Below are positions 1-41,937 of a DNA stretch of 41,937 bases, in pieces. The notes beneath the pieces were generated by a model. The model was not told the DNA's origin and ran no database searches. It saw only the letters and a program-made list of their open reading frames with translations. This DNA comes from a virus: positions 1 through 41,937 of the IMG/VR virus record IMGVR_UViG_3300048999_000178. One strand, given 5' to 3'. The position numbers and the translations under genes were made by a program. How positions within the stretch are numbered: the first letter of the stretch is position 1; each line of letters begins with the position of its first letter.

Positions 1-16
1 GAAAAAGGCCACGAAG

Positions 17-208
17 ATGCAATTGGTCAGAGAGGTGGTGCGGCTGCGGGGTGAGCGTAACCGTCTACTCGCTGCCGTGAAAGCCCACAAGGATCTCTGG
101 CAGGGCGATGACGAGGCATCGAAGGTCGGCATCTACGGAGCGTTCTATCGCGAGGATCAGAAGCTCTACAAGATGGCAAAGGAACTCGAAGAGGAGGCGA
201 CGACGTGA
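17..208 (+). CDS. Small coiled-coil-like protein, probably the C-terminal part of a gene cut by the window edge
   Basis: Charged, helix-prone protein of unknown function; 63 aa from the first ATG. The reading frame is open back to base 2 (K-K-A-T-K before the ATG), and if the window is circular it joins in frame to the gene that runs off the right end at 41937, giving one protein of roughly 190 aa. An AAGG 8 bp before ATG17 could also serve as a ribosome site, so an independent start is possible. Its stop overlaps the GTG of the next gene (GTGA), as in the rest of this early operon. Confidence 0.6.
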   Translation: MQLVREVVRLRGERNRLLAAVKAHKDLWQGDDEASKVGIYGAFYREDQKLYKMAKELEEEATT

Positions 209-444
209 TCGTTTCGCAGGCGGAATACGAAGAAGCGACCGAGGCCAAGCAGCGGAAGCGCACGACCCGTCATCCCGTGAACGCCCATTTCTGCGGCTGC
301 GTCCATAGCTGCATGCTGACCAAAGCGGAGTGCCGCCGTCTCTCGGTGCGCTGTCGCTATCGCCGCGAAGAAGTCCGGCCGCTCTCTCACTGCATCGTCA
401 TCAAAGCCGAGCAAACCGAGGAACTCGAAGAGGAAGGTAGGTAG
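205..444 (+). CDS. Small cysteine-rich hypothetical protein
   Basis: 79 aa, GTG start inside the stop of the preceding gene (GTGA overlap), which indicates translational coupling. Central segment carries closely spaced cysteines and a histidine (FCGCVHSC, then C and SVRC), suggesting a bound zinc ion; the ends are acidic (EELEEEGR). I do not recognise a family. It belongs to the string of tiny early phage proteins that fills the first 5 kb. Confidence 0.6.
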   Translation: MIVSQAEYEEATEAKQRKRTTRHPVNAHFCGCVHSCMLTKAECRRLSVRCRYRREEVRPLSHCIVIKAEQTEELEEEGR

Positions 445-447
445 GTA

Positions 448-804
448 GTGAGCGACAAGGAGATTCCGACGCACGTTTTCCTGACGATCGAGCTGCCTGC
501 CTTCTACACGGCGGACATGCTGGAGGGAGGCTTCCTCGCGCCCTACCGGAGCGAATGGGATTCAGAGTCGGAGTTCATCCTCAACTGCCTGGGAGAACCG
601 GGGATCGTGAAGCTGCGGACGGAGATCAGCGGCGAGAAGGAGGGCGACGTGATCGAGGTCTGGGGCAGCATCCGCTCAGCCTCCCTCGGTCCCGCCACGC
701 GCGGCTACGGCCCCGGCCCGCACCTCACCGAGGAGCAGCTTGAAGCCGCCGCTTCGTACGCCCTGAACCCCGATTACGAGGACGACCCGGAGCAACCAGC
801 ATGA
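448..804 (+). CDS. Hypothetical early phage protein
   Basis: 118 aa, acidic, no recognised domain. The GTG start follows an AGGAAGG purine run and a short GGTA tandem repeat (about 434-446), the likely ribosome site. Starts 3 bp after the preceding stop. The N-terminal half alternates beta-prone stretches (HVFLTIELPAF), the C-terminus is acidic and proline-containing. It shares its opening pattern (MSDK..LxIE.P.F.AD) with the small protein at 41129, so the two may be distant paralogues; that is an inference from eye alignment. Confidence 0.6.
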   Translation: MSDKEIPTHVFLTIELPAFYTADMLEGGFLAPYRSEWDSESEFILNCLGEPGIVKLRTEISGEKEGDVIEVWGSIRSASLGPATRGYGPGPHLTEEQLEAAASYALNPDYEDDPEQPA

Positions 805-820
805 CTACCTCACTGAAAGC

Positions 821-1351
821 GTGGAGCAGATGAAGCCGATGACCCTCGGCGCCCCTTTTTTCGCCGGTGTGTCTGGTCTGGACCCGACACCGGGAGAGCA
901 CTGGCTCGAGATCCCCGGTCCTCCGGTCCCCTGGGCGGCGAAGCAGACGAACCCGAAGACGGGCAACCGCTTCATCGCCTCCCGGCAGGTCGAGGCGACC
1001 GGCCGCGTCATCAAGGCGGTGGAAGACGTGCTCGCTGCCGGCGGCGAGCGGTTCCTCGTCGGCGAACCGCTCGCGATCAGCGTGGTCTTCTTCTGCAAAC
1101 GCCCGAAAGGTCACTACGGCAGCGGTAGGAACTCGCGGACGATCAAGCCCCAGTTCGTCGACGCCGAGCCGACCGGCAAGCCCGACCTCTCGAACCTGCT
1201 GAAACTCGTGGAGGACGGCATGGTGCTCGGCGGCCTGATGCCCGACGACGACCAGGTCGTCCGGTTGCTCGAGCCGCTCGAAAAGGTCTACACGACCGAG
1301 CCCGAGGAGCAGCCGCGGACGGTCGTGCGGATAGTGAGCGTGACGCGGTGA
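821..1351 (+). CDS. rusA: RusA-family Holliday junction resolvase
   Basis: Endonuclease that cuts four-way DNA junctions; in phages it resolves recombination intermediates and branched DNA before packaging. The family signature is visible: an N-terminal beta-strand PGPPVPWAAKQTNPKTG (about residues 28-44), then KPDLSNLLKLVEDGM followed by DDDQV, matching the RusA KPDxDNLxKxxxDxL...DDxQV motif whose aspartates bind the metal. The usual D before N is S here (DLSN). 176 aa is somewhat longer than the roughly 120-140 aa family norm because of an N-terminal extension; start could be GTG821 or ATG830. Ends overlapping the next GTG. Confidence 0.85.
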   Translation: MEQMKPMTLGAPFFAGVSGLDPTPGEHWLEIPGPPVPWAAKQTNPKTGNRFIASRQVEATGRVIKAVEDVLAAGGERFLVGEPLAISVVFFCKRPKGHYGSGRNSRTIKPQFVDAEPTGKPDLSNLLKLVEDGMVLGGLMPDDDQVVRLLEPLEKVYTTEPEEQPRTVVRIVSVTR

Positions 1352-1722
1352 GCGGCTACATCGTCACGCACCACGCGGTCGATCGCTACGTCTCTCGGGT
1401 GAAGCCGCATCTCGGACGGTTGCAGGCCGAGCAGGAGCTCACCGCGCTGCTCGAGCTCGCCGCGCCGATCCTGAAGCCGGACTGGTACCGCGGCATCGGA
1501 CCGGCCGATCACTGGCTCGCGATCGCACCCGACTGCGTCGCGGTCGTCCACGGCCGCAGGGTGACGACGGTCGTCAACCGTGAGGTCGACGGTCTGCGGC
1601 GCCCGAAGAAGAAGCGCCCGCTGAAGGCCACGAACGACGGCTTCTATCGGAAGCGCGGTCGCAAGATCCGCCACCCGGCGCGCCCCCGCGCCCAGATCGA
1701 GGACGAAGCGTGGCCTACCTAG
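1348..1722 (+). CDS. Hypothetical phage protein with THHAVDRYVSRV N-terminus
   Basis: 124 aa, GTG start overlapping the rusA stop (GTGA). The N-terminus (ITHHAVDRYxxRV pattern) and the following helices resemble small phage proteins whose function is unassigned; the C-terminal third is strongly basic (RRPKKKRPLK, YRKRGRKIRH), which fits nucleic-acid contact. The last 13 bp overlap the next small zinc-ribbon gene. No enzymatic motif is seen. Confidence 0.65.
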   Translation: MSGYIVTHHAVDRYVSRVKPHLGRLQAEQELTALLELAAPILKPDWYRGIGPADHWLAIAPDCVAVVHGRRVTTVVNREVDGLRRPKKKRPLKATNDGFYRKRGRKIRHPARPRAQIEDEAWPT

Positions 1723-1856
1723 ACGCCGGGAAGGTCGAGCCGCCCGACCTCTGGGCCCCCGACATCCCCGAAGACTGCCCCGAGTGCGGCGAGTGGCTGC
1801 AGGTCCTCGAAGCCGACGGCACCTGTCCCTGTTGCCACGCCCAGATCGAGCCGTGA
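1710..1856 (+). CDS. 48-aa zinc-ribbon microprotein
   Basis: GTG start within the tail of the upstream gene. The sequence has the four-cysteine knuckle pair CPECG and, 14 residues on, CPCCH, a standard zinc ribbon, on an acidic body (DLWAPDIPEDCPEC). Function unknown; such stand-alone ribbons are common in actinophage early operons. Too short for most gene finders, but the intact CxxC pairs and coupled position support it. Confidence 0.65.
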   Translation: MAYLDAGKVEPPDLWAPDIPEDCPECGEWLQVLEADGTCPCCHAQIEP

Positions 1857-1902
1857 CCCGAGTGTCTGCTCTAGACCATCCACACCGAAGGAGATGCGAA
1901 AG

Positions 1903-2064
1903 ATGAAATACCTACGCAAGCTGTCCAAGGGCCGCGGCGGCGCGAAGACGGCGCGGCCGAAGGGCATCGTCGGCTATCGGCCGCGCTTCCGCTACAGCTG
2001 GTCGGACGAGCTCTTCATCCGCGCGGCGGTCAAGGCCGGCGAGCGGGCGGCGGCCGAACGATGA
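1903..2064 (+). CDS. Small basic hypothetical protein
   Basis: 53 aa, Arg/Lys/Gly-rich (KLSKGRGGAKTARPKG), probably nucleic-acid binding. The start is set by an AAGGAG at 1888-1893 that lies 9 bp before ATG1903; the ATG at 1894 is too close to that site. It ends ATGA-overlapping the next gene. No family recognised. Confidence 0.55.
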   Translation: MKYLRKLSKGRGGAKTARPKGIVGYRPRFRYSWSDELFIRAAVKAGERAAAER

Positions 2065-2351
2065 CCCGCCACAAGACGAAGACCTGCACGAACCACTGCA
2101 GAACGTGCGGGCGTCACTTCGCCAGCACGGCGGCCTTCGACAAGCACCGTGTCGGCATCATCGGCGGCGAGGGATTCGCGGGCCGTCAGTGCATCGACCC
2201 GATGTCCGTCACCCGCGACGACGGCGAGCACTGGTTCCGCGAGACGATCGGCGACTGTCGGATCTCGGGGAGCGTCCCGTCGATCCTCGTACCCGTTCTC
2301 GGTGAGGCCGCGGCGGTCGATCGCTTCGCAACCGTCCGGAAGGCCGCTTGA
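2061..2351 (+). CDS. FDXHR-type putative zinc-binding protein
   Basis: 96 aa. The N-terminus carries CTNHCRTCGRHF followed by AFDKHR, the signature of the FDXHR family of putative zinc-binding phage proteins (CxxC plus FDxHR). Residues 30-60 hold a second Cys (GRQCID). The role is not established; these proteins are frequent in actinophage early regions. ATGA overlap upstream and TGATG overlap downstream place it in the same coupled operon. Confidence 0.7.
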   Translation: MTRHKTKTCTNHCRTCGRHFASTAAFDKHRVGIIGGEGFAGRQCIDPMSVTRDDGEHWFRETIGDCRISGSVPSILVPVLGEAAAVDRFATVRKAA

Positions 2352-2641
2352 TGGCCGCGAGAGCGAATGCGAAGACGCCTCAGCGGTACGTGCTGTCCCG
2401 CATCGAACCCGGTCGAGAGGTCGATCTGTGGCACACCGCAGATCTCGATGCGGCGCTGAGGAAGCGTGATGAAAACGAAGCGACCAAGTTCCCCCGCGAA
2501 CTTCACCGGGTCACGGACTCCGACGACGCCGAACGAGGCGATGCGGACTGGTGCTCTGAGTGCTCCGCGCATGGGACCTTCGGCGACGTCTGCGATCTCT
2601 GTCAGCAGGGGATCGAGGCGGAAGAGGCGGCCTCAGCATGA
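2351..2641 (+). CDS. Small protein with C-terminal CxxC/CxxC zinc ribbon
   Basis: 96 aa from ATG2351 (TGATG overlap with the preceding stop; a TTG at 2348 is in frame but less likely). N-terminal half: R-Y-V-L-S-R-I-E-P-G...W-H-T-A-D-L-D-A-A-L-R-K-R-D, a small mixed alpha/beta fold; C-terminal WCSECSAHGTFGDVCDLC is a four-cysteine zinc site. Function unknown. Confidence 0.6.
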   Translation: MAARANAKTPQRYVLSRIEPGREVDLWHTADLDAALRKRDENEATKFPRELHRVTDSDDAERGDADWCSECSAHGTFGDVCDLCQQGIEAEEAASA

Positions 2642-3150
2642 GCGGCTACGACTCCAAGCCCGACACGCGGGCGCACATCGATCAGGTGCGCTCGAACCTG
2701 CGGATCGTCATCAAGTCGCTGATGCGGCGGGCGGCCATCCATGACGAGTCCAAGCTCCACGAACCGGAGCTCGCCACCTTCGACAGCGTCACCGAGCGGC
2801 TGCGGTCGATGACCTACGGCAGCCCGGAGTACAAGGCGTGCCTGGCCGACATGGGCCCGGCGCTCAAGCACCACTACGCCTACAACGACCACCATCCGGA
2901 GCACTTTGTCGATGAGACGCCGGTCACCGGCGAGCCGTCATCGAGGACCGACCGTGCACCACTGACCGGCGTCGTGGCGATGGACCTCGTCCAGCTGACG
3001 GAGATGCTCTGTGACTGGCAGGCGGCGACCAAGCGGCACGACGACGGCGACATTCGCCGCTCGATCCTCGTCAACGCCAAGCGCTTCGGCTACGGCGACG
3101 AAATCAGGCAACTGCTGCTGAATACGGTCTCACTGCTGGAGGGCGAGTGA
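2638..3150 (+). CDS. DUF5662-like phage protein
   Basis: 170 aa, ATG start in an ATGA overlap. Helical protein with HDESKLHEPE near residue 36 and HHYAYNDHHPEHF near residue 80, then LTEMLCDWQAA. This order of HDxSK, H..N.HHPEHF and LxEMLCDWxA is the pattern I know from DUF5662 proteins in phages and bacteria. The conserved His/Asp residues suggest a metal-binding HD-like helical fold, but no activity has been shown for the family to my knowledge. Confidence 0.75.
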   Translation: MSGYDSKPDTRAHIDQVRSNLRIVIKSLMRRAAIHDESKLHEPELATFDSVTERLRSMTYGSPEYKACLADMGPALKHHYAYNDHHPEHFVDETPVTGEPSSRTDRAPLTGVVAMDLVQLTEMLCDWQAATKRHDDGDIRRSILVNAKRFGYGDEIRQLLLNTVSLLEGE

Positions 3151-3518
3151 GCGCGCCGCTGCCGTCCGTCGAGCGGCCTCAGTTCATCCAAGACGAGCAG
3201 GACGCCTCGGTCGTCCCTTCGAAGAAGGATGCGGTCCTCGCGCTTCGCGCGCAGGGCTGGGGATATCACCCGATCGCTCGACATCTCGGTGTGAACGAAG
3301 GCCAGGTCTACCGCTGGTGCAACCCCGAGGCAGAGCCGAGATATCGCGCTCGGGAAAACGCCCGGAGGCGCGAGGCGTACGTCCCTGTCAAATCGTCCCT
3401 GAGTCCCGAAATGCGCGCCTGGATCTCCCGGCGCAAACGGGAAATCGCCGGCGTGCCGCTCACGGCCGCGGACAAGGAGCAGTTGGCCCGCGCGATGGAC
3501 GACGTGGGCGGCGCATGA
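3147..3518 (+). CDS. Helix-turn-helix DNA-binding protein
   Basis: 123 aa, GTG start in a GTGA overlap. Residues about 27-57 (AVLALRAQGWGYHPIARHLGVNEGQVYRW) form a clear helix-turn-helix, followed by NPEAEPRYRARENARRR, a basic tail often seen after HTH motifs in phage regulators and transposase-like N-termini. It could regulate the early operon or act with the replication genes that follow. C-terminus ends in an ATGA overlap. Confidence 0.65.
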   Translation: MSAPLPSVERPQFIQDEQDASVVPSKKDAVLALRAQGWGYHPIARHLGVNEGQVYRWCNPEAEPRYRARENARRREAYVPVKSSLSPEMRAWISRRKREIAGVPLTAADKEQLARAMDDVGGA

Positions 3519-3718
3519 GCGGCTTCAAGGAGGGCCAGCGCTCAGTCGGTGGCGGCCGTAGTTCCTACCGACACCCGGCGGAGATAGCGGAGTTCGACGA
3601 GGCCCTGACCGATGTCGGTCGCGGGCAGGCGCGTGCCAGGCACAAACGCCACGCCGAGCGAGTTGCCGCGAAGATCGCCCAGCGCGAACAAGAACGCGCC
3701 GAAGGGAAGATCCCGTGA
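3515..3718 (+). CDS. Small charged hypothetical protein
   Basis: 67 aa from the ATG that overlaps the preceding stop. Glycine/serine-rich N-terminus (GQRSVGGGRSS), then a highly charged helix (RARHKRHAERVAAKIAQREQERAEG). No family recognised. Coupled on both sides (ATGA upstream, GTGA downstream), directly ahead of the primase-like gene. Confidence 0.5.
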   Translation: MSGFKEGQRSVGGGRSSYRHPAEIAEFDEALTDVGRGQARARHKRHAERVAAKIAQREQERAEGKIP

Positions 3719-4356
3719 GCGCCGCGACGGTCGCCGAGCCGACCCTCAAAGGCATCGACCCGAGCATCCTCGACTCCTTCAACGTCATCAGCGGCGTGGC
3801 GGGCTGGCGGGTGCCGTACTTCGACAGCGAAGGGACGCACTACCGCACGAAGCTGTTCCCGTTCGACGGCGAGGAACTGGACGGCGGCGCACGCTCGCGC
3901 TGGATCGGCAAGTCGAAGCCGCAGATCCCCTACGGCGCGTGGCAGCTCCGCAAGGCCGATCGTCGCGCGCTGATCCTCACCGAGGGCGAGTCGGACACGT
4001 GGGCGCTCGCCGAGTTCGTCCCCAGCGTCGTCGCGCTCGGCATTCCCGGTGCGAGCGCGTGGAAGCCCGGTTGGCTCGCGGGGATCGACGACTTCGAGCG
4101 GATCTACCTCTCATTCGATGCCGACGATGCCGGGCGGAAACTGGCCGACATCGTGATGCGCGACATCAGCCGCGCGCGCTACGTCACGCTGCCGGACGGC
4201 GCCGACACCCGATCGTTCCTGCAGCGCTGCGGTCGCGAGGACTACCTGCGGCTGGTCCGCGAGGCCGAGGCCGTCTACAGGATCAGGCGCTCGATGAACG
4301 TCGCGGCAGAGGCGGTGCGGCGCGGGAACCTGATCCGCGACGGGTGGCTGTGGTGA
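3715..4356 (+). CDS. TOPRIM-domain primase-like protein
   Basis: 213 aa with a TOPRIM fold: ALILTEGESDTWAL (catalytic-type Glu, about residue 85-98), VVALGIPGAS, and IYLSFDADDAGRKLA (the DxD metal pair, about 135-149). This is the catalytic core of DnaG-type primases and of the primase half of phage primase-helicases. The N-terminus (residues 1-80) resembles the segment before TOPRIM in phage proteins, but no zinc finger or helicase domain is present, so it probably works with another protein such as its downstream neighbour. GTG start overlapping the previous stop. Confidence 0.75.
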   Translation: MSAATVAEPTLKGIDPSILDSFNVISGVAGWRVPYFDSEGTHYRTKLFPFDGEELDGGARSRWIGKSKPQIPYGAWQLRKADRRALILTEGESDTWALAEFVPSVVALGIPGASAWKPGWLAGIDDFERIYLSFDADDAGRKLADIVMRDISRARYVTLPDGADTRSFLQRCGREDYLRLVREAEAVYRIRRSMNVAAEAVRRGNLIRDGWLW

Positions 4357-4868
4357 GCACCGAACCCACTCCGCTGCGAGTCATCGACGGCGACGGCGAG
4401 GTGGTCGCCGAGCGTGGCTGCTCGCGCTGCGAGCTCGTCCAGATGAACGACGTGGAAAACCTCGAGGCCGAGATCCGGCGACTGCTCCGCCGCATAGACC
4501 GGATCGAGCGCGACGAGGACGAGAAGCGCCGCAAGGACCCGCACCGCGGCAAGATCCTGCGGATCATCGAGCACTGGAAGGTGGCGACCGGCCATCCGAA
4601 GTCCCGCGACACGGCCGACCGTTTCGATGCCGTGAAAGCCCGATTCAACGAGGGCTACACGGAGGAGCAGCTGATGCTCGCCATCGACGGCATCGCGGCG
4701 CTCCCCTACGTCGGTAAGGAGGGTCGCAAGGCCACGGGGACGAAGAAAGAACGCCATGATCGGCTGGGCATCGCGCTCGGCGGCGGCGAGGCGGTCGAGC
4801 GCTTCGCGAACATCGGCGCCGAATGGCGAGCCTGGAAAGCCAAGCAGGACCAGGCGCCGCAATCGTGA
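4353..4868 (+). CDS. Replisome-organiser / helicase-loader-like replication protein
   Basis: 171 aa, GTG start overlapping the primase stop. N-terminus holds CSRCE, then a coiled coil (about 30-60, ENLEAEIRRLLRRIDRIERDEDE). The C-terminal part (IEHWKVATGHPKSRDT..DRFDAVKARFNEGYTEEQLMLAIDG...GGGEAVERF) matches a domain I know from the C-termini of phage replication-initiation proteins. No Walker motifs. Likely role: bringing the replication machinery to phage DNA. Family assignment is from memory of the pattern and would need an HMM search. Confidence 0.55.
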   Translation: MSTEPTPLRVIDGDGEVVAERGCSRCELVQMNDVENLEAEIRRLLRRIDRIERDEDEKRRKDPHRGKILRIIEHWKVATGHPKSRDTADRFDAVKARFNEGYTEEQLMLAIDGIAALPYVGKEGRKATGTKKERHDRLGIALGGGEAVERFANIGAEWRAWKAKQDQAPQS

Positions 4869-5131
4869 GCGGGCCGATCGACTTCAAGGACCGCAACTGG
4901 GAATGCCCGAGCTGCGGCTGGCGACTCTGCCGCGGTGGCTTCTGCATCCACGAAGACGAGGACGGCGCGCGCGAGATCTTCGACGGCGTGGCCGCCACCA
5001 TCACGGACCAGGAATGGCGGGAGGCGCGTGAAGCGGCAGCAGCCGTCAGAGCTTCTCGTATAACGCCTGAGCCGACGGAAGCACCATCCGCGATGGTTGC
5101 ACCGCAAACGCAGATGCGCCTCTCAAACTGA
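4865..5131 (+). CDS. Small protein with CPSCG zinc knuckle
   Basis: 88 aa, GTG start (GTGA overlap). N-terminus ECPSCGWRLCRGGFCIH has four cysteines and a histidine in 16 residues, a zinc site; the middle is acidic and the C-terminus Pro/Thr/Ala-rich. Function unknown. It is the last gene of the early operon; about 120 bp of non-coding DNA with promoter-like elements follows. Confidence 0.6.
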   Translation: MSGPIDFKDRNWECPSCGWRLCRGGFCIHEDEDGAREIFDGVAATITDQEWREAREAAAAVRASRITPEPTEAPSAMVAPQTQMRLSN

Positions 5132-5223
5132 GAGTTTCTGTAGCGACAGGAATACGCCCTCGTCCTGTCCGGTTGTCGTCCCCAGCAGAGACAGACTTTC
5201 GGCCACGCTTCCGCCAACGTTCC

Positions 5224-5250
5224 GTCTCCCCTGGATACGACACTGCGGCC
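5224..5250 (+). promoter_or_regulatory. Putative leaderless promoter element (GTCTC-N10-GACACT)
   Basis: GTCTC at 5224-5228, 10 bp, GACACT at 5239-5244, then 6 bp to ATG5251. The same architecture recurs before other start codons. A -10-like hexamer this close to the start codon leaves no room for a ribosome site and predicts a leaderless transcript. A diverged relative (CTGTCCGG ... GACAGACTTTCGGCC) lies at about 5165-5203. Confidence 0.5.
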
Positions 5251-5826
5251 ATGCCCAAGAAGCACGATACCCCGGCCATCCGCGCGATCGTCGGCGCGCT
5301 CGATTTCCAACATGTGGCCGTGAAAGAGATCCGGCGCCGGCTCGCCGAGCAGGAATGCGGGCTGCCCTACGCAGTCGAGATCAGTGAGCGGCAGGTTCGC
5401 AACTATCGGCAGGCCTACCGCGACGAACACGGGATGCCGCCCAGCACCGTCCAGACGCCCGACGCACGGTCGGAGACGATCGACGCCGTCCTGGAGCGGG
5501 CGGTCGGATTGCTCGGCCGTGAAGTCACCGCTTATGAAGCCAAGCGGCGCGGCAGCATCACCCCGGAGCGGCTGAAGACGCTGGACACCTTGCACGGCAT
5601 CGCCCGCAGATGGCAGCGCGCGCAGGCCACGGCAGCGGGCAAGCTGACGACGTCGCAGATCGGGACCAACGAGCGGACCCGACCGAAAGCGCAGCCGCAA
5701 GAGTCGACCATCGAGCGCTTGGCACGTGAGGAGCGGGAGCAGAAGGCCGCGACACCGGTCGAGACGCTGGCCGAGCGGGCACGGCGGATGGCGGACGAGC
5801 TCGGCCGGAAAGCCGACGCGGCATGA
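5251..5826 (+). CDS. Putative terminase small subunit (HTH protein)
   Basis: 191 aa from the ATG directly behind the promoter-like element. N-terminal ~60 residues are helical with an HTH-like stretch (HVAVKEIRRRLAEQECGLPYAVEISERQVRNYRQAYR); the middle is an oligomerisation-type helix region, and the C-terminus is a charged coiled coil. Position at the start of the packaging block, 1.8 kb ahead of the large terminase, and the size suggest the small terminase, which would recognise the packaging site. The family assignment is from context; it could instead be a regulator of late genes. Confidence 0.5.
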   Translation: MPKKHDTPAIRAIVGALDFQHVAVKEIRRRLAEQECGLPYAVEISERQVRNYRQAYRDEHGMPPSTVQTPDARSETIDAVLERAVGLLGREVTAYEAKRRGSITPERLKTLDTLHGIARRWQRAQATAAGKLTTSQIGTNERTRPKAQPQESTIERLAREEREQKAATPVETLAERARRMADELGRKADAA

Positions 5827-6074
5827 GCGACGAGGCAAGGCGCGCGATCCACACTGCGATCAGCGAGCACCTTGACGAGGGGGAGATCTGCGTCGGCTGG
5901 TGCATCGTGCTCGACGTGGTCGCACCGGACGAGGTTCGCTACCTGCAGCATCGAGCCGGCGGCGGCGTGGACGGAAGCGAACCGCCGACCGTCTGGGCGG
6001 CACGAGGGATGCTCCAGACGAGTGCCGATGTCGCCGCCGATCAGCTCCGCGACTCCACCGAAGACGCCGGTTAG
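5823..6074 (+). CDS. Hypothetical protein
   Basis: 83 aa, ATG start in an ATGA overlap with the preceding gene. Alpha/beta mix: helix (EARRAIHTAISEHL), hydrophobic strand (CVGWCIVLDVVA), then helix. Resembles small actinophage proteins of unknown role. It is followed by the longest non-coding stretch in the window. Confidence 0.6.
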   Translation: MSDEARRAIHTAISEHLDEGEICVGWCIVLDVVAPDEVRYLQHRAGGGVDGSEPPTVWAARGMLQTSADVAADQLRDSTEDAG

Positions 6075-6454
6075 CCGCCGCACACCACCCCTGCTGAGGC
6101 GTTGAAAGGTAGGGGCAGCGGTTCGGGCGACAGCTTGCGGGTTGGATGGGGTCGAACGGATGGGCGATGGCGAGCGCAAGGTTTGGCTGAATCACGTGCG
6201 TGACAGCGCGTGTTTGGGAATCGGTCTCATCACGTCGCACTGGCGCAATCCCGTGGGCAGACGGTCGCCAATCCCGCATGGTAGGTGGGTTCGGAGGGCC
6301 ACGGCGTCCAATCACAAAGGCTGGATCGTCACCCCCCCACCGCATGGTTGAGCGAAAAACCCCCCGGCCACCCCCGGCGGCGCGCGATGGGACCCGCGAT
6401 CAACTTCCCTACCCACCCTCACACCCGCATTTGCCATTTGCGTCCCCACGTTTA
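6075..6454. other. Non-coding region between putative terS and the RHH gene
   Basis: About 380 bp with no convincing gene (one short open frame at 6142-6351 lacks a ribosome site and a plausible composition). Visible features: G-rich runs with repeated GGATGGG (about 6144-6165), a C-tract region (6330-6380, several runs of 5-7 C), a CCGTGG...CCACGG inverted pair around 6251-6305, and a tandem ATTTGCC/ATTTGCG at about 6430-6443. Between small and large terminase genes, this is a reasonable place for a packaging (pac/cos) site, but nothing here proves it. Confidence 0.4.
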
Positions 6455-6483
6455 GTCCGCCCATTCCCCTAGCGTCTCCGGGC
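6455..6483 (+). promoter_or_regulatory. Putative leaderless promoter element (GTCCG-N10-TAGCGT)
   Basis: GTCCG at 6455-6459, 10 bp, TAGCGT at 6470-6475, then 8 bp to ATG6484. The hexamer fits the TAnnnT -10 pattern of bacterial housekeeping promoters. In this copy the reading frame upstream of the ATG contains a stop (TAG inside the hexamer), so the element is not simply an N-terminal coding repeat. Confidence 0.5.
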
Positions 6484-6822
6484 ATGGAATCCGAGAGCAA
6501 GACCAGGAGGGGCAGACCACCCCGGCCAGCGGCGCTACGGCGAAGCGAGTGGCTCAAAGTGAGGGTCTCGTCGATGGAGCTTGAGGCCATGCAGGTCCGG
6601 GCCGACGCCGAGGGCCTGAGCCTGTCGGCGTTCGTCAGGTCTCGGTGCTGCGTCGACCCCGAGCCGGTGGCGCGGCGATCGCGGGAGGTCGCTCGGCTGC
6701 GGACGGCCGAAGGGACGGCGCCCGGGGATCTCGAGGCGCTGACCCAGCGGCTGTCGGCGACGATGCCGCGGCGCAACGCCGAACATCTGGCACGGCGGGA
6801 ACTGGCGCGGCGCGGCGGATGA
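6484..6822 (+). CDS. Ribbon-helix-helix (Arc/CopG/MobC-like) DNA-binding protein
   Basis: 112 aa. Basic N-terminus (KTRRGRPPRP), then residues about 18-48 with RSEWLKVRVSSMELEAMQVRA..GLSLSAFVR, the strand-helix-helix pattern of RHH proteins as in MobC/CopG. The C-terminus is Arg/Glu-rich helix. Likely a dimeric DNA binder, either a regulator of the packaging/late region or an accessory packaging factor. No ribosome site precedes the ATG, consistent with leaderless translation. Confidence 0.65.
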   Translation: MESESKTRRGRPPRPAALRRSEWLKVRVSSMELEAMQVRADAEGLSLSAFVRSRCCVDPEPVARRSREVARLRTAEGTAPGDLEALTQRLSATMPRRNAEHLARRELARRGG

Positions 6823-6878
6823 CCCCGGAGGAGATCTGCGCAGCGACGACGGTCGAACGGTTAGGCTTCCTCGCGTAA
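6819..6878 (+). CDS. Possible 19-aa leader or microprotein
   Basis: ATG overlapping the stop of the RHH gene (ATGA), reading M-T-P-E-E-I-C-A-A-T-T-V-E-R-L-G-F-L-A then TAA. It resembles the start of a phage HTH/virion protein that has been truncated, or a coupling peptide. Very short; coding status uncertain. Confidence 0.2.
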   Translation: MTPEEICAATTVERLGFLA

Positions 6879-6897
6879 ACGACTGGGGAGGTATGCG

Positions 6898-7251
6898 GTG
6901 AGGAAGATGGTTGTAGCGGCCGTCCTGCTGGCGGCGCTGGTCTTTGCGTCGAGCGCGGCGGCCTGGAAATACAAGCTCACGATGCCTGTCGCCGAACAGG
7001 AAGCGCGGCGCTACACGAAGGAAAGCTGCCTCGAAGACGTGGAATGCGCTGAATGGGGCGTCGACTGTCGGCGGGTGAATGAACAACGGGTGACCTGCCT
7101 CGAGGTCCACTGGTACGAAGTCGAACCGCGCCTGCAGTACGTGGAAGGCGAAGAGGACAAATGCCAGTGGGGAGAGAAGCTCGGCGTCGGGCGCGGCGGC
7201 CATGTGGCCGTGAGCTTCTCGAAGGTCAGCTGCGAATTCGTCGTCCCATAG
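6898..7251 (+). CDS. Secreted cysteine-rich protein
   Basis: 117 aa, GTG start with a good ribosome site (GGGGAGG, 6 bp spacing). Residues 1-22 (MRKMVVAAVLLAALVFASSAAA) are a textbook Sec signal peptide with a likely cut after AAA. The mature part has six cysteines (SCLEDVEC, DCRR, TCLE, KCQW, SCEF), suggesting three disulfides outside the cell. No family recognised. It lies on its own among packaging genes, so it may be a moron expressed for the host's surface, or a late secreted factor. Confidence 0.65.
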   Translation: MRKMVVAAVLLAALVFASSAAAWKYKLTMPVAEQEARRYTKESCLEDVECAEWGVDCRRVNEQRVTCLEVHWYEVEPRLQYVEGEEDKCQWGEKLGVGRGGHVAVSFSKVSCEFVVP

Positions 7252-7409
7252 CTCACCCCTTCCCGGGCATCCCACCTGAGCGGGGTGTCCACGGGATCGC
7301 CGTGCACGGGATCTGGCCTCCTGAACGGATCGACGGTGCGTGCCGGGCGACCTGGGGACTCTTCTCGGAATAGGGGCGCCGGTCACCGAAAACGTCGGCC
7401 GCGCGATGC

Positions 7410-7473
7410 CTCTCCGATAAGGGAGCCGCCTTGCCCTTGGCAGGCCGGGTCTCACACCCGCCGCCGTTCGCGG
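7410..7473 (+). other. Cluster of small hairpins upstream of the large terminase
   Basis: Consecutive inverted repeats: an imperfect CTC(T)CC/GGGAG pair at about 7410-7425; GCC-TT-GCC / GGC-A-GGC at 7428-7445; CGGGT/ACCCG at 7446-7460; CCGC/GCGG at 7461-7473. The last three abut one another. No T-tract follows, so it is not a classical intrinsic terminator. It could stop read-through before the promoters that follow or be part of a packaging site. Not a tRNA: no acceptor stem or T-loop fits. Confidence 0.4.
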
Positions 7474-7479
7474 GGCGTT

Positions 7480-7500
7480 GTCGCCCGTAGCGGCTACACT
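7480..7500 (+). promoter_or_regulatory. Putative promoter (GTCGC-N10-TACACT)
   Basis: GTCGC at 7480-7484, 10 bp, TACACT at 7495-7500, the same spacing as the start-proximal elements, but here about 100 bp before the terminase start. TACACT is a good -10 (TAnnnT). With the copy at 7579 it would form a tandem pair ahead of the terminase and late genes. Confidence 0.4.
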
Positions 7501-7578
7501 GAGGCCTCCTTCTTAGCTTCCACGGCACAGAAGGTAGGGGTCGTACCGGACGCGGGCGGCCTCTTTTTCGTTCCGGGT

Positions 7579-7606
7579 GTCCGCTCCAGAGGCGACACTG
7601 GCCGCC
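7579..7606 (+). promoter_or_regulatory. Putative leaderless promoter element (GTCCG-N10-GACACT)
   Basis: GTCCG 7579-7583, 10 bp, GACACT 7594-7599, 7 bp, then GTG7607. Near-identical to the element before the endolysin gene: both contain TCCAGAG in the spacer. Confidence 0.5.
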
Positions 7607-9457
7607 GTGCCGACCCTCCTCGACCCGAGCGGACCAGACGAGATCCGCGAGCGGCTGCGCGAGGACTTCCCCTACTGGGCCGAGAAGGTCGAGGCCAAGA
7701 TCGTCGACAAGCGGCGCCGCGTCGTGCCGTTCGTCCCCAAACCCGGGCAGCTGGCTCTCGACGCCGAGCTCGAGGCCCAGCGCGCGGCCGGGCTGCCGAT
7801 GCGGGCGATCGTGCTCAAGGCCCGGCAGTTGGGCTTCTCGACCTACATGCAGCTGAAAGCGATCCACCGCTGCACGCTGCGCGAGCGCTACGACGCCGTG
7901 ACGATCGCCCAGAACCGCGGCACCGGCGCGAAGCTCTACCGGATGGCGGAGACCTGCTGGTCGAAACTGCCCAACGACCCGGAGATCAAGCCGAAGCTCG
8001 GCCAGCATCGCCGCCAGCAGTTCATGCACTTCGCAGGCGAGGGCCTCTGGCAGCACGGCGAGGCGTTCCCCGACTCCAGCTACACCGTCGACACCGCCGG
8101 CGAGTTCGACGCCGGCCGCGGCGCCACCTTCCAGATGATCCACGCCTCCGAGATCGCCTTCTGGACGCGGATCACCGACAAGCTCTCGGCGCTGACCAGC
8201 GCGATCCCCGACGACCCCGAGACGCTCTTCGTGCAGGAGTCGACCCCCAACGGCTTCAACGAGTTCCGGGATCTCTGGCTCGACGCCGAAGAGGGGCGCT
8301 CGGAGTGGATCGCCTTCTTCTGGCCGTGGTGGAAAGAGGACGAATACGCGCGGGCCTTCGTCTCCGACGGCGAGCGGGAACGCTTCATCGTCGGCGACCC
8401 GACCAACCCCTACGCCGAGGAAGAGCCCGACCTCGTCCGCAACTACGACCTGACGCTCGAGCAGCTGAACTGGCGACGCCGGGTGATCCCGAACAAATTC
8501 GGCGGCGACATCCGGAAATTCCACCAGGAGATGCCGAGCTCGGCCGAAGAGGCGTTCATCTCCTCCGGTCAGAAGGTCTTCGACGGCTACCGCACTGCGC
8601 AGCTGCTCGTGAAGTGCGAGATCACCGACCCGCGCGCGCCGACCGCCGAGCTACCCGGGCCCGTCATCGGCGACCTGCGGCCCGTCGACATGCGGACCGA
8701 ACCGACGCTCTCGGGCACGGTCGAGGTCCCGCAGGGCGCAGTGCTGCAGCACCGGGCGAGAGGCCTCGTCGACCAGTCGGCGCCGTGGCGCTTCTGGCTG
8801 CACGAGGACGACGAAGGCCAGCTCGAGCGGAAATCCGAGTACGTGATGGGGGTCGACGTCTCCGGCGGCAAGACCGAGACCACCCAGGAGCCCGACTACC
8901 ACGCGATCCAGGTGATCGACCACCGCACCCGCGAGCAGGTCGCCGAGTACCGCAGCCGCATCGAACCGCGGCTGCTGGTGCTGGAGATCCTGCTCGGTGC
9001 CCTGTACTTCAACAACGCCCTGGTCGCGATCGAGCGCACCGGCTCGTGGGGCATGGCGCCGCTGTCGATCCTCTACAACGACTTCCACTATCCGTTCCTC
9101 TACCGCTCGCGGAAGACCGGGACGACGTCGGACCGGGTCGAGCACCGACTCGGCTGGGACACGAACACCCGCACCAAGCCGCTGCTGATCGCCGGGATGG
9201 CCGAGCTCATCCGGATCGAGGAGGACGGCATCAAGAGCCGCGCGCTGGCGGGCGAGATCCGCACCTACACCCGCACCGAGAAAGGCACGATGGAGGCCGA
9301 GCCGGGCAAGTACGACGACCTCCTGATGGCCTTCATGATCGCCCAGGAGGTCGCGCGGCTCTCGCCGATCGTCGGGGCTGGGGGCGACACCGCGGGCGTC
9401 TTCAGCGCGCCCAGCAGGCAGCTGATCGGCCCCGGGGGATATACCGGGCGCCCGTAG
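7607..9457 (+). CDS. terL: Terminase large subunit
   Basis: ATP-driven packaging motor and nuclease that fills the procapsid. 616 aa from GTG7607; GTG7577 is also in frame (626 aa) but lacks a ribosome site and lies within the promoter-like element. ATPase: LKARQLGFST (Walker-A-like, about residues 70-79) and QMIHASEIAFW (Walker B with catalytic E, about 176-186). Nuclease: YVMGVDVSGG (first Asp, about 412-421), AIERTGSWG, and KYDDLLMAFMIA (Asp pair, about 568-579), the RNase-H-like triad. Length is normal for the family. Confidence 0.93.
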   Translation: MPTLLDPSGPDEIRERLREDFPYWAEKVEAKIVDKRRRVVPFVPKPGQLALDAELEAQRAAGLPMRAIVLKARQLGFSTYMQLKAIHRCTLRERYDAVTIAQNRGTGAKLYRMAETCWSKLPNDPEIKPKLGQHRRQQFMHFAGEGLWQHGEAFPDSSYTVDTAGEFDAGRGATFQMIHASEIAFWTRITDKLSALTSAIPDDPETLFVQESTPNGFNEFRDLWLDAEEGRSEWIAFFWPWWKEDEYARAFVSDGERERFIVGDPTNPYAEEEPDLVRNYDLTLEQLNWRRRVIPNKFGGDIRKFHQEMPSSAEEAFISSGQKVFDGYRTAQLLVKCEITDPRAPTAELPGPVIGDLRPVDMRTEPTLSGTVEVPQGAVLQHRARGLVDQSAPWRFWLHEDDEGQLERKSEYVMGVDVSGGKTETTQEPDYHAIQVIDHRTREQVAEYRSRIEPRLLVLEILLGALYFNNALVAIERTGSWGMAPLSILYNDFHYPFLYRSRKTGTTSDRVEHRLGWDTNTRTKPLLIAGMAELIRIEEDGIKSRALAGEIRTYTRTEKGTMEAEPGKYDDLLMAFMIAQEVARLSPIVGAGGDTAGVFSAPSRQLIGPGGYTGRP

Positions 9458-9459
9458 GT

Positions 9460-9487
9460 GTCCGGTGGTTGCGCGACACTGCGGCGC
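9460..9487 (+). promoter_or_regulatory. Putative leaderless promoter element (GTCCG-N10-GACACT)
   Basis: GTCCG 9460-9464, 10 bp, GACACT 9475-9480, 7 bp, GTG9488. It starts 3 bp after the terL stop, leaving exactly room for the element between the two genes. Confidence 0.5.
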
Positions 9488-9751
9488 GTGTCCAGTGGCC
9501 TGTACCTCCCGCCCTCGGCTCTGCCGCCCGCACGGCCCGCGCCGCCGGTCGAGCAGACCAACCAGTGCCTGATGTGCGGCATCGAGATGCCGGCCGGCGA
9601 ACTGCGGCCGTTCCTGCGCCACGTCAAGCGCTGCATGGGCGCCCACCAGGACGACATGACGGGCGCGATCCGCGAGCACGCCCGGTCGATCTTCACCGGC
9701 GCCTCGCCGGACCCCGAGAAGGACGCCCACTTCGCCCGAGGAGGCAACTGA
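9488..9751 (+). CDS. Small C2HC zinc-finger protein between terL and portal
   Basis: 87 aa from GTG9488 (GTG9458 is in frame and would add 10 residues that coincide with the promoter-like element). Proline-rich N-terminus, then CLMCGIEMPAGELRPFLRHVKRC (CxxC, H, C), a zinc finger. Function unknown; position suggests a packaging or head-assembly accessory. Stop overlaps the next ATG (TGATG). Confidence 0.6.
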   Translation: MSSGLYLPPSALPPARPAPPVEQTNQCLMCGIEMPAGELRPFLRHVKRCMGAHQDDMTGAIREHARSIFTGASPDPEKDAHFARGGN

Positions 9752-10218
9752 TGAGCCAGTACAAGGTCGCCGACATCGTGCTGCCGATCAACGAGCAGGA
9801 GGGCTACGAGGCCGGTGACCAGTCCGCGCACCGCGCCGCGCTCGCGATGGGCGACCGCTTCGACGCCCCGACGATCATCGCTCTCACCGACATGCTCAGC
9901 TACCTGATGATGCGTGGGGGGCAGGCGTCGATGACGACGGTCCGCGACCGCGTCGGCCGCGACGGGCTGCCGGTCGCCGACGGCGAACCCGGCGAATACC
10001 GGACGCTCGGGCTGACGATCTTCTACGAGACGCGCGATGCGAAGCTGCAGCTCGCGAAGCCGCCCGAGCGGATCCAGGGGATCCCGGTGGAGGACTTCGA
10101 CCGACCGCCGACGGAGATCGACGACTACAGCACCCTTGGACCCGAGCAGGGTCCCACCACCGAGGAGCTCGAGGAGATTCCCGAGCCCGCAGCTGAGCCC
10201 CTCGCGCTCACCGACTGA
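9751..10218 (+). CDS. Hypothetical acidic protein ahead of portal
   Basis: 155 aa, ATG start with GAGGAGG 6 bp upstream, a strong site. Middle region helical (APTIIALTDMLSYLMMRGGQASMTTVRDRVG), then a beta stretch (EYRTLGLTIFYETRDAKLQL), C-terminus acidic and Pro-rich (EELEEIPEPAAEP). No family recognised. Location between terminase and portal suggests a structural or assembly role. Confidence 0.65.
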   Translation: MSQYKVADIVLPINEQEGYEAGDQSAHRAALAMGDRFDAPTIIALTDMLSYLMMRGGQASMTTVRDRVGRDGLPVADGEPGEYRTLGLTIFYETRDAKLQLAKPPERIQGIPVEDFDRPPTEIDDYSTLGPEQGPTTEELEEIPEPAAEPLALTD

Positions 10219-10226
10219 CCGCCTTG

Positions 10227-12194
10227 GTGCCGATCGCCAGTCGAGCCGACCAGACCGACGAGCAGCGCGAAACGCTGCAGAAGGTCGACTGCTGGTTCGA
10301 CGAATCCGACCAGCTGCACCGCCAGTTCGAACCGCGCTGGGGCACCTGGTACGGCCTCAGCCGCAACTACCGCCGCTGGTCGTCCGCCTACCAGGAGGCC
10401 AACATGCCGAACGACAAGGACGTCGTGATCGACGAGATCAAGCGCAAGTGGGGCGAGCAGCTCTTCGTGCCCTACGGCTTCGCGGTGATGGAGACCAACG
10501 TCCCGCGGATCATCTCCCAGACCCCGCGCTACCGCGCCAGGCCCGGCGAACTCTCGCCGCAGGTCCAGCAGGCGCTGAAGCCGGCCGAGGCGCGCTTCGA
10601 ACTCGACGACGCGGAAACGCACTTCGAGCGCCGCCTGCAGGAAACGGTCCGCTCGGGTCTGCGCTACGGCCTCGGCGTCCACAAGAGCTTCTGGGAAAAA
10701 CGCTGCCGCAGCGGCAAGGTGCTCCAGAAGCACAACCTCGACGACGGCTACGGCGCCGCGGAGGACGGCGAGATCGTCGTCTACGAAGGGCCGAACTCCG
10801 AATCCGTCGACATCTTCGACTTCTTCTGGGATCCGGTCGGCCGCGACATGCAGACCTCCCGCTACGCGATCCACCGGATCTGGCGCGACATCAACTACGT
10901 CGCGAGCAAAGTGCAGGAAGGTAAGGAAATCCGGGCGAAGGGCGGCAAGGGCGGCTGGGCCGAACTGGATCTCGAGGCGATCAAGAGCCTCGCCACGACG
11001 AAACGCCGCAGCGAAGGCTGGTCGGTCCGCTGGGAGGCCGCCGGTGCCGCGGGCTACGAAGACAAGGGCGAGCTCTTCGAGATCTGGGAGGTCCACGACC
11101 GCGATGAGGTCTACACCGTGCTCGGCGGTCGCAACGGGATCCTCGTGCAGCAGGACATCAACCCGTTCCTCCACGGCGACTTCCCCTTCGATATCTACCG
11201 GCCGACGATCGTCGAGCAGGAGTTCTGCGGGAACGGCGAGATCGAGTCGATCGCCCATCTGCTCTGGGAGCTCAACACTCTCCGCGGTCAGCGCCGCGAC
11301 CAGGCCAACCAGGCGCTGAACGCCGGCTACTTCTACCAGCGGGGCTCGCTCAACCAGGCCGACATGGTCACCGGCTCCGGCCTCTTCGTCCCGGTCAACA
11401 TGGCGCCGCAGGACGTGATCCAGCCGATGCCTTTCCGTGAAGTCCCGAACTCCGGCTACCAGGAGGAGGCAGCGATCAAGGCCGACATCGAGCTCGCCTC
11501 CGCCATCTCCGAATCGGTCGTCGGATCCGGTGGCGAGGAAACGGCCACCGGCACGCAGATGGTCCAGACCGCGGCGATGTACCGGATGAAGCTGAAGGCG
11601 AAGAACCTGCATGTCGACCTCCTGGTTCCGCAGACGGCCAAGCGCAAGGCGCTCTACGAGCAGTACAAGGCGGGGAAGTCCGAACCGGGCACGGAAACGC
11701 TCTCGGTCGAAGATGCGACCGCCGAGACCGGCTTCCGCCATCTCGACATGCCCGACACCCTCTGGGCCGCGAACTTCGAACTCGTGCCGATCGACCAGTC
11801 GACCGAACCCGACGACCCGATCCAGAAGAAACACGACGCGATGGAACTCGGCCAGACCCTGATCCCGGTGATGCAGTCGGTCGACCCGCAGGCCTACATC
11901 GGCTACGTGCTCGACCAGCACGAAATCGAAGACAAATCGGCCTGGGTCAAGAAAGGCCCGCAGCCGGCGGAGGTCGCCAGCGGCGTCGCCGAATCCTTCG
12001 CCCACGCGATGCGGGAAGCGGGCATCGACCCGCAGGAGATCGAACAGATCGCCAACGCCGCCCACGCCCACTCCGAAAGCGCGGCGCCGGGTGGCCCACA
12101 GCCTGAAGGCGGCCAGCCGCCCGAACAACAGGGGGCCGAAGCGCCCGAACAGGAACAGGCGTCACAGATGACGCCGCAACCACAAGGAGCGTGA
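10227..12194 (+). CDS. Portal protein
   Basis: Forms the dodecameric ring through which DNA enters and leaves. 655 aa from GTG10227 (TTG10224 also possible; no good ribosome site). N-terminal residues 1-130 resemble podovirus portals (W-Y-G-L-S-R-N-Y, DEIKRKWGEQLFVPYGFAVMETNVPRIISQTP); the middle has SGLRYGLGVHKSFWEKR and VDIFDFFWDP, then HLLWELNTLRGQRRDQANQALN, typical of P22-like long portals. The C-terminal 60 residues are low-complexity P/Q/G/E. No gp16/peptidase fusion. It lies directly after the terminase block. Confidence 0.85.
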   Translation: MPIASRADQTDEQRETLQKVDCWFDESDQLHRQFEPRWGTWYGLSRNYRRWSSAYQEANMPNDKDVVIDEIKRKWGEQLFVPYGFAVMETNVPRIISQTPRYRARPGELSPQVQQALKPAEARFELDDAETHFERRLQETVRSGLRYGLGVHKSFWEKRCRSGKVLQKHNLDDGYGAAEDGEIVVYEGPNSESVDIFDFFWDPVGRDMQTSRYAIHRIWRDINYVASKVQEGKEIRAKGGKGGWAELDLEAIKSLATTKRRSEGWSVRWEAAGAAGYEDKGELFEIWEVHDRDEVYTVLGGRNGILVQQDINPFLHGDFPFDIYRPTIVEQEFCGNGEIESIAHLLWELNTLRGQRRDQANQALNAGYFYQRGSLNQADMVTGSGLFVPVNMAPQDVIQPMPFREVPNSGYQEEAAIKADIELASAISESVVGSGGEETATGTQMVQTAAMYRMKLKAKNLHVDLLVPQTAKRKALYEQYKAGKSEPGTETLSVEDATAETGFRHLDMPDTLWAANFELVPIDQSTEPDDPIQKKHDAMELGQTLIPVMQSVDPQAYIGYVLDQHEIEDKSAWVKKGPQPAEVASGVAESFAHAMREAGIDPQEIEQIANAAHAHSESAAPGGPQPEGGQPPEQQGAEAPEQEQASQMTPQPQGA

Positions 12195-12199
12195 TCCGG

Positions 12200-12538
12200 A
12201 TGGCGGCCAAAGCGAAAGCCAAACCGGCGGCGAAAACGAAATCGAGCCGCAAAGCGACGAGCCGCAAGAAGGCCGAGTCGCAGTTCCCCCAGGCCTTCAT
12301 CTCGAATGCCCGCTTCGCGCCGGGCACGGAGGTCGGGTTCTGGAAGGTGACCGATGTCGGCAGCGAGCGCGCCGAAGGCCGCGCGCCGTTCCCGAAAGCG
12401 ATGAAGACGGCGACGGTCGGCAAGGACGGCTCACTGGCCGTCAATGGCCTCGAGCCCGGCAGCTATCTCGCCGCCGCGGAGAACGGCGACGGCGGCCAGT
12501 GGACCTACCTGCAGTTCTCGGTCAAGGCCGAGGGCTGA
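12200..12538 (+). CDS. Small beta-domain virion protein sharing a fold with the fibre N-terminus
   Basis: 112 aa; ATG12200 sits 10 bp after AAGGAG, whereas the overlapping GTG12191 is too near. Residues 1-27 are Lys/Ala-rich; 36-112 form a beta domain (ARFAPGTEVGFWKV...TATVGKDGSLAVNGL...YLAAAENG...WTYLQFSV) that aligns by eye with residues 11-82 of the next gene's product (GTVVGLYD...TATVAAGAVTFTGL...YFAAAEVG...WQAKRF). The two probably arose by duplication. Likely a head decoration, spike base or fibre-attachment protein. Confidence 0.65.
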   Translation: MAAKAKAKPAAKTKSSRKATSRKKAESQFPQAFISNARFAPGTEVGFWKVTDVGSERAEGRAPFPKAMKTATVGKDGSLAVNGLEPGSYLAAAENGDGGQWTYLQFSVKAEG

Positions 12539-12556
12539 TCGCCGCGGAGTAGCCCT

Positions 12557-14527
12557 GTGTCCGTCGAAGCCACGATCCCGGTTCTGCCGCTCTTCCCGAA
12601 CGGCACGGTCGTCGGCCTCTACGACGGGCAGGGCTACTCCGAGTTCCCGAGGATCCCCCCGGGCGCTCCGCTGTCGACGGCCACGGTGGCCGCCGGCGCT
12701 GTCACCTTCACCGGCCTGACCGAAAACCACCCCTACTTCGCCGCGGCCGAAGTCGGCTCGCCGGCGAAGTGGCAGGCCAAGCGCTTCATCCCGTTCGCCA
12801 CCGATCCTGAACCCTGGAAGACCAAGGGTCCCAAGGGCGACCGGGGAGAACGCGGCGAACAGGGGGAAAGGGGAACCACCGGGAACACCGGGAGTGCAGG
12901 GGGCACCGGCTCGACCGGCCCAGAAGGCCCGCGCGGTGAAAAAGGAGAAAAAGGCGCTACGGGTTCGCCCGGCTCGACCGGCGAAAAAGGCGAAAAAGGC
13001 GCCACCGGATCCACGGGCTCGCAGGGCGAAAAAGGCGAAAAAGGTGAAAAAGGGTCGACGGGGTCGGCCGGCCCTGAAGGCCCCCGTGGGCTACAGGGTG
13101 AACGGGGCGAAAAAGGCGAAAAAGGGGAAAAAGGCGAAGCCGGCACGGGGGGTGCTTCGGGCGTCTTCGACATCATGTCCCACGGTGGCAACGGGAACGG
13201 GACTGCCGACAACGCCACCGCGCTGACGGCGGCGATCACCGCGGCCACGGAAGCGGGCGGCGGCATCGTCTCGCTGCCGGCCGGCACGTTTGTCGTCAAC
13301 TCGACGGTCACGCTGCCGAGCAAGGTCATCCTGCAGGGAGCGGGCAAAGAAGCCACGATCATCAAGCTCGGCGGCAGCAAAAACGTCCCGATCCTGCGGA
13401 CCTCGAACTTCGAAGGCGGCAGCACGACCGGCGGCTCGATCGGCTTCGGCATCCGCGACATCGGCTTCGACGGCAACAAGGCCAACAACACGACGATGAC
13501 CACGCCGGTCGTCGATCTGGACGGCCTCGCCTTCTTCATCGACAACGTCTACATCTTCAACGGCAAGGCATCGAACCTGCGGACGCAGATGAGCCGCACG
13601 AGTCCGAACACGAAAATGGAGGCCTTCATCTCCAATGTCTTCCTCGAAGAAGCGGGGAAGACCAACTACATCTTCCTCGGCCCGCACGACTCGGTCATCA
13701 CGAACCTGATCGGCGCCGGTAACGGCACCGAAGCGAACATCCTCGTCCAGAACATCTCGAACTGGACCGACTGCCACGTCTACGGCAACTCGAAATACGG
13801 CTTCCAGGTGGAAGGGTATGCCGCCTTCAACAACTGCGATGCAGAGGGGTCGACCAACGGTCACGTCCTCCTCGCCGCCAGCGGCGTGATGTGGAACGGT
13901 GGCCGGGTCTTCTACGGCGGCGGGACTGACGGCCGCAAGGGCTTCCTCCTGAAAGAAGGCGCCACTTCCTGCCAGATCACCGGCGTCGAAGTCGCCAACT
14001 GCACCAGCGGCGCCTTCATCTTCGAAGAACCTGCCTTCCACGGCGCCAAGTGCGTCATCGGCGGGATCGTCTTCGGCGAAGAAGCCAAAGCCGCCGTGAC
14101 GGGGACCGTGGACGAAACGGTCGACTTCTCCAACCTGCACGTCGCGGCGCCGATGACCGGACCCACGCAGGGCGGGACCTCGATCCAGATCGGCATTCCC
14201 TTCAACATTCCGGGCACGATCGCGGCCGGGGAACAGGCGGCCGCCATCGTGCCGCTGAACGAAAACACGCAGACGGTCAAGTCCTTCGCCTTCCTCTGCA
14301 GGGTCGGGACGCTCGGGACGACGGTGAAAGCGAAACTCATCGGGATCACGAGCGGCGGCACGTCGACCACGCTCCTCTCCGGCATCACCGTCAAAGCGGC
14401 TGTGGAATGGCACGAACTGAACCACACGTTCACGGAAGAAGAAATGCTCGTCGTCGAAATCGAATCGATCTCCGGAACCAACAAGAACTTCACCGGCACG
14501 CTGATCGTCCAGTACGAAGCGCCGTGA
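12557..14527 (+). CDS. Collagen-like, beta-helical fibre/spike protein
   Basis: Receptor-binding or host-surface-degrading fibre, probably trimeric. 656 aa, GTG start 8 bp after GGAG. Residues 1-90: small beta domain shared with the preceding gene. About 91-202: collagen-like Gly-X-Y repeats, rich in GEKGEKG, PRG and TGS triplets. About 203-530: right-handed beta-helix of the pectate-lyase-3 type (GNGTADNATALTAAITAA..GGGIVSLPAGTFVV). About 540-656: C-terminal beta-sandwich ending in FTGTLIVQYEAP, likely the receptor or trimerisation domain. Unusual position, between portal and scaffold rather than at the end of the tail genes. Confidence 0.85.
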   Translation: MSVEATIPVLPLFPNGTVVGLYDGQGYSEFPRIPPGAPLSTATVAAGAVTFTGLTENHPYFAAAEVGSPAKWQAKRFIPFATDPEPWKTKGPKGDRGERGEQGERGTTGNTGSAGGTGSTGPEGPRGEKGEKGATGSPGSTGEKGEKGATGSTGSQGEKGEKGEKGSTGSAGPEGPRGLQGERGEKGEKGEKGEAGTGGASGVFDIMSHGGNGNGTADNATALTAAITAATEAGGGIVSLPAGTFVVNSTVTLPSKVILQGAGKEATIIKLGGSKNVPILRTSNFEGGSTTGGSIGFGIRDIGFDGNKANNTTMTTPVVDLDGLAFFIDNVYIFNGKASNLRTQMSRTSPNTKMEAFISNVFLEEAGKTNYIFLGPHDSVITNLIGAGNGTEANILVQNISNWTDCHVYGNSKYGFQVEGYAAFNNCDAEGSTNGHVLLAASGVMWNGGRVFYGGGTDGRKGFLLKEGATSCQITGVEVANCTSGAFIFEEPAFHGAKCVIGGIVFGEEAKAAVTGTVDETVDFSNLHVAAPMTGPTQGGTSIQIGIPFNIPGTIAAGEQAAAIVPLNENTQTVKSFAFLCRVGTLGTTVKAKLIGITSGGTSTTLLSGITVKAAVEWHELNHTFTEEEMLVVEIESISGTNKNFTGTLIVQYEAP

Positions 14528-14676
14528 CGCAGCCCTACCGCAAAGGTGCCAAGGCCCGGACCGCCGCGCTGGCGGCGATGCTCCGCGGCGAACCAGCCCT
14601 CAGGCCTCATCCCCTGGCCGCCGGCAGGAAACTGCAGCGCTCGCGGCGTAAACGTAGGGGCCGTCCGAAGGGCTAG
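14524..14676 (+). CDS. Very basic 50-aa protein
   Basis: GTG start overlapping the fibre stop (GTGA). Arg/Lys-rich throughout, ending RKLQRSRRKRRGRPKG. Possible nucleic-acid-binding or head-interior peptide. Its last 14 bp overlap the promoter-like element of the next gene. The coupled start and clear composition favour a real gene, but there is no family support. Confidence 0.45.
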   Translation: MTQPYRKGAKARTAALAAMLRGEPALRPHPLAAGRKLQRSRRKRRGRPKG

Positions 14677-14690
14677 GCAAACTGCCGCTC
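14663..14690 (+). promoter_or_regulatory. Putative leaderless promoter element (GTCCG-N10-CAAACT)
   Basis: GTCCG 14663-14667, 10 bp, CAAACT 14678-14683, 7 bp, GTG14691. Same spacing as the copies before terL and the endolysin, with a weaker hexamer. It would start the scaffold-capsid operon. Confidence 0.45.
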
Positions 14691-15017
14691 GTGTCCCCCC
14701 TGGACCCGACAGAAGGAATCGTCAGCCCGACCGAGACGGCCGGTCCGACGCTTTACGAGTGGGTCGAGATCGGCCGCCGTGTCCGCGAGATGTGCGACAC
14801 CGACGCCTGGGTGGACCTTCGACGTGGCATCGCCGCCGCGCAGACCGGCAAAGCCGCTCTGCTCATGGGGCAGCCCGGAGACCGCGACCAAGGCGTGCTC
14901 GCAAAGATGATCGGCGAAATGGCCGGTCTCGCGCAGATCCCGACGGTGGCAGCGGAACTGATCCAAGAAGGCGACAGGGCGGCTCAGGAGATCCGCGCTC
15001 GAGAGGAGGGCTCCTGA
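14691..15017 (+). CDS. Hypothetical helical protein ahead of scaffold
   Basis: 108 aa, GTG start without a ribosome site, behind the promoter-like element. Mostly helical, acidic (YEWVEIGRRVREMCDTDAWVDLRRGIAAAQTGKAALL). No family recognised. TGATG coupling to the scaffold gene suggests a head-assembly role. Confidence 0.6.
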   Translation: MSPLDPTEGIVSPTETAGPTLYEWVEIGRRVREMCDTDAWVDLRRGIAAAQTGKAALLMGQPGDRDQGVLAKMIGEMAGLAQIPTVAAELIQEGDRAAQEIRAREEGS

Positions 15018-15772
15018 TGGAGGCCAATATGTTCGGTACCCCCGGTCAGGCCGCACCCGGCGAGACGCCGGTATACGTGCCCGAGACCCAGCAGGTAGCA
15101 CCGGAGCAGACGACCCCGGCGCCGCAGGCACCCACGACCCCGGCCGTTGCGCCGGAGCAGCAGACGCCAGAGGATCCGGTACTCGCCGCCCTCACCGGCA
15201 TCCGCCAGGACATCGAGACGCTGAAAGCCGGCCAGCAGACGGATCCCGACCTCGATCTGCTCACCGCGCTGACGCACGAAGAGCCCGAGGAGCCGGTCGT
15301 CCAGGCGCCGCAGCAGCAGCCTGTCGAGCAGCAGGGCGCCGAGGGCCAGCGCGAGTTGGAGGCGCTCCTGACGCTTATCGACGAACGCGCCGATCAGCGC
15401 ATCCAGCCGCTTATCCAACGGGATGAGCAGGCGCGCGCCGAAAAGGCCGCCTCGGAGATGAAAGCCGTCCAGCAGCGGCACCCCGACATCATGGAGCCGC
15501 AGACCTTGCAGACCATCAGCGACCGCATCGGTGCCCTCGAAGCCCGGACGGGCGCGGAGGGGCTACTCGCCGACCCAGAAATGGTCGAGCAGATGTACAG
15601 GCTGGTGAAGGCCGAGTCGGCCGACGCCGGAGCAGTTGCGCCCGCGGAAGTGGGCGGCGCAGTACTCGAGACGAACGCGGGCCAGTCCCAGACGGGCGGT
15701 TCCTCCTTCGAGGACGACTACAGATCACAGGTCTTCGGAAAACAGCAGAGGCAGCCCAGCTACTTCGGCTGA
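15017..15772 (+). CDS. Putative capsid scaffolding protein
   Basis: 251 aa, directly upstream of the major capsid gene, where scaffold genes normally sit. Composition fits: Pro/Gln/Thr-rich disordered N-terminus (about 1-60), then charged helices (RQDIETLKAG, ELEALLTLIDERADQRIQPLIQRDEQARAEKAASEMK) likely to form a coiled coil, and a short C-terminal FEDDYRSQVFG segment that may bind the capsid protein. Assignment rests on position and composition. Confidence 0.65.
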   Translation: MEANMFGTPGQAAPGETPVYVPETQQVAPEQTTPAPQAPTTPAVAPEQQTPEDPVLAALTGIRQDIETLKAGQQTDPDLDLLTALTHEEPEEPVVQAPQQQPVEQQGAEGQRELEALLTLIDERADQRIQPLIQRDEQARAEKAASEMKAVQQRHPDIMEPQTLQTISDRIGALEARTGAEGLLADPEMVEQMYRLVKAESADAGAVAPAEVGGAVLETNAGQSQTGGSSFEDDYRSQVFGKQQRQPSYFG

Positions 15773-15807
15773 GTACCCGGGGCCGTACCCCTTAGGAGAA
15801 CCACACC

Positions 15808-16983
15808 ATGACTGTCATCTCAGGACAGCGACAGACCGAAAACATCGGGTCGGTCCAGCGAGCGATCGCGATCGACAAAGAAATCGTCAAGCTCGACCCG
15901 GTGGCGACGCCGTTCACCGTCATCACGAGCAGGCTCAACAAGCGCCCCGTCGGCGACCCGGAATTCAGCTGGGTCGAGTCGGAAAAAGCGGCGCGCTTCG
16001 ACGCGATCAACCACTCCAGCGGCTACCCCACCACGACCACGGAAGAACTGGTCGTGGTGACGGAAGAAATCTACTTCCTGAACCAGCTGGTCGCCGTGCC
16101 TCGCACGGGCGAGATCCTGCGCGTGAAGGAAAAGAAAGGCTCGAGCACCGTCAAATTCGAACGCGGTGCCGCGGGCACCACGGCGGCGGCTCTCAACGAA
16201 CACGAGCCGCTCTTCATCATCGCCCGCGTCGCGGAAGAGGGCGCGCTCTCGTTTGAAGGCGTGAGCGCCAACCCGACGAAAATCTCGAACAACACCCAGA
16301 TCTTCCGGACCTCGATCGAGGAGTCCGGAACGGCAGGGTCGTCCGAAAATCAGACGAGCCCGCACGACTGGGTCTTCCAGCATCAGGAGGCGATGCGGGA
16401 ACACATGATCTCGATCGAGACCGCCGCGCTCTTCGGCCACAAGGGCAAGATCACCGGCCCGAACGGGAAACCGATCCGGACCACGGCAGGCCTCCTGTCG
16501 ATGTACACGGCCAACAACCAGGACATGGGCGGCACCATGACCGAGTCGGAGTTCGGCTCCTGGGTCCGCTCGCTGACCGTCCACGGCAGCGAAAAGACGG
16601 TCTTCGCCTCGCCGCTGGCGCTCGAAGTCGTCAACAACTACGGCGTGGGCAAGCTGGAGCTCGTCCAGTCCGACGCCGACACGACCTACGGTCTGTCGAT
16701 CAACCGCTACCGCGGGGCCGGCGGGTCGATCATCAACTTCGTGCAGCACCCGCTGCTCGAAGGCGCCACCTGGGGTGGCTACATGATCGCCGTCGACTTC
16801 AAACGGGGCGCGCCGGCGTGGCGCGTGCTCGGCGGCGGCCCCTTCGGCAGCCGCGACACGAGCGTCCTGACCAACCGTCAGGAGAACGACCGCGACGGTC
16901 AGAAGGACGAGATCCTGACGGAGGGCGGCTTCCAGTTCCCGCTGATCAAGACCGGCGGCGTCGCCACCGGGATCACCGGCTGA
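15808..16983 (+). CDS. Major capsid protein (DUF5309/SU10-like HK97 fold)
   Basis: Main shell subunit. 391 aa, ATG start 9 bp after a strong AGGAGAA site. N-terminus (residues 25-60) has DPVATPFTVITSRLNKRPV..PEFSWVESE, and the central part carries Q-H-Q-E-A-M-R-E-H and LFGHKGKITG...TTAGLLSMYTAN, the layout I know from DUF5309/SU10-type major head proteins. A perfect 12-bp inverted repeat follows the stop. Strong start and isolated RNA structure fit a very highly made protein. Confidence 0.85.
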   Translation: MTVISGQRQTENIGSVQRAIAIDKEIVKLDPVATPFTVITSRLNKRPVGDPEFSWVESEKAARFDAINHSSGYPTTTTEELVVVTEEIYFLNQLVAVPRTGEILRVKEKKGSSTVKFERGAAGTTAAALNEHEPLFIIARVAEEGALSFEGVSANPTKISNNTQIFRTSIEESGTAGSSENQTSPHDWVFQHQEAMREHMISIETAALFGHKGKITGPNGKPIRTTAGLLSMYTANNQDMGGTMTESEFGSWVRSLTVHGSEKTVFASPLALEVVNNYGVGKLELVQSDADTTYGLSINRYRGAGGSIINFVQHPLLEGATWGGYMIAVDFKRGAPAWRVLGGGPFGSRDTSVLTNRQENDRDGQKDEILTEGGFQFPLIKTGGVATGITG

Positions 16984-16995
16984 GCCGAGCAGTAG

Positions 16996-17025
16996 GGAGG
17001 GGGCGGCCAGATCGCCGCCCCCTCC
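16996..17025 (+). terminator. Strong hairpin after the capsid gene
   Basis: Perfect 12-bp inverted repeat: 16996-17007 pairs with 17014-17025, loop CAGATC. The stem is all G/C but one A-T pair, so it must be very stable. No T-run follows (GATTC), so it may be a partial terminator or a 3' stabiliser that sets capsid expression apart from the downstream genes. Confidence 0.6.
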
Positions 17026-17063
17026 GATTCACCCGACCCACGTTGAGCCAGGAGGCCCACACC

Positions 17064-17663
17064 ATGAGCACCGACACCCTCACCCCCCCGGAGACCGAGA
17101 CCGCGCCCGTGACCGAGCAGGTCACCTTCATGGCGCGCTCGGAGAACCAGGTGCTCACCCGCCGCAAGACCCGGAAAGTCGCCGACCTCAACGGCGAATG
17201 GCGCGTCCAGACCGAAGACGAATGGCGCGCCAGCATGGAGGCCGCCAACGAGAAACGGATGCTCGACGGCGATAAACCGCTCGAGTACGACTCGTCGCCC
17301 TGGAAGATCCAGTTCCAGCAGAACATCTACCGGACGGACGACCCGCTCATCATCGCGTGGCTCCGCAAACACGACCTCTTCGGCTTCAACGGCCCCAGCG
17401 GCTTCTGGGAGTTCAAACCGCCGGTCGACGTCAACGACCTCGAGCCGACTCTCCGCGACCAGCTGCGCGCGCTGCAGGAGGCTCTGATGAAGCACGACCC
17501 CGAGGAGGCAGAAGCCGTCCTCAAGGTCGAGCAGGAAACCCACAACCGCCCCGCAGTGCTCGAGGCCGCAGAGTCGGCCGTCGAGAGCCTTCGGGAACTG
17601 GTCGCAGGAGCGACGGGATACGCGGACCCGAACGGGGTCTCGCCATCAACGTCCAGCAGCTGA
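17064..17663 (+). CDS. Hypothetical head/connector protein
   Basis: 199-200 aa, ATG start 8 bp after AGGAGG. Thr/Glu-rich N-terminus, then a domain with RSENQVLTRRKTRKVADLNGEW, TEDEWRASMEAANEKRM and WKIQFQQNIYRTDDPLIIAWLRKH, followed by helices and a disordered Ser/Pro tail. Similar sequences occur in phage head regions, without known role; candidate head-completion protein. The 3' end overlaps the start of the adaptor gene in the -1 frame. Confidence 0.6.
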   Translation: MSTDTLTPPETETAPVTEQVTFMARSENQVLTRRKTRKVADLNGEWRVQTEDEWRASMEAANEKRMLDGDKPLEYDSSPWKIQFQQNIYRTDDPLIIAWLRKHDLFGFNGPSGFWEFKPPVDVNDLEPTLRDQLRALQEALMKHDPEEAEAVLKVEQETHNRPAVLEAAESAVESLRELVAGATGYADPNGVSPSTSSS

Positions 17664-18280
17664 CCAACCGCCTACAGACCTCCAAAGGCCTCGATGTCGA
17701 CGGCACGACCGCCCTCGAACTCCTGAACCAGGGCCAGGACGACTTCGCCCTCCACTCGCAGTACCCGCGCAAGCTCGTCACGCTGACGGCGACGGCCGCG
17801 AGTCCGGCGACCGACTGGCCCGACGACCTGCTCCTCCCGCGCTCGATCTGCGTCGAAGGCGGCGCGCCGTTCGAAGCCTCCGACCGCGACTCGGTCCGCC
17901 AGTACGAACGGGGCCGCGCCACGCCGGTCGGCAACGGCGTCTGGTTCGACGGGGTCGACGACTCCGGTGATCGCAGGCTGATGCTCTACCCGACGCCGGG
18001 CACCGCCGCGGCGATCGAACTCGAATACGTCTATCGGCCCGGCTCGCTGATCGCTCCCGATGACGAACCGGGCTGGATGCCGCCGCCGTTCCACAAGGGG
18101 CTGATCTATGCGGCCGCCGCGGTCTTCTTCGAAGACGTCGAGGACAATCCCGAACTGGCTAAATGGAATCAGGAAAAAGCTGACTCGATCGCCTCGGAAC
18201 TGCGCTCCTATGACAACGAACGCGGCTCCGGCAACGGCATCTTCCAGATCCCCGTCGTCGGTTGGACGGCGCCACGATGA
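17645..18280 (+). CDS. Head-tail adaptor protein (no standard start codon)
   Basis: About 211 aa. The pattern (helical N-terminus INVQQLTNRLQTSKG..ALELLNQGQDDFAL, then YPRKLVTLTATA, LMLYPTPGTAAAIELEYVYRPG and KGLIYAAAAVFFED) fits podovirus adaptor/connector proteins that dock on the portal. Sequence resembling the expected N-terminus begins at ATC17645, but no ATG, GTG, TTG or CTG in this frame lies nearby upstream. AGGAG at 17606-17610 is the nearest ribosome-like site. Either an ATC/ATA start, a -1 shift from the overlapping gene, or a sequence error. Confidence 0.7.
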   Translation: MNVQQLTNRLQTSKGLDVDGTTALELLNQGQDDFALHSQYPRKLVTLTATAASPATDWPDDLLLPRSICVEGGAPFEASDRDSVRQYERGRATPVGNGVWFDGVDDSGDRRLMLYPTPGTAAAIELEYVYRPGSLIAPDDEPGWMPPPFHKGLIYAAAAVFFEDVEDNPELAKWNQEKADSIASELRSYDNERGSGNGIFQIPVVGWTAPR

Positions 18281-20067
18281 GCAGCATCCAGACCCGCGAG
18301 ACGCAGGCGGACTGGTCCGAGGGCGAAGTCCGCGACGTCGTCCCCGAGCTCATCTCCGAACAGGGAGCCTTCGGGATGACCAATCTGCTGCTCGATGAAG
18401 ACGGCAACCCGTACCTGCGAGGCGGCGTGGAGTACCTGAGTGGCGCGGGCTTCGGCACGGCGGGGCAGACGTGGTGCTGGGACGGCTTCCTGCTCCCCGG
18501 CGCACGGACGCTCGTCGCGAACTCCGCCGACTTCGGCGTGTTGTCGGCCGACGACTCGACGATCGCCAACCTCGGCGGCGAAGGGCTGCCGTACCCGAAA
18601 CAGTCCGCGGTCCTCGCGGACATCCTGTACATCGGCGGCGGCTGGCTGTACGGCGGGTCGCGCAAGACCGCCGTCTACTCGACGGGCACCGTCACCGTGA
18701 CCAACGGCTCGAAGACCGTCACCGGCTCCGGGACGACCTGGAACACGCTGGTCGACGCGGGGATGCTCTTCCGACCAGAAGCCGGAAGCGGTCGCGTCTA
18801 TGTCGTCGAAACCGTCAACTCGACCACGTCGCTGACCCTCCGCGATCCCTACGAAGGCACGACCGAATCGAGCAAGACGTACGCGCTCAATCCGATCTAC
18901 AAGGCCGACTCGAAAACCGACCCCTACGAACAGTTCGAGTACGTCTGTCAGTGCGCGAATCGCTTCGTCTTCGCCCGCGGCCGCAAGATCAAGTTCACCG
19001 CCGTCAACAACCCGCACAGCTTCGTCGACTCGGTCGGCACGGTGAACGAACACGAAGTGCCCGAGGGAGTCGAAATCACCGGCCTGGCGACCGTCGGGTC
19101 GGTCTGCCTGGTATTCACCACCGGGGGCGTCTGGACCCTGGAAGGACTCGCCCTCGAGATCACCGACCTGAACGGGACCTCGCAGCACAAGCTGGCACTG
19201 CTCACCGGCGACATCGTCCTCGCCGGCGCCGCGGGAATCGCCTCCTACGGTCAGAGCCTCGTCATCCCCGCGGGCGACGGCGTCTACCTCATGGACGGCA
19301 TCAGCCTGCCGCAGAGGATCTCGAAGCCGATCGGTCGCGTCTTCCGTCAACTGCTCCGTGACGGCTACAGGATCGGCGGCGCCGAGGTCTTCGACAGCCA
19401 CTACTTCGTGCCGTTCCTGCTCGCCGGCGCGAACCGGGTGAAAACTGTCCGCGTCTGCCGCCTCGATCGCCCGACGACCGACCGCGGCCAGAGGATCTAT
19501 CCCTGGTGCAGGCTGGAAGGCGACGGCGGAAACGTCTCCTGCTACACGCGCCGCGCCGCGCGCGACCCCCAGCTACCGCGCCTGCTCGGCACCCAGACGA
19601 GTGAACCGTCCCGGCTGCTCGACTGCACCGGCTACTTCGAACCCGAGCGCGCGAACGAGAAGGACGGCGACGACACCGCGCAGACCCTGGAACTGGTGAC
19701 CCGCGCCTATGCGACCGGCGGAGGCACCGTCAACGCCGTTCGCTCGCTCGAGCTCCTCTACGAACTCTTCGAAGGGTCCGAGGCCCCGAAGCTGCAGGTC
19801 GCCTACAACGACGGCACCGCCAAACCGACCGGGCCGACCTTTGGTCCCGGCACGAAATTCGGCGCGGTCGAATTCGGGGGTTCTGCGGGCGCCTGGACGC
19901 CGATCGGCGAACTGGGACCGAGCGACGGCCGTGATCCGGGTCGACTCGCCGTGAACAGGAAATTCCGGCACGTCCGGTTCCGGATCCGCAGTGTCGGCGC
20001 GACTTCGACGGCGGCAATCCGCTCCCTGACCATGACCACCCGACCGAGCGAGGCGATCAGACGATGA
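18277..20067 (+). CDS. Tail nozzle / tubular-protein-like large tail protein
   Basis: 596 aa, ATG start in an ATGA overlap with the adaptor. Beta-rich, with repeated strand patterns (QTWCWDGFLLPGARTLVANSADFGVL, EYVCQCANRFVFARGRKIKF, ITGLATVGSVCLVFTTGGVWTLEG) and an inserted beta-sandwich about 140-215 (TVTVTNGSKTVTGSGTTWNT). Order portal-capsid-adaptor-this gene and its size match the tail nozzle of podoviruses (T7 gp12 or P22 gp10 role). It would extend the portal channel and anchor fibres. Confidence 0.7.
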   Translation: MSSIQTRETQADWSEGEVRDVVPELISEQGAFGMTNLLLDEDGNPYLRGGVEYLSGAGFGTAGQTWCWDGFLLPGARTLVANSADFGVLSADDSTIANLGGEGLPYPKQSAVLADILYIGGGWLYGGSRKTAVYSTGTVTVTNGSKTVTGSGTTWNTLVDAGMLFRPEAGSGRVYVVETVNSTTSLTLRDPYEGTTESSKTYALNPIYKADSKTDPYEQFEYVCQCANRFVFARGRKIKFTAVNNPHSFVDSVGTVNEHEVPEGVEITGLATVGSVCLVFTTGGVWTLEGLALEITDLNGTSQHKLALLTGDIVLAGAAGIASYGQSLVIPAGDGVYLMDGISLPQRISKPIGRVFRQLLRDGYRIGGAEVFDSHYFVPFLLAGANRVKTVRVCRLDRPTTDRGQRIYPWCRLEGDGGNVSCYTRRAARDPQLPRLLGTQTSEPSRLLDCTGYFEPERANEKDGDDTAQTLELVTRAYATGGGTVNAVRSLELLYELFEGSEAPKLQVAYNDGTAKPTGPTFGPGTKFGAVEFGGSAGAWTPIGELGPSDGRDPGRLAVNRKFRHVRFRIRSVGATSTAAIRSLTMTTRPSEAIRR

Positions 20068-20579
20068 GCTGGTTCGACCGACTACGTGAATTCAAAGAAG
20101 GCGAAGACATCCTCGCCGACGACTTCGAGACCGAATTCGACAACGTGCAGGCCGGCCTGAATCGGCTGATCCAGATGGGCAGCGTCTCGGCCTCCGGCTC
20201 CTCGGGTCTGCCGGTGACGTCGACCGAGGGCGACGTGCCCGGGACGACGGTCTCGCTGGCGCCGGAAATCGCGTCACTGGTCAAGGTCGACATCGTCCTG
20301 AACCTGGAACTCCTGTCGGCCAACGGTGGCGTCAACTCGGCCTTCGGGTGGTTGTCGGTGGACGGGACCAAACAGACGCCCGCAGCAGTGCAGGAGTTGC
20401 TCTCATGGTCGACCCCGAACGCGGACAGCGTCCAGAGTTGCGTAGGCCAGAGTTTCGTCGTGCCGCTCGCCGCGGGTTCGCACACCCTGAAGATCCGCGT
20501 CAAATCCACCGGCGGCGCCACGCTCTGGCCTGCCGACACGACCCTCACCTACCTGATGGTCCCGAACCCGAGCCCATGA
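20064..20579 (+). CDS. Small virion protein, tail-associated
   Basis: 171 aa, ATG in an ATGA overlap. N-terminal helices (residues 1-35, FDRLREFKEGEDILADDFETEFDNVQAGLNRL) look like an attachment or trimer-forming segment; the rest is a beta-sandwich (VKVDIVLNLELL...GSHTLKIRVKSTGG...TLTYLMVPNP) like fibre-tip domains. Likely a short fibre or tail-tip protein; no family recognised. Confidence 0.6.
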   Translation: MSWFDRLREFKEGEDILADDFETEFDNVQAGLNRLIQMGSVSASGSSGLPVTSTEGDVPGTTVSLAPEIASLVKVDIVLNLELLSANGGVNSAFGWLSVDGTKQTPAAVQELLSWSTPNADSVQSCVGQSFVVPLAAGSHTLKIRVKSTGGATLWPADTTLTYLMVPNPSP

Positions 20580-20914
20580 GCCTGTTCGACGAAATCTCAG
20601 ACAAAGCGGCCCTGCAGAAGTTCATCGAACAGGTGATCGAAAAACCCGGTGTCGTGCCGCCGCCTTCGCTGCCGTTCAAGAACATGACGAGGGGCAGCGG
20701 CATCTTCGTCTTCACGGCGAGCGATGCTTCGGCCAACGTCCTCGTCACCCACAGGCTGGGCACCACGCCGGCGGAGATCTTCGGCTCCTGCGCCTCGGCG
20801 CCGGTCTCGTTCGGCTACTCGGAAGAGAACGACGAAACCTTCCTCTGCGGTGGCTTCGACGCACTTGGCACCACCACCGGCTCGTTTCCCTTCTCCTGGG
20901 TGGCCTTCGCCTGA
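20576..20914 (+). CDS. Small virion protein
   Basis: 112 aa, ATGA overlap upstream and one-base overlap downstream. Short N-terminal helix (DKAALQKFIEQVIEK), then a beta domain (GIFVFTASDASANVLVTHRLGTTPAEIFGSCAS..FGYSEENDETFLCGGF) reminiscent of the H-type-lectin-like or stalk domains of small phage fibres. Likely paired with the previous gene in one tail appendage. Inference from position and composition. Confidence 0.55.
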   Translation: MSLFDEISDKAALQKFIEQVIEKPGVVPPPSLPFKNMTRGSGIFVFTASDASANVLVTHRLGTTPAEIFGSCASAPVSFGYSEENDETFLCGGFDALGTTTGSFPFSWVAFA

Positions 20915-21954
20915 TGGCCTCCGCCGTCAGCCTAGGAAGGCCGTTCAGGCCGAAGGTGCCGAACGGTGGGACGACTGCGCCTGGGAAGATCCCCTCGGCG
21001 ACTCCGGGTGCCGCGTCCCCGGCTTCGACCAGTCCTCCTGCGTTCACCTTCGACCCGTCGCTCGCCGCCAAGCAGCGCGAAGCAGGGCTGAAAGAAGAAC
21101 AGAACCTCGAAGACATCAAGACCCAGCAGCACTTCGACACGTCGGACTTCCATACGGCGCTGGGCAAACTCGCCACCACCGGCAAACGCGAACGGCAGAA
21201 ATTCGGCTTCGAAGAAAAGCGCGGTGGCGAAAAGATCGGCCGCGAAGAGCAGGGCGATACCGAAAAGCTCGGCAACGAAGAATCCGACACCCGCAAAAAT
21301 GCCGGTCGCCAGTTCGAAGACTTCGCGACGAGGCGGAAGGAAATCGGGCGCCAGTTCGGCGAACTCGCCCAGCGTCAGTCCGAATCGCAGAACGCTTCCG
21401 GCACGCTCGACCAGGGCACGAGCGCCGCGGCGGCTGCTGCGCGGGCCCGGAACCAGCAAATCTCCGAAGCGCCGATCGCCACGTCCGAACAGCGGCTCGG
21501 CGAAGACCTCACCACCGCGCTCGAAAGGATCGGAACGGCCCGCGGCAAGGTCGGCACGGAATCCGATCGCGAGCGCACCGAACTTGCCGAAAACCTCGGC
21601 ATCGGCCGCAGTCAGCTGGCGCAGGATCTTGGCCGCGAAAGGGGCGAAGCCAAACGGAACCTCGGCCGCCAGGACTTCGAACTCGGCCGCTCCGAACAGC
21701 GCACGAAACTCGCCGGCGTCAATGCCAAACAGAACTACCTCGAAGAGGAGATCTACCAGGCGATGGAAGAACACCCGGGCGAGTTCAAAAAATGGGCGGA
21801 AGAAAACCCGTCGCTGCTCCCCGCGGGCGTCACGCCCAGCGGCGCGGGCGCACCCAGCGCACCTGTCGGTGGTCTCGGCGGGGGCGGTGGCGACGGTCCC
21901 CGCGGCAACGGGGGTACCGCCGCGAACGTCAAGAGGAAGAAAGGAGGCCGCTGA
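20914..21954 (+). CDS. Putative internal virion (ejection) protein, coiled coil
   Basis: 346 aa. Pro/Ala/Ser-rich N-terminus, then about 200 residues of almost uninterrupted charged helix rich in Glu, Arg, Gln (KQREAGLKEEQNLEDIKTQQ, RQFEDFATRRKEIGRQFGEL), and a Gly-rich basic C-terminus. Size, coiled-coil nature and place after the tail genes fit podovirus internal proteins ejected ahead of the DNA. No sequence family recognised. Confidence 0.55.
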   Translation: MASAVSLGRPFRPKVPNGGTTAPGKIPSATPGAASPASTSPPAFTFDPSLAAKQREAGLKEEQNLEDIKTQQHFDTSDFHTALGKLATTGKRERQKFGFEEKRGGEKIGREEQGDTEKLGNEESDTRKNAGRQFEDFATRRKEIGRQFGELAQRQSESQNASGTLDQGTSAAAAAARARNQQISEAPIATSEQRLGEDLTTALERIGTARGKVGTESDRERTELAENLGIGRSQLAQDLGRERGEAKRNLGRQDFELGRSEQRTKLAGVNAKQNYLEEEIYQAMEEHPGEFKKWAEENPSLLPAGVTPSGAGAPSAPVGGLGGGGGDGPRGNGGTAANVKRKKGGR

Positions 21955-22841
21955 TGGCCCGCGTCCCAGTAGTCGGCACCAAGCAGCTTCACACCGTCCA
22001 GCTGAGCCCAGGACTGCGCAAGATCCTGCACGAACGCGCCGCTCGCCAGAACCGCCGCGAGTACGCGCCGGTCATCGGCGCCGACAAGGCAGCGATCCAG
22101 ATCCCGCAGCGCGAATACGAAACGCAGGTGGGCGCCGCCAAAGGTGCCTCCTCCGCGATCCAGACGTCTCTGGCCCAGGCGCTCGCCGGGCTGAAGGCCA
22201 GCGGCCTGCAGGGTCACTCGCTGCAGCAGGCCATCGCCGGGCTGAGTTCGCGGCAGGGCGAAGCGCTCGAGTCTCTCCCGTACGCCTACGCGGGCGCGGC
22301 CGAAGAACGGACCAAAGGCCAGCGGGAAGCGCGGCTGAAGCTGCTGGAAGATCGCGCACAGCGCCAGCAGGGCACCGCGAGCGACTTCGACAACCTGCTC
22401 GAAAGCGGTCGCTCGAGCGGCGCCGAGGCGCTGAAGGAAAAGGCAGGGCGCGAACGGTCACACGACCAGGAAGTCGCGAAGAACGAACACGCGCACGAAG
22501 CCGAAGTCAAGGAAAGCCACCGCGAAAAAGCGCAGGAAACGTTCGGCCCCGGCGGCTCGGCCGAAGTCTCGAAGAACGTCCAGAGCATGTACGACGTGGC
22601 CCTGTCCGGCTACAAGTTCCTGCTCTCCCACCACGGCGAAGCGACGAAATCCGGCAACGAACTGAAGCCGCCGAAGACCGCACCTGAATGGGAAGAATTC
22701 GTCAAGATCGTCAAGAAGGAAGCGGGCGCGGGCAGCTACTCCGAAGCGGTCGAGGCAGTCGAACAGCTGCGGAAACAGCTCGCGAAACTGCAGCACCGCG
22801 GCACGCTGCCGGCGGACGGGTCCGAAAACTCGGAAGGCTGA
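21954..22841 (+). CDS. Putative internal virion (ejection) protein
   Basis: 295 aa, ATG in a TGATG overlap, AGGAGG 7-8 bp upstream. Mostly helical: Ala/Gln-rich helices (SSAIQTSLAQALAGLKASGLQG), then a very charged coiled coil (EERTKGQREARLKLLEDRAQRQQ; SHDQEVAKNEHAHEAEVKESHREK). Second of three consecutive putative internal proteins. Not recognised by family. Confidence 0.55.
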   Translation: MARVPVVGTKQLHTVQLSPGLRKILHERAARQNRREYAPVIGADKAAIQIPQREYETQVGAAKGASSAIQTSLAQALAGLKASGLQGHSLQQAIAGLSSRQGEALESLPYAYAGAAEERTKGQREARLKLLEDRAQRQQGTASDFDNLLESGRSSGAEALKEKAGRERSHDQEVAKNEHAHEAEVKESHREKAQETFGPGGSAEVSKNVQSMYDVALSGYKFLLSHHGEATKSGNELKPPKTAPEWEEFVKIVKKEAGAGSYSEAVEAVEQLRKQLAKLQHRGTLPADGSENSEG

Positions 22842-22844
22842 GCG

Positions 22845-25800
22845 GTGGCGACCGACTTCACGAAATTCGCCACCGGCAAGACGACGACGCTCCGCACCCG
22901 CCGTCGCACCCGCCGCCTGCACGAAGGCCGCGCGAGTCAGCCCGGCATCCCGAAGGGTCCGCGTAACGCCGCTGCGGTCACGCGCCGAGAAGAACGCTTC
23001 CCGTCTGCCACCCAGATTCCGACGGCCGTCCTGCGCGAACACGAAGGCCGCGTAGCGCAGCCCGGTGTCCCCGGCTTCCGCGGCTCGACGGATGCCCTCA
23101 AGGGACTGGGTCTCGGTCTCGAAGGCTCGATCAACCCGGAAATCGCGGCGACGCACGCCTACGAGTCCGGCGCGCCGCTCACCGACGACCAGCGCACCTA
23201 CATCCACGGCCTCTACGGCAAGCCGACGCTCGACGCCGTTGAACAACTCCGCGCCCGGGGCCGCAACGAAGCGCTGAAGGAACCGGCCGACCTGACCAAC
23301 GCGATCCTCGCCATCGCGACGCTCGGCGTGGGGAGCGATCTTGTCGGTGGCGCGAAGGCCGCGCAGGAGGGCGCGGAGGTCGCCGTAGGCGCGGGTGCCA
23401 AGGATGCCGCCGGTGCTGCGGCCGAGGACGCGACGAGCAACGCGGTCAAGGATGCCTTCGCCAAGGTGAGCGCGAAGAAGGCCGCCGCCACCGCGGCCGT
23501 CAAGGACGCCGCCTCCGACGCCGTCCCGCAGGCTGTCAAGGACACCGCCGCGAAGGGTGAGGCTGCGGCGCGGGCCTTCGCCGATCGCACTCCGCAGGCC
23601 GTGAAAACCGCGGCGAAGGTCGGCGCGAAAGGCGTCACCTATCCGATCCGCCATCCGATCGTCTCGCCGATCGCGTTGCAGGTTCCGACGGCGTTCATCC
23701 AGCGCAAACCAGGGGCGCTCGAGGCCGGGTTCACCGGAAGTGGAAACTACGCCGGGCTACTCAACGCCGTGGGGAACATCGTCTCGCCGATCCCGCTCGC
23801 CAAGGAAGCGATCACGCTGCCATCGACCGTTATCCCGTCGCTCTATCTGACGGGTAAAGCGGGCGTTGACGCTGCAACCACCGGAAATACCGCCGAACTC
23901 GGTCAGCTGCTAGACGAGTGGCGCAAAACGGGTCTCCTGCCGCAACTGGTGGAACACGGCCCGTCTGGTGCACTCGAAGCCCTGGAGGACCACCCGCTCT
24001 ACTCCGGCCTCGAACTCTCCGGTGCCGCGAACGCTGCGGGCCGTCTGGCCGGCGCGGGCTTGCGCGCGACGCCCGGGGTCCACGCCGCCGACATCACGCA
24101 GCGCCCCGACGTCGAGATCCCCGGTACGTCGATCAAGGTCGCCCAGGGCAACTACTCGCCCGATGCGCTCAGGCAGCTGATCCAGCGGCGCCTGGATGCC
24201 GGCGATCGCCATCTCGCGCCGGAGCCGGGTAGCCACCGGGCGCGTCACCTGGAAAAGGAGGCCGCCTCGCGTCATGCGACCGATGCACAGACCGAAGCCG
24301 CCCTCCACAACCGAGAACACCTGACGGCGCTCGACAAGGAAATCCTGCCGCGGAAGTGGCGCGGCAAACGGATCGACCGTGCGAGCGCCGAAGTGGTCAA
24401 CCTCGCGGTCGAACGGATCGGCCAGAACCCGAAGACCTTCGTCGACAACCTGCGCGAATACAAAGGCCTCATCGACAAAGCCGCCGAGGCGACCGACAGC
24501 GACGGCCATTCCCTCCTGAACCGCGAGGAGCTCAAACGGAACCGGGCACTCGCGCGGACGATCGACCGCGGGATCAAGCGCGCCAACCCGTCGCATGTCG
24601 TTCAGGCCGCCGACTCCTTCATCGAGCTGCAGAAAGGCGTCCTGCAGGAAATGGTCGACCTCAAGCTGATCACGCCGGAGCGCGCGGAGATGGCCTCGGC
24701 GATCCCGTGGGCCCGTGTCCACCTGGGCGCGAAGTTCGGCGAGCCGGTCAAGCTCTACAAGGACCTCGAACACGAGATCAAAACGACGAAGCGCAGCTTC
24801 CGCCGCGAAGCCCGCGCTCATCTCGCGCCGAAGGATGAGGACGGCCGCGAGGGCGGATACGTCGGCTCCCACCGGGATGCGAAACGCCGTCTGAAGACCG
24901 CCGAATCCGGCTTCGTGCAGGCGGAGCGCGACCTGACCAGAGCCCGCACCCAGCACGCCGATCCCGACGTCGTCGCGCGGAAAACCCAGATCCGCGACGA
25001 CGCGAAGAAGCGAATCGCCACGGCGAAGACTGAGGTCCGGCATACGCAGGCCGCACTGACGCAGGAGACCCGGGCGCTCGCGAAAGAGGGCAAGCGGCGC
25101 CTGGAGCCGCTCGAAGCCCATCTGAAACAGCACCGCAGGAACGGCGAACGGCTGCTCGACGAACACGGCTACCCGCTGAGCCGCGAGGACGTCCACAAAG
25201 AGATGGCCGAACGCGGCGTCGACCTCCCCGGCTTCATGACCCACCGGCCGCCCAGTCCCGGCGACCACTACCAGCCGAGCTTCGGTGGCTCGAGCCTGGA
25301 GAAGGGCGCCCGCACCGGCGACTCGGTCCTGCAGGGGAAACAGGTCAGCGGTCTCGACGCGCTGGTGCGGACGATCAAGCGCGCGCAGGGACTCGTCGAC
25401 CGCGCCCACGCCTGGAACCGAGCGGTCAAGCAGTTCGAGGTCAAGATCCCCGGGATCGACACGATGGCGCAGGCGCGGCGCGTCATCGAAGACCCGACGC
25501 ACTTCGGGCTGCCCGAGGGGACCCGTCTGATGGCCGTCCCGCGTCACCCCTTCGCCGCCACGAAAGACGAGATGGAGGGTGCCCTCGCCGAGCAGCGCCC
25601 GAGCGGTGCCGAGGAACTGATCGGCCAGGACACGGCGGTCGACGCGGGCGAGCAGGCGGGAAATGTGCTGGCGAAAGCGATCGACGACACCTCGGCTCTG
25701 AGTGGTCCCGACGACGCGCCCGCGACCGACATCGTCTTCTTCCCGCAGAAAGTGGGGCAGGTCCTCCGCGACGATGCGCAGGGATCCAGCGAGGGACTTC

Positions 25801-27077
25801 GTGCGGCCCAGATGGCGACGCACCTGTTCAAACGGGCCGTGCTGCCGTTCTCGGTCAGCTTCTACATCGGCAATGGCTTCGACAACTGGATGCGGACGAT
25901 CATGGGTGGCGGCGCGAACCCGCTGAACATCCTCGCCGGCGTCAAGGGCAAGAACGCGCTGACGCCGGAGCGGCAGGCACAGATCCTCGCCGAAGCGCAC
26001 TACGGCTCGGTCGACAAGATCGCGCCGCACAGGTCGATCCAGAACGTCGTCACCGGCGGCGGCAAACTCGCCGACGCGGTGAGGCAGTCGGCCGAGTGGT
26101 ACCACGACCCCCGCGGCGGCGCGGCGCGCAACCTGGTCCGCGCGCTACCGGCGGCGCTCCGGCGGTACACGCAGTTCGCTTTCGCCACGAACGCGCTGAT
26201 CTCCGAGCGGCTGCCGGAGCTCGGCCTGCTCGGCAAACAGGTGCGCGAGGACATCCGCGCGACGCAGGGGTCATGGCTGGCATCGGTGAAACTGAGCGAG
26301 CAGGCGATCGGCGAGTGGGCGAAAGGTGTCGACGACCCGGCGACCCGGATCAAACTGCAGAAGAGCCTCGAGCAGACCCTCGGCAACTACTCGCAGCTGA
26401 GCCCACAGGCGCGGCGGCTCTGGTCGAACGTCGTGCCCTTCTGGACGTGGATGCGCTCGGCCTACAAATACGTCTACGTCACGATGCCGGCGCACCGCTC
26501 GATCCAGACGGCCTTCCTCGCCGCCGCAGCCACGGCGACGAAAGAAGAACGGGAACGCTACGGCCTCGAGAAGTTCGGCAAAGATCCGCTCCCGAGCTAT
26601 CGACAGGGCGCGATCCCGCTGTCGGGCGGCGGCATCCTGCCGACCTCGCAGTACAGCAGCTTCGGCTACGCCAGCGAACCGGCCGAAGCGCTGTCGAGCG
26701 CGGTCGCCGGCCAGGTTCAGGGGCCGCTCGAAGGCCTCCGCGGCGAAACGTTCAGCGGCGACAAGATCGAAGGCGAAGGCAACCGCATCGTCGCGGCCGG
26801 ACTCGGGATGGTCAGCAGCTTCATCCCCGGTGCGAACGAGATCTTCGAACAGGAAGGGACCTCTCTGACCTTCCACCCGCACGTCAGCCACCCGCACGAA
26901 GTCCCCGCGAGCTCCGTCCAGTGGGAGCGGACGCCGAAGGAAACGATCACGGTCGAAAAATCAGACGGCGCCGGCGAAGGCGGATTCGGCGGCGGCTCGT
27001 CCTTCGGCGAAAGCTGGGCGAACCGCGGCGAAGAGAACGCCGGATCGTCCTTCGCGGAATCGTGGGCTGATCGGTGA
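22845..27077 (+). CDS. Giant internal virion / DNA-ejection protein, 1,410 aa
   Basis: GTG start 7 bp after GGAAGG. N-terminus has two copies of HEGRxxQPGxP (about residues 26-36 and 66-76). Residues about 140-360 are Ala-rich with weakly hydrophobic stretches (AILAIATLGVGSDLVGG; VGNIVSPIPLAKEAITLPSTVIPSLYL) that could insert into a membrane. The middle is charged coiled coil. About 1010-1270 is a helical region with aromatic clusters (LFKRAVLPFSVSFYIGNGFDNWM; LWSNVVPFWTWMRSAYKYVYV). The C-terminus ends in two near-identical decapeptides, SSFGESWANR and SSFAESWADR. Fits the largest podovirus ejection protein; no lysozyme motif is seen here, that activity being in the next forward gene. Confidence 0.65.
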   Translation: MATDFTKFATGKTTTLRTRRRTRRLHEGRASQPGIPKGPRNAAAVTRREERFPSATQIPTAVLREHEGRVAQPGVPGFRGSTDALKGLGLGLEGSINPEIAATHAYESGAPLTDDQRTYIHGLYGKPTLDAVEQLRARGRNEALKEPADLTNAILAIATLGVGSDLVGGAKAAQEGAEVAVGAGAKDAAGAAAEDATSNAVKDAFAKVSAKKAAATAAVKDAASDAVPQAVKDTAAKGEAAARAFADRTPQAVKTAAKVGAKGVTYPIRHPIVSPIALQVPTAFIQRKPGALEAGFTGSGNYAGLLNAVGNIVSPIPLAKEAITLPSTVIPSLYLTGKAGVDAATTGNTAELGQLLDEWRKTGLLPQLVEHGPSGALEALEDHPLYSGLELSGAANAAGRLAGAGLRATPGVHAADITQRPDVEIPGTSIKVAQGNYSPDALRQLIQRRLDAGDRHLAPEPGSHRARHLEKEAASRHATDAQTEAALHNREHLTALDKEILPRKWRGKRIDRASAEVVNLAVERIGQNPKTFVDNLREYKGLIDKAAEATDSDGHSLLNREELKRNRALARTIDRGIKRANPSHVVQAADSFIELQKGVLQEMVDLKLITPERAEMASAIPWARVHLGAKFGEPVKLYKDLEHEIKTTKRSFRREARAHLAPKDEDGREGGYVGSHRDAKRRLKTAESGFVQAERDLTRARTQHADPDVVARKTQIRDDAKKRIATAKTEVRHTQAALTQETRALAKEGKRRLEPLEAHLKQHRRNGERLLDEHGYPLSREDVHKEMAERGVDLPGFMTHRPPSPGDHYQPSFGGSSLEKGARTGDSVLQGKQVSGLDALVRTIKRAQGLVDRAHAWNRAVKQFEVKIPGIDTMAQARRVIEDPTHFGLPEGTRLMAVPRHPFAATKDEMEGALAEQRPSGAEELIGQDTAVDAGEQAGNVLAKAIDDTSALSGPDDAPATDIVFFPQKVGQVLRDDAQGSSEGLRAAQMATHLFKRAVLPFSVSFYIGNGFDNWMRTIMGGGANPLNILAGVKGKNALTPERQAQILAEAHYGSVDKIAPHRSIQNVVTGGGKLADAVRQSAEWYHDPRGGAARNLVRALPAALRRYTQFAFATNALISERLPELGLLGKQVREDIRATQGSWLASVKLSEQAIGEWAKGVDDPATRIKLQKSLEQTLGNYSQLSPQARRLWSNVVPFWTWMRSAYKYVYVTMPAHRSIQTAFLAAAATATKEERERYGLEKFGKDPLPSYRQGAIPLSGGGILPTSQYSSFGYASEPAEALSSAVAGQVQGPLEGLRGETFSGDKIEGEGNRIVAAGLGMVSSFIPGANEIFEQEGTSLTFHPHVSHPHEVPASSVQWERTPKETITVEKSDGAGEGGFGGGSSFGESWANRGEENAGSSFAESWADR

Positions 27078-27082
27078 GCCGG

Positions 27083-27355
27083 CTAGTGGGAGAACTGCGC
27101 GAGCTCGCCGCGGAACTCGGCCATCAACTTCCGCGGGCCCATGAGCAGGCCTACGAACACCGTCATCGCCCAGGCGTAGGCGAACACGATGATCAGCACC
27201 CAGGCCGCGCCGCGGCCGCCGACGTTCTGACCGAGCGCCAGAACTCCGTGGCCACCGCCGAGCCACATCACGCCGAGGGCGGTGAAGGCGCCCCAGACTG
27301 CGGTCAGCGCGAGGACCATCAGAACGTATTCGAGCGGCACAAGAATCTTCTTCAT
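27083..27355 (-). CDS. Reverse-strand small membrane protein (moron candidate)
   Basis: 90 aa from ATG27355 (94 aa from ATG27367), lying in the 340-bp gap between two late genes and facing the other way. Two hydrophobic segments (EYVLMVLALTAVWGAFTALGVMWL and AAWVLIIVFAYAWAMTVFVGLL) predict an inner-membrane protein; the C-terminus is charged. A promoter (TTGGCA-N18-TATGCT) sits just upstream, with the -10 only 7 bp from ATG27355, so the mRNA would be leaderless. Own promoter and opposite strand suggest expression from the prophage, for example a superinfection-exclusion role, which is inference. Confidence 0.65.
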   Translation of the reverse strand: MKKILVPLEYVLMVLALTAVWGAFTALGVMWLGGGHGVLALGQNVGGRGAAWVLIIVFAYAWAMTVFVGLLMGPRKLMAEFRGELAQFSH

Positions 27356-27362
27356 GGTCGGG

Positions 27363-27392
27363 AGCATAAAACCGCTTCCACCAAACTGCCAA
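27363..27392 (-). promoter_or_regulatory. Sigma70-type promoter for the reverse-strand membrane gene
   Basis: Reading the minus strand: TTGGCA (27392-27387), 18-bp spacer, TATGCT (27368-27363), then 7 bp to ATG27355. Good -35 and -10 matches in an otherwise G/C-rich region. Confidence 0.55.
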
Positions 27393-27417
27393 CTCGTACA
27401 TTCGCGGAGGCTCGCTG

Positions 27418-29298
27418 ATGGCGGTCCGCACCGGAGGGTTCAACCCCGGCCGCGAACAGGGTCGACGCCTCAAGCCGACCCGCGTCACCGTCAACCGGCA
27501 CACCGGACTTCCGGTTGCGGAAGAGGGCGGCCGTCCCGCCACGCCCGGCCGGACGGTCACGCCGAGCGGCGTCGAACTCGGCGGCGTCCCGCAGGTCTCC
27601 GCGCCGCCGCGTCATCACGTCGGCGACATCCTCGGCGCCCTCGAGAGCCTGACGGCGCCGATCCTGCAGCCCGGCCACTCGGTAACGCAGACGGCCCGCG
27701 CCGCCCTGAACCTGGGGGTAGAGCCTCGGACGGCCCCGCAGCCCGCGAGCGCGTCTACGCAAGCCTCTGAGGAGACGCTCGCGAAAGTCGTCGGCTCGGC
27801 GCTGGGTCACCTGGTCAGCGGTACTCAGGCGCCGAAGATCGCGGCACCGAAGCCGGAAGGCGGCCGGGCTGTCGATGTGTCGCAGCGGACCGGCGCCGCC
27901 AAGAAGAACCCGGCCGATCCGCTGGGTCGCAAGACGCTCGGCAAAGTGACGGCGGCGCAGCTCGCGAAGGCGGCGAAGGAAGGCCACCTGAAGATCAGCA
28001 AGCACGGGATCATCTCGACGCCCGAGGGGCGCCGGGTACTCGCCAATCTGGTCGCTGCCCACGCTGCGGTCGCCGCCTCCGGTGGCAACTCGGTGGAAGA
28101 CCGCGTCGGCCGCTATCTCGTAAGCCACGGCCTCGATCGCGTCGGTGCCTCCGGTGTCATCGGCAACGCCGTGCAGGAGTCGAGCCTCGATCCTGAAGCC
28201 AAGGAAGCGGGTACGCACAACGGCGGTCTCTGGGGATTCACTGCACATCCGAACTCGCTGTCGGACCTCGAACGCTTCGCGGCCGCCAGGGATCAGGACT
28301 GGCGCGACCCGAAGACGCAGACGGCCTTCCTCCTCGAACACGTCAGCCCCGAGACGATCGCCGCGCTGAATCACGCCACGTCACCTGAGCAGGCGGCCGA
28401 AATCTTCCAGAACGAGTTCGAGCACCCGGCGCCCGCGACCGAGAACCAGCCCCGGCGCGAAGAAGGCGCGCAGACGGCGTTCTCGGGCAACTGGGGCAAG
28501 CCCGATCATGAAGCGCTCATCAACCTGCGGATGGCGCAGCGCGTCGCGGTCAAGGCCGGGATCAACCCGGTCCCGTGGAACGGTGACGTCGCGGGCGGCA
28601 ACGGCCAGTACGTCTACATCCGCGCCGACGGCAAGGGCGCCGTCGACTGGGCGCAGTCGGCAGTCGGGACGCAGCAGGGCTCGGCGCGGCAGCTGCACTG
28701 GGCACAGATCACGCACGGCCCGGAAGATCCCTGGTGCGCGGAGTTCGCCGGCGCGGCGATGCTCCGACAGGGACTCTCGATCCCCGAAGACGCCCCCTAC
28801 GCCGGCTCCTACCTGAACTGGAAGGACGGCACGAACATCGGCACCGACCTGAGCAAGCTGAAGCCGGGGGACCTCGTCGTCTTCGGCCCGCAGGGCGGCC
28901 GTGCCGAACACGTCGGCATCTACAAAGGCGACGGCGCGATGATCTCCGGCAACTGGTCCGACGAAGTCGCAGAATCCAGCGTGCTCGAAGAGGCGCAGGG
29001 CGCCGGCCTGCAGGGAATCGTGCGGCCGAACTACAAGGGCGGCAAGATCAAAGTCAAGGCCGGTCAGTTGCCGGGCTCGAGCGTGGGGTCGGTCCCGACG
29101 GGCGGCTTCGTCGGTAGTGGTGCCGGTGGCGAATCGACCGTGGAAGGACCAGCTGCCTCCTCGGCCGCCGCGGCCGGGCATCCGGTATCGCTCGGCGAAG
29201 TCCCGGTCGCCGAAATCCTCGGCCCCGAAACGCAGCTGCTCACCCCCGAGACCGAAGGCGCCATCGCCCGGATCCTCGCCGCGCGGAGGCTGGTCTGA
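27418..29298 (+). CDS. Virion peptidoglycan hydrolase: tail lysozyme plus CHAP/NlpC-type domain
   Basis: 626 aa, ATG 7 bp after GGAGG. Disordered basic N-terminus (about 1-220). About 225-330: phage tail lysozyme domain (DRVGRYLVSHGLDRVGASGVIGNAVQESSLDP..GLWGFT, catalytic Glu in QESS). About 400-545: cysteine amidase/endopeptidase of CHAP/NlpC type, with Cys in DPWCAEFAG, His in RAEHVGIY and a polar residue in SGNWSD. The C-terminus is Gly/Ser/Ala-rich. It would locally open the cell wall during DNA entry; its place next to ejection proteins agrees. Confidence 0.85.
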   Translation: MAVRTGGFNPGREQGRRLKPTRVTVNRHTGLPVAEEGGRPATPGRTVTPSGVELGGVPQVSAPPRHHVGDILGALESLTAPILQPGHSVTQTARAALNLGVEPRTAPQPASASTQASEETLAKVVGSALGHLVSGTQAPKIAAPKPEGGRAVDVSQRTGAAKKNPADPLGRKTLGKVTAAQLAKAAKEGHLKISKHGIISTPEGRRVLANLVAAHAAVAASGGNSVEDRVGRYLVSHGLDRVGASGVIGNAVQESSLDPEAKEAGTHNGGLWGFTAHPNSLSDLERFAAARDQDWRDPKTQTAFLLEHVSPETIAALNHATSPEQAAEIFQNEFEHPAPATENQPRREEGAQTAFSGNWGKPDHEALINLRMAQRVAVKAGINPVPWNGDVAGGNGQYVYIRADGKGAVDWAQSAVGTQQGSARQLHWAQITHGPEDPWCAEFAGAAMLRQGLSIPEDAPYAGSYLNWKDGTNIGTDLSKLKPGDLVVFGPQGGRAEHVGIYKGDGAMISGNWSDEVAESSVLEEAQGAGLQGIVRPNYKGGKIKVKAGQLPGSSVGSVPTGGFVGSGAGGESTVEGPAASSAAAAGHPVSLGEVPVAEILGPETQLLTPETEGAIARILAARRLV

Positions 29299-29300
29299 GT

Positions 29301-29330
29301 GTCGGGTCCACGGGAAACATCTGGCCGCGC
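29301..29330 (+). promoter_or_regulatory. Possible promoter element, diverged copy
   Basis: GTCGG 29301-29305, 9 bp, AAACAT 29315-29320, then CTGGCCGC. It resembles the terL element closely in the flanks (GTGTC.G.TCCA.GG...CTGGCCGC), but lies 30 bp before the next ATG, so the transcript would have a short leader. Confidence 0.35.
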
Positions 29331-29350
29331 TGGCAGAGTGCGGGAAGTGA

Positions 29351-29692
29351 ATGGAGCAAAATCGCTTGAGAGATCTGATCCCCCGATTGCTGGCCGTGAT
29401 GCTCGTCCTCTCCTTCATGGCGATGCTGCTGACGATCGTCATCGACACGGCCCGTGGGCTGCCGGTGGATCCGGTCGCGGTACCGGTCCTCGGGACGCTG
29501 AGCGGCGCGCTCATCACCGCGTTGGCCGGCTTCTGGGTCGCGCAGTCGGAGCCTCGCCGCGAGCCACCCGACCAGCCGCCGCAGAAGCACCAGGTCGAGC
29601 CGACCGGGGACCTCGAGTCCGACGAGTGGAATCGGGATCACGGCTACCTCGAATTCCGGTGGTGGGGTAGGTGGAAGCCGTGTTTACGCTGA
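29351..29692 (+). CDS. Two-TM membrane protein, holin candidate
   Basis: 113 aa. TM1 about residues 12-31 (LLAVMLVLSFMAMLLTIVID), TM2 about 43-64 (VAVPVLGTLSGALITALAGFWVA), then a polar Pro/Glu-rich tail. Two membrane helices, small size and a place just before the endolysin fit a class II holin, which would release the endolysin at lysis. A second forward gene begins inside its 3' end. Confidence 0.55.
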   Translation: MEQNRLRDLIPRLLAVMLVLSFMAMLLTIVIDTARGLPVDPVAVPVLGTLSGALITALAGFWVAQSEPRREPPDQPPQKHQVEPTGDLESDEWNRDHGYLEFRWWGRWKPCLR

Positions 29693-29814
29693 GGCGCGAA
29701 CCAGGTCCGCTGACCTACGTGTGGGGGCTGTGGATGAAAGTCCCGGCGCTCATGTGGCTGGCCGTTCTCGCTCTCGATACCTACGTGACCTACATCGCCG
29801 CGAGGGTCCACTGA
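29671..29814 (+). CDS. Single-TM 47-aa membrane protein
   Basis: GTG start (29671 or 29680) within the end of the previous gene; stop overlaps the next ATG (TGATG). One hydrophobic helix (VPALMWLAVLALDTYVTYIAA). Tightly nested in the lysis cassette, so possibly an antiholin or a lysis accessory. No homology recognised. Confidence 0.5.
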   Translation: MEAVFTLRREPGPLTYVWGLWMKVPALMWLAVLALDTYVTYIAARVH

Positions 29815-30284
29815 TGCCGCTCTGGGCGCTGGTCCTGGTCCTCGGGCTGATCGCGATCGCCGGACTCGCCGTGCTTGCGCCCACCGGCGTCAACGACTGG
29901 CTGAACGAGCACCGCTGGGTGCTCCCGGCGCTGAGCTTCCTCGCCGTCGCCGTCATCGCCCTGCTGGTCGGCGGCTTCTCCACGGCGCTCCGCGAGGACC
30001 AGGTCTCTGCCTGCGAACGGCGCAACCCGGAAGTGGTCGGCGAAGTCGAAAATCTCGAACACGACCGCGCCTTCTTCCGCACTCTCCGGGAGGTCGTCGG
30101 TGCGCGGGCGAAACCCCCGGCGAGGGAAGTCCTGATCACCGCCATGACCCATGAGATCGAGCGGAAGTCCGAAGCGATCGGCTCGAAGGTCGCCGCACGG
30201 GCACGATTCTCAGAACACCCCGGCGCCGAGGCGACGAGCGCCGTGATCGTCAACTGCGCGGCGCAGTACCACGAAGGTCCCTGA
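29814..30284 (+). CDS. Two-TM membrane protein of the lysis cassette
   Basis: 156 aa. TM1 about 3-23 (LWALVLVLGLIAIAGLAVLAP), TM2 about 35-54 (VLPALSFLAVAVIALLVGGF), followed by a 100-residue soluble charged domain with two cysteines (SACERR, VNCAAQ). Could be a second holin-like protein or a spanin-like factor. Coupled (TGATG) to the previous small membrane gene. Confidence 0.55.
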   Translation: MPLWALVLVLGLIAIAGLAVLAPTGVNDWLNEHRWVLPALSFLAVAVIALLVGGFSTALREDQVSACERRNPEVVGEVENLEHDRAFFRTLREVVGARAKPPAREVLITAMTHEIERKSEAIGSKVAARARFSEHPGAEATSAVIVNCAAQYHEGP

Positions 30285-30296
30285 CGCGCTCTTTCT

Positions 30297-30324
30297 GTCC
30301 GGTCCAGAGCAGACACTTCGGGCC
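30297..30324 (+). promoter_or_regulatory. Putative leaderless promoter element (GTCCG-N10-GACACT)
   Basis: GTCCG 30297-30301, 10 bp, GACACT 30312-30317, 7 bp, ATG30325. Intergenic, with no ribosome site between hexamer and ATG. The clearest non-coding instance of the motif together with the one at 6455. Confidence 0.55.
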
Positions 30325-31236
30325 ATGACGACCCCCAAGAAAGCGGCCGCCCCGAAGCGGACCCACACGTCGAAAGAGGTCCACCGCGGCCTACACCTCG
30401 TCAGCCCCCTGATGCACGGGCCCGACGTGCACGCTCTACAGATGGCGCTGAAGACGGGTCTCGCGCACTACAAGATCGACTGGCTGCCGCTCACGGTCGA
30501 CGGCAAGTTCGGCCCGCAGACGGTCCATGCCGCGCGCTTCTACAGCTGGGCGATCGGCCTGGGTGCCGCTCACCGCAAGCCGATCCAGGAGCAGCACACG
30601 GTCACCGAGGCGACGCAGAAGCTGATCCGCGGCCCGGAGCAGCGGAGCGGCGCCGAGCACCGTCGGGAAGGTCGGCGACGCAAGCAGCTCGCCAAGATCC
30701 GGAAGGCGCAGACGGAGGGTCCGGCCGCGGCGGTCGCGGGCGCCCGGGCGTGCATCGGGATCACCGAGAACCCGGCCGGATCGAACAGCGGCCCCGACCG
30801 GGCGGTCACCGTCCTCGGCAAGAAGGTCACCGTCGGCGTCAGCGCCTTCGAGCGCGAGTGGGGGCTCGGTCCCTGCTACTGGTGCCTCTGCTTCGCCTGC
30901 TTCTGGCTGAAATGGGCGGGCGCGCAGATCAGTGGCAACTGCGCCTACTCGGTGGCGATCGAAGAATCGGCGCGCGCCCACACCAACGGCTTCGTCGAGG
31001 TCAGCTACTCCGATCGTCGACCGGGCGACCTGACGATCTGGAAGTTCGACGGCCCCGACTCGCCGAGCGACCACGGCGAGCTCTACATCGGCAACGAGGA
31101 AGACATTGGTGGCAACACGTCGAGCGAAGGCGGCTCGCAGTCGAACGGCGGCGGAGTCTTCCCGAAGACCCTCGGCTCTGCGACCCGGCCGCTCTCGGAG
31201 CTCTCGATGGTCGTCCGCCCCCTCTACCCAGCCTGA
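30325..31236 (+). CDS. Endolysin: peptidoglycan-binding domain plus CHAP domain
   Basis: Cell-wall hydrolase for host lysis. 303 aa. About residues 25-85: PG_binding_1-type repeat (HGPDVHALQMALKTGL..VDGKFGPQTVHAARFY). About 130-300: CHAP domain, with the nucleophile in PCYWCLCFACFWLKWAGAQ, the catalytic His in SDHGELYIG, and GNTSS afterwards. No signal peptide, so export would depend on a holin. The order binding domain first, catalytic second is less common than the reverse. Four membrane-protein genes flank it. Confidence 0.88.
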   Translation: MTTPKKAAAPKRTHTSKEVHRGLHLVSPLMHGPDVHALQMALKTGLAHYKIDWLPLTVDGKFGPQTVHAARFYSWAIGLGAAHRKPIQEQHTVTEATQKLIRGPEQRSGAEHRREGRRRKQLAKIRKAQTEGPAAAVAGARACIGITENPAGSNSGPDRAVTVLGKKVTVGVSAFEREWGLGPCYWCLCFACFWLKWAGAQISGNCAYSVAIEESARAHTNGFVEVSYSDRRPGDLTIWKFDGPDSPSDHGELYIGNEEDIGGNTSSEGGSQSNGGGVFPKTLGSATRPLSELSMVVRPLYPA

Positions 31237-31247
31237 AGGAGACGAGC

Positions 31248-31436
31248 ATGAGCAAGGTCAAAGACGCAGTGGTAACTCGCCCGACCGAGACCATCACCGG
31301 GATCGGCGGCGCCGGCGTCGTCTACGGGTTCCTCACGCAGGCGGGCGTCTCCTCGGTCGTCTCCGCGCTGGTCGGCGTGGCGATCGCCTTCGTCCCGGCC
31401 GCCGTATCCGCGGTAGTCGACGAGATCCGCGGCTAG
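31248..31436 (+). CDS. Small hydrophobic protein, holin-like
   Basis: 62 aa, ATG with GAAGGAG at the right distance (6-7 bp). Residues about 15-58 are Gly/Ala/Val-rich and hydrophobic (ITGIGGAGVVYGFLTQAGVSSVVSALVGVAIAFVPAAVSAVV), enough for two membrane helices; charged ends. Immediately after the endolysin, a usual place for a holin, so a holin candidate beside the one at 29351. Confidence 0.6.
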   Translation: MSKVKDAVVTRPTETITGIGGAGVVYGFLTQAGVSSVVSALVGVAIAFVPAAVSAVVDEIRG

Positions 31437-31460
31437 CCCCAAACGACAGGAGGTAACAAG

Positions 31461-31640
31461 GTGTCCAAGAAAACCGACAAACCAGTGCTCGAGGTCCGAG
31501 AGAACGCAGACGGCACCTTCGTCTACGTCACCCTTTCCCAGGACCCCGAAGCACCCGCCGAAGTCGTCACGACCTCGAAGGCCTACGGGACCCGCAAAGA
31601 GGCCGAGGCGGCGATGGCAGAGGCCGAGGACGCGGCCTGA
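31461..31640 (+). CDS. 59-aa DUF1508-like protein
   Basis: GTG start behind a near-perfect Shine-Dalgarno (AGGAGGTAACAAG-GTG). The pattern of strand-strand-helix (EVRENADGTFVYVTLSQ...VVTTSKAYGTRKEAEAAMAEAEDA) resembles the DUF1508/YegP repeat (DGxFxxxL....SxxYxSKAxAExAI). Role unknown. Stop overlaps the next ATG. Confidence 0.6.
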   Translation: MSKKTDKPVLEVRENADGTFVYVTLSQDPEAPAEVVTTSKAYGTRKEAEAAMAEAEDAA

Positions 31641-31852
31641 TGACCAGGCTGACTGCGGCGGCTCGGAGCAAGCTGAAGCCGTCGCAGTTCGCCGGACCAG
31701 GACGGTCCTATCCGATCCCCGACGCGCAGCACGCCGCCGACGCCAAGGCCCGGGCGAAACAGGCGCTCGAGGCGGGGCGGATATCGAAAGCCCAGTACGA
31801 GCGCATCGTCGCGGCGGCCAACCGGGTGCTGCTGAAGAAGTCCCTCTCCTGA
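31640..31852 (+). CDS. 70-aa DUF6582-like protein
   Basis: ATG in a TGATG overlap. LTAAARSKLKPSQFAGPGRSYPIPDAQHAADAKARAKQ is the recognisable N-terminal pattern of a widespread small phage-associated family (AxxRxxLPxSxFAGPxRSYPIPDxxHAxxAxxR), which I know as DUF6582. Role unknown. Last gene of the rightward late block; no clear terminator hairpin was found after it. Confidence 0.65.
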   Translation: MTRLTAAARSKLKPSQFAGPGRSYPIPDAQHAADAKARAKQALEAGRISKAQYERIVAAANRVLLKKSLS

Positions 31853-31951
31853 CTACTAACGCAGGGATTTCTAAGTAAGCGCTTGTTCTATGGATCGAGT
31901 CTCATCTGACGTTCAGGATTGCTGCGGCCACCGGACAAAGGAGTCTCGATC

Positions 31952-32149
31952 ATGTCGCTCGGCCATCTGCAGGCAGCCGCCTACTTCGCTCTCTGCGCGC
32001 TCCACGAAAGCGACCCGGGCGCCGAGACAGCAGAGCTCAGGAACGCTCGCCTGTCGCTGCATCAGCGCCTCGGGGATCTGCCAGCGCCGCGGCGACCTCA
32101 GCCGGGTCATGCGGATCTTCGGCTCGTGTGTCCGTCGCCTTCCCCATGA
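31952..32149 (+). CDS. Possible small protein converging on the repressor gene
   Basis: 65 aa, ATG 8 bp after AAAGGAG. The first 40 residues look natural (LGHLQAAAYFALCALHESDPGAETAELRNARLSLHQRL), but the last third is Pro/Arg-rich and overlaps the 3' end of the oppositely directed repressor by about 110 bp. Either a real gene with a convergent overlap, or one truncated when the lysogeny module was placed here. Confidence 0.4.
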   Translation: MSLGHLQAAAYFALCALHESDPGAETAELRNARLSLHQRLGDLPAPRRPQPGHADLRLVCPSPSP

Positions 32150-32474
32150 CCTCTTCGTAGCGGGCGAGGTTGTGCATCGCCTGCTTGAAGGTGATCGGCT
32201 CGAGTTGCCGCCGCTCGTCGCCGACGATGTCGAAGGCGTGGACGACCTGCCATAGCCGGTACTCGGCGAAGGTCTCCGGGGCAACGCCGAGGGCTGCGGC
32301 GACTGCCTTTAGGTGGACCGGGAGGGGTCGCGTCTCGCCTCGGAAGACCCGGTTCAACGTTGGGAATCCCGGTGCTCCGTGGTTGGCGGCGCGTCTAGCT
32401 ACCTCACGTTGGCTGATGCCCTGCAACTCGCGGAGCCTCTCGAACGTCTCCGCGAACGGCTGCGTGCTCTTCAT
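32037..32474 (-). CDS. XRE-family immunity repressor
   Basis: 145 aa, leftward. ATG at 32474 with GGAG 5 bp upstream on the minus strand. Helix-turn-helix about residues 8-60 (FERLRELQGISQREVARRA....GFPTLNRVFRGETRPLPVHLKAVAAALGVAPETFAEYRLW), then a C-terminal region that could mediate dimer formation; no LexA-type peptidase motif is visible. Divergent from a Cro-like gene, with dyad and repeat elements between, the standard layout of a temperate switch. It should keep the lytic promoter closed in a lysogen. Confidence 0.75.
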   Translation of the reverse strand: MKSTQPFAETFERLRELQGISQREVARRAANHGAPGFPTLNRVFRGETRPLPVHLKAVAAALGVAPETFAEYRLWQVVHAFDIVGDERRQLEPITFKQAMHNLARYEEVMGKATDTRAEDPHDPAEVAAALADPRGADAATGERS

Positions 32475-32499
32475 GGCTTCTCCGGTGTCGCATTGGGGA

Positions 32500-32560
32500 T
32501 AGGGGAAACACGAGGTGCGACGCCTCGTGCAGGTTGTGCTGCATCTGGCCTAGGGGAAAC
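32500..32560. promoter_or_regulatory. Operator-like dyad and direct repeats of the lysogeny switch
   Basis: A 21-bp dyad CACGAGG-N7-CCTCGTG lies at 32509-32529, flanked by two exact copies of TAGGGGAAAC at 32500-32509 and 32551-32560, 51 bp apart (about five helical turns). A second palindrome, CACATGTG, is at 32572-32579. All fall between the divergent repressor and Cro-like genes, so they are the best candidates for repressor/Cro binding. Confidence 0.55.
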
Positions 32561-32580
32561 GTACTCCGATTCACATGTGT

Positions 32581-32609
32581 TTGCGAATGTCCACCGGGTG
32601 TGTTTTACT
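32581..32609 (+). promoter_or_regulatory. Rightward early lytic promoter (pR-like)
   Basis: TTGCGA 32581-32586, 17-bp spacer, TTTACT 32604-32609, a fair sigma70-type match in an A/T-richer gap. Predicted start lies just before ATG32621, so this message would also have almost no leader. The CACATGTG palindrome abuts the -35, well placed for repression. Confidence 0.5.
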
Positions 32610-32620
32610 GCGTGTGTCGC

Positions 32621-32842
32621 ATGACCGCCAACCACCAGACAGACCTGAGCGCCATTCTGCAGGGCCGGAAAATGACCGGCAAAGCGCTTGCTCATGCGAT
32701 TGACGCCACCGAATCTCAGGTCTCCAACTACCGTCGCGGCCTGCGACCCTCGCCGAGTCGCGCTAGACAGATATCTGAGGCTCTAGGGCTGTCCGCAGAC
32801 GAGATTGATGCCCTTGGATGGGACACCGAGGAGGCCGCATGA
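32621..32842 (+). CDS. Cro-like HTH protein
   Basis: 73 aa. XRE-type helix-turn-helix: LSAILQGRKMTGKALAHAIDATESQVSNYRRGLRPSPSRARQISEALGLSADEI. First gene of the rightward lytic operon, divergent from the repressor. Likely the early antirepressive Cro-type regulator. ATGA overlap with the Rad52-like gene. Confidence 0.7.
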   Translation: MTANHQTDLSAILQGRKMTGKALAHAIDATESQVSNYRRGLRPSPSRARQISEALGLSADEIDALGWDTEEAA

Positions 32843-33600
32843 CCGATCAGCTGACTGCCGACCAGGCGACATTCCCGGTCGACTCCTACAGGGATGCGGC
32901 GCCGCACCTTCGCCGTCCCTTCGCCCGCAGCGCCGTGAAGTTCAAGATCGTCGGCGGCAACACCGTCGCCGCCTTCATCGACGCCCGGCTCGTCATCGAG
33001 CGTCTGAACCTCGTGGTCCCGCATCTCTGGTTCGACGAGTACGAGACGGTTCCCGGCGGCCTGCTCTGCAAGTTGACCGTCGATGGGATCTCGCGCATCG
33101 ACATCGGCACCGGCTACGCGAACAACGCGAAAGGGCTGCGGTCCGATTCCTTCAAACGGGCGGCCGTCAAATTCGGCGTCGGCGTCTCGCTCTACGCGAT
33201 CCCCTCCGTCGCGATCGACTCGCAGTACACGACGAAGCAGGGCAAGTCGACTCTGATCACCGGCGCGGGGATGAAACACCTGCGCGACCGCTACGAAGGC
33301 TGGTTGGAGAACTTCGGCGTGAAGAACTTCGGCGATGTGCTCGACCACGGCGACTCGGAGGACGCCGCCGGCGACGTGGAGGCCGAGGAGGGCGCGCTCG
33401 CCGAGCCGGACGCTCCAGCCGAGGATCCGCCACTCGACACCGGCGAGGCACTGGCGCTCGTCGCGCGGGCGGAAGAACTGGCGAAGACGGTCCCGGCGAA
33501 GACGCTTCCGCCCGCAGCCTTCAAACGGCAGCTGGCGAGCGCCCGGCCCTCGATCGAGAGCCTCGAGCTGCTGGTCTCCAGCCTGGAGGAGCTCCAGTGA
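32839..33600 (+). CDS. Rad52/22-like single-strand annealing protein
   Basis: 253 aa, ATG in an ATGA overlap. Residues about 10-135 carry the Rad52 fold pattern (FKIVGGNTVAAFIDARLVIERLNLVVPHLWFDEY; RSDSFKRAAVKFGVGVSLYAIP), the DxxKRAxxxFGxxxxLY stretch being characteristic. The C-terminus has an acidic linker and a short helical domain. Anneals complementary strands during phage recombination and pairs with the nuclease two genes on. Confidence 0.78.
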   Translation: MTDQLTADQATFPVDSYRDAAPHLRRPFARSAVKFKIVGGNTVAAFIDARLVIERLNLVVPHLWFDEYETVPGGLLCKLTVDGISRIDIGTGYANNAKGLRSDSFKRAAVKFGVGVSLYAIPSVAIDSQYTTKQGKSTLITGAGMKHLRDRYEGWLENFGVKNFGDVLDHGDSEDAAGDVEAEEGALAEPDAPAEDPPLDTGEALALVARAEELAKTVPAKTLPPAAFKRQLASARPSIESLELLVSSLEELQ

Positions 33601-33767
33601 GTCCCGCCGTCGTCATCGTCATCGCGCTGATCGTCGCCGTGCTCTTCCTCTGGGGCGACCGGGAAATGCGTGAGGCCGAGCGGGAGCGGCAGGGACGGTA
33701 TGAGGCTGAAGCCCGCGCGGACGCCTTCGAGTCGCTCTTCCTCGAAGAGGCGCGGGAAAAGCTGTGA
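33597..33767 (+). CDS. 56-aa membrane-anchored peptide within the recombination operon
   Basis: GTG start (GTGA overlap), stop overlapping the next GTG. N-terminal membrane helix (PAVVIVIALIVAVLFLWG) followed by a charged amphipathic helix (DREMREAERERQGRYEAEARADAFESLF). Coupled at both ends between annealing protein and nuclease. Function unknown; it could tether recombination to the membrane or be a small toxin or inhibitor. Confidence 0.6.
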   Translation: MSPAVVIVIALIVAVLFLWGDREMREAERERQGRYEAEARADAFESLFLEEAREKL

Positions 33768-34891
33768 CCGTCACCGTCCCCGAGACCCTGCGGCAGACGC
33801 TGCTCTCCCAGCACGACAAGTGCCCGCACGCGGCGTGGCTGTCGATGAAGTACCCCGACCGCCAGACCCATGCGATGACCCGCGGCACGGTCCTGCACCT
33901 CGTCGTCGAGCGCGGTATCGAGATGCTGATCGATAACGGCGAGACGACGCTGCCCGGCGACATGGCGACCTCGCTCGCCGACGACCTCATGGCCGAGCAC
34001 CCCGAGTGGGTGCTGTCGACGGCCGAGCAGGACGTCGTCCGTCTCTGCGCCTGGAACTGGGCAGAGGCCTTCCTCTTCGATCCCGAGGCCTTCCTCGGCT
34101 GCGAGATCCCGATGCAGATCGAGCTCTGCGGCTGGACGGTCACCGGGACGATCGACCTCGCCGAAGCCCAGGGCGAAACCCTCTACCTGCGCGACAACAA
34201 AACGTCCCTCGCGATCAAAAAGCCGGACGAGATGCGGCGCGTCTTCCAGGGTCAGCTGTACGCCCTGCTCATGATGTTCGGCCACCACGCCGAGACCGGC
34301 GCCCAGATGGGAACGGGTCTCAACCACGTCTGGTTCTACGAGGAGTACCCGCGCTACCGGACCGAGGAGGGCGGCATCGTCAAACGCGAAGCCGACTGGT
34401 CGCGCGCCGAGATCTTCCAGTTCAAACGGTCCCTCGAAAGGAACCTGCTCGCCTTCGAGCGGTCGATGCAGACCGACGAGTGGCCGGCTCGCGACGGCTC
34501 CTGGTGCTCGACCTGCCCGTCGCCGACCGAGTGCCCGATCCCCGAGCGCCTACGGGAGATCCCCGACGTCGCCACGGCCGAGGATGCGCTCGACGCCTTC
34601 AGCAAGAAGCTCGCCAACGAACGGGAGAGCCGCCGCCTGCAGTCGGGCCTGCGCGGCTGGGTCGAGGAGCACGGCCCGATCTTCACCGGCGACCTCGCCT
34701 TCGATGCCCACGTCTCCGACGTGCGGAAGGTCAAGGACTGGGAGATCTTGCTCCGCGCGATCAAATGGTCGGCGAGCGATCCCGAGCACCGGGAGTTCGT
34801 CCTGACCGAGCACGTCGACTTCCACAAGCAGACGAAGTTCGCGAAGCGCAAGCAGACCCCCGATGAGTTGGAGGAACACAGTGGCGAGTGA
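33764..34891 (+). CDS. PD-(D/E)XK nuclease, Cas4/RecB-like, probable Fe-S protein
   Basis: 375 aa, GTG in a GTGA overlap. Nuclease core: GTVLHLVVERGIE (motif I helix, His), TGTIDLAEAQGETLYLRDNKTS (GxxDxx...DxK, about 125-147), and the QxxxY helix FQGQLYALLMMF. Cysteines at CPHAAW near residue 20 and WCSTCPSPTECPIP near 245-258 fit the four-Cys iron-sulfur cluster of Cas4/AddB-type nucleases. As in other phages, it likely acts as the exonuclease partner of the Rad52-like protein. C-terminal 100 residues are an extra domain. Confidence 0.8.
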   Translation: MTVTVPETLRQTLLSQHDKCPHAAWLSMKYPDRQTHAMTRGTVLHLVVERGIEMLIDNGETTLPGDMATSLADDLMAEHPEWVLSTAEQDVVRLCAWNWAEAFLFDPEAFLGCEIPMQIELCGWTVTGTIDLAEAQGETLYLRDNKTSLAIKKPDEMRRVFQGQLYALLMMFGHHAETGAQMGTGLNHVWFYEEYPRYRTEEGGIVKREADWSRAEIFQFKRSLERNLLAFERSMQTDEWPARDGSWCSTCPSPTECPIPERLREIPDVATAEDALDAFSKKLANERESRRLQSGLRGWVEEHGPIFTGDLAFDAHVSDVRKVKDWEILLRAIKWSASDPEHREFVLTEHVDFHKQTKFAKRKQTPDELEEHSGE

Positions 34892-35114
34892 GCACCCCGA
34901 GCGGCCACGGTCCGTGGTCACGAAGAAGTCCGACGCCTGGATCGAGATCCCCGCCGAAACGCCGGAGGGCTACGACATCGGCGCGATCCAGCTGCGGCCG
35001 GGGACCGATGAGACGAAGGTCCAGATCCGGCCGCTCCCGATGCACGACGCAGTGGTCTCCTTCGCCGACCTGGAAGCCGGTCTCGACCTGATCCGAAAGG
35101 AGCACGCACGATGA
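34881..35114 (+). CDS. Hypothetical early protein
   Basis: 77 aa from GTG34881, 6 bp after GGAGG; an in-frame ATG at 34863 precedes the ribosome site and is less likely. Beta-rich (DAWIEIPAETPEGYDIGAIQLRPGTDETKVQIRPLPMHDAVVSF), then a helix. No family recognised. Last bases overlap the next ATG. Confidence 0.55.
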   Translation: MASEHPERPRSVVTKKSDAWIEIPAETPEGYDIGAIQLRPGTDETKVQIRPLPMHDAVVSFADLEAGLDLIRKEHAR

Positions 35115-35284
35115 CTCGCACGGCGATACTGACTCCGAACAGCGACTACACGCGGCGGCTCGAATCGATCACGAGGCTGGCGGAAGCCGCAGCCCTCAGC
35201 GGCCTCGGCAACGAGGCGCGCGAGGCCATCGAAACGCTGGTGGCGCGCGAGTGCGAAGCGCTGAGGGCTGGGGTGCTCCGATGA
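35111..35284 (+). CDS. 57-aa hypothetical helical protein
   Basis: ATG in an ATGA overlap upstream; stop overlaps the next ATG. Sequence: TPNSDYTRRLESITRLAEAA then an Ala/Glu-rich helix to ...ECEALRAGVLR. Coupled on both sides, which supports it in spite of its size. No family recognised. Confidence 0.5.
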   Translation: MTRTAILTPNSDYTRRLESITRLAEAAALSGLGNEAREAIETLVARECEALRAGVLR

Positions 35285-35631
35285 ACGAGCCACGCTTCGA
35301 GGCGCTGATCTCTCGCGTCGTAACCAACGGTGACGGGGATTGCTGGACCTTTGAAGGAAGCAGGCAGTCACAGGGTTACGGCCGTGTGCGTCTGCGCGAC
35401 AACGAGCAACTGGCGCACCGTGTCGCCTACGAGGAGTTCGTCGGGCCGATCCCAGACGGCCTGGAGCTTGACCACCTTTGCCGGAATCGGAACTGTTGCA
35501 ATCCCGACCACTTGGAGCCGGTAAGCCACCGGGAGAACGTTCGTAGGGGATCACCGGTCAGGTCAACGGCTCCCGCGAACGCGCCAAGACCCATTGTCCG
35601 AGGGGGCACGCCTATGCCGGGGACAACCTGA
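35281..35631 (+). CDS. HNH endonuclease, disrupted by a frameshift near its C-terminus
   Basis: HNH-type homing-like endonuclease. N-terminal ~90 residues are intact: CWTFEGSRQSQGYGRVRLRD, then AHRVAYEEFVGPIPDGLELDHLCRNRNCCNPDHLEPVSHRENVRRG, with the HNH metal site (D-H, N-C-C-N, H-L). After RRG the frame yields an unrelated Pro/Thr tail and stops at 35631. In the -1 frame from the GGGG at 35546-35549, the expected zinc C-terminus continues (see next entry). So the gene is broken by an indel, by a sequence error, or it is shifted during translation. Confidence 0.75.
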   Translation: MNEPRFEALISRVVTNGDGDCWTFEGSRQSQGYGRVRLRDNEQLAHRVAYEEFVGPIPDGLELDHLCRNRNCCNPDHLEPVSHRENVRRGSPVRSTAPANAPRPIVRGGTPMPGTT

Positions 35632-35720
35632 TCACGAGACTGAACGGCTCTAGACGGTGCCGAACCTGCGAACGGGCCCGTCTTCGCCGTCACGAACTCG
35701 CTTCGCGGGGGTCGCAATGA
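35546..35720 (+). pseudogene. C-terminal part of the HNH gene in the -1 frame
   Basis: From the GGGG run the -1 frame reads GITGQVNGSRERAKTHCPRGHAY... and RRCRTCERAR, the CPxGHxY and CxxC motifs that normally close HNH proteins of this group, and ends at TGA35718-35720. That stop overlaps ATG35717 of the next gene (ATGA), as everywhere else in this operon, so this frame is the ancestral end of the gene. Confidence 0.65.
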
Positions 35721-36040
35721 ACACGCCGAAGTTCGTGGTCTTCCCGGAGAAGGTCTCCGGTCACGCATCGACCTACCTCGGCGAACCTGAGCAGCGCGAG
35801 CGGCTGACCGGCCAGTTCGTCTGGCACTACCAGGACGGCAACGGAAGGCTGACTCACGACGGGGGAGAGGCATTCACCCGGCGGGAGGACGCGCATCGCT
35901 CGATCAAGGGCGTGGCCTACGACTACGCGATCCTCTTCGGGCACACCCCGGCCGCGGCGAAGGTGCTGGCCGAGAAGGTGACGATCGTCGATCTCGACGA
36001 GAACGGCGACGTGATCGAGCCGGAGCCGAAGGACGACTGA
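35717..36040 (+). CDS. Hypothetical early protein
   Basis: 107 aa, ATG overlapping the stop of the shifted HNH frame. Mixed alpha/beta (KFVVFPEKVSGHASTYLGEPEQRERLTGQFVWHYQDGNG), helix, and acidic C-terminus (VDLDENGDVIEPEPKDD). No family recognised. Confidence 0.55.
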   Translation: MNTPKFVVFPEKVSGHASTYLGEPEQRERLTGQFVWHYQDGNGRLTHDGGEAFTRREDAHRSIKGVAYDYAILFGHTPAAAKVLAEKVTIVDLDENGDVIEPEPKDD

Positions 36041-36258
36041 TGGGGCAGGTGGTCCACGTCGACTTCGGCGGCCGCGAGCCGCTGCTCACCCGGCGGCAAC
36101 TCGCGGCCGAGCTTCGCTGCTCGATGGGCCACATCGAAAACCTCGAGCGACGCGGCCTCCCATTCGACACACGGGGGCGCCGCAAGGTCTATAAGGAGAC
36201 GGCGGTCCGGAACTGGATGGACCGCTCAGACAGAAAGGGAATTGCTCATGTCGGATAA
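36040..36258 (+). CDS. xis: Excisionase / MerR-like small HTH protein
   Basis: 72 aa, ATG in a TGATG overlap; its end overlaps the integrase start. LLTRRQLAAELRCSMGHIENLERRGLPFDTRGRRKVYKETAVRNWM is the winged-helix pattern of HTH_17/excisionase proteins. Together with its place right before int, it is the likely recombination directionality factor; a transcription role is not excluded. Confidence 0.65.
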   Translation: MGQVVHVDFGGREPLLTRRQLAAELRCSMGHIENLERRGLPFDTRGRRKVYKETAVRNWMDRSDRKGIAHVG

Positions 36259-37390
36259 GGGTCGCGGTCGGCGCTACGGCGTCAAGCCACGCGGCAGGAA
36301 GTTCGTCGCGAATCCGTACATCCCGGCGCTGGGGAAGACCTTCTGGGTCGGCACCTTCGCCGACGAAGACGAGGCGATCCGCGCCGCCATCGCGAAGATC
36401 GACGAGCTCGCCCGGATCGCACCGTCGAAGGAGACCGTCGAGTCCTTCATCGATCGCTGGCTGACCGACTACCCGCGGCCGAAGACATCGACCAACGAGC
36501 ACTACGGCTACATGGCGAAGCATCTGAAGAACCAGTCGGGCTCCAAGCTCCTCCGCGAGTTCACCCGGCTCGACGCGCGACGGTTCGCCAAGAGCAAACC
36601 CGGCGCCGCCCGGGCGATGCGCGCGATGTTCAGCGACGCGCGCGACGAGGGGCTGATCGAGACCAACCCGTTCCTCGGCCTGAAGATCACCGGGGAGGGA
36701 CGGGCCCAACGGCGCGCCGCCTTCGAGGTCCTGTCGGTGGCCGACGTCGAACGGCTCGCCGCGATCGCGGCCGACGCCTTCCCGGAACGCGGCGTCGACC
36801 ACCTGGTCACCTTCGCCGCCTACACGGGGATGCGCGGGGGCGAGATCTTCGGCCTCGAGTGGTCCGAAGTCGACTTCGGGCGCAGCGAGATACGGGTCGC
36901 ACGGCAGATCCACAAGCGCCGCTGCACGCTGCCGAAGAACGGCGAGCCGCGGACGATCATCCTGCCGCCGCCGGCCGCCGCGGCACTCCGGCAACTCGAC
37001 CACTACAAGCCGATCACGATGGCCGACGAGACCGGCAAGGAACGGCCGTTCGACCTGGTCTTCCGCAACAAGGACTTCGGACCACTGACGGCCGGGTCGC
37101 TCAACGGCGTCTGGTCGCCGGTCCGCGTCGCCTTCGGCCGCCCCGACCTGCGTTTCCACGAGCTCCGGCACTTTTGCGCCACCTATCTGCTGGAGCGGTT
37201 TCGGGCCGCCGGCGCGGAGGGATCCTCGGATGTGGCCAAACAGTTGGGCCACACCGACGACGGCGTGCTGGTCCGCGACCGCTACGGCCACACCGACGAC
37301 GATCTCGCCCGCGAGCGGCTGAAGAAGCTCTTCGACGAGCCGACCCCGCTGCACGGGGTGGAGGACGACGAGGAGGCCGCTAATGGCTGA
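36248..37390 (+). CDS. int: Tyrosine-family site-specific integrase
   Basis: 380 aa from ATG36248, 6-7 bp after AAAGGGA. N-terminus: arm-binding-like region (about 1-50); then SAM-like core-binding domain (about 55-150, TVESFIDRWLTDY...). Catalytic domain from about 160 with R196 (YTGMRGGE), K230 (TLPKNGEPRT), H304 and R307 (FHELRHFC), H335 (KQLGHTDDG) and Y346 (RDRYGHT): all active-site residues present. The gene lies within the rightward early operon, with no terminator in front, so it may be transcribed with recombination genes. Confidence 0.92.
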   Translation: MSDKGRGRRYGVKPRGRKFVANPYIPALGKTFWVGTFADEDEAIRAAIAKIDELARIAPSKETVESFIDRWLTDYPRPKTSTNEHYGYMAKHLKNQSGSKLLREFTRLDARRFAKSKPGAARAMRAMFSDARDEGLIETNPFLGLKITGEGRAQRRAAFEVLSVADVERLAAIAADAFPERGVDHLVTFAAYTGMRGGEIFGLEWSEVDFGRSEIRVARQIHKRRCTLPKNGEPRTIILPPPAAAALRQLDHYKPITMADETGKERPFDLVFRNKDFGPLTAGSLNGVWSPVRVAFGRPDLRFHELRHFCATYLLERFRAAGAEGSSDVAKQLGHTDDGVLVRDRYGHTDDDLARERLKKLFDEPTPLHGVEDDEEAANG

Positions 37391-37664
37391 GCCGATCCAA
37401 GCCGACGGTTTCCGATTCGAGGTCGACCTTGCCGAAGGCGGGACCTGCGTCGCGCTGGGCATCGAGTCTCCGGAGGAGACCGGCGAAGTCCACTTCGATG
37501 AGGACGGCGCCCGCGAGCTCGGCCTTCGCCTCCTGAGCGCGGCGGGAGCCTTGAAGCAGCGGCGCGACATGTGGCGGCAGCTGGTCAACGGCATCACGAG
37601 CGCCGACCCGACCGTCGAAGGTGGCGGTCGTTCGAGTGCATCCTCTGAGCAGGTCGGTTCGTGA
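37383..37664 (+). CDS. Hypothetical protein after integrase
   Basis: 93 aa, overlapping the int stop by 8 bp. Beta-strand pattern (GFRFEVDLAEGGTCVALGIESPEETGEVHFDED), then helix (ARELGLRLLSAAGALKQRRDMWRQLVNGI) and a Ser/Gly tail. No family recognised; coupling to int suggests the same transcript. Confidence 0.55.
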   Translation: MAEPIQADGFRFEVDLAEGGTCVALGIESPEETGEVHFDEDGARELGLRLLSAAGALKQRRDMWRQLVNGITSADPTVEGGGRSSASSEQVGS

Positions 37665-37894
37665 TCCGCGCGGGCAAGCCATCGACGGTCGATCGCCGTC
37701 CTATCGGGGGCATAGGTCGTCCAGCGCTGGCTTCGCTCCACAGCGGGCCGTTCCGCGCCTGCGATAGGTCTCCGGCCACCGAAGGCCCTGGGCGGCCGTC
37801 AGGCCGTATACGCAGCGCTCTCATGGGCAGTCTCGTGGGCAGCGCGGTGTCTGGTTCTTGGCCGACACACTTCCGTACCGGGGGCGCCGCATGA
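37661..37894 (+). CDS. Doubtful Arg/Gly/Pro-rich open frame
   Basis: 77 aa. It begins with a GTGA overlap and ends with an ATGA overlap, which speaks for a gene, but the composition (IRAGKPSTVDRRPIGGIGRP...) is poor for a protein and the stretch also contains tandem repeats and a promoter-like element. It may equally be a non-coding attachment/regulatory region. Confidence 0.3.
   Translation: MIRAGKPSTVDRRPIGGIGRPALASLHSGPFRACDRSPATEGPGRPSGRIRSALMGSLVGSAVSGSWPTHFRTGGAA
37819..37842. repeat. Tandem 12-bp repeat (TCTCATGGGCAG / TCTCGTGGGCAG)
   Basis: Two adjacent 12-bp units, 37819-37830 and 37831-37842, differing at one base, 430 bp after the integrase gene. Repeats of this kind near int can be arm-type integrase sites or part of attP. 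No host copy is available here for comparison. Confidence 0.45.
37849..37869 (+). promoter_or_regulatory. Possible promoter element (GTCTG-N10-GACACA)
   Basis: GTCTG 37849-37853, 10 bp, GACACA 37864-37869, same spacing as the late elements, 21 bp before ATG37891, which has GGGGG as a weak ribosome site. Weaker hexamer than the others. Confidence 0.3.
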
Positions 37895-38256
37895 CCCCCG
37901 ACTCCGTACAGCGCCGCTCCCTGAAGGTCTGGATCTGTCCTGAGTGCGGGGAGTGTCTCGGATCGGCGACCTCGTTCCACAACCACTGGTTGGACGCCGA
38001 CTTCGAACGTGTGGCGGCCGAAGAGGTCGAGGTCATCCCCGTGGCGGAGTACGAGGGGTTCAAGGAGCGGCTGCTGACTCCGGAGATCATCGAGACCGCT
38101 GCGAAGGCCGAGTGGGAATCGGACGAGGCACGAACCGAACTCTCGACTCCCTGGAGCGAAGCTGGCGAACAGATCCGCGAGGAATACCGCGTCGACATGC
38201 GCATCGCGATCAATGCCGCCATCGAGGCAGCCGAGGAGGACAAGCCTCATGGCTGA
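37891..38256 (+). CDS. Zinc-finger-like hypothetical protein
   Basis: 121 aa from ATG37891. N-terminus WICPECGECLGSATSFHNHW has CxxC and HxH in C2H2 spacing. The rest is acidic and helical (AAKAEWESDEARTELSTPWSEAGEQIREEY). Function unknown. Overlaps the next gene by 8 bp. Confidence 0.6.
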   Translation: MTPDSVQRRSLKVWICPECGECLGSATSFHNHWLDADFERVAAEEVEVIPVAEYEGFKERLLTPEIIETAAKAEWESDEARTELSTPWSEAGEQIREEYRVDMRIAINAAIEAAEEDKPHG

Positions 38257-38983
38257 CGACAAACCCATCGAGCGGTACTGCGCAACGTCCCTTGACGATC
38301 CGATCGGTTTCAAGAATCACGACGGATCGTTGGAGCCTGATGAGGACGGGAACTGGGTCCGCTATCAGGACCACCTACGTGCTCTGGGTGAGGCGGAAGA
38401 CCGATCCGTCGCCAACGGCAAGGAGCTTTGTCGCCAGCGGAGCCGAGCCGAAAAAGCCGAGCGTGCTCTGGGTGAAGCGAAGCAACGGGCTGATGCCGCC
38501 GAGGAAAAGCACGCCGAGGCCGAAGGGCTGTGCGCCTACGCCTGTGAAGAACGCGACTCCGCCGAAGCCGAAACCAAGGCAGCAGAGAGCAGCTTGCAGG
38601 GACTACGGGAGCGGCTGAAGGCTGAGGCAGGACGTTATCGCGAGTGGGCGGCAGAGGATGAACGCGAGGCCAAGGGCTGCCGCTTGCCGAGCATGGGAGC
38701 GAGCGCCAGGGCCAGGGCGCGCATCCGCCACGAAGCAGCCAGCCACTTGGAGCGATTTCTGGACACAGAGGCTGAGTCGGGTGGGGAGGAGTGCGAGCAC
38801 AACTGGGTGGACGCCCGCAACAGCGCCGTGGAGAGCGGGGAAGTCTGCACCATCTGCCATGCGATCCGAGCTGCTGAGTCGGGTGGGGAGATCACGTTCG
38901 GTCCTTGCGCCGAGTGCGATGTCTATGAGTTGGCGGGACGCGGTAAATGCCCTGAGCATCGGTCAGCCGAGGAGGGCTCGTGA
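38249..38983 (+). CDS. Coiled-coil protein with C-terminal zinc ribbons
   Basis: 244 aa, ATG 8-9 bp after GAGGAGG. Residues about 40-165 are a long charged coiled coil (RALGEAEDRSV...RAEKAERALGEAKQRADAAEEKHAEAEG; LQGLRERLKAEAGRY). The C-terminal part has CEHNWVDARN...CTICHAIR and CAECDVYELAGRGKCPEH, two zinc sites. Ala/Glu-rich coiled coils of this type recur in actinophage early regions. No function assigned. Confidence 0.6.
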   Translation: MADDKPIERYCATSLDDPIGFKNHDGSLEPDEDGNWVRYQDHLRALGEAEDRSVANGKELCRQRSRAEKAERALGEAKQRADAAEEKHAEAEGLCAYACEERDSAEAETKAAESSLQGLRERLKAEAGRYREWAAEDEREAKGCRLPSMGASARARARIRHEAASHLERFLDTEAESGGEECEHNWVDARNSAVESGEVCTICHAIRAAESGGEITFGPCAECDVYELAGRGKCPEHRSAEEGS

Positions 38984-39318
38984 ACGCGAGCGCAGCCCAA
39001 CGCAAGAAGGTCCGCGACCTTAGATGTCTGGTCTGCGGGGTGGACAGACACGAAGCGAAGATCGACCCGGCTCATGTCTACGCCTCTCGCTACGCTCACT
39101 GCGAGTGCCCTGACGGGGTCGTAGCGCTCTGCCGCTCCTGCCACAACCGCTACGACGATCTGAACAGCTCCTTCGACCTCCTGCCATACCTGTTGAACGG
39201 CTGGAGGACCGAGCTGTGCCACGCGATTCTCGAGCACGACGCGAGACCTTTCCACGTCCTGGGGATCGTCACCGGAGTCCAGTGGTGCCCGGTCGAGTCT
39301 GAAAGGACGGCGGCGTGA
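38980..39318 (+). CDS. HNH-like zinc protein
   Basis: 112 aa, GTG in a GTGA overlap. CLVCGVDRHEAKIDPAHVYASRY....CPDGVVALCRSCHNRYDDL has the CxxC...H...CxxCH..YD layout of HNH nucleases (D-P-A-H-V as the first His, CHNRYD at the end). A small nuclease or a DNA-binding remnant, directly ahead of a DNA methyltransferase, as would be seen for a restriction-like pair; inference only. Confidence 0.6.
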   Translation: MNASAAQRKKVRDLRCLVCGVDRHEAKIDPAHVYASRYAHCECPDGVVALCRSCHNRYDDLNSSFDLLPYLLNGWRTELCHAILEHDARPFHVLGIVTGVQWCPVESERTAA

Positions 39319-40232
39319 ATGGCCAGCTTCGAGTCGGCTCACTCTTCGCGGGCATCGGAGGCTTCGATCTCGGCTTCGAGCGAGCAGGGATGCAGACCGT
39401 CTGGCAGGTCGAGCAGAACCCCTACTGTCGAGCCGTCCTCGCCCAGCACTTCCCCGACGCCGAGCGATTCGAGGATGTCTGCGATGTCGGAGCCGCCGAG
39501 CTCGAGCCCGTCGATGTCATCTGCGGCGGATTCCCCTGCCAGGACATCTCCCTCGCCGGAAAGGGAGCAGGGCTGGACGGAGCGCGCTCGGGTCTTTGGT
39601 CAGAGTACGCCCGAATCGTTCGCGAACTTGAGCCCCGATGGGTCGTCGTGGAGAACGTTTCAGCTCTCCTTGGACGGGGGCTCGACCGAGTTCTCCGAGA
39701 CCTGGCCGAGATCGGGTATGACGCGGAGTGGGACTGCCTGCCGGCTTCAGCCTTCGGCGCCCCTCACCAGAGAGACCGCCTTTGGATTGTTGCCTACCCC
39801 GGTGGCAGCGGACGGATCTCGCGGGAGCCTGGTCTACCCGCGTGGCAATCCGACTCTGAAGGGCGCCGCCGCGGTGTGGCCGACGCCGACGAAGAGCGAC
39901 GGCACGGGTGGTCCTCGGAAGGGATCGCCGCAGGAGACTCGCGGCCGCCAACGTCACTCCGACCTGCGAAGCGCGGTGGCCCACGCGGAGACCTTCAAGA
40001 CCCCGACGAGCGCGCCCTTCAGCCATGGCGGATCGGGGGGAGAGCTGCACAAACAGGTGGCGCCGAGTGGTGGTCCGTTGAGCCCCCGGTGGGTCGAGTG
40101 GCTCATGGGGTTCCCAATCGACTGGACCGTCTTGCCGCCCTCGGCAACGCCCTTGTCCCGCAGATCGCCGAGTTCATCGGAGAACGAATCGTGAACTACG
40201 AGCGAGCCACCTCACAGAGAGCGGTGGCCTGA
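39315..40232 (+). CDS. Cytosine-C5 DNA methyltransferase
   Basis: Transfers methyl groups from SAM to cytosine C5; phages use it against host restriction. 305 aa, GTG in a GTGA overlap. Motif I FAGIGGFDLG (11-20), motif IV GGFPCQDIS with catalytic C75, motif VI VVENV (111-115), motif VIII QRDRLWIV (152-159), motif X ALGNALVPQIAEFIG (about 275-289). The target-recognition stretch (160-255) is low in complexity and Arg/Gly-rich. From about 39780 on, the +1 frame has a better third-position G/C profile than this frame (see findings). Confidence 0.85.
   Translation: MNGQLRVGSLFAGIGGFDLGFERAGMQTVWQVEQNPYCRAVLAQHFPDAERFEDVCDVGAAELEPVDVICGGFPCQDISLAGKGAGLDGARSGLWSEYARIVRELEPRWVVVENVSALLGRGLDRVLRDLAEIGYDAEWDCLPASAFGAPHQRDRLWIVAYPGGSGRISREPGLPAWQSDSEGRRRGVADADEERRHGWSSEGIAAGDSRPPTSLRPAKRGGPRGDLQDPDERALQPWRIGGRAAQTGGAEWWSVEPPVGRVAHGVPNRLDRLAALGNALVPQIAEFIGERIVNYERATSQRAVA
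39319..40194 (+). CDS. Long overlapping reading frame inside the methyltransferase gene (overprinted gene candidate)
   Basis: 291 codons open in the +1 frame, ATG39319. The Ser/Pro-rich N-terminal third may be a shadow of the methyltransferase. From about residue 95 it carries a pattern I know from phage and metagenome proteins linked to C5 methyltransferases: SSWRTFQLSLDGG, FSETWPRSGMTRSGTA, LLPTPVAADG, VWPTPTKSDG and WVEWLMGFPIDWT. By hand count over 39780-40148, third positions are about 79% G/C in this frame against about 65% in the methyltransferase frame. An internal ATG at 39718 could start a shorter product. Expression unproven. Confidence 0.4.
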   Translation: MASFESAHSSRASEASISASSEQGCRPSGRSSRTPTVEPSSPSTSPTPSDSRMSAMSEPPSSSPSMSSAADSPARTSPSPEREQGWTERARVFGQSTPESFANLSPDGSSWRTFQLSLDGGSTEFSETWPRSGMTRSGTACRLQPSAPLTRETAFGLLPTPVAADGSRGSLVYPRGNPTLKGAAAVWPTPTKSDGTGGPRKGSPQETRGRQRHSDLRSAVAHAETFKTPTSAPFSHGGSGGELHKQVAPSGGPLSPRWVEWLMGFPIDWTVLPPSATPLSRRSPSSSENES

Positions 40233-40269
40233 GCCCCATGTCCCTTCAGCACTACATGAGGAAGCGCGC

Positions 40270-40494
40270 GTGAACCGCACGCAACTGACAGCGAGGAAGC
40301 GGCGGTACCCGCTTCGCAAAGTGGTCGACGAGTTCGCCGAGAATCTGGTGGTCATCGGCGGCGAGGCCTCCAAGGTCCCGGCCTTTGAATTGGAGTGCGG
40401 CCACAAGCTCGCCCCGCCCGAAGACATGATCGGGCGTCGTTACCCAGCCCGTATGCGTTGTCGATTCTGCTTCGAGGAACGCAGCCATGTCTAG
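40270..40494 (+). CDS. Small zinc-binding hypothetical protein
   Basis: 74 aa, GTG start. Basic N-terminus (RTQLTARKRRYPLRKVVDEF), then ECGHKLAPPEDMIGRRYPARMRCRFC with CxH...CxxC, a small zinc site found in short phage proteins. An 11-codon frame (40239-40274) just ahead may serve to couple translation. End overlaps the next small frame. Confidence 0.55.
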   Translation: MNRTQLTARKRRYPLRKVVDEFAENLVVIGGEASKVPAFELECGHKLAPPEDMIGRRYPARMRCRFCFEERSHV

Positions 40495-40573
40495 CTTCCG
40501 AACTGATTCCCGCGCAGTCCTCGACGCCCCATCAGTTGGCGATCAGTTCCACTACATGGGCTGGGAGGAGTAG
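40487..40573 (+). CDS. 28-aa microprotein candidate
   Basis: ATG overlapping the previous gene by 8 bp; stop TAG directly abuts the ATG of the methyltransferase-like gene, whose ribosome site (GGGAGGAG) lies within it. Sequence S-S-F-R-T-D-S-R-A-V-L-D-A-P-S-V-G-D-Q-F-H-Y-M-G-W-E-E. Could be a real microprotein or only a translational coupler. Confidence 0.35.
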   Translation: MSSFRTDSRAVLDAPSVGDQFHYMGWEE

Positions 40574-41128
40574 ATGCGCTTCTGTTATTCCGATCCGCCG
40601 TACCCCGGACAGGCGGCCAAGCACTACATCCACCACCCAGATTTCGCCGGAGAGGTACCGCACAACGAGCTGATCCAACAGCTTGAAAACGACTATGACG
40701 GCTACCTGCTCCACACCTCGTCAACGGCACTTCGCGAAGTCCTCTGGCTCTGCGACGAGAGCGTGAGGGTCTTCGCCTGGGTCAAGCCATTCGCCGCCTT
40801 CAAGCGAAACGTCAGCCCGGCCTACGCATGGGAGCCGGTGATCGTCAAACCCCTGCGGAAGGGCGAGCCGAACCAGAGCCCGGACAGCCCCGTGATGCGC
40901 GATTGGTTCGCTGAGCCGATCACGATGAAGAAAGGACTGACCGGCGCCAAGCCCGAGCGCGTCTGTCACTGGCTCTTCGAGGCCTGCGGTCTCCGGCGTG
41001 ACGACGAGCTGATCGACCTCTTTCCCGGGACCGGGGCAGTCACCGATGCCTGGGAATCATGGCGCTCCTCACCTTCGCTACTGGACATAGACACCACCCT
41101 GGTATCTGAGATCGAAAGGAATGTGTAG
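40574..41128 (+). CDS. DPPY-type (adenine/N4-cytosine) DNA methyltransferase-like protein, small
   Basis: 184 aa, ATG abutting an upstream stop, with GGGAGGAG ahead. SDPPYPG at residues 6-12 is the catalytic DPPY motif; DLFPGTGAVTDAW near residue 145-157 is the SAM-binding FxGxG motif. The catalytic motif comes first, as in permuted (beta-type) enzymes, but the protein is very short, with little room for a target-recognition domain. WVKPFAAFKRN and AYAWEPVIV between them are typical of this fold. Probably modifies phage DNA; specificity unknown. Confidence 0.7.
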   Translation: MRFCYSDPPYPGQAAKHYIHHPDFAGEVPHNELIQQLENDYDGYLLHTSSTALREVLWLCDESVRVFAWVKPFAAFKRNVSPAYAWEPVIVKPLRKGEPNQSPDSPVMRDWFAEPITMKKGLTGAKPERVCHWLFEACGLRRDDELIDLFPGTGAVTDAWESWRSSPSLLDIDTTLVSEIERNV

Positions 41129-41368
41129 ATGAGCGACAAGCTGGTACTTGAAATCGAGGTGCCCGGATTCAACGCTGACGGGATTCGGGAAGCGTGCGAG
41201 AACGAAAGCGAGCCGGGCGCTCCCTACACGCCGTTCGACTACCTGTTCGACGCCGATCTGATGAGGACGGAGTGCGTCGTCGCAGTCGTGGTGCCCACCG
41301 GCGGGATGCCGATCTCAGGGCAGGAGGGGCGCATCATCAACGCCCGCTTGGAAGCGGTCCCACAGTGA
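41129..41368 (+). CDS. Hypothetical protein
   Basis: 79 aa, ATG abutting the previous stop, GAAAGGAATGTG ahead. Opening SDKLVLEIEVPGFNADGI resembles that of the 118-aa protein at 448. Acidic; no family recognised. Confidence 0.5.
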   Translation: MSDKLVLEIEVPGFNADGIREACENESEPGAPYTPFDYLFDADLMRTECVVAVVVPTGGMPISGQEGRIINARLEAVPQ

Positions 41369-41390
41369 CCCACGAGAAGGAGGAGACGCG

Positions 41391-41567
41391 ATGAAGTGTC
41401 CGGTGTGTGAATACGACGACGAAGGCCAGTTGGAAGCACCCAGTCATCAGCGAAGTTGTCCTCGCCAGAGCCAGCACGAACGGATCAAGGAGCTTGAGGA
41501 AGCCCTCCGGCTCGCCCGCTTCGAGATCAACCGCGTCCTCGACAACCAGCTAGGCGGAAACGGATGA
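41391..41567 (+). CDS. 58-aa zinc-knuckle protein with coiled-coil tail
   Basis: ATG 6 bp after AAGGAGGAG, a very strong site. CPVCEYDDEGQLEAPSHQRSCP (CxxC...H...C) is a zinc knuckle; the second half is a coiled coil (QHERIKELEEALRLARFEINRVLDN). Function unknown; ends ATGA-overlapping the last gene. Confidence 0.6.
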   Translation: MKCPVCEYDDEGQLEAPSHQRSCPRQSQHERIKELEEALRLARFEINRVLDNQLGGNG

Positions 41568-41937
41568 GCCAAGAGGAGACCCAGACCGACAAAGAGTTGG
41601 TGGAGCACCTACTGAGCGACGAGACGGTCGGCGTGGTGGAAGAAGCTTTCGACGCCGTCTACGAGGCCAACGGGGGCGTGGCCGACACCGACGAACTCTG
41701 GCGTGCCGCAATCCGTGCCGCCCTGGCATCTCACCCCACGGCAGACGGGGAGCGCAACGACGAGCCAGGACGCCTCGCTGCCTTCGAGGCTCTGACGACC
41801 GGCGACTTCTTCACCTTCACGGATGGCGGCGAGGGCCAGGAGGAGTACGTCTGGCGCTACGTCGATGCGGTCCTCAACGCTTACCTCGCAGCCACACCAG
41901 ACGGTCCAGCTTCACCGGTCCTTACCGATGACGACCG
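41564..41937 (+). CDS. Acidic hypothetical protein, runs off the right edge
   Basis: 124 codons plus two bases, no stop. Acidic and helical (ETQTDKELVEHLLSDETVGVVEEAFDAVYEANGG...DELWRAAIRAALASH), then a segment FEALTTGDFFTFTDGGEGQEEYVWRYVDAVLNAYLA. The two leftover bases plus base 1 of the window give CGG and the frame then runs straight into the gene at 17-208, so both probably are one gene in a circular genome. No family recognised. Confidence 0.6.
   Translation, partial: MSQEETQTDKELVEHLLSDETVGVVEEAFDAVYEANGGVADTDELWRAAIRAALASHPTADGERNDEPGRLAAFEALTTGDFFTFTDGGEGQEEYVWRYVDAVLNAYLAATPDGPASPVLTDDD

Follow-up and report, generated by a model that had tools for sequence, protein, structure and literature searches.

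A repeated element 5' of late genes in a temperate phage genome: a predicted late promoter overlapping a putative palindromic operator

Short elements recur a few base pairs 5' of packaging, structural and lysis genes in an IMG/VR phage genome, raising the question of whether they form one late promoter class for leaderless mRNAs, as the original prediction held. From the sequence, the repeated element appears to consist of two overlapping signals, a late promoter shared by the phage family and a palindromic site that probably serves the phage's own repressor.

The window analyzed here is the whole 41,937-bp virus record, and its relatives are cited as G- or L-numbered sequences. The phage is considered temperate because the window encodes a tyrosine integrase; RusA, an SU10-type major capsid protein and two candidate regulators are also encoded. 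Gene starts throughout the analysis are heuristic calls.

36248..37390, + strand: tyrosine integrase
32037..32474, - strand: candidate immunity repressor Rep, HTH_3, 145 aa
32621..32842, + strand: cro-like regulator, 73 aa, XRE-type helix-turn-helix fold

G002 is a 46-kb relative whose terL is 74% identical to that of the window. A prophage host was not found among the 84,980 species genomes searched, the best terL match being 31% identical. The protein encoded between the portal and scaffold genes (12557-14527) has collagen repeats and a pectate-lyase-type fold and is probably a receptor-binding spike, and the right end of the window carries a C5 cytosine methylase (39315-40232) and a second methylase-like gene recognized by eye (40574-41128). 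The non-coding region 5' of terL (7252-7560) is strongly conserved with G002 and is a candidate RNA, packaging site or leader; an Rfam search gave no match, including for this region.

The 22-bp dyad and its copies in the window

All six sites originally proposed were recovered; in each, exactly 10 bp separate the 5-mer from the hexamer, and a further 6-8 bp lead to an ATG or GTG. The starts were also said to have no ribosome site, and indeed they are without a good Shine-Dalgarno sequence (2-3 of 6 matches as scored by the heuristic caller). In the window, exact GTCCG-N10-GACACT occurs three times on the + strand and is absent from the - strand and from a reversed-pattern control. At three mismatches, 124 matches were seen in the window against 178 expected, which is not above chance, so looser copies carry no weight as GTCCG-N10 sites.

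A larger element encloses GTCCG-N10-GACACT. Four of the six sites (5224, 7579, 9460 and 30297) are the right-hand parts of a 22-bp dyad, GTGTC-N12-GACAC, while those at 6455 (TAGCGT) and 14663 (CAAACT) are not dyad copies and fall in the promoter class instead. Three looser copies had been listed in addition; the ones at 29301 and 37849 are dyad copies, but that at 7480 has two arm mismatches and no start codon behind it. An inverted-repeat scan found five perfect GTGTC-N12-GACAC copies in the window against an expectation of about 0.02-0.1. This dyad ranks first among all 5-mer dyads in the window (G000; p 5e-11) and, independently, in G002 (p 4e-10); its carriers are these two long genomes and one fragment, L004, only, and some scoring matrices were trained on their own hits. 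A 13-bp spacing was rejected, 12 bp being correct. The sites in the window are as follows.

869..890: putative dyad operator, perfect arms, GTGTCTGGTCTGGACCCGACAC, near the rusA 5' end; same place in G002 (23314), where the amino acids differ
1862..1883: putative dyad operator, 2 arm mismatches, 5' of gene 1903-2064
5222..5243: putative dyad operator, 2 arm mismatches, at terS; counterpart at G002 28538
5220-5244: predicted promoter TTCCGTC-N12-GACACT at terS, overlapping the dyad 5222..5243
6451..6475, + strand: promoter-like TTTAGTC-N12-TAGCGT, no dyad, 5' of a ribbon-helix-helix/NikA-like gene (ATG 6484); by eye, a similar layout stands 5' of the orthologue in G005, G008 and G015
7478..7499: dyad-like site, 2 arm mismatches; TACACT (7495-7500) conserved in G002
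7577..7598: putative dyad operator, perfect arms, at terL; right arm plus T gives a -10-like GACACT (7594-7599), GTG start at 7607; counterparts at G002 30900 and L004 176
9458..9479: putative dyad operator, perfect arms, at the zinc-finger gene (znf; GTG 9488); counterparts at G002 32772 and L004 2054
14663..14683, + strand: predicted promoter GTCCGAAGGGCTAGGCAAACT of a scaffold-type operon, no dyad; conserved in G002, layout also in G005
14691..14712: putative dyad operator, 1 arm mismatch, beginning on the GTG of gene 14691-15017, 8 bp after the CAAACT of the 14663 site; weak in G002 (38452)
14779..14800: perfect dyad arms 88 bp into coding sequence, which may be coincidence; same place, with changes, in G002 and L030
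29299..29320: putative dyad operator, 2 arm mismatches, right behind the stop of gene 27418-29298
30295..30316: putative dyad operator, 1 arm mismatch, at the endolysin gene (ATG 30325), overlapped by a predicted TTCTGTC-N12-GACACT promoter; counterpart at G002 7546
32581..32609, + strand: probable early promoter pR of the cro-like gene, TTGCGA-N17-TTTACT; same layout in G002
32614..32635: weak dyad, 2 arm mismatches, over the cro-like start codon; counterpart at G002 9664 (1 mismatch)
37847..37868: putative dyad operator, perfect arms, 5' of gene 37891-38256 behind the integrase; counterpart at G002 14206

The copies at rusA, at the cro-like gene and at the gene behind the integrase mean that the dyad is not a late-only signal. 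The assertion that no site precedes an early operon start thus fails for the dyad (869, 1862, 37847 and, weakly, 32614). Nor does a single late-only class describe the element, since most copies are also a palindrome found at early genes and other elements replace it in other lineages.

We considered whether the palindrome could be a by-product of the GTC and GACAC of a promoter class, with nothing else acting at these sites. The promoter signal does occur without the dyad, but full GTGTC arms occur far more often than chance would give and are also present where the T and the start codon are missing, and dyad-less relatives with the same promoter have a left CGTC, not GTGTC; we regard this explanation as very unlikely. 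At rusA, scaffold and cro the copies are downstream of where transcription probably starts, so the dyads might instead be transcript hairpins or stoperator-like roadblocks to elongation, not promoter operators. The late-gene dyads, however, lie upstream of the likely start and would be untranscribed from that promoter, and the arms are invariant, not compensated, making such a role most improbable.

The late promoter signal

Of 22 dyads, 10 have a start codon 6-8 nt downstream, and in all 10 the base next to the right arm is a T, compared to 1 of the other 12 (p 3e-5). This is expected if GACACT, of the form xAxxxT, is a -10, the role first suggested for the hexamer. In relatives that do not carry the dyad, a weaker pattern, TTYCGTC-N12-[GC]ACACT with a start codon 6-10 nt on, recurs at terL, terS and lysin-type genes. 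GTC stands exactly 12 bp 5' of NANACT-start in 10 of 45 cases from these relatives (next best spacing, 4), of which five are terL promoters alike by descent, so that the independent cases number fewer than ten. The other five lie 5' of lysin-position genes of several unrelated types; only that of G015 matches the window endolysin, the rest being named by place and by eye. Enrichment was also seen for T at -19, -18 and -14 and for C at -13.

A matrix made from nine sites of the dyad-less relatives ranked the window lysin, terS, znf and terL sites first, second, third and fifth among all forward positions; with the same matrix, lysin came first and terS fourth in G002. The place of window sites among the five best supports the proposed promoter class without a normal -35, ending 6-10 nt 5' of packaging and lysis starts. 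Scanning IMG/VR with the promoter pattern gave 23 matches, mostly 5' of short open frames, as by chance, indicating that the exact motif is not widespread. The full pattern stands 7 nt before the ATG of an open frame of 50-80 aa in L172 (12242-12276) and L179 (11779-11813), high-GC contigs unrelated by protein search.

We propose that the first signal is a late promoter of about TTYCGTC-N12-[GC]ACACT, placed 6-10 nt 5' of terL, terS, znf, lysin and some other starts, and that it would probably give leaderless or nearly leaderless mRNAs. As the second signal, most such promoters in the lineage that unites the window with L004 and G002 would double as a 22-bp operator, GTGTC-N12-GACAC; where the two coincide, the right arm GACAC plus T would also be the -10.

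Lineage-specific elements and candidate regulators

Dyads of the window and G002 pair at cro, behind the integrase, and at rusA, terS, terL, znf and lysin. Over ten paired sites, the arms are 92-94% identical compared to 38-50% for the flanks, figures that are slightly off because one pair ('terL-up') is not orthologous; the scaffold pair is weak. The lysin-position genes of the two genomes have no protein match, yet both carry CTGTCCGGT...GACACT 5' of the ATG. In the fragment L004, the dyad stands at both terL and znf.

Other lineages have repeated elements of their own, most of them palindromes, the motifs of which were first chosen by eye. In G005, GAAGTAAATACTTC occurs at cro (32202), scaffold, the lysin-position gene and znf (one arm changed), and these are all its copies at 3 mismatches. 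G008 has TGAATGGCACTCA at cro (4786), terL and znf; G018 has a CTAGTAGA-type element at cro (33223), terL, znf and lysin, as does G017 at znf and lysin. A 22-bp palindrome, CTGTTTGGGTCCACCCAAACAG, stands at znf in G015, with a related palindrome at lysin. No operator was found at G005 terL or G008 lysin, so not every late gene has one. A further candidate, TCCTG-N9-CAGGA of G004 and G005, was dropped because it lies in coding sequence at three of four places.

At znf, 54% of palindromes centred from -24 to -14 score at least 8 of 11, compared to 4% at random places (p 4e-6; 13 phages); across these 13 phages the palindrome recurs near -19 with differing sequence. We also compared the start regions of different genes without choosing a motif. 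The mean match was 11.7 within a genome and 8.1 between lineages (p 3e-12; with the window's lineage left out, p 1e-8), promoter and base composition being not fully controlled in the cross-lineage pairs. A blind best-palindrome scan of all start regions was weakly positive (mean 7.1 versus 6.6, p 5e-4). The two signals, their conservation and the presence of lineage-specific elements at the same genes are thus features of the sequences themselves. In related phages, where the original prediction asked for the spacing to be compared, the promoter spacing and bases recur; the dyad is found in G002 and L004, and other lineages differ.

Many copies of one site are scattered over the phage genome, one copy is found at the early lytic promoter next to the repressor gene in G002, G005, G008 and G018 (weakly in the window), and the motif changes between lineages at places that mostly persist. 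Such a distribution, with a lineage-specific element at the early promoter by rep and also at dispersed late genes, is typical of immunity operators such as those of L5 and P1. The rep and cro genes adjoin in 6 of 6 relatives where both were found. In AlphaFold predictions, the Cro-like protein adopts an XRE-type five-helix fold and Rep is a helical HTH protein. Residues 29-41 of the Cro-like protein, the recognition region, are identical between the window and G002, whereas Rep is 49-51% identical, which slightly favors the Cro-like protein as the binder; counter to this preference, G017 and G018 share both Rep and Cro. No relative of either protein was found among named phages, the only related Cro in IMG/VR was that of G002, and a sequence search of solved structures gave nothing useful.

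From this arrangement we infer that a dimer of Rep (145 aa), of the Cro-like protein (73 aa), or of both would bind the dyad, and that in a lysogen the early promoter pR would be shut and many late genes, lysis included, locked. Each lineage would have its own Rep/Cro immunity system, with operators at the early promoter and many late promoters. As a whole, this explanation, a late promoter joined to a palindromic Rep/Cro operator, appears reasonably likely.

Alternatively, the dyad could bind a phage late activator similar to Lpa of P1, a dimer about 20 bp before the start aiding polymerase at a -10 without a -35 and shutting early genes where it lies over their starts. Consistent with this, the late sites have no normal -35, the dyad centre is at -19 in the window and G002, and the promoter-box TT has been lost from the terL and znf copies, whose arms remain perfect; in P1, Lpa binds a conserved 9-bp inverted repeat found in 11 late promoters (PMC10695390). 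The putative lysin operators of G005 and G015 lie upstream, near -43, a position that an activator could occupy as well. However, the palindrome position varies (about -43, -19, and +8 to +11), relatives retain the late promoter while other palindromes replace the dyad, and copies lie at cro, rusA and behind the integrase. We therefore consider an activator unlikely, and a repressor acting on promoters is clearly preferred. Only tentatively do we propose the repressor model in its most specific form, in which the immunity regulator would directly lock many late genes, those for packaging and lysis among them, through operators fused to leaderless late promoters, with one arm as the -10, and lineages would swap specificity at about the same genes; the late promoter TTYCGTC-N12-SACACT would then need a further phage factor.

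Comparison with known systems

If the repressor model is true, about ten related uncultured phages form a natural series for comparing operator sequence, Rep/Cro recognition helices and promoter positions, and heteroimmunity would be predictable from sequence. It would also give leaderless phage mRNAs a late-promoter motif that can be tested, and would be an example of one palindrome arm serving both polymerase and regulator. The temperate Streptomyces actinophage phiC31 has palindromic repressor sites, its conserved inverted repeats, at many places; their sequence and length differ from those of the window dyad.

The cluster A mycobacteriophage L5 carries a single type of repressor site more than 20 times, in promoters and in short gaps between genes, and the motif of this type diverges between lineages together with the repressor (PMC9283540, PMC6550527). 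The window resembles L5 in its dispersed copies of one site and in a motif that differs by lineage. L5 sites, however, span 13 bp, are asymmetric, bind a monomer and follow the direction of transcription, whereas the 22-bp palindromes of the window overlap or abut promoters; the window dyad is thus not a cluster A stoperator, which is 13-bp, asymmetric and in one orientation. The C1 repressor of P1 has 22 operators dispersed over the genome and represses lytic genes (PMC8546580). Genome-wide dispersal is common to both, but the C1 consensus is 17-bp and asymmetric, and C1 reaches late genes through lpa, whereas the putative operators of the window lie on the late genes themselves.

The Lpa late promoters of P1 are marked by a -22 position. 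The window sites are like them in having a putative -10 and an inverted repeat that replaces the -35 (PMC10695390). Unlike in P1, the palindrome is lineage-specific and also found at early genes; it is present in most, not all, late promoters of the window and is replaced in relatives. The leaderless TANNNT promoters of Mycobacterium tuberculosis have a -10 just before the start codon and no conserved -35 (PMC3898074), and the window sites share both the -10-like hexamer just 5' of the start and the missing conserved -35. Compared with TANNNT of M. tuberculosis, the A and T are kept, the first base is G or C, and a TTYCGTC box recurs 12 bp upstream.
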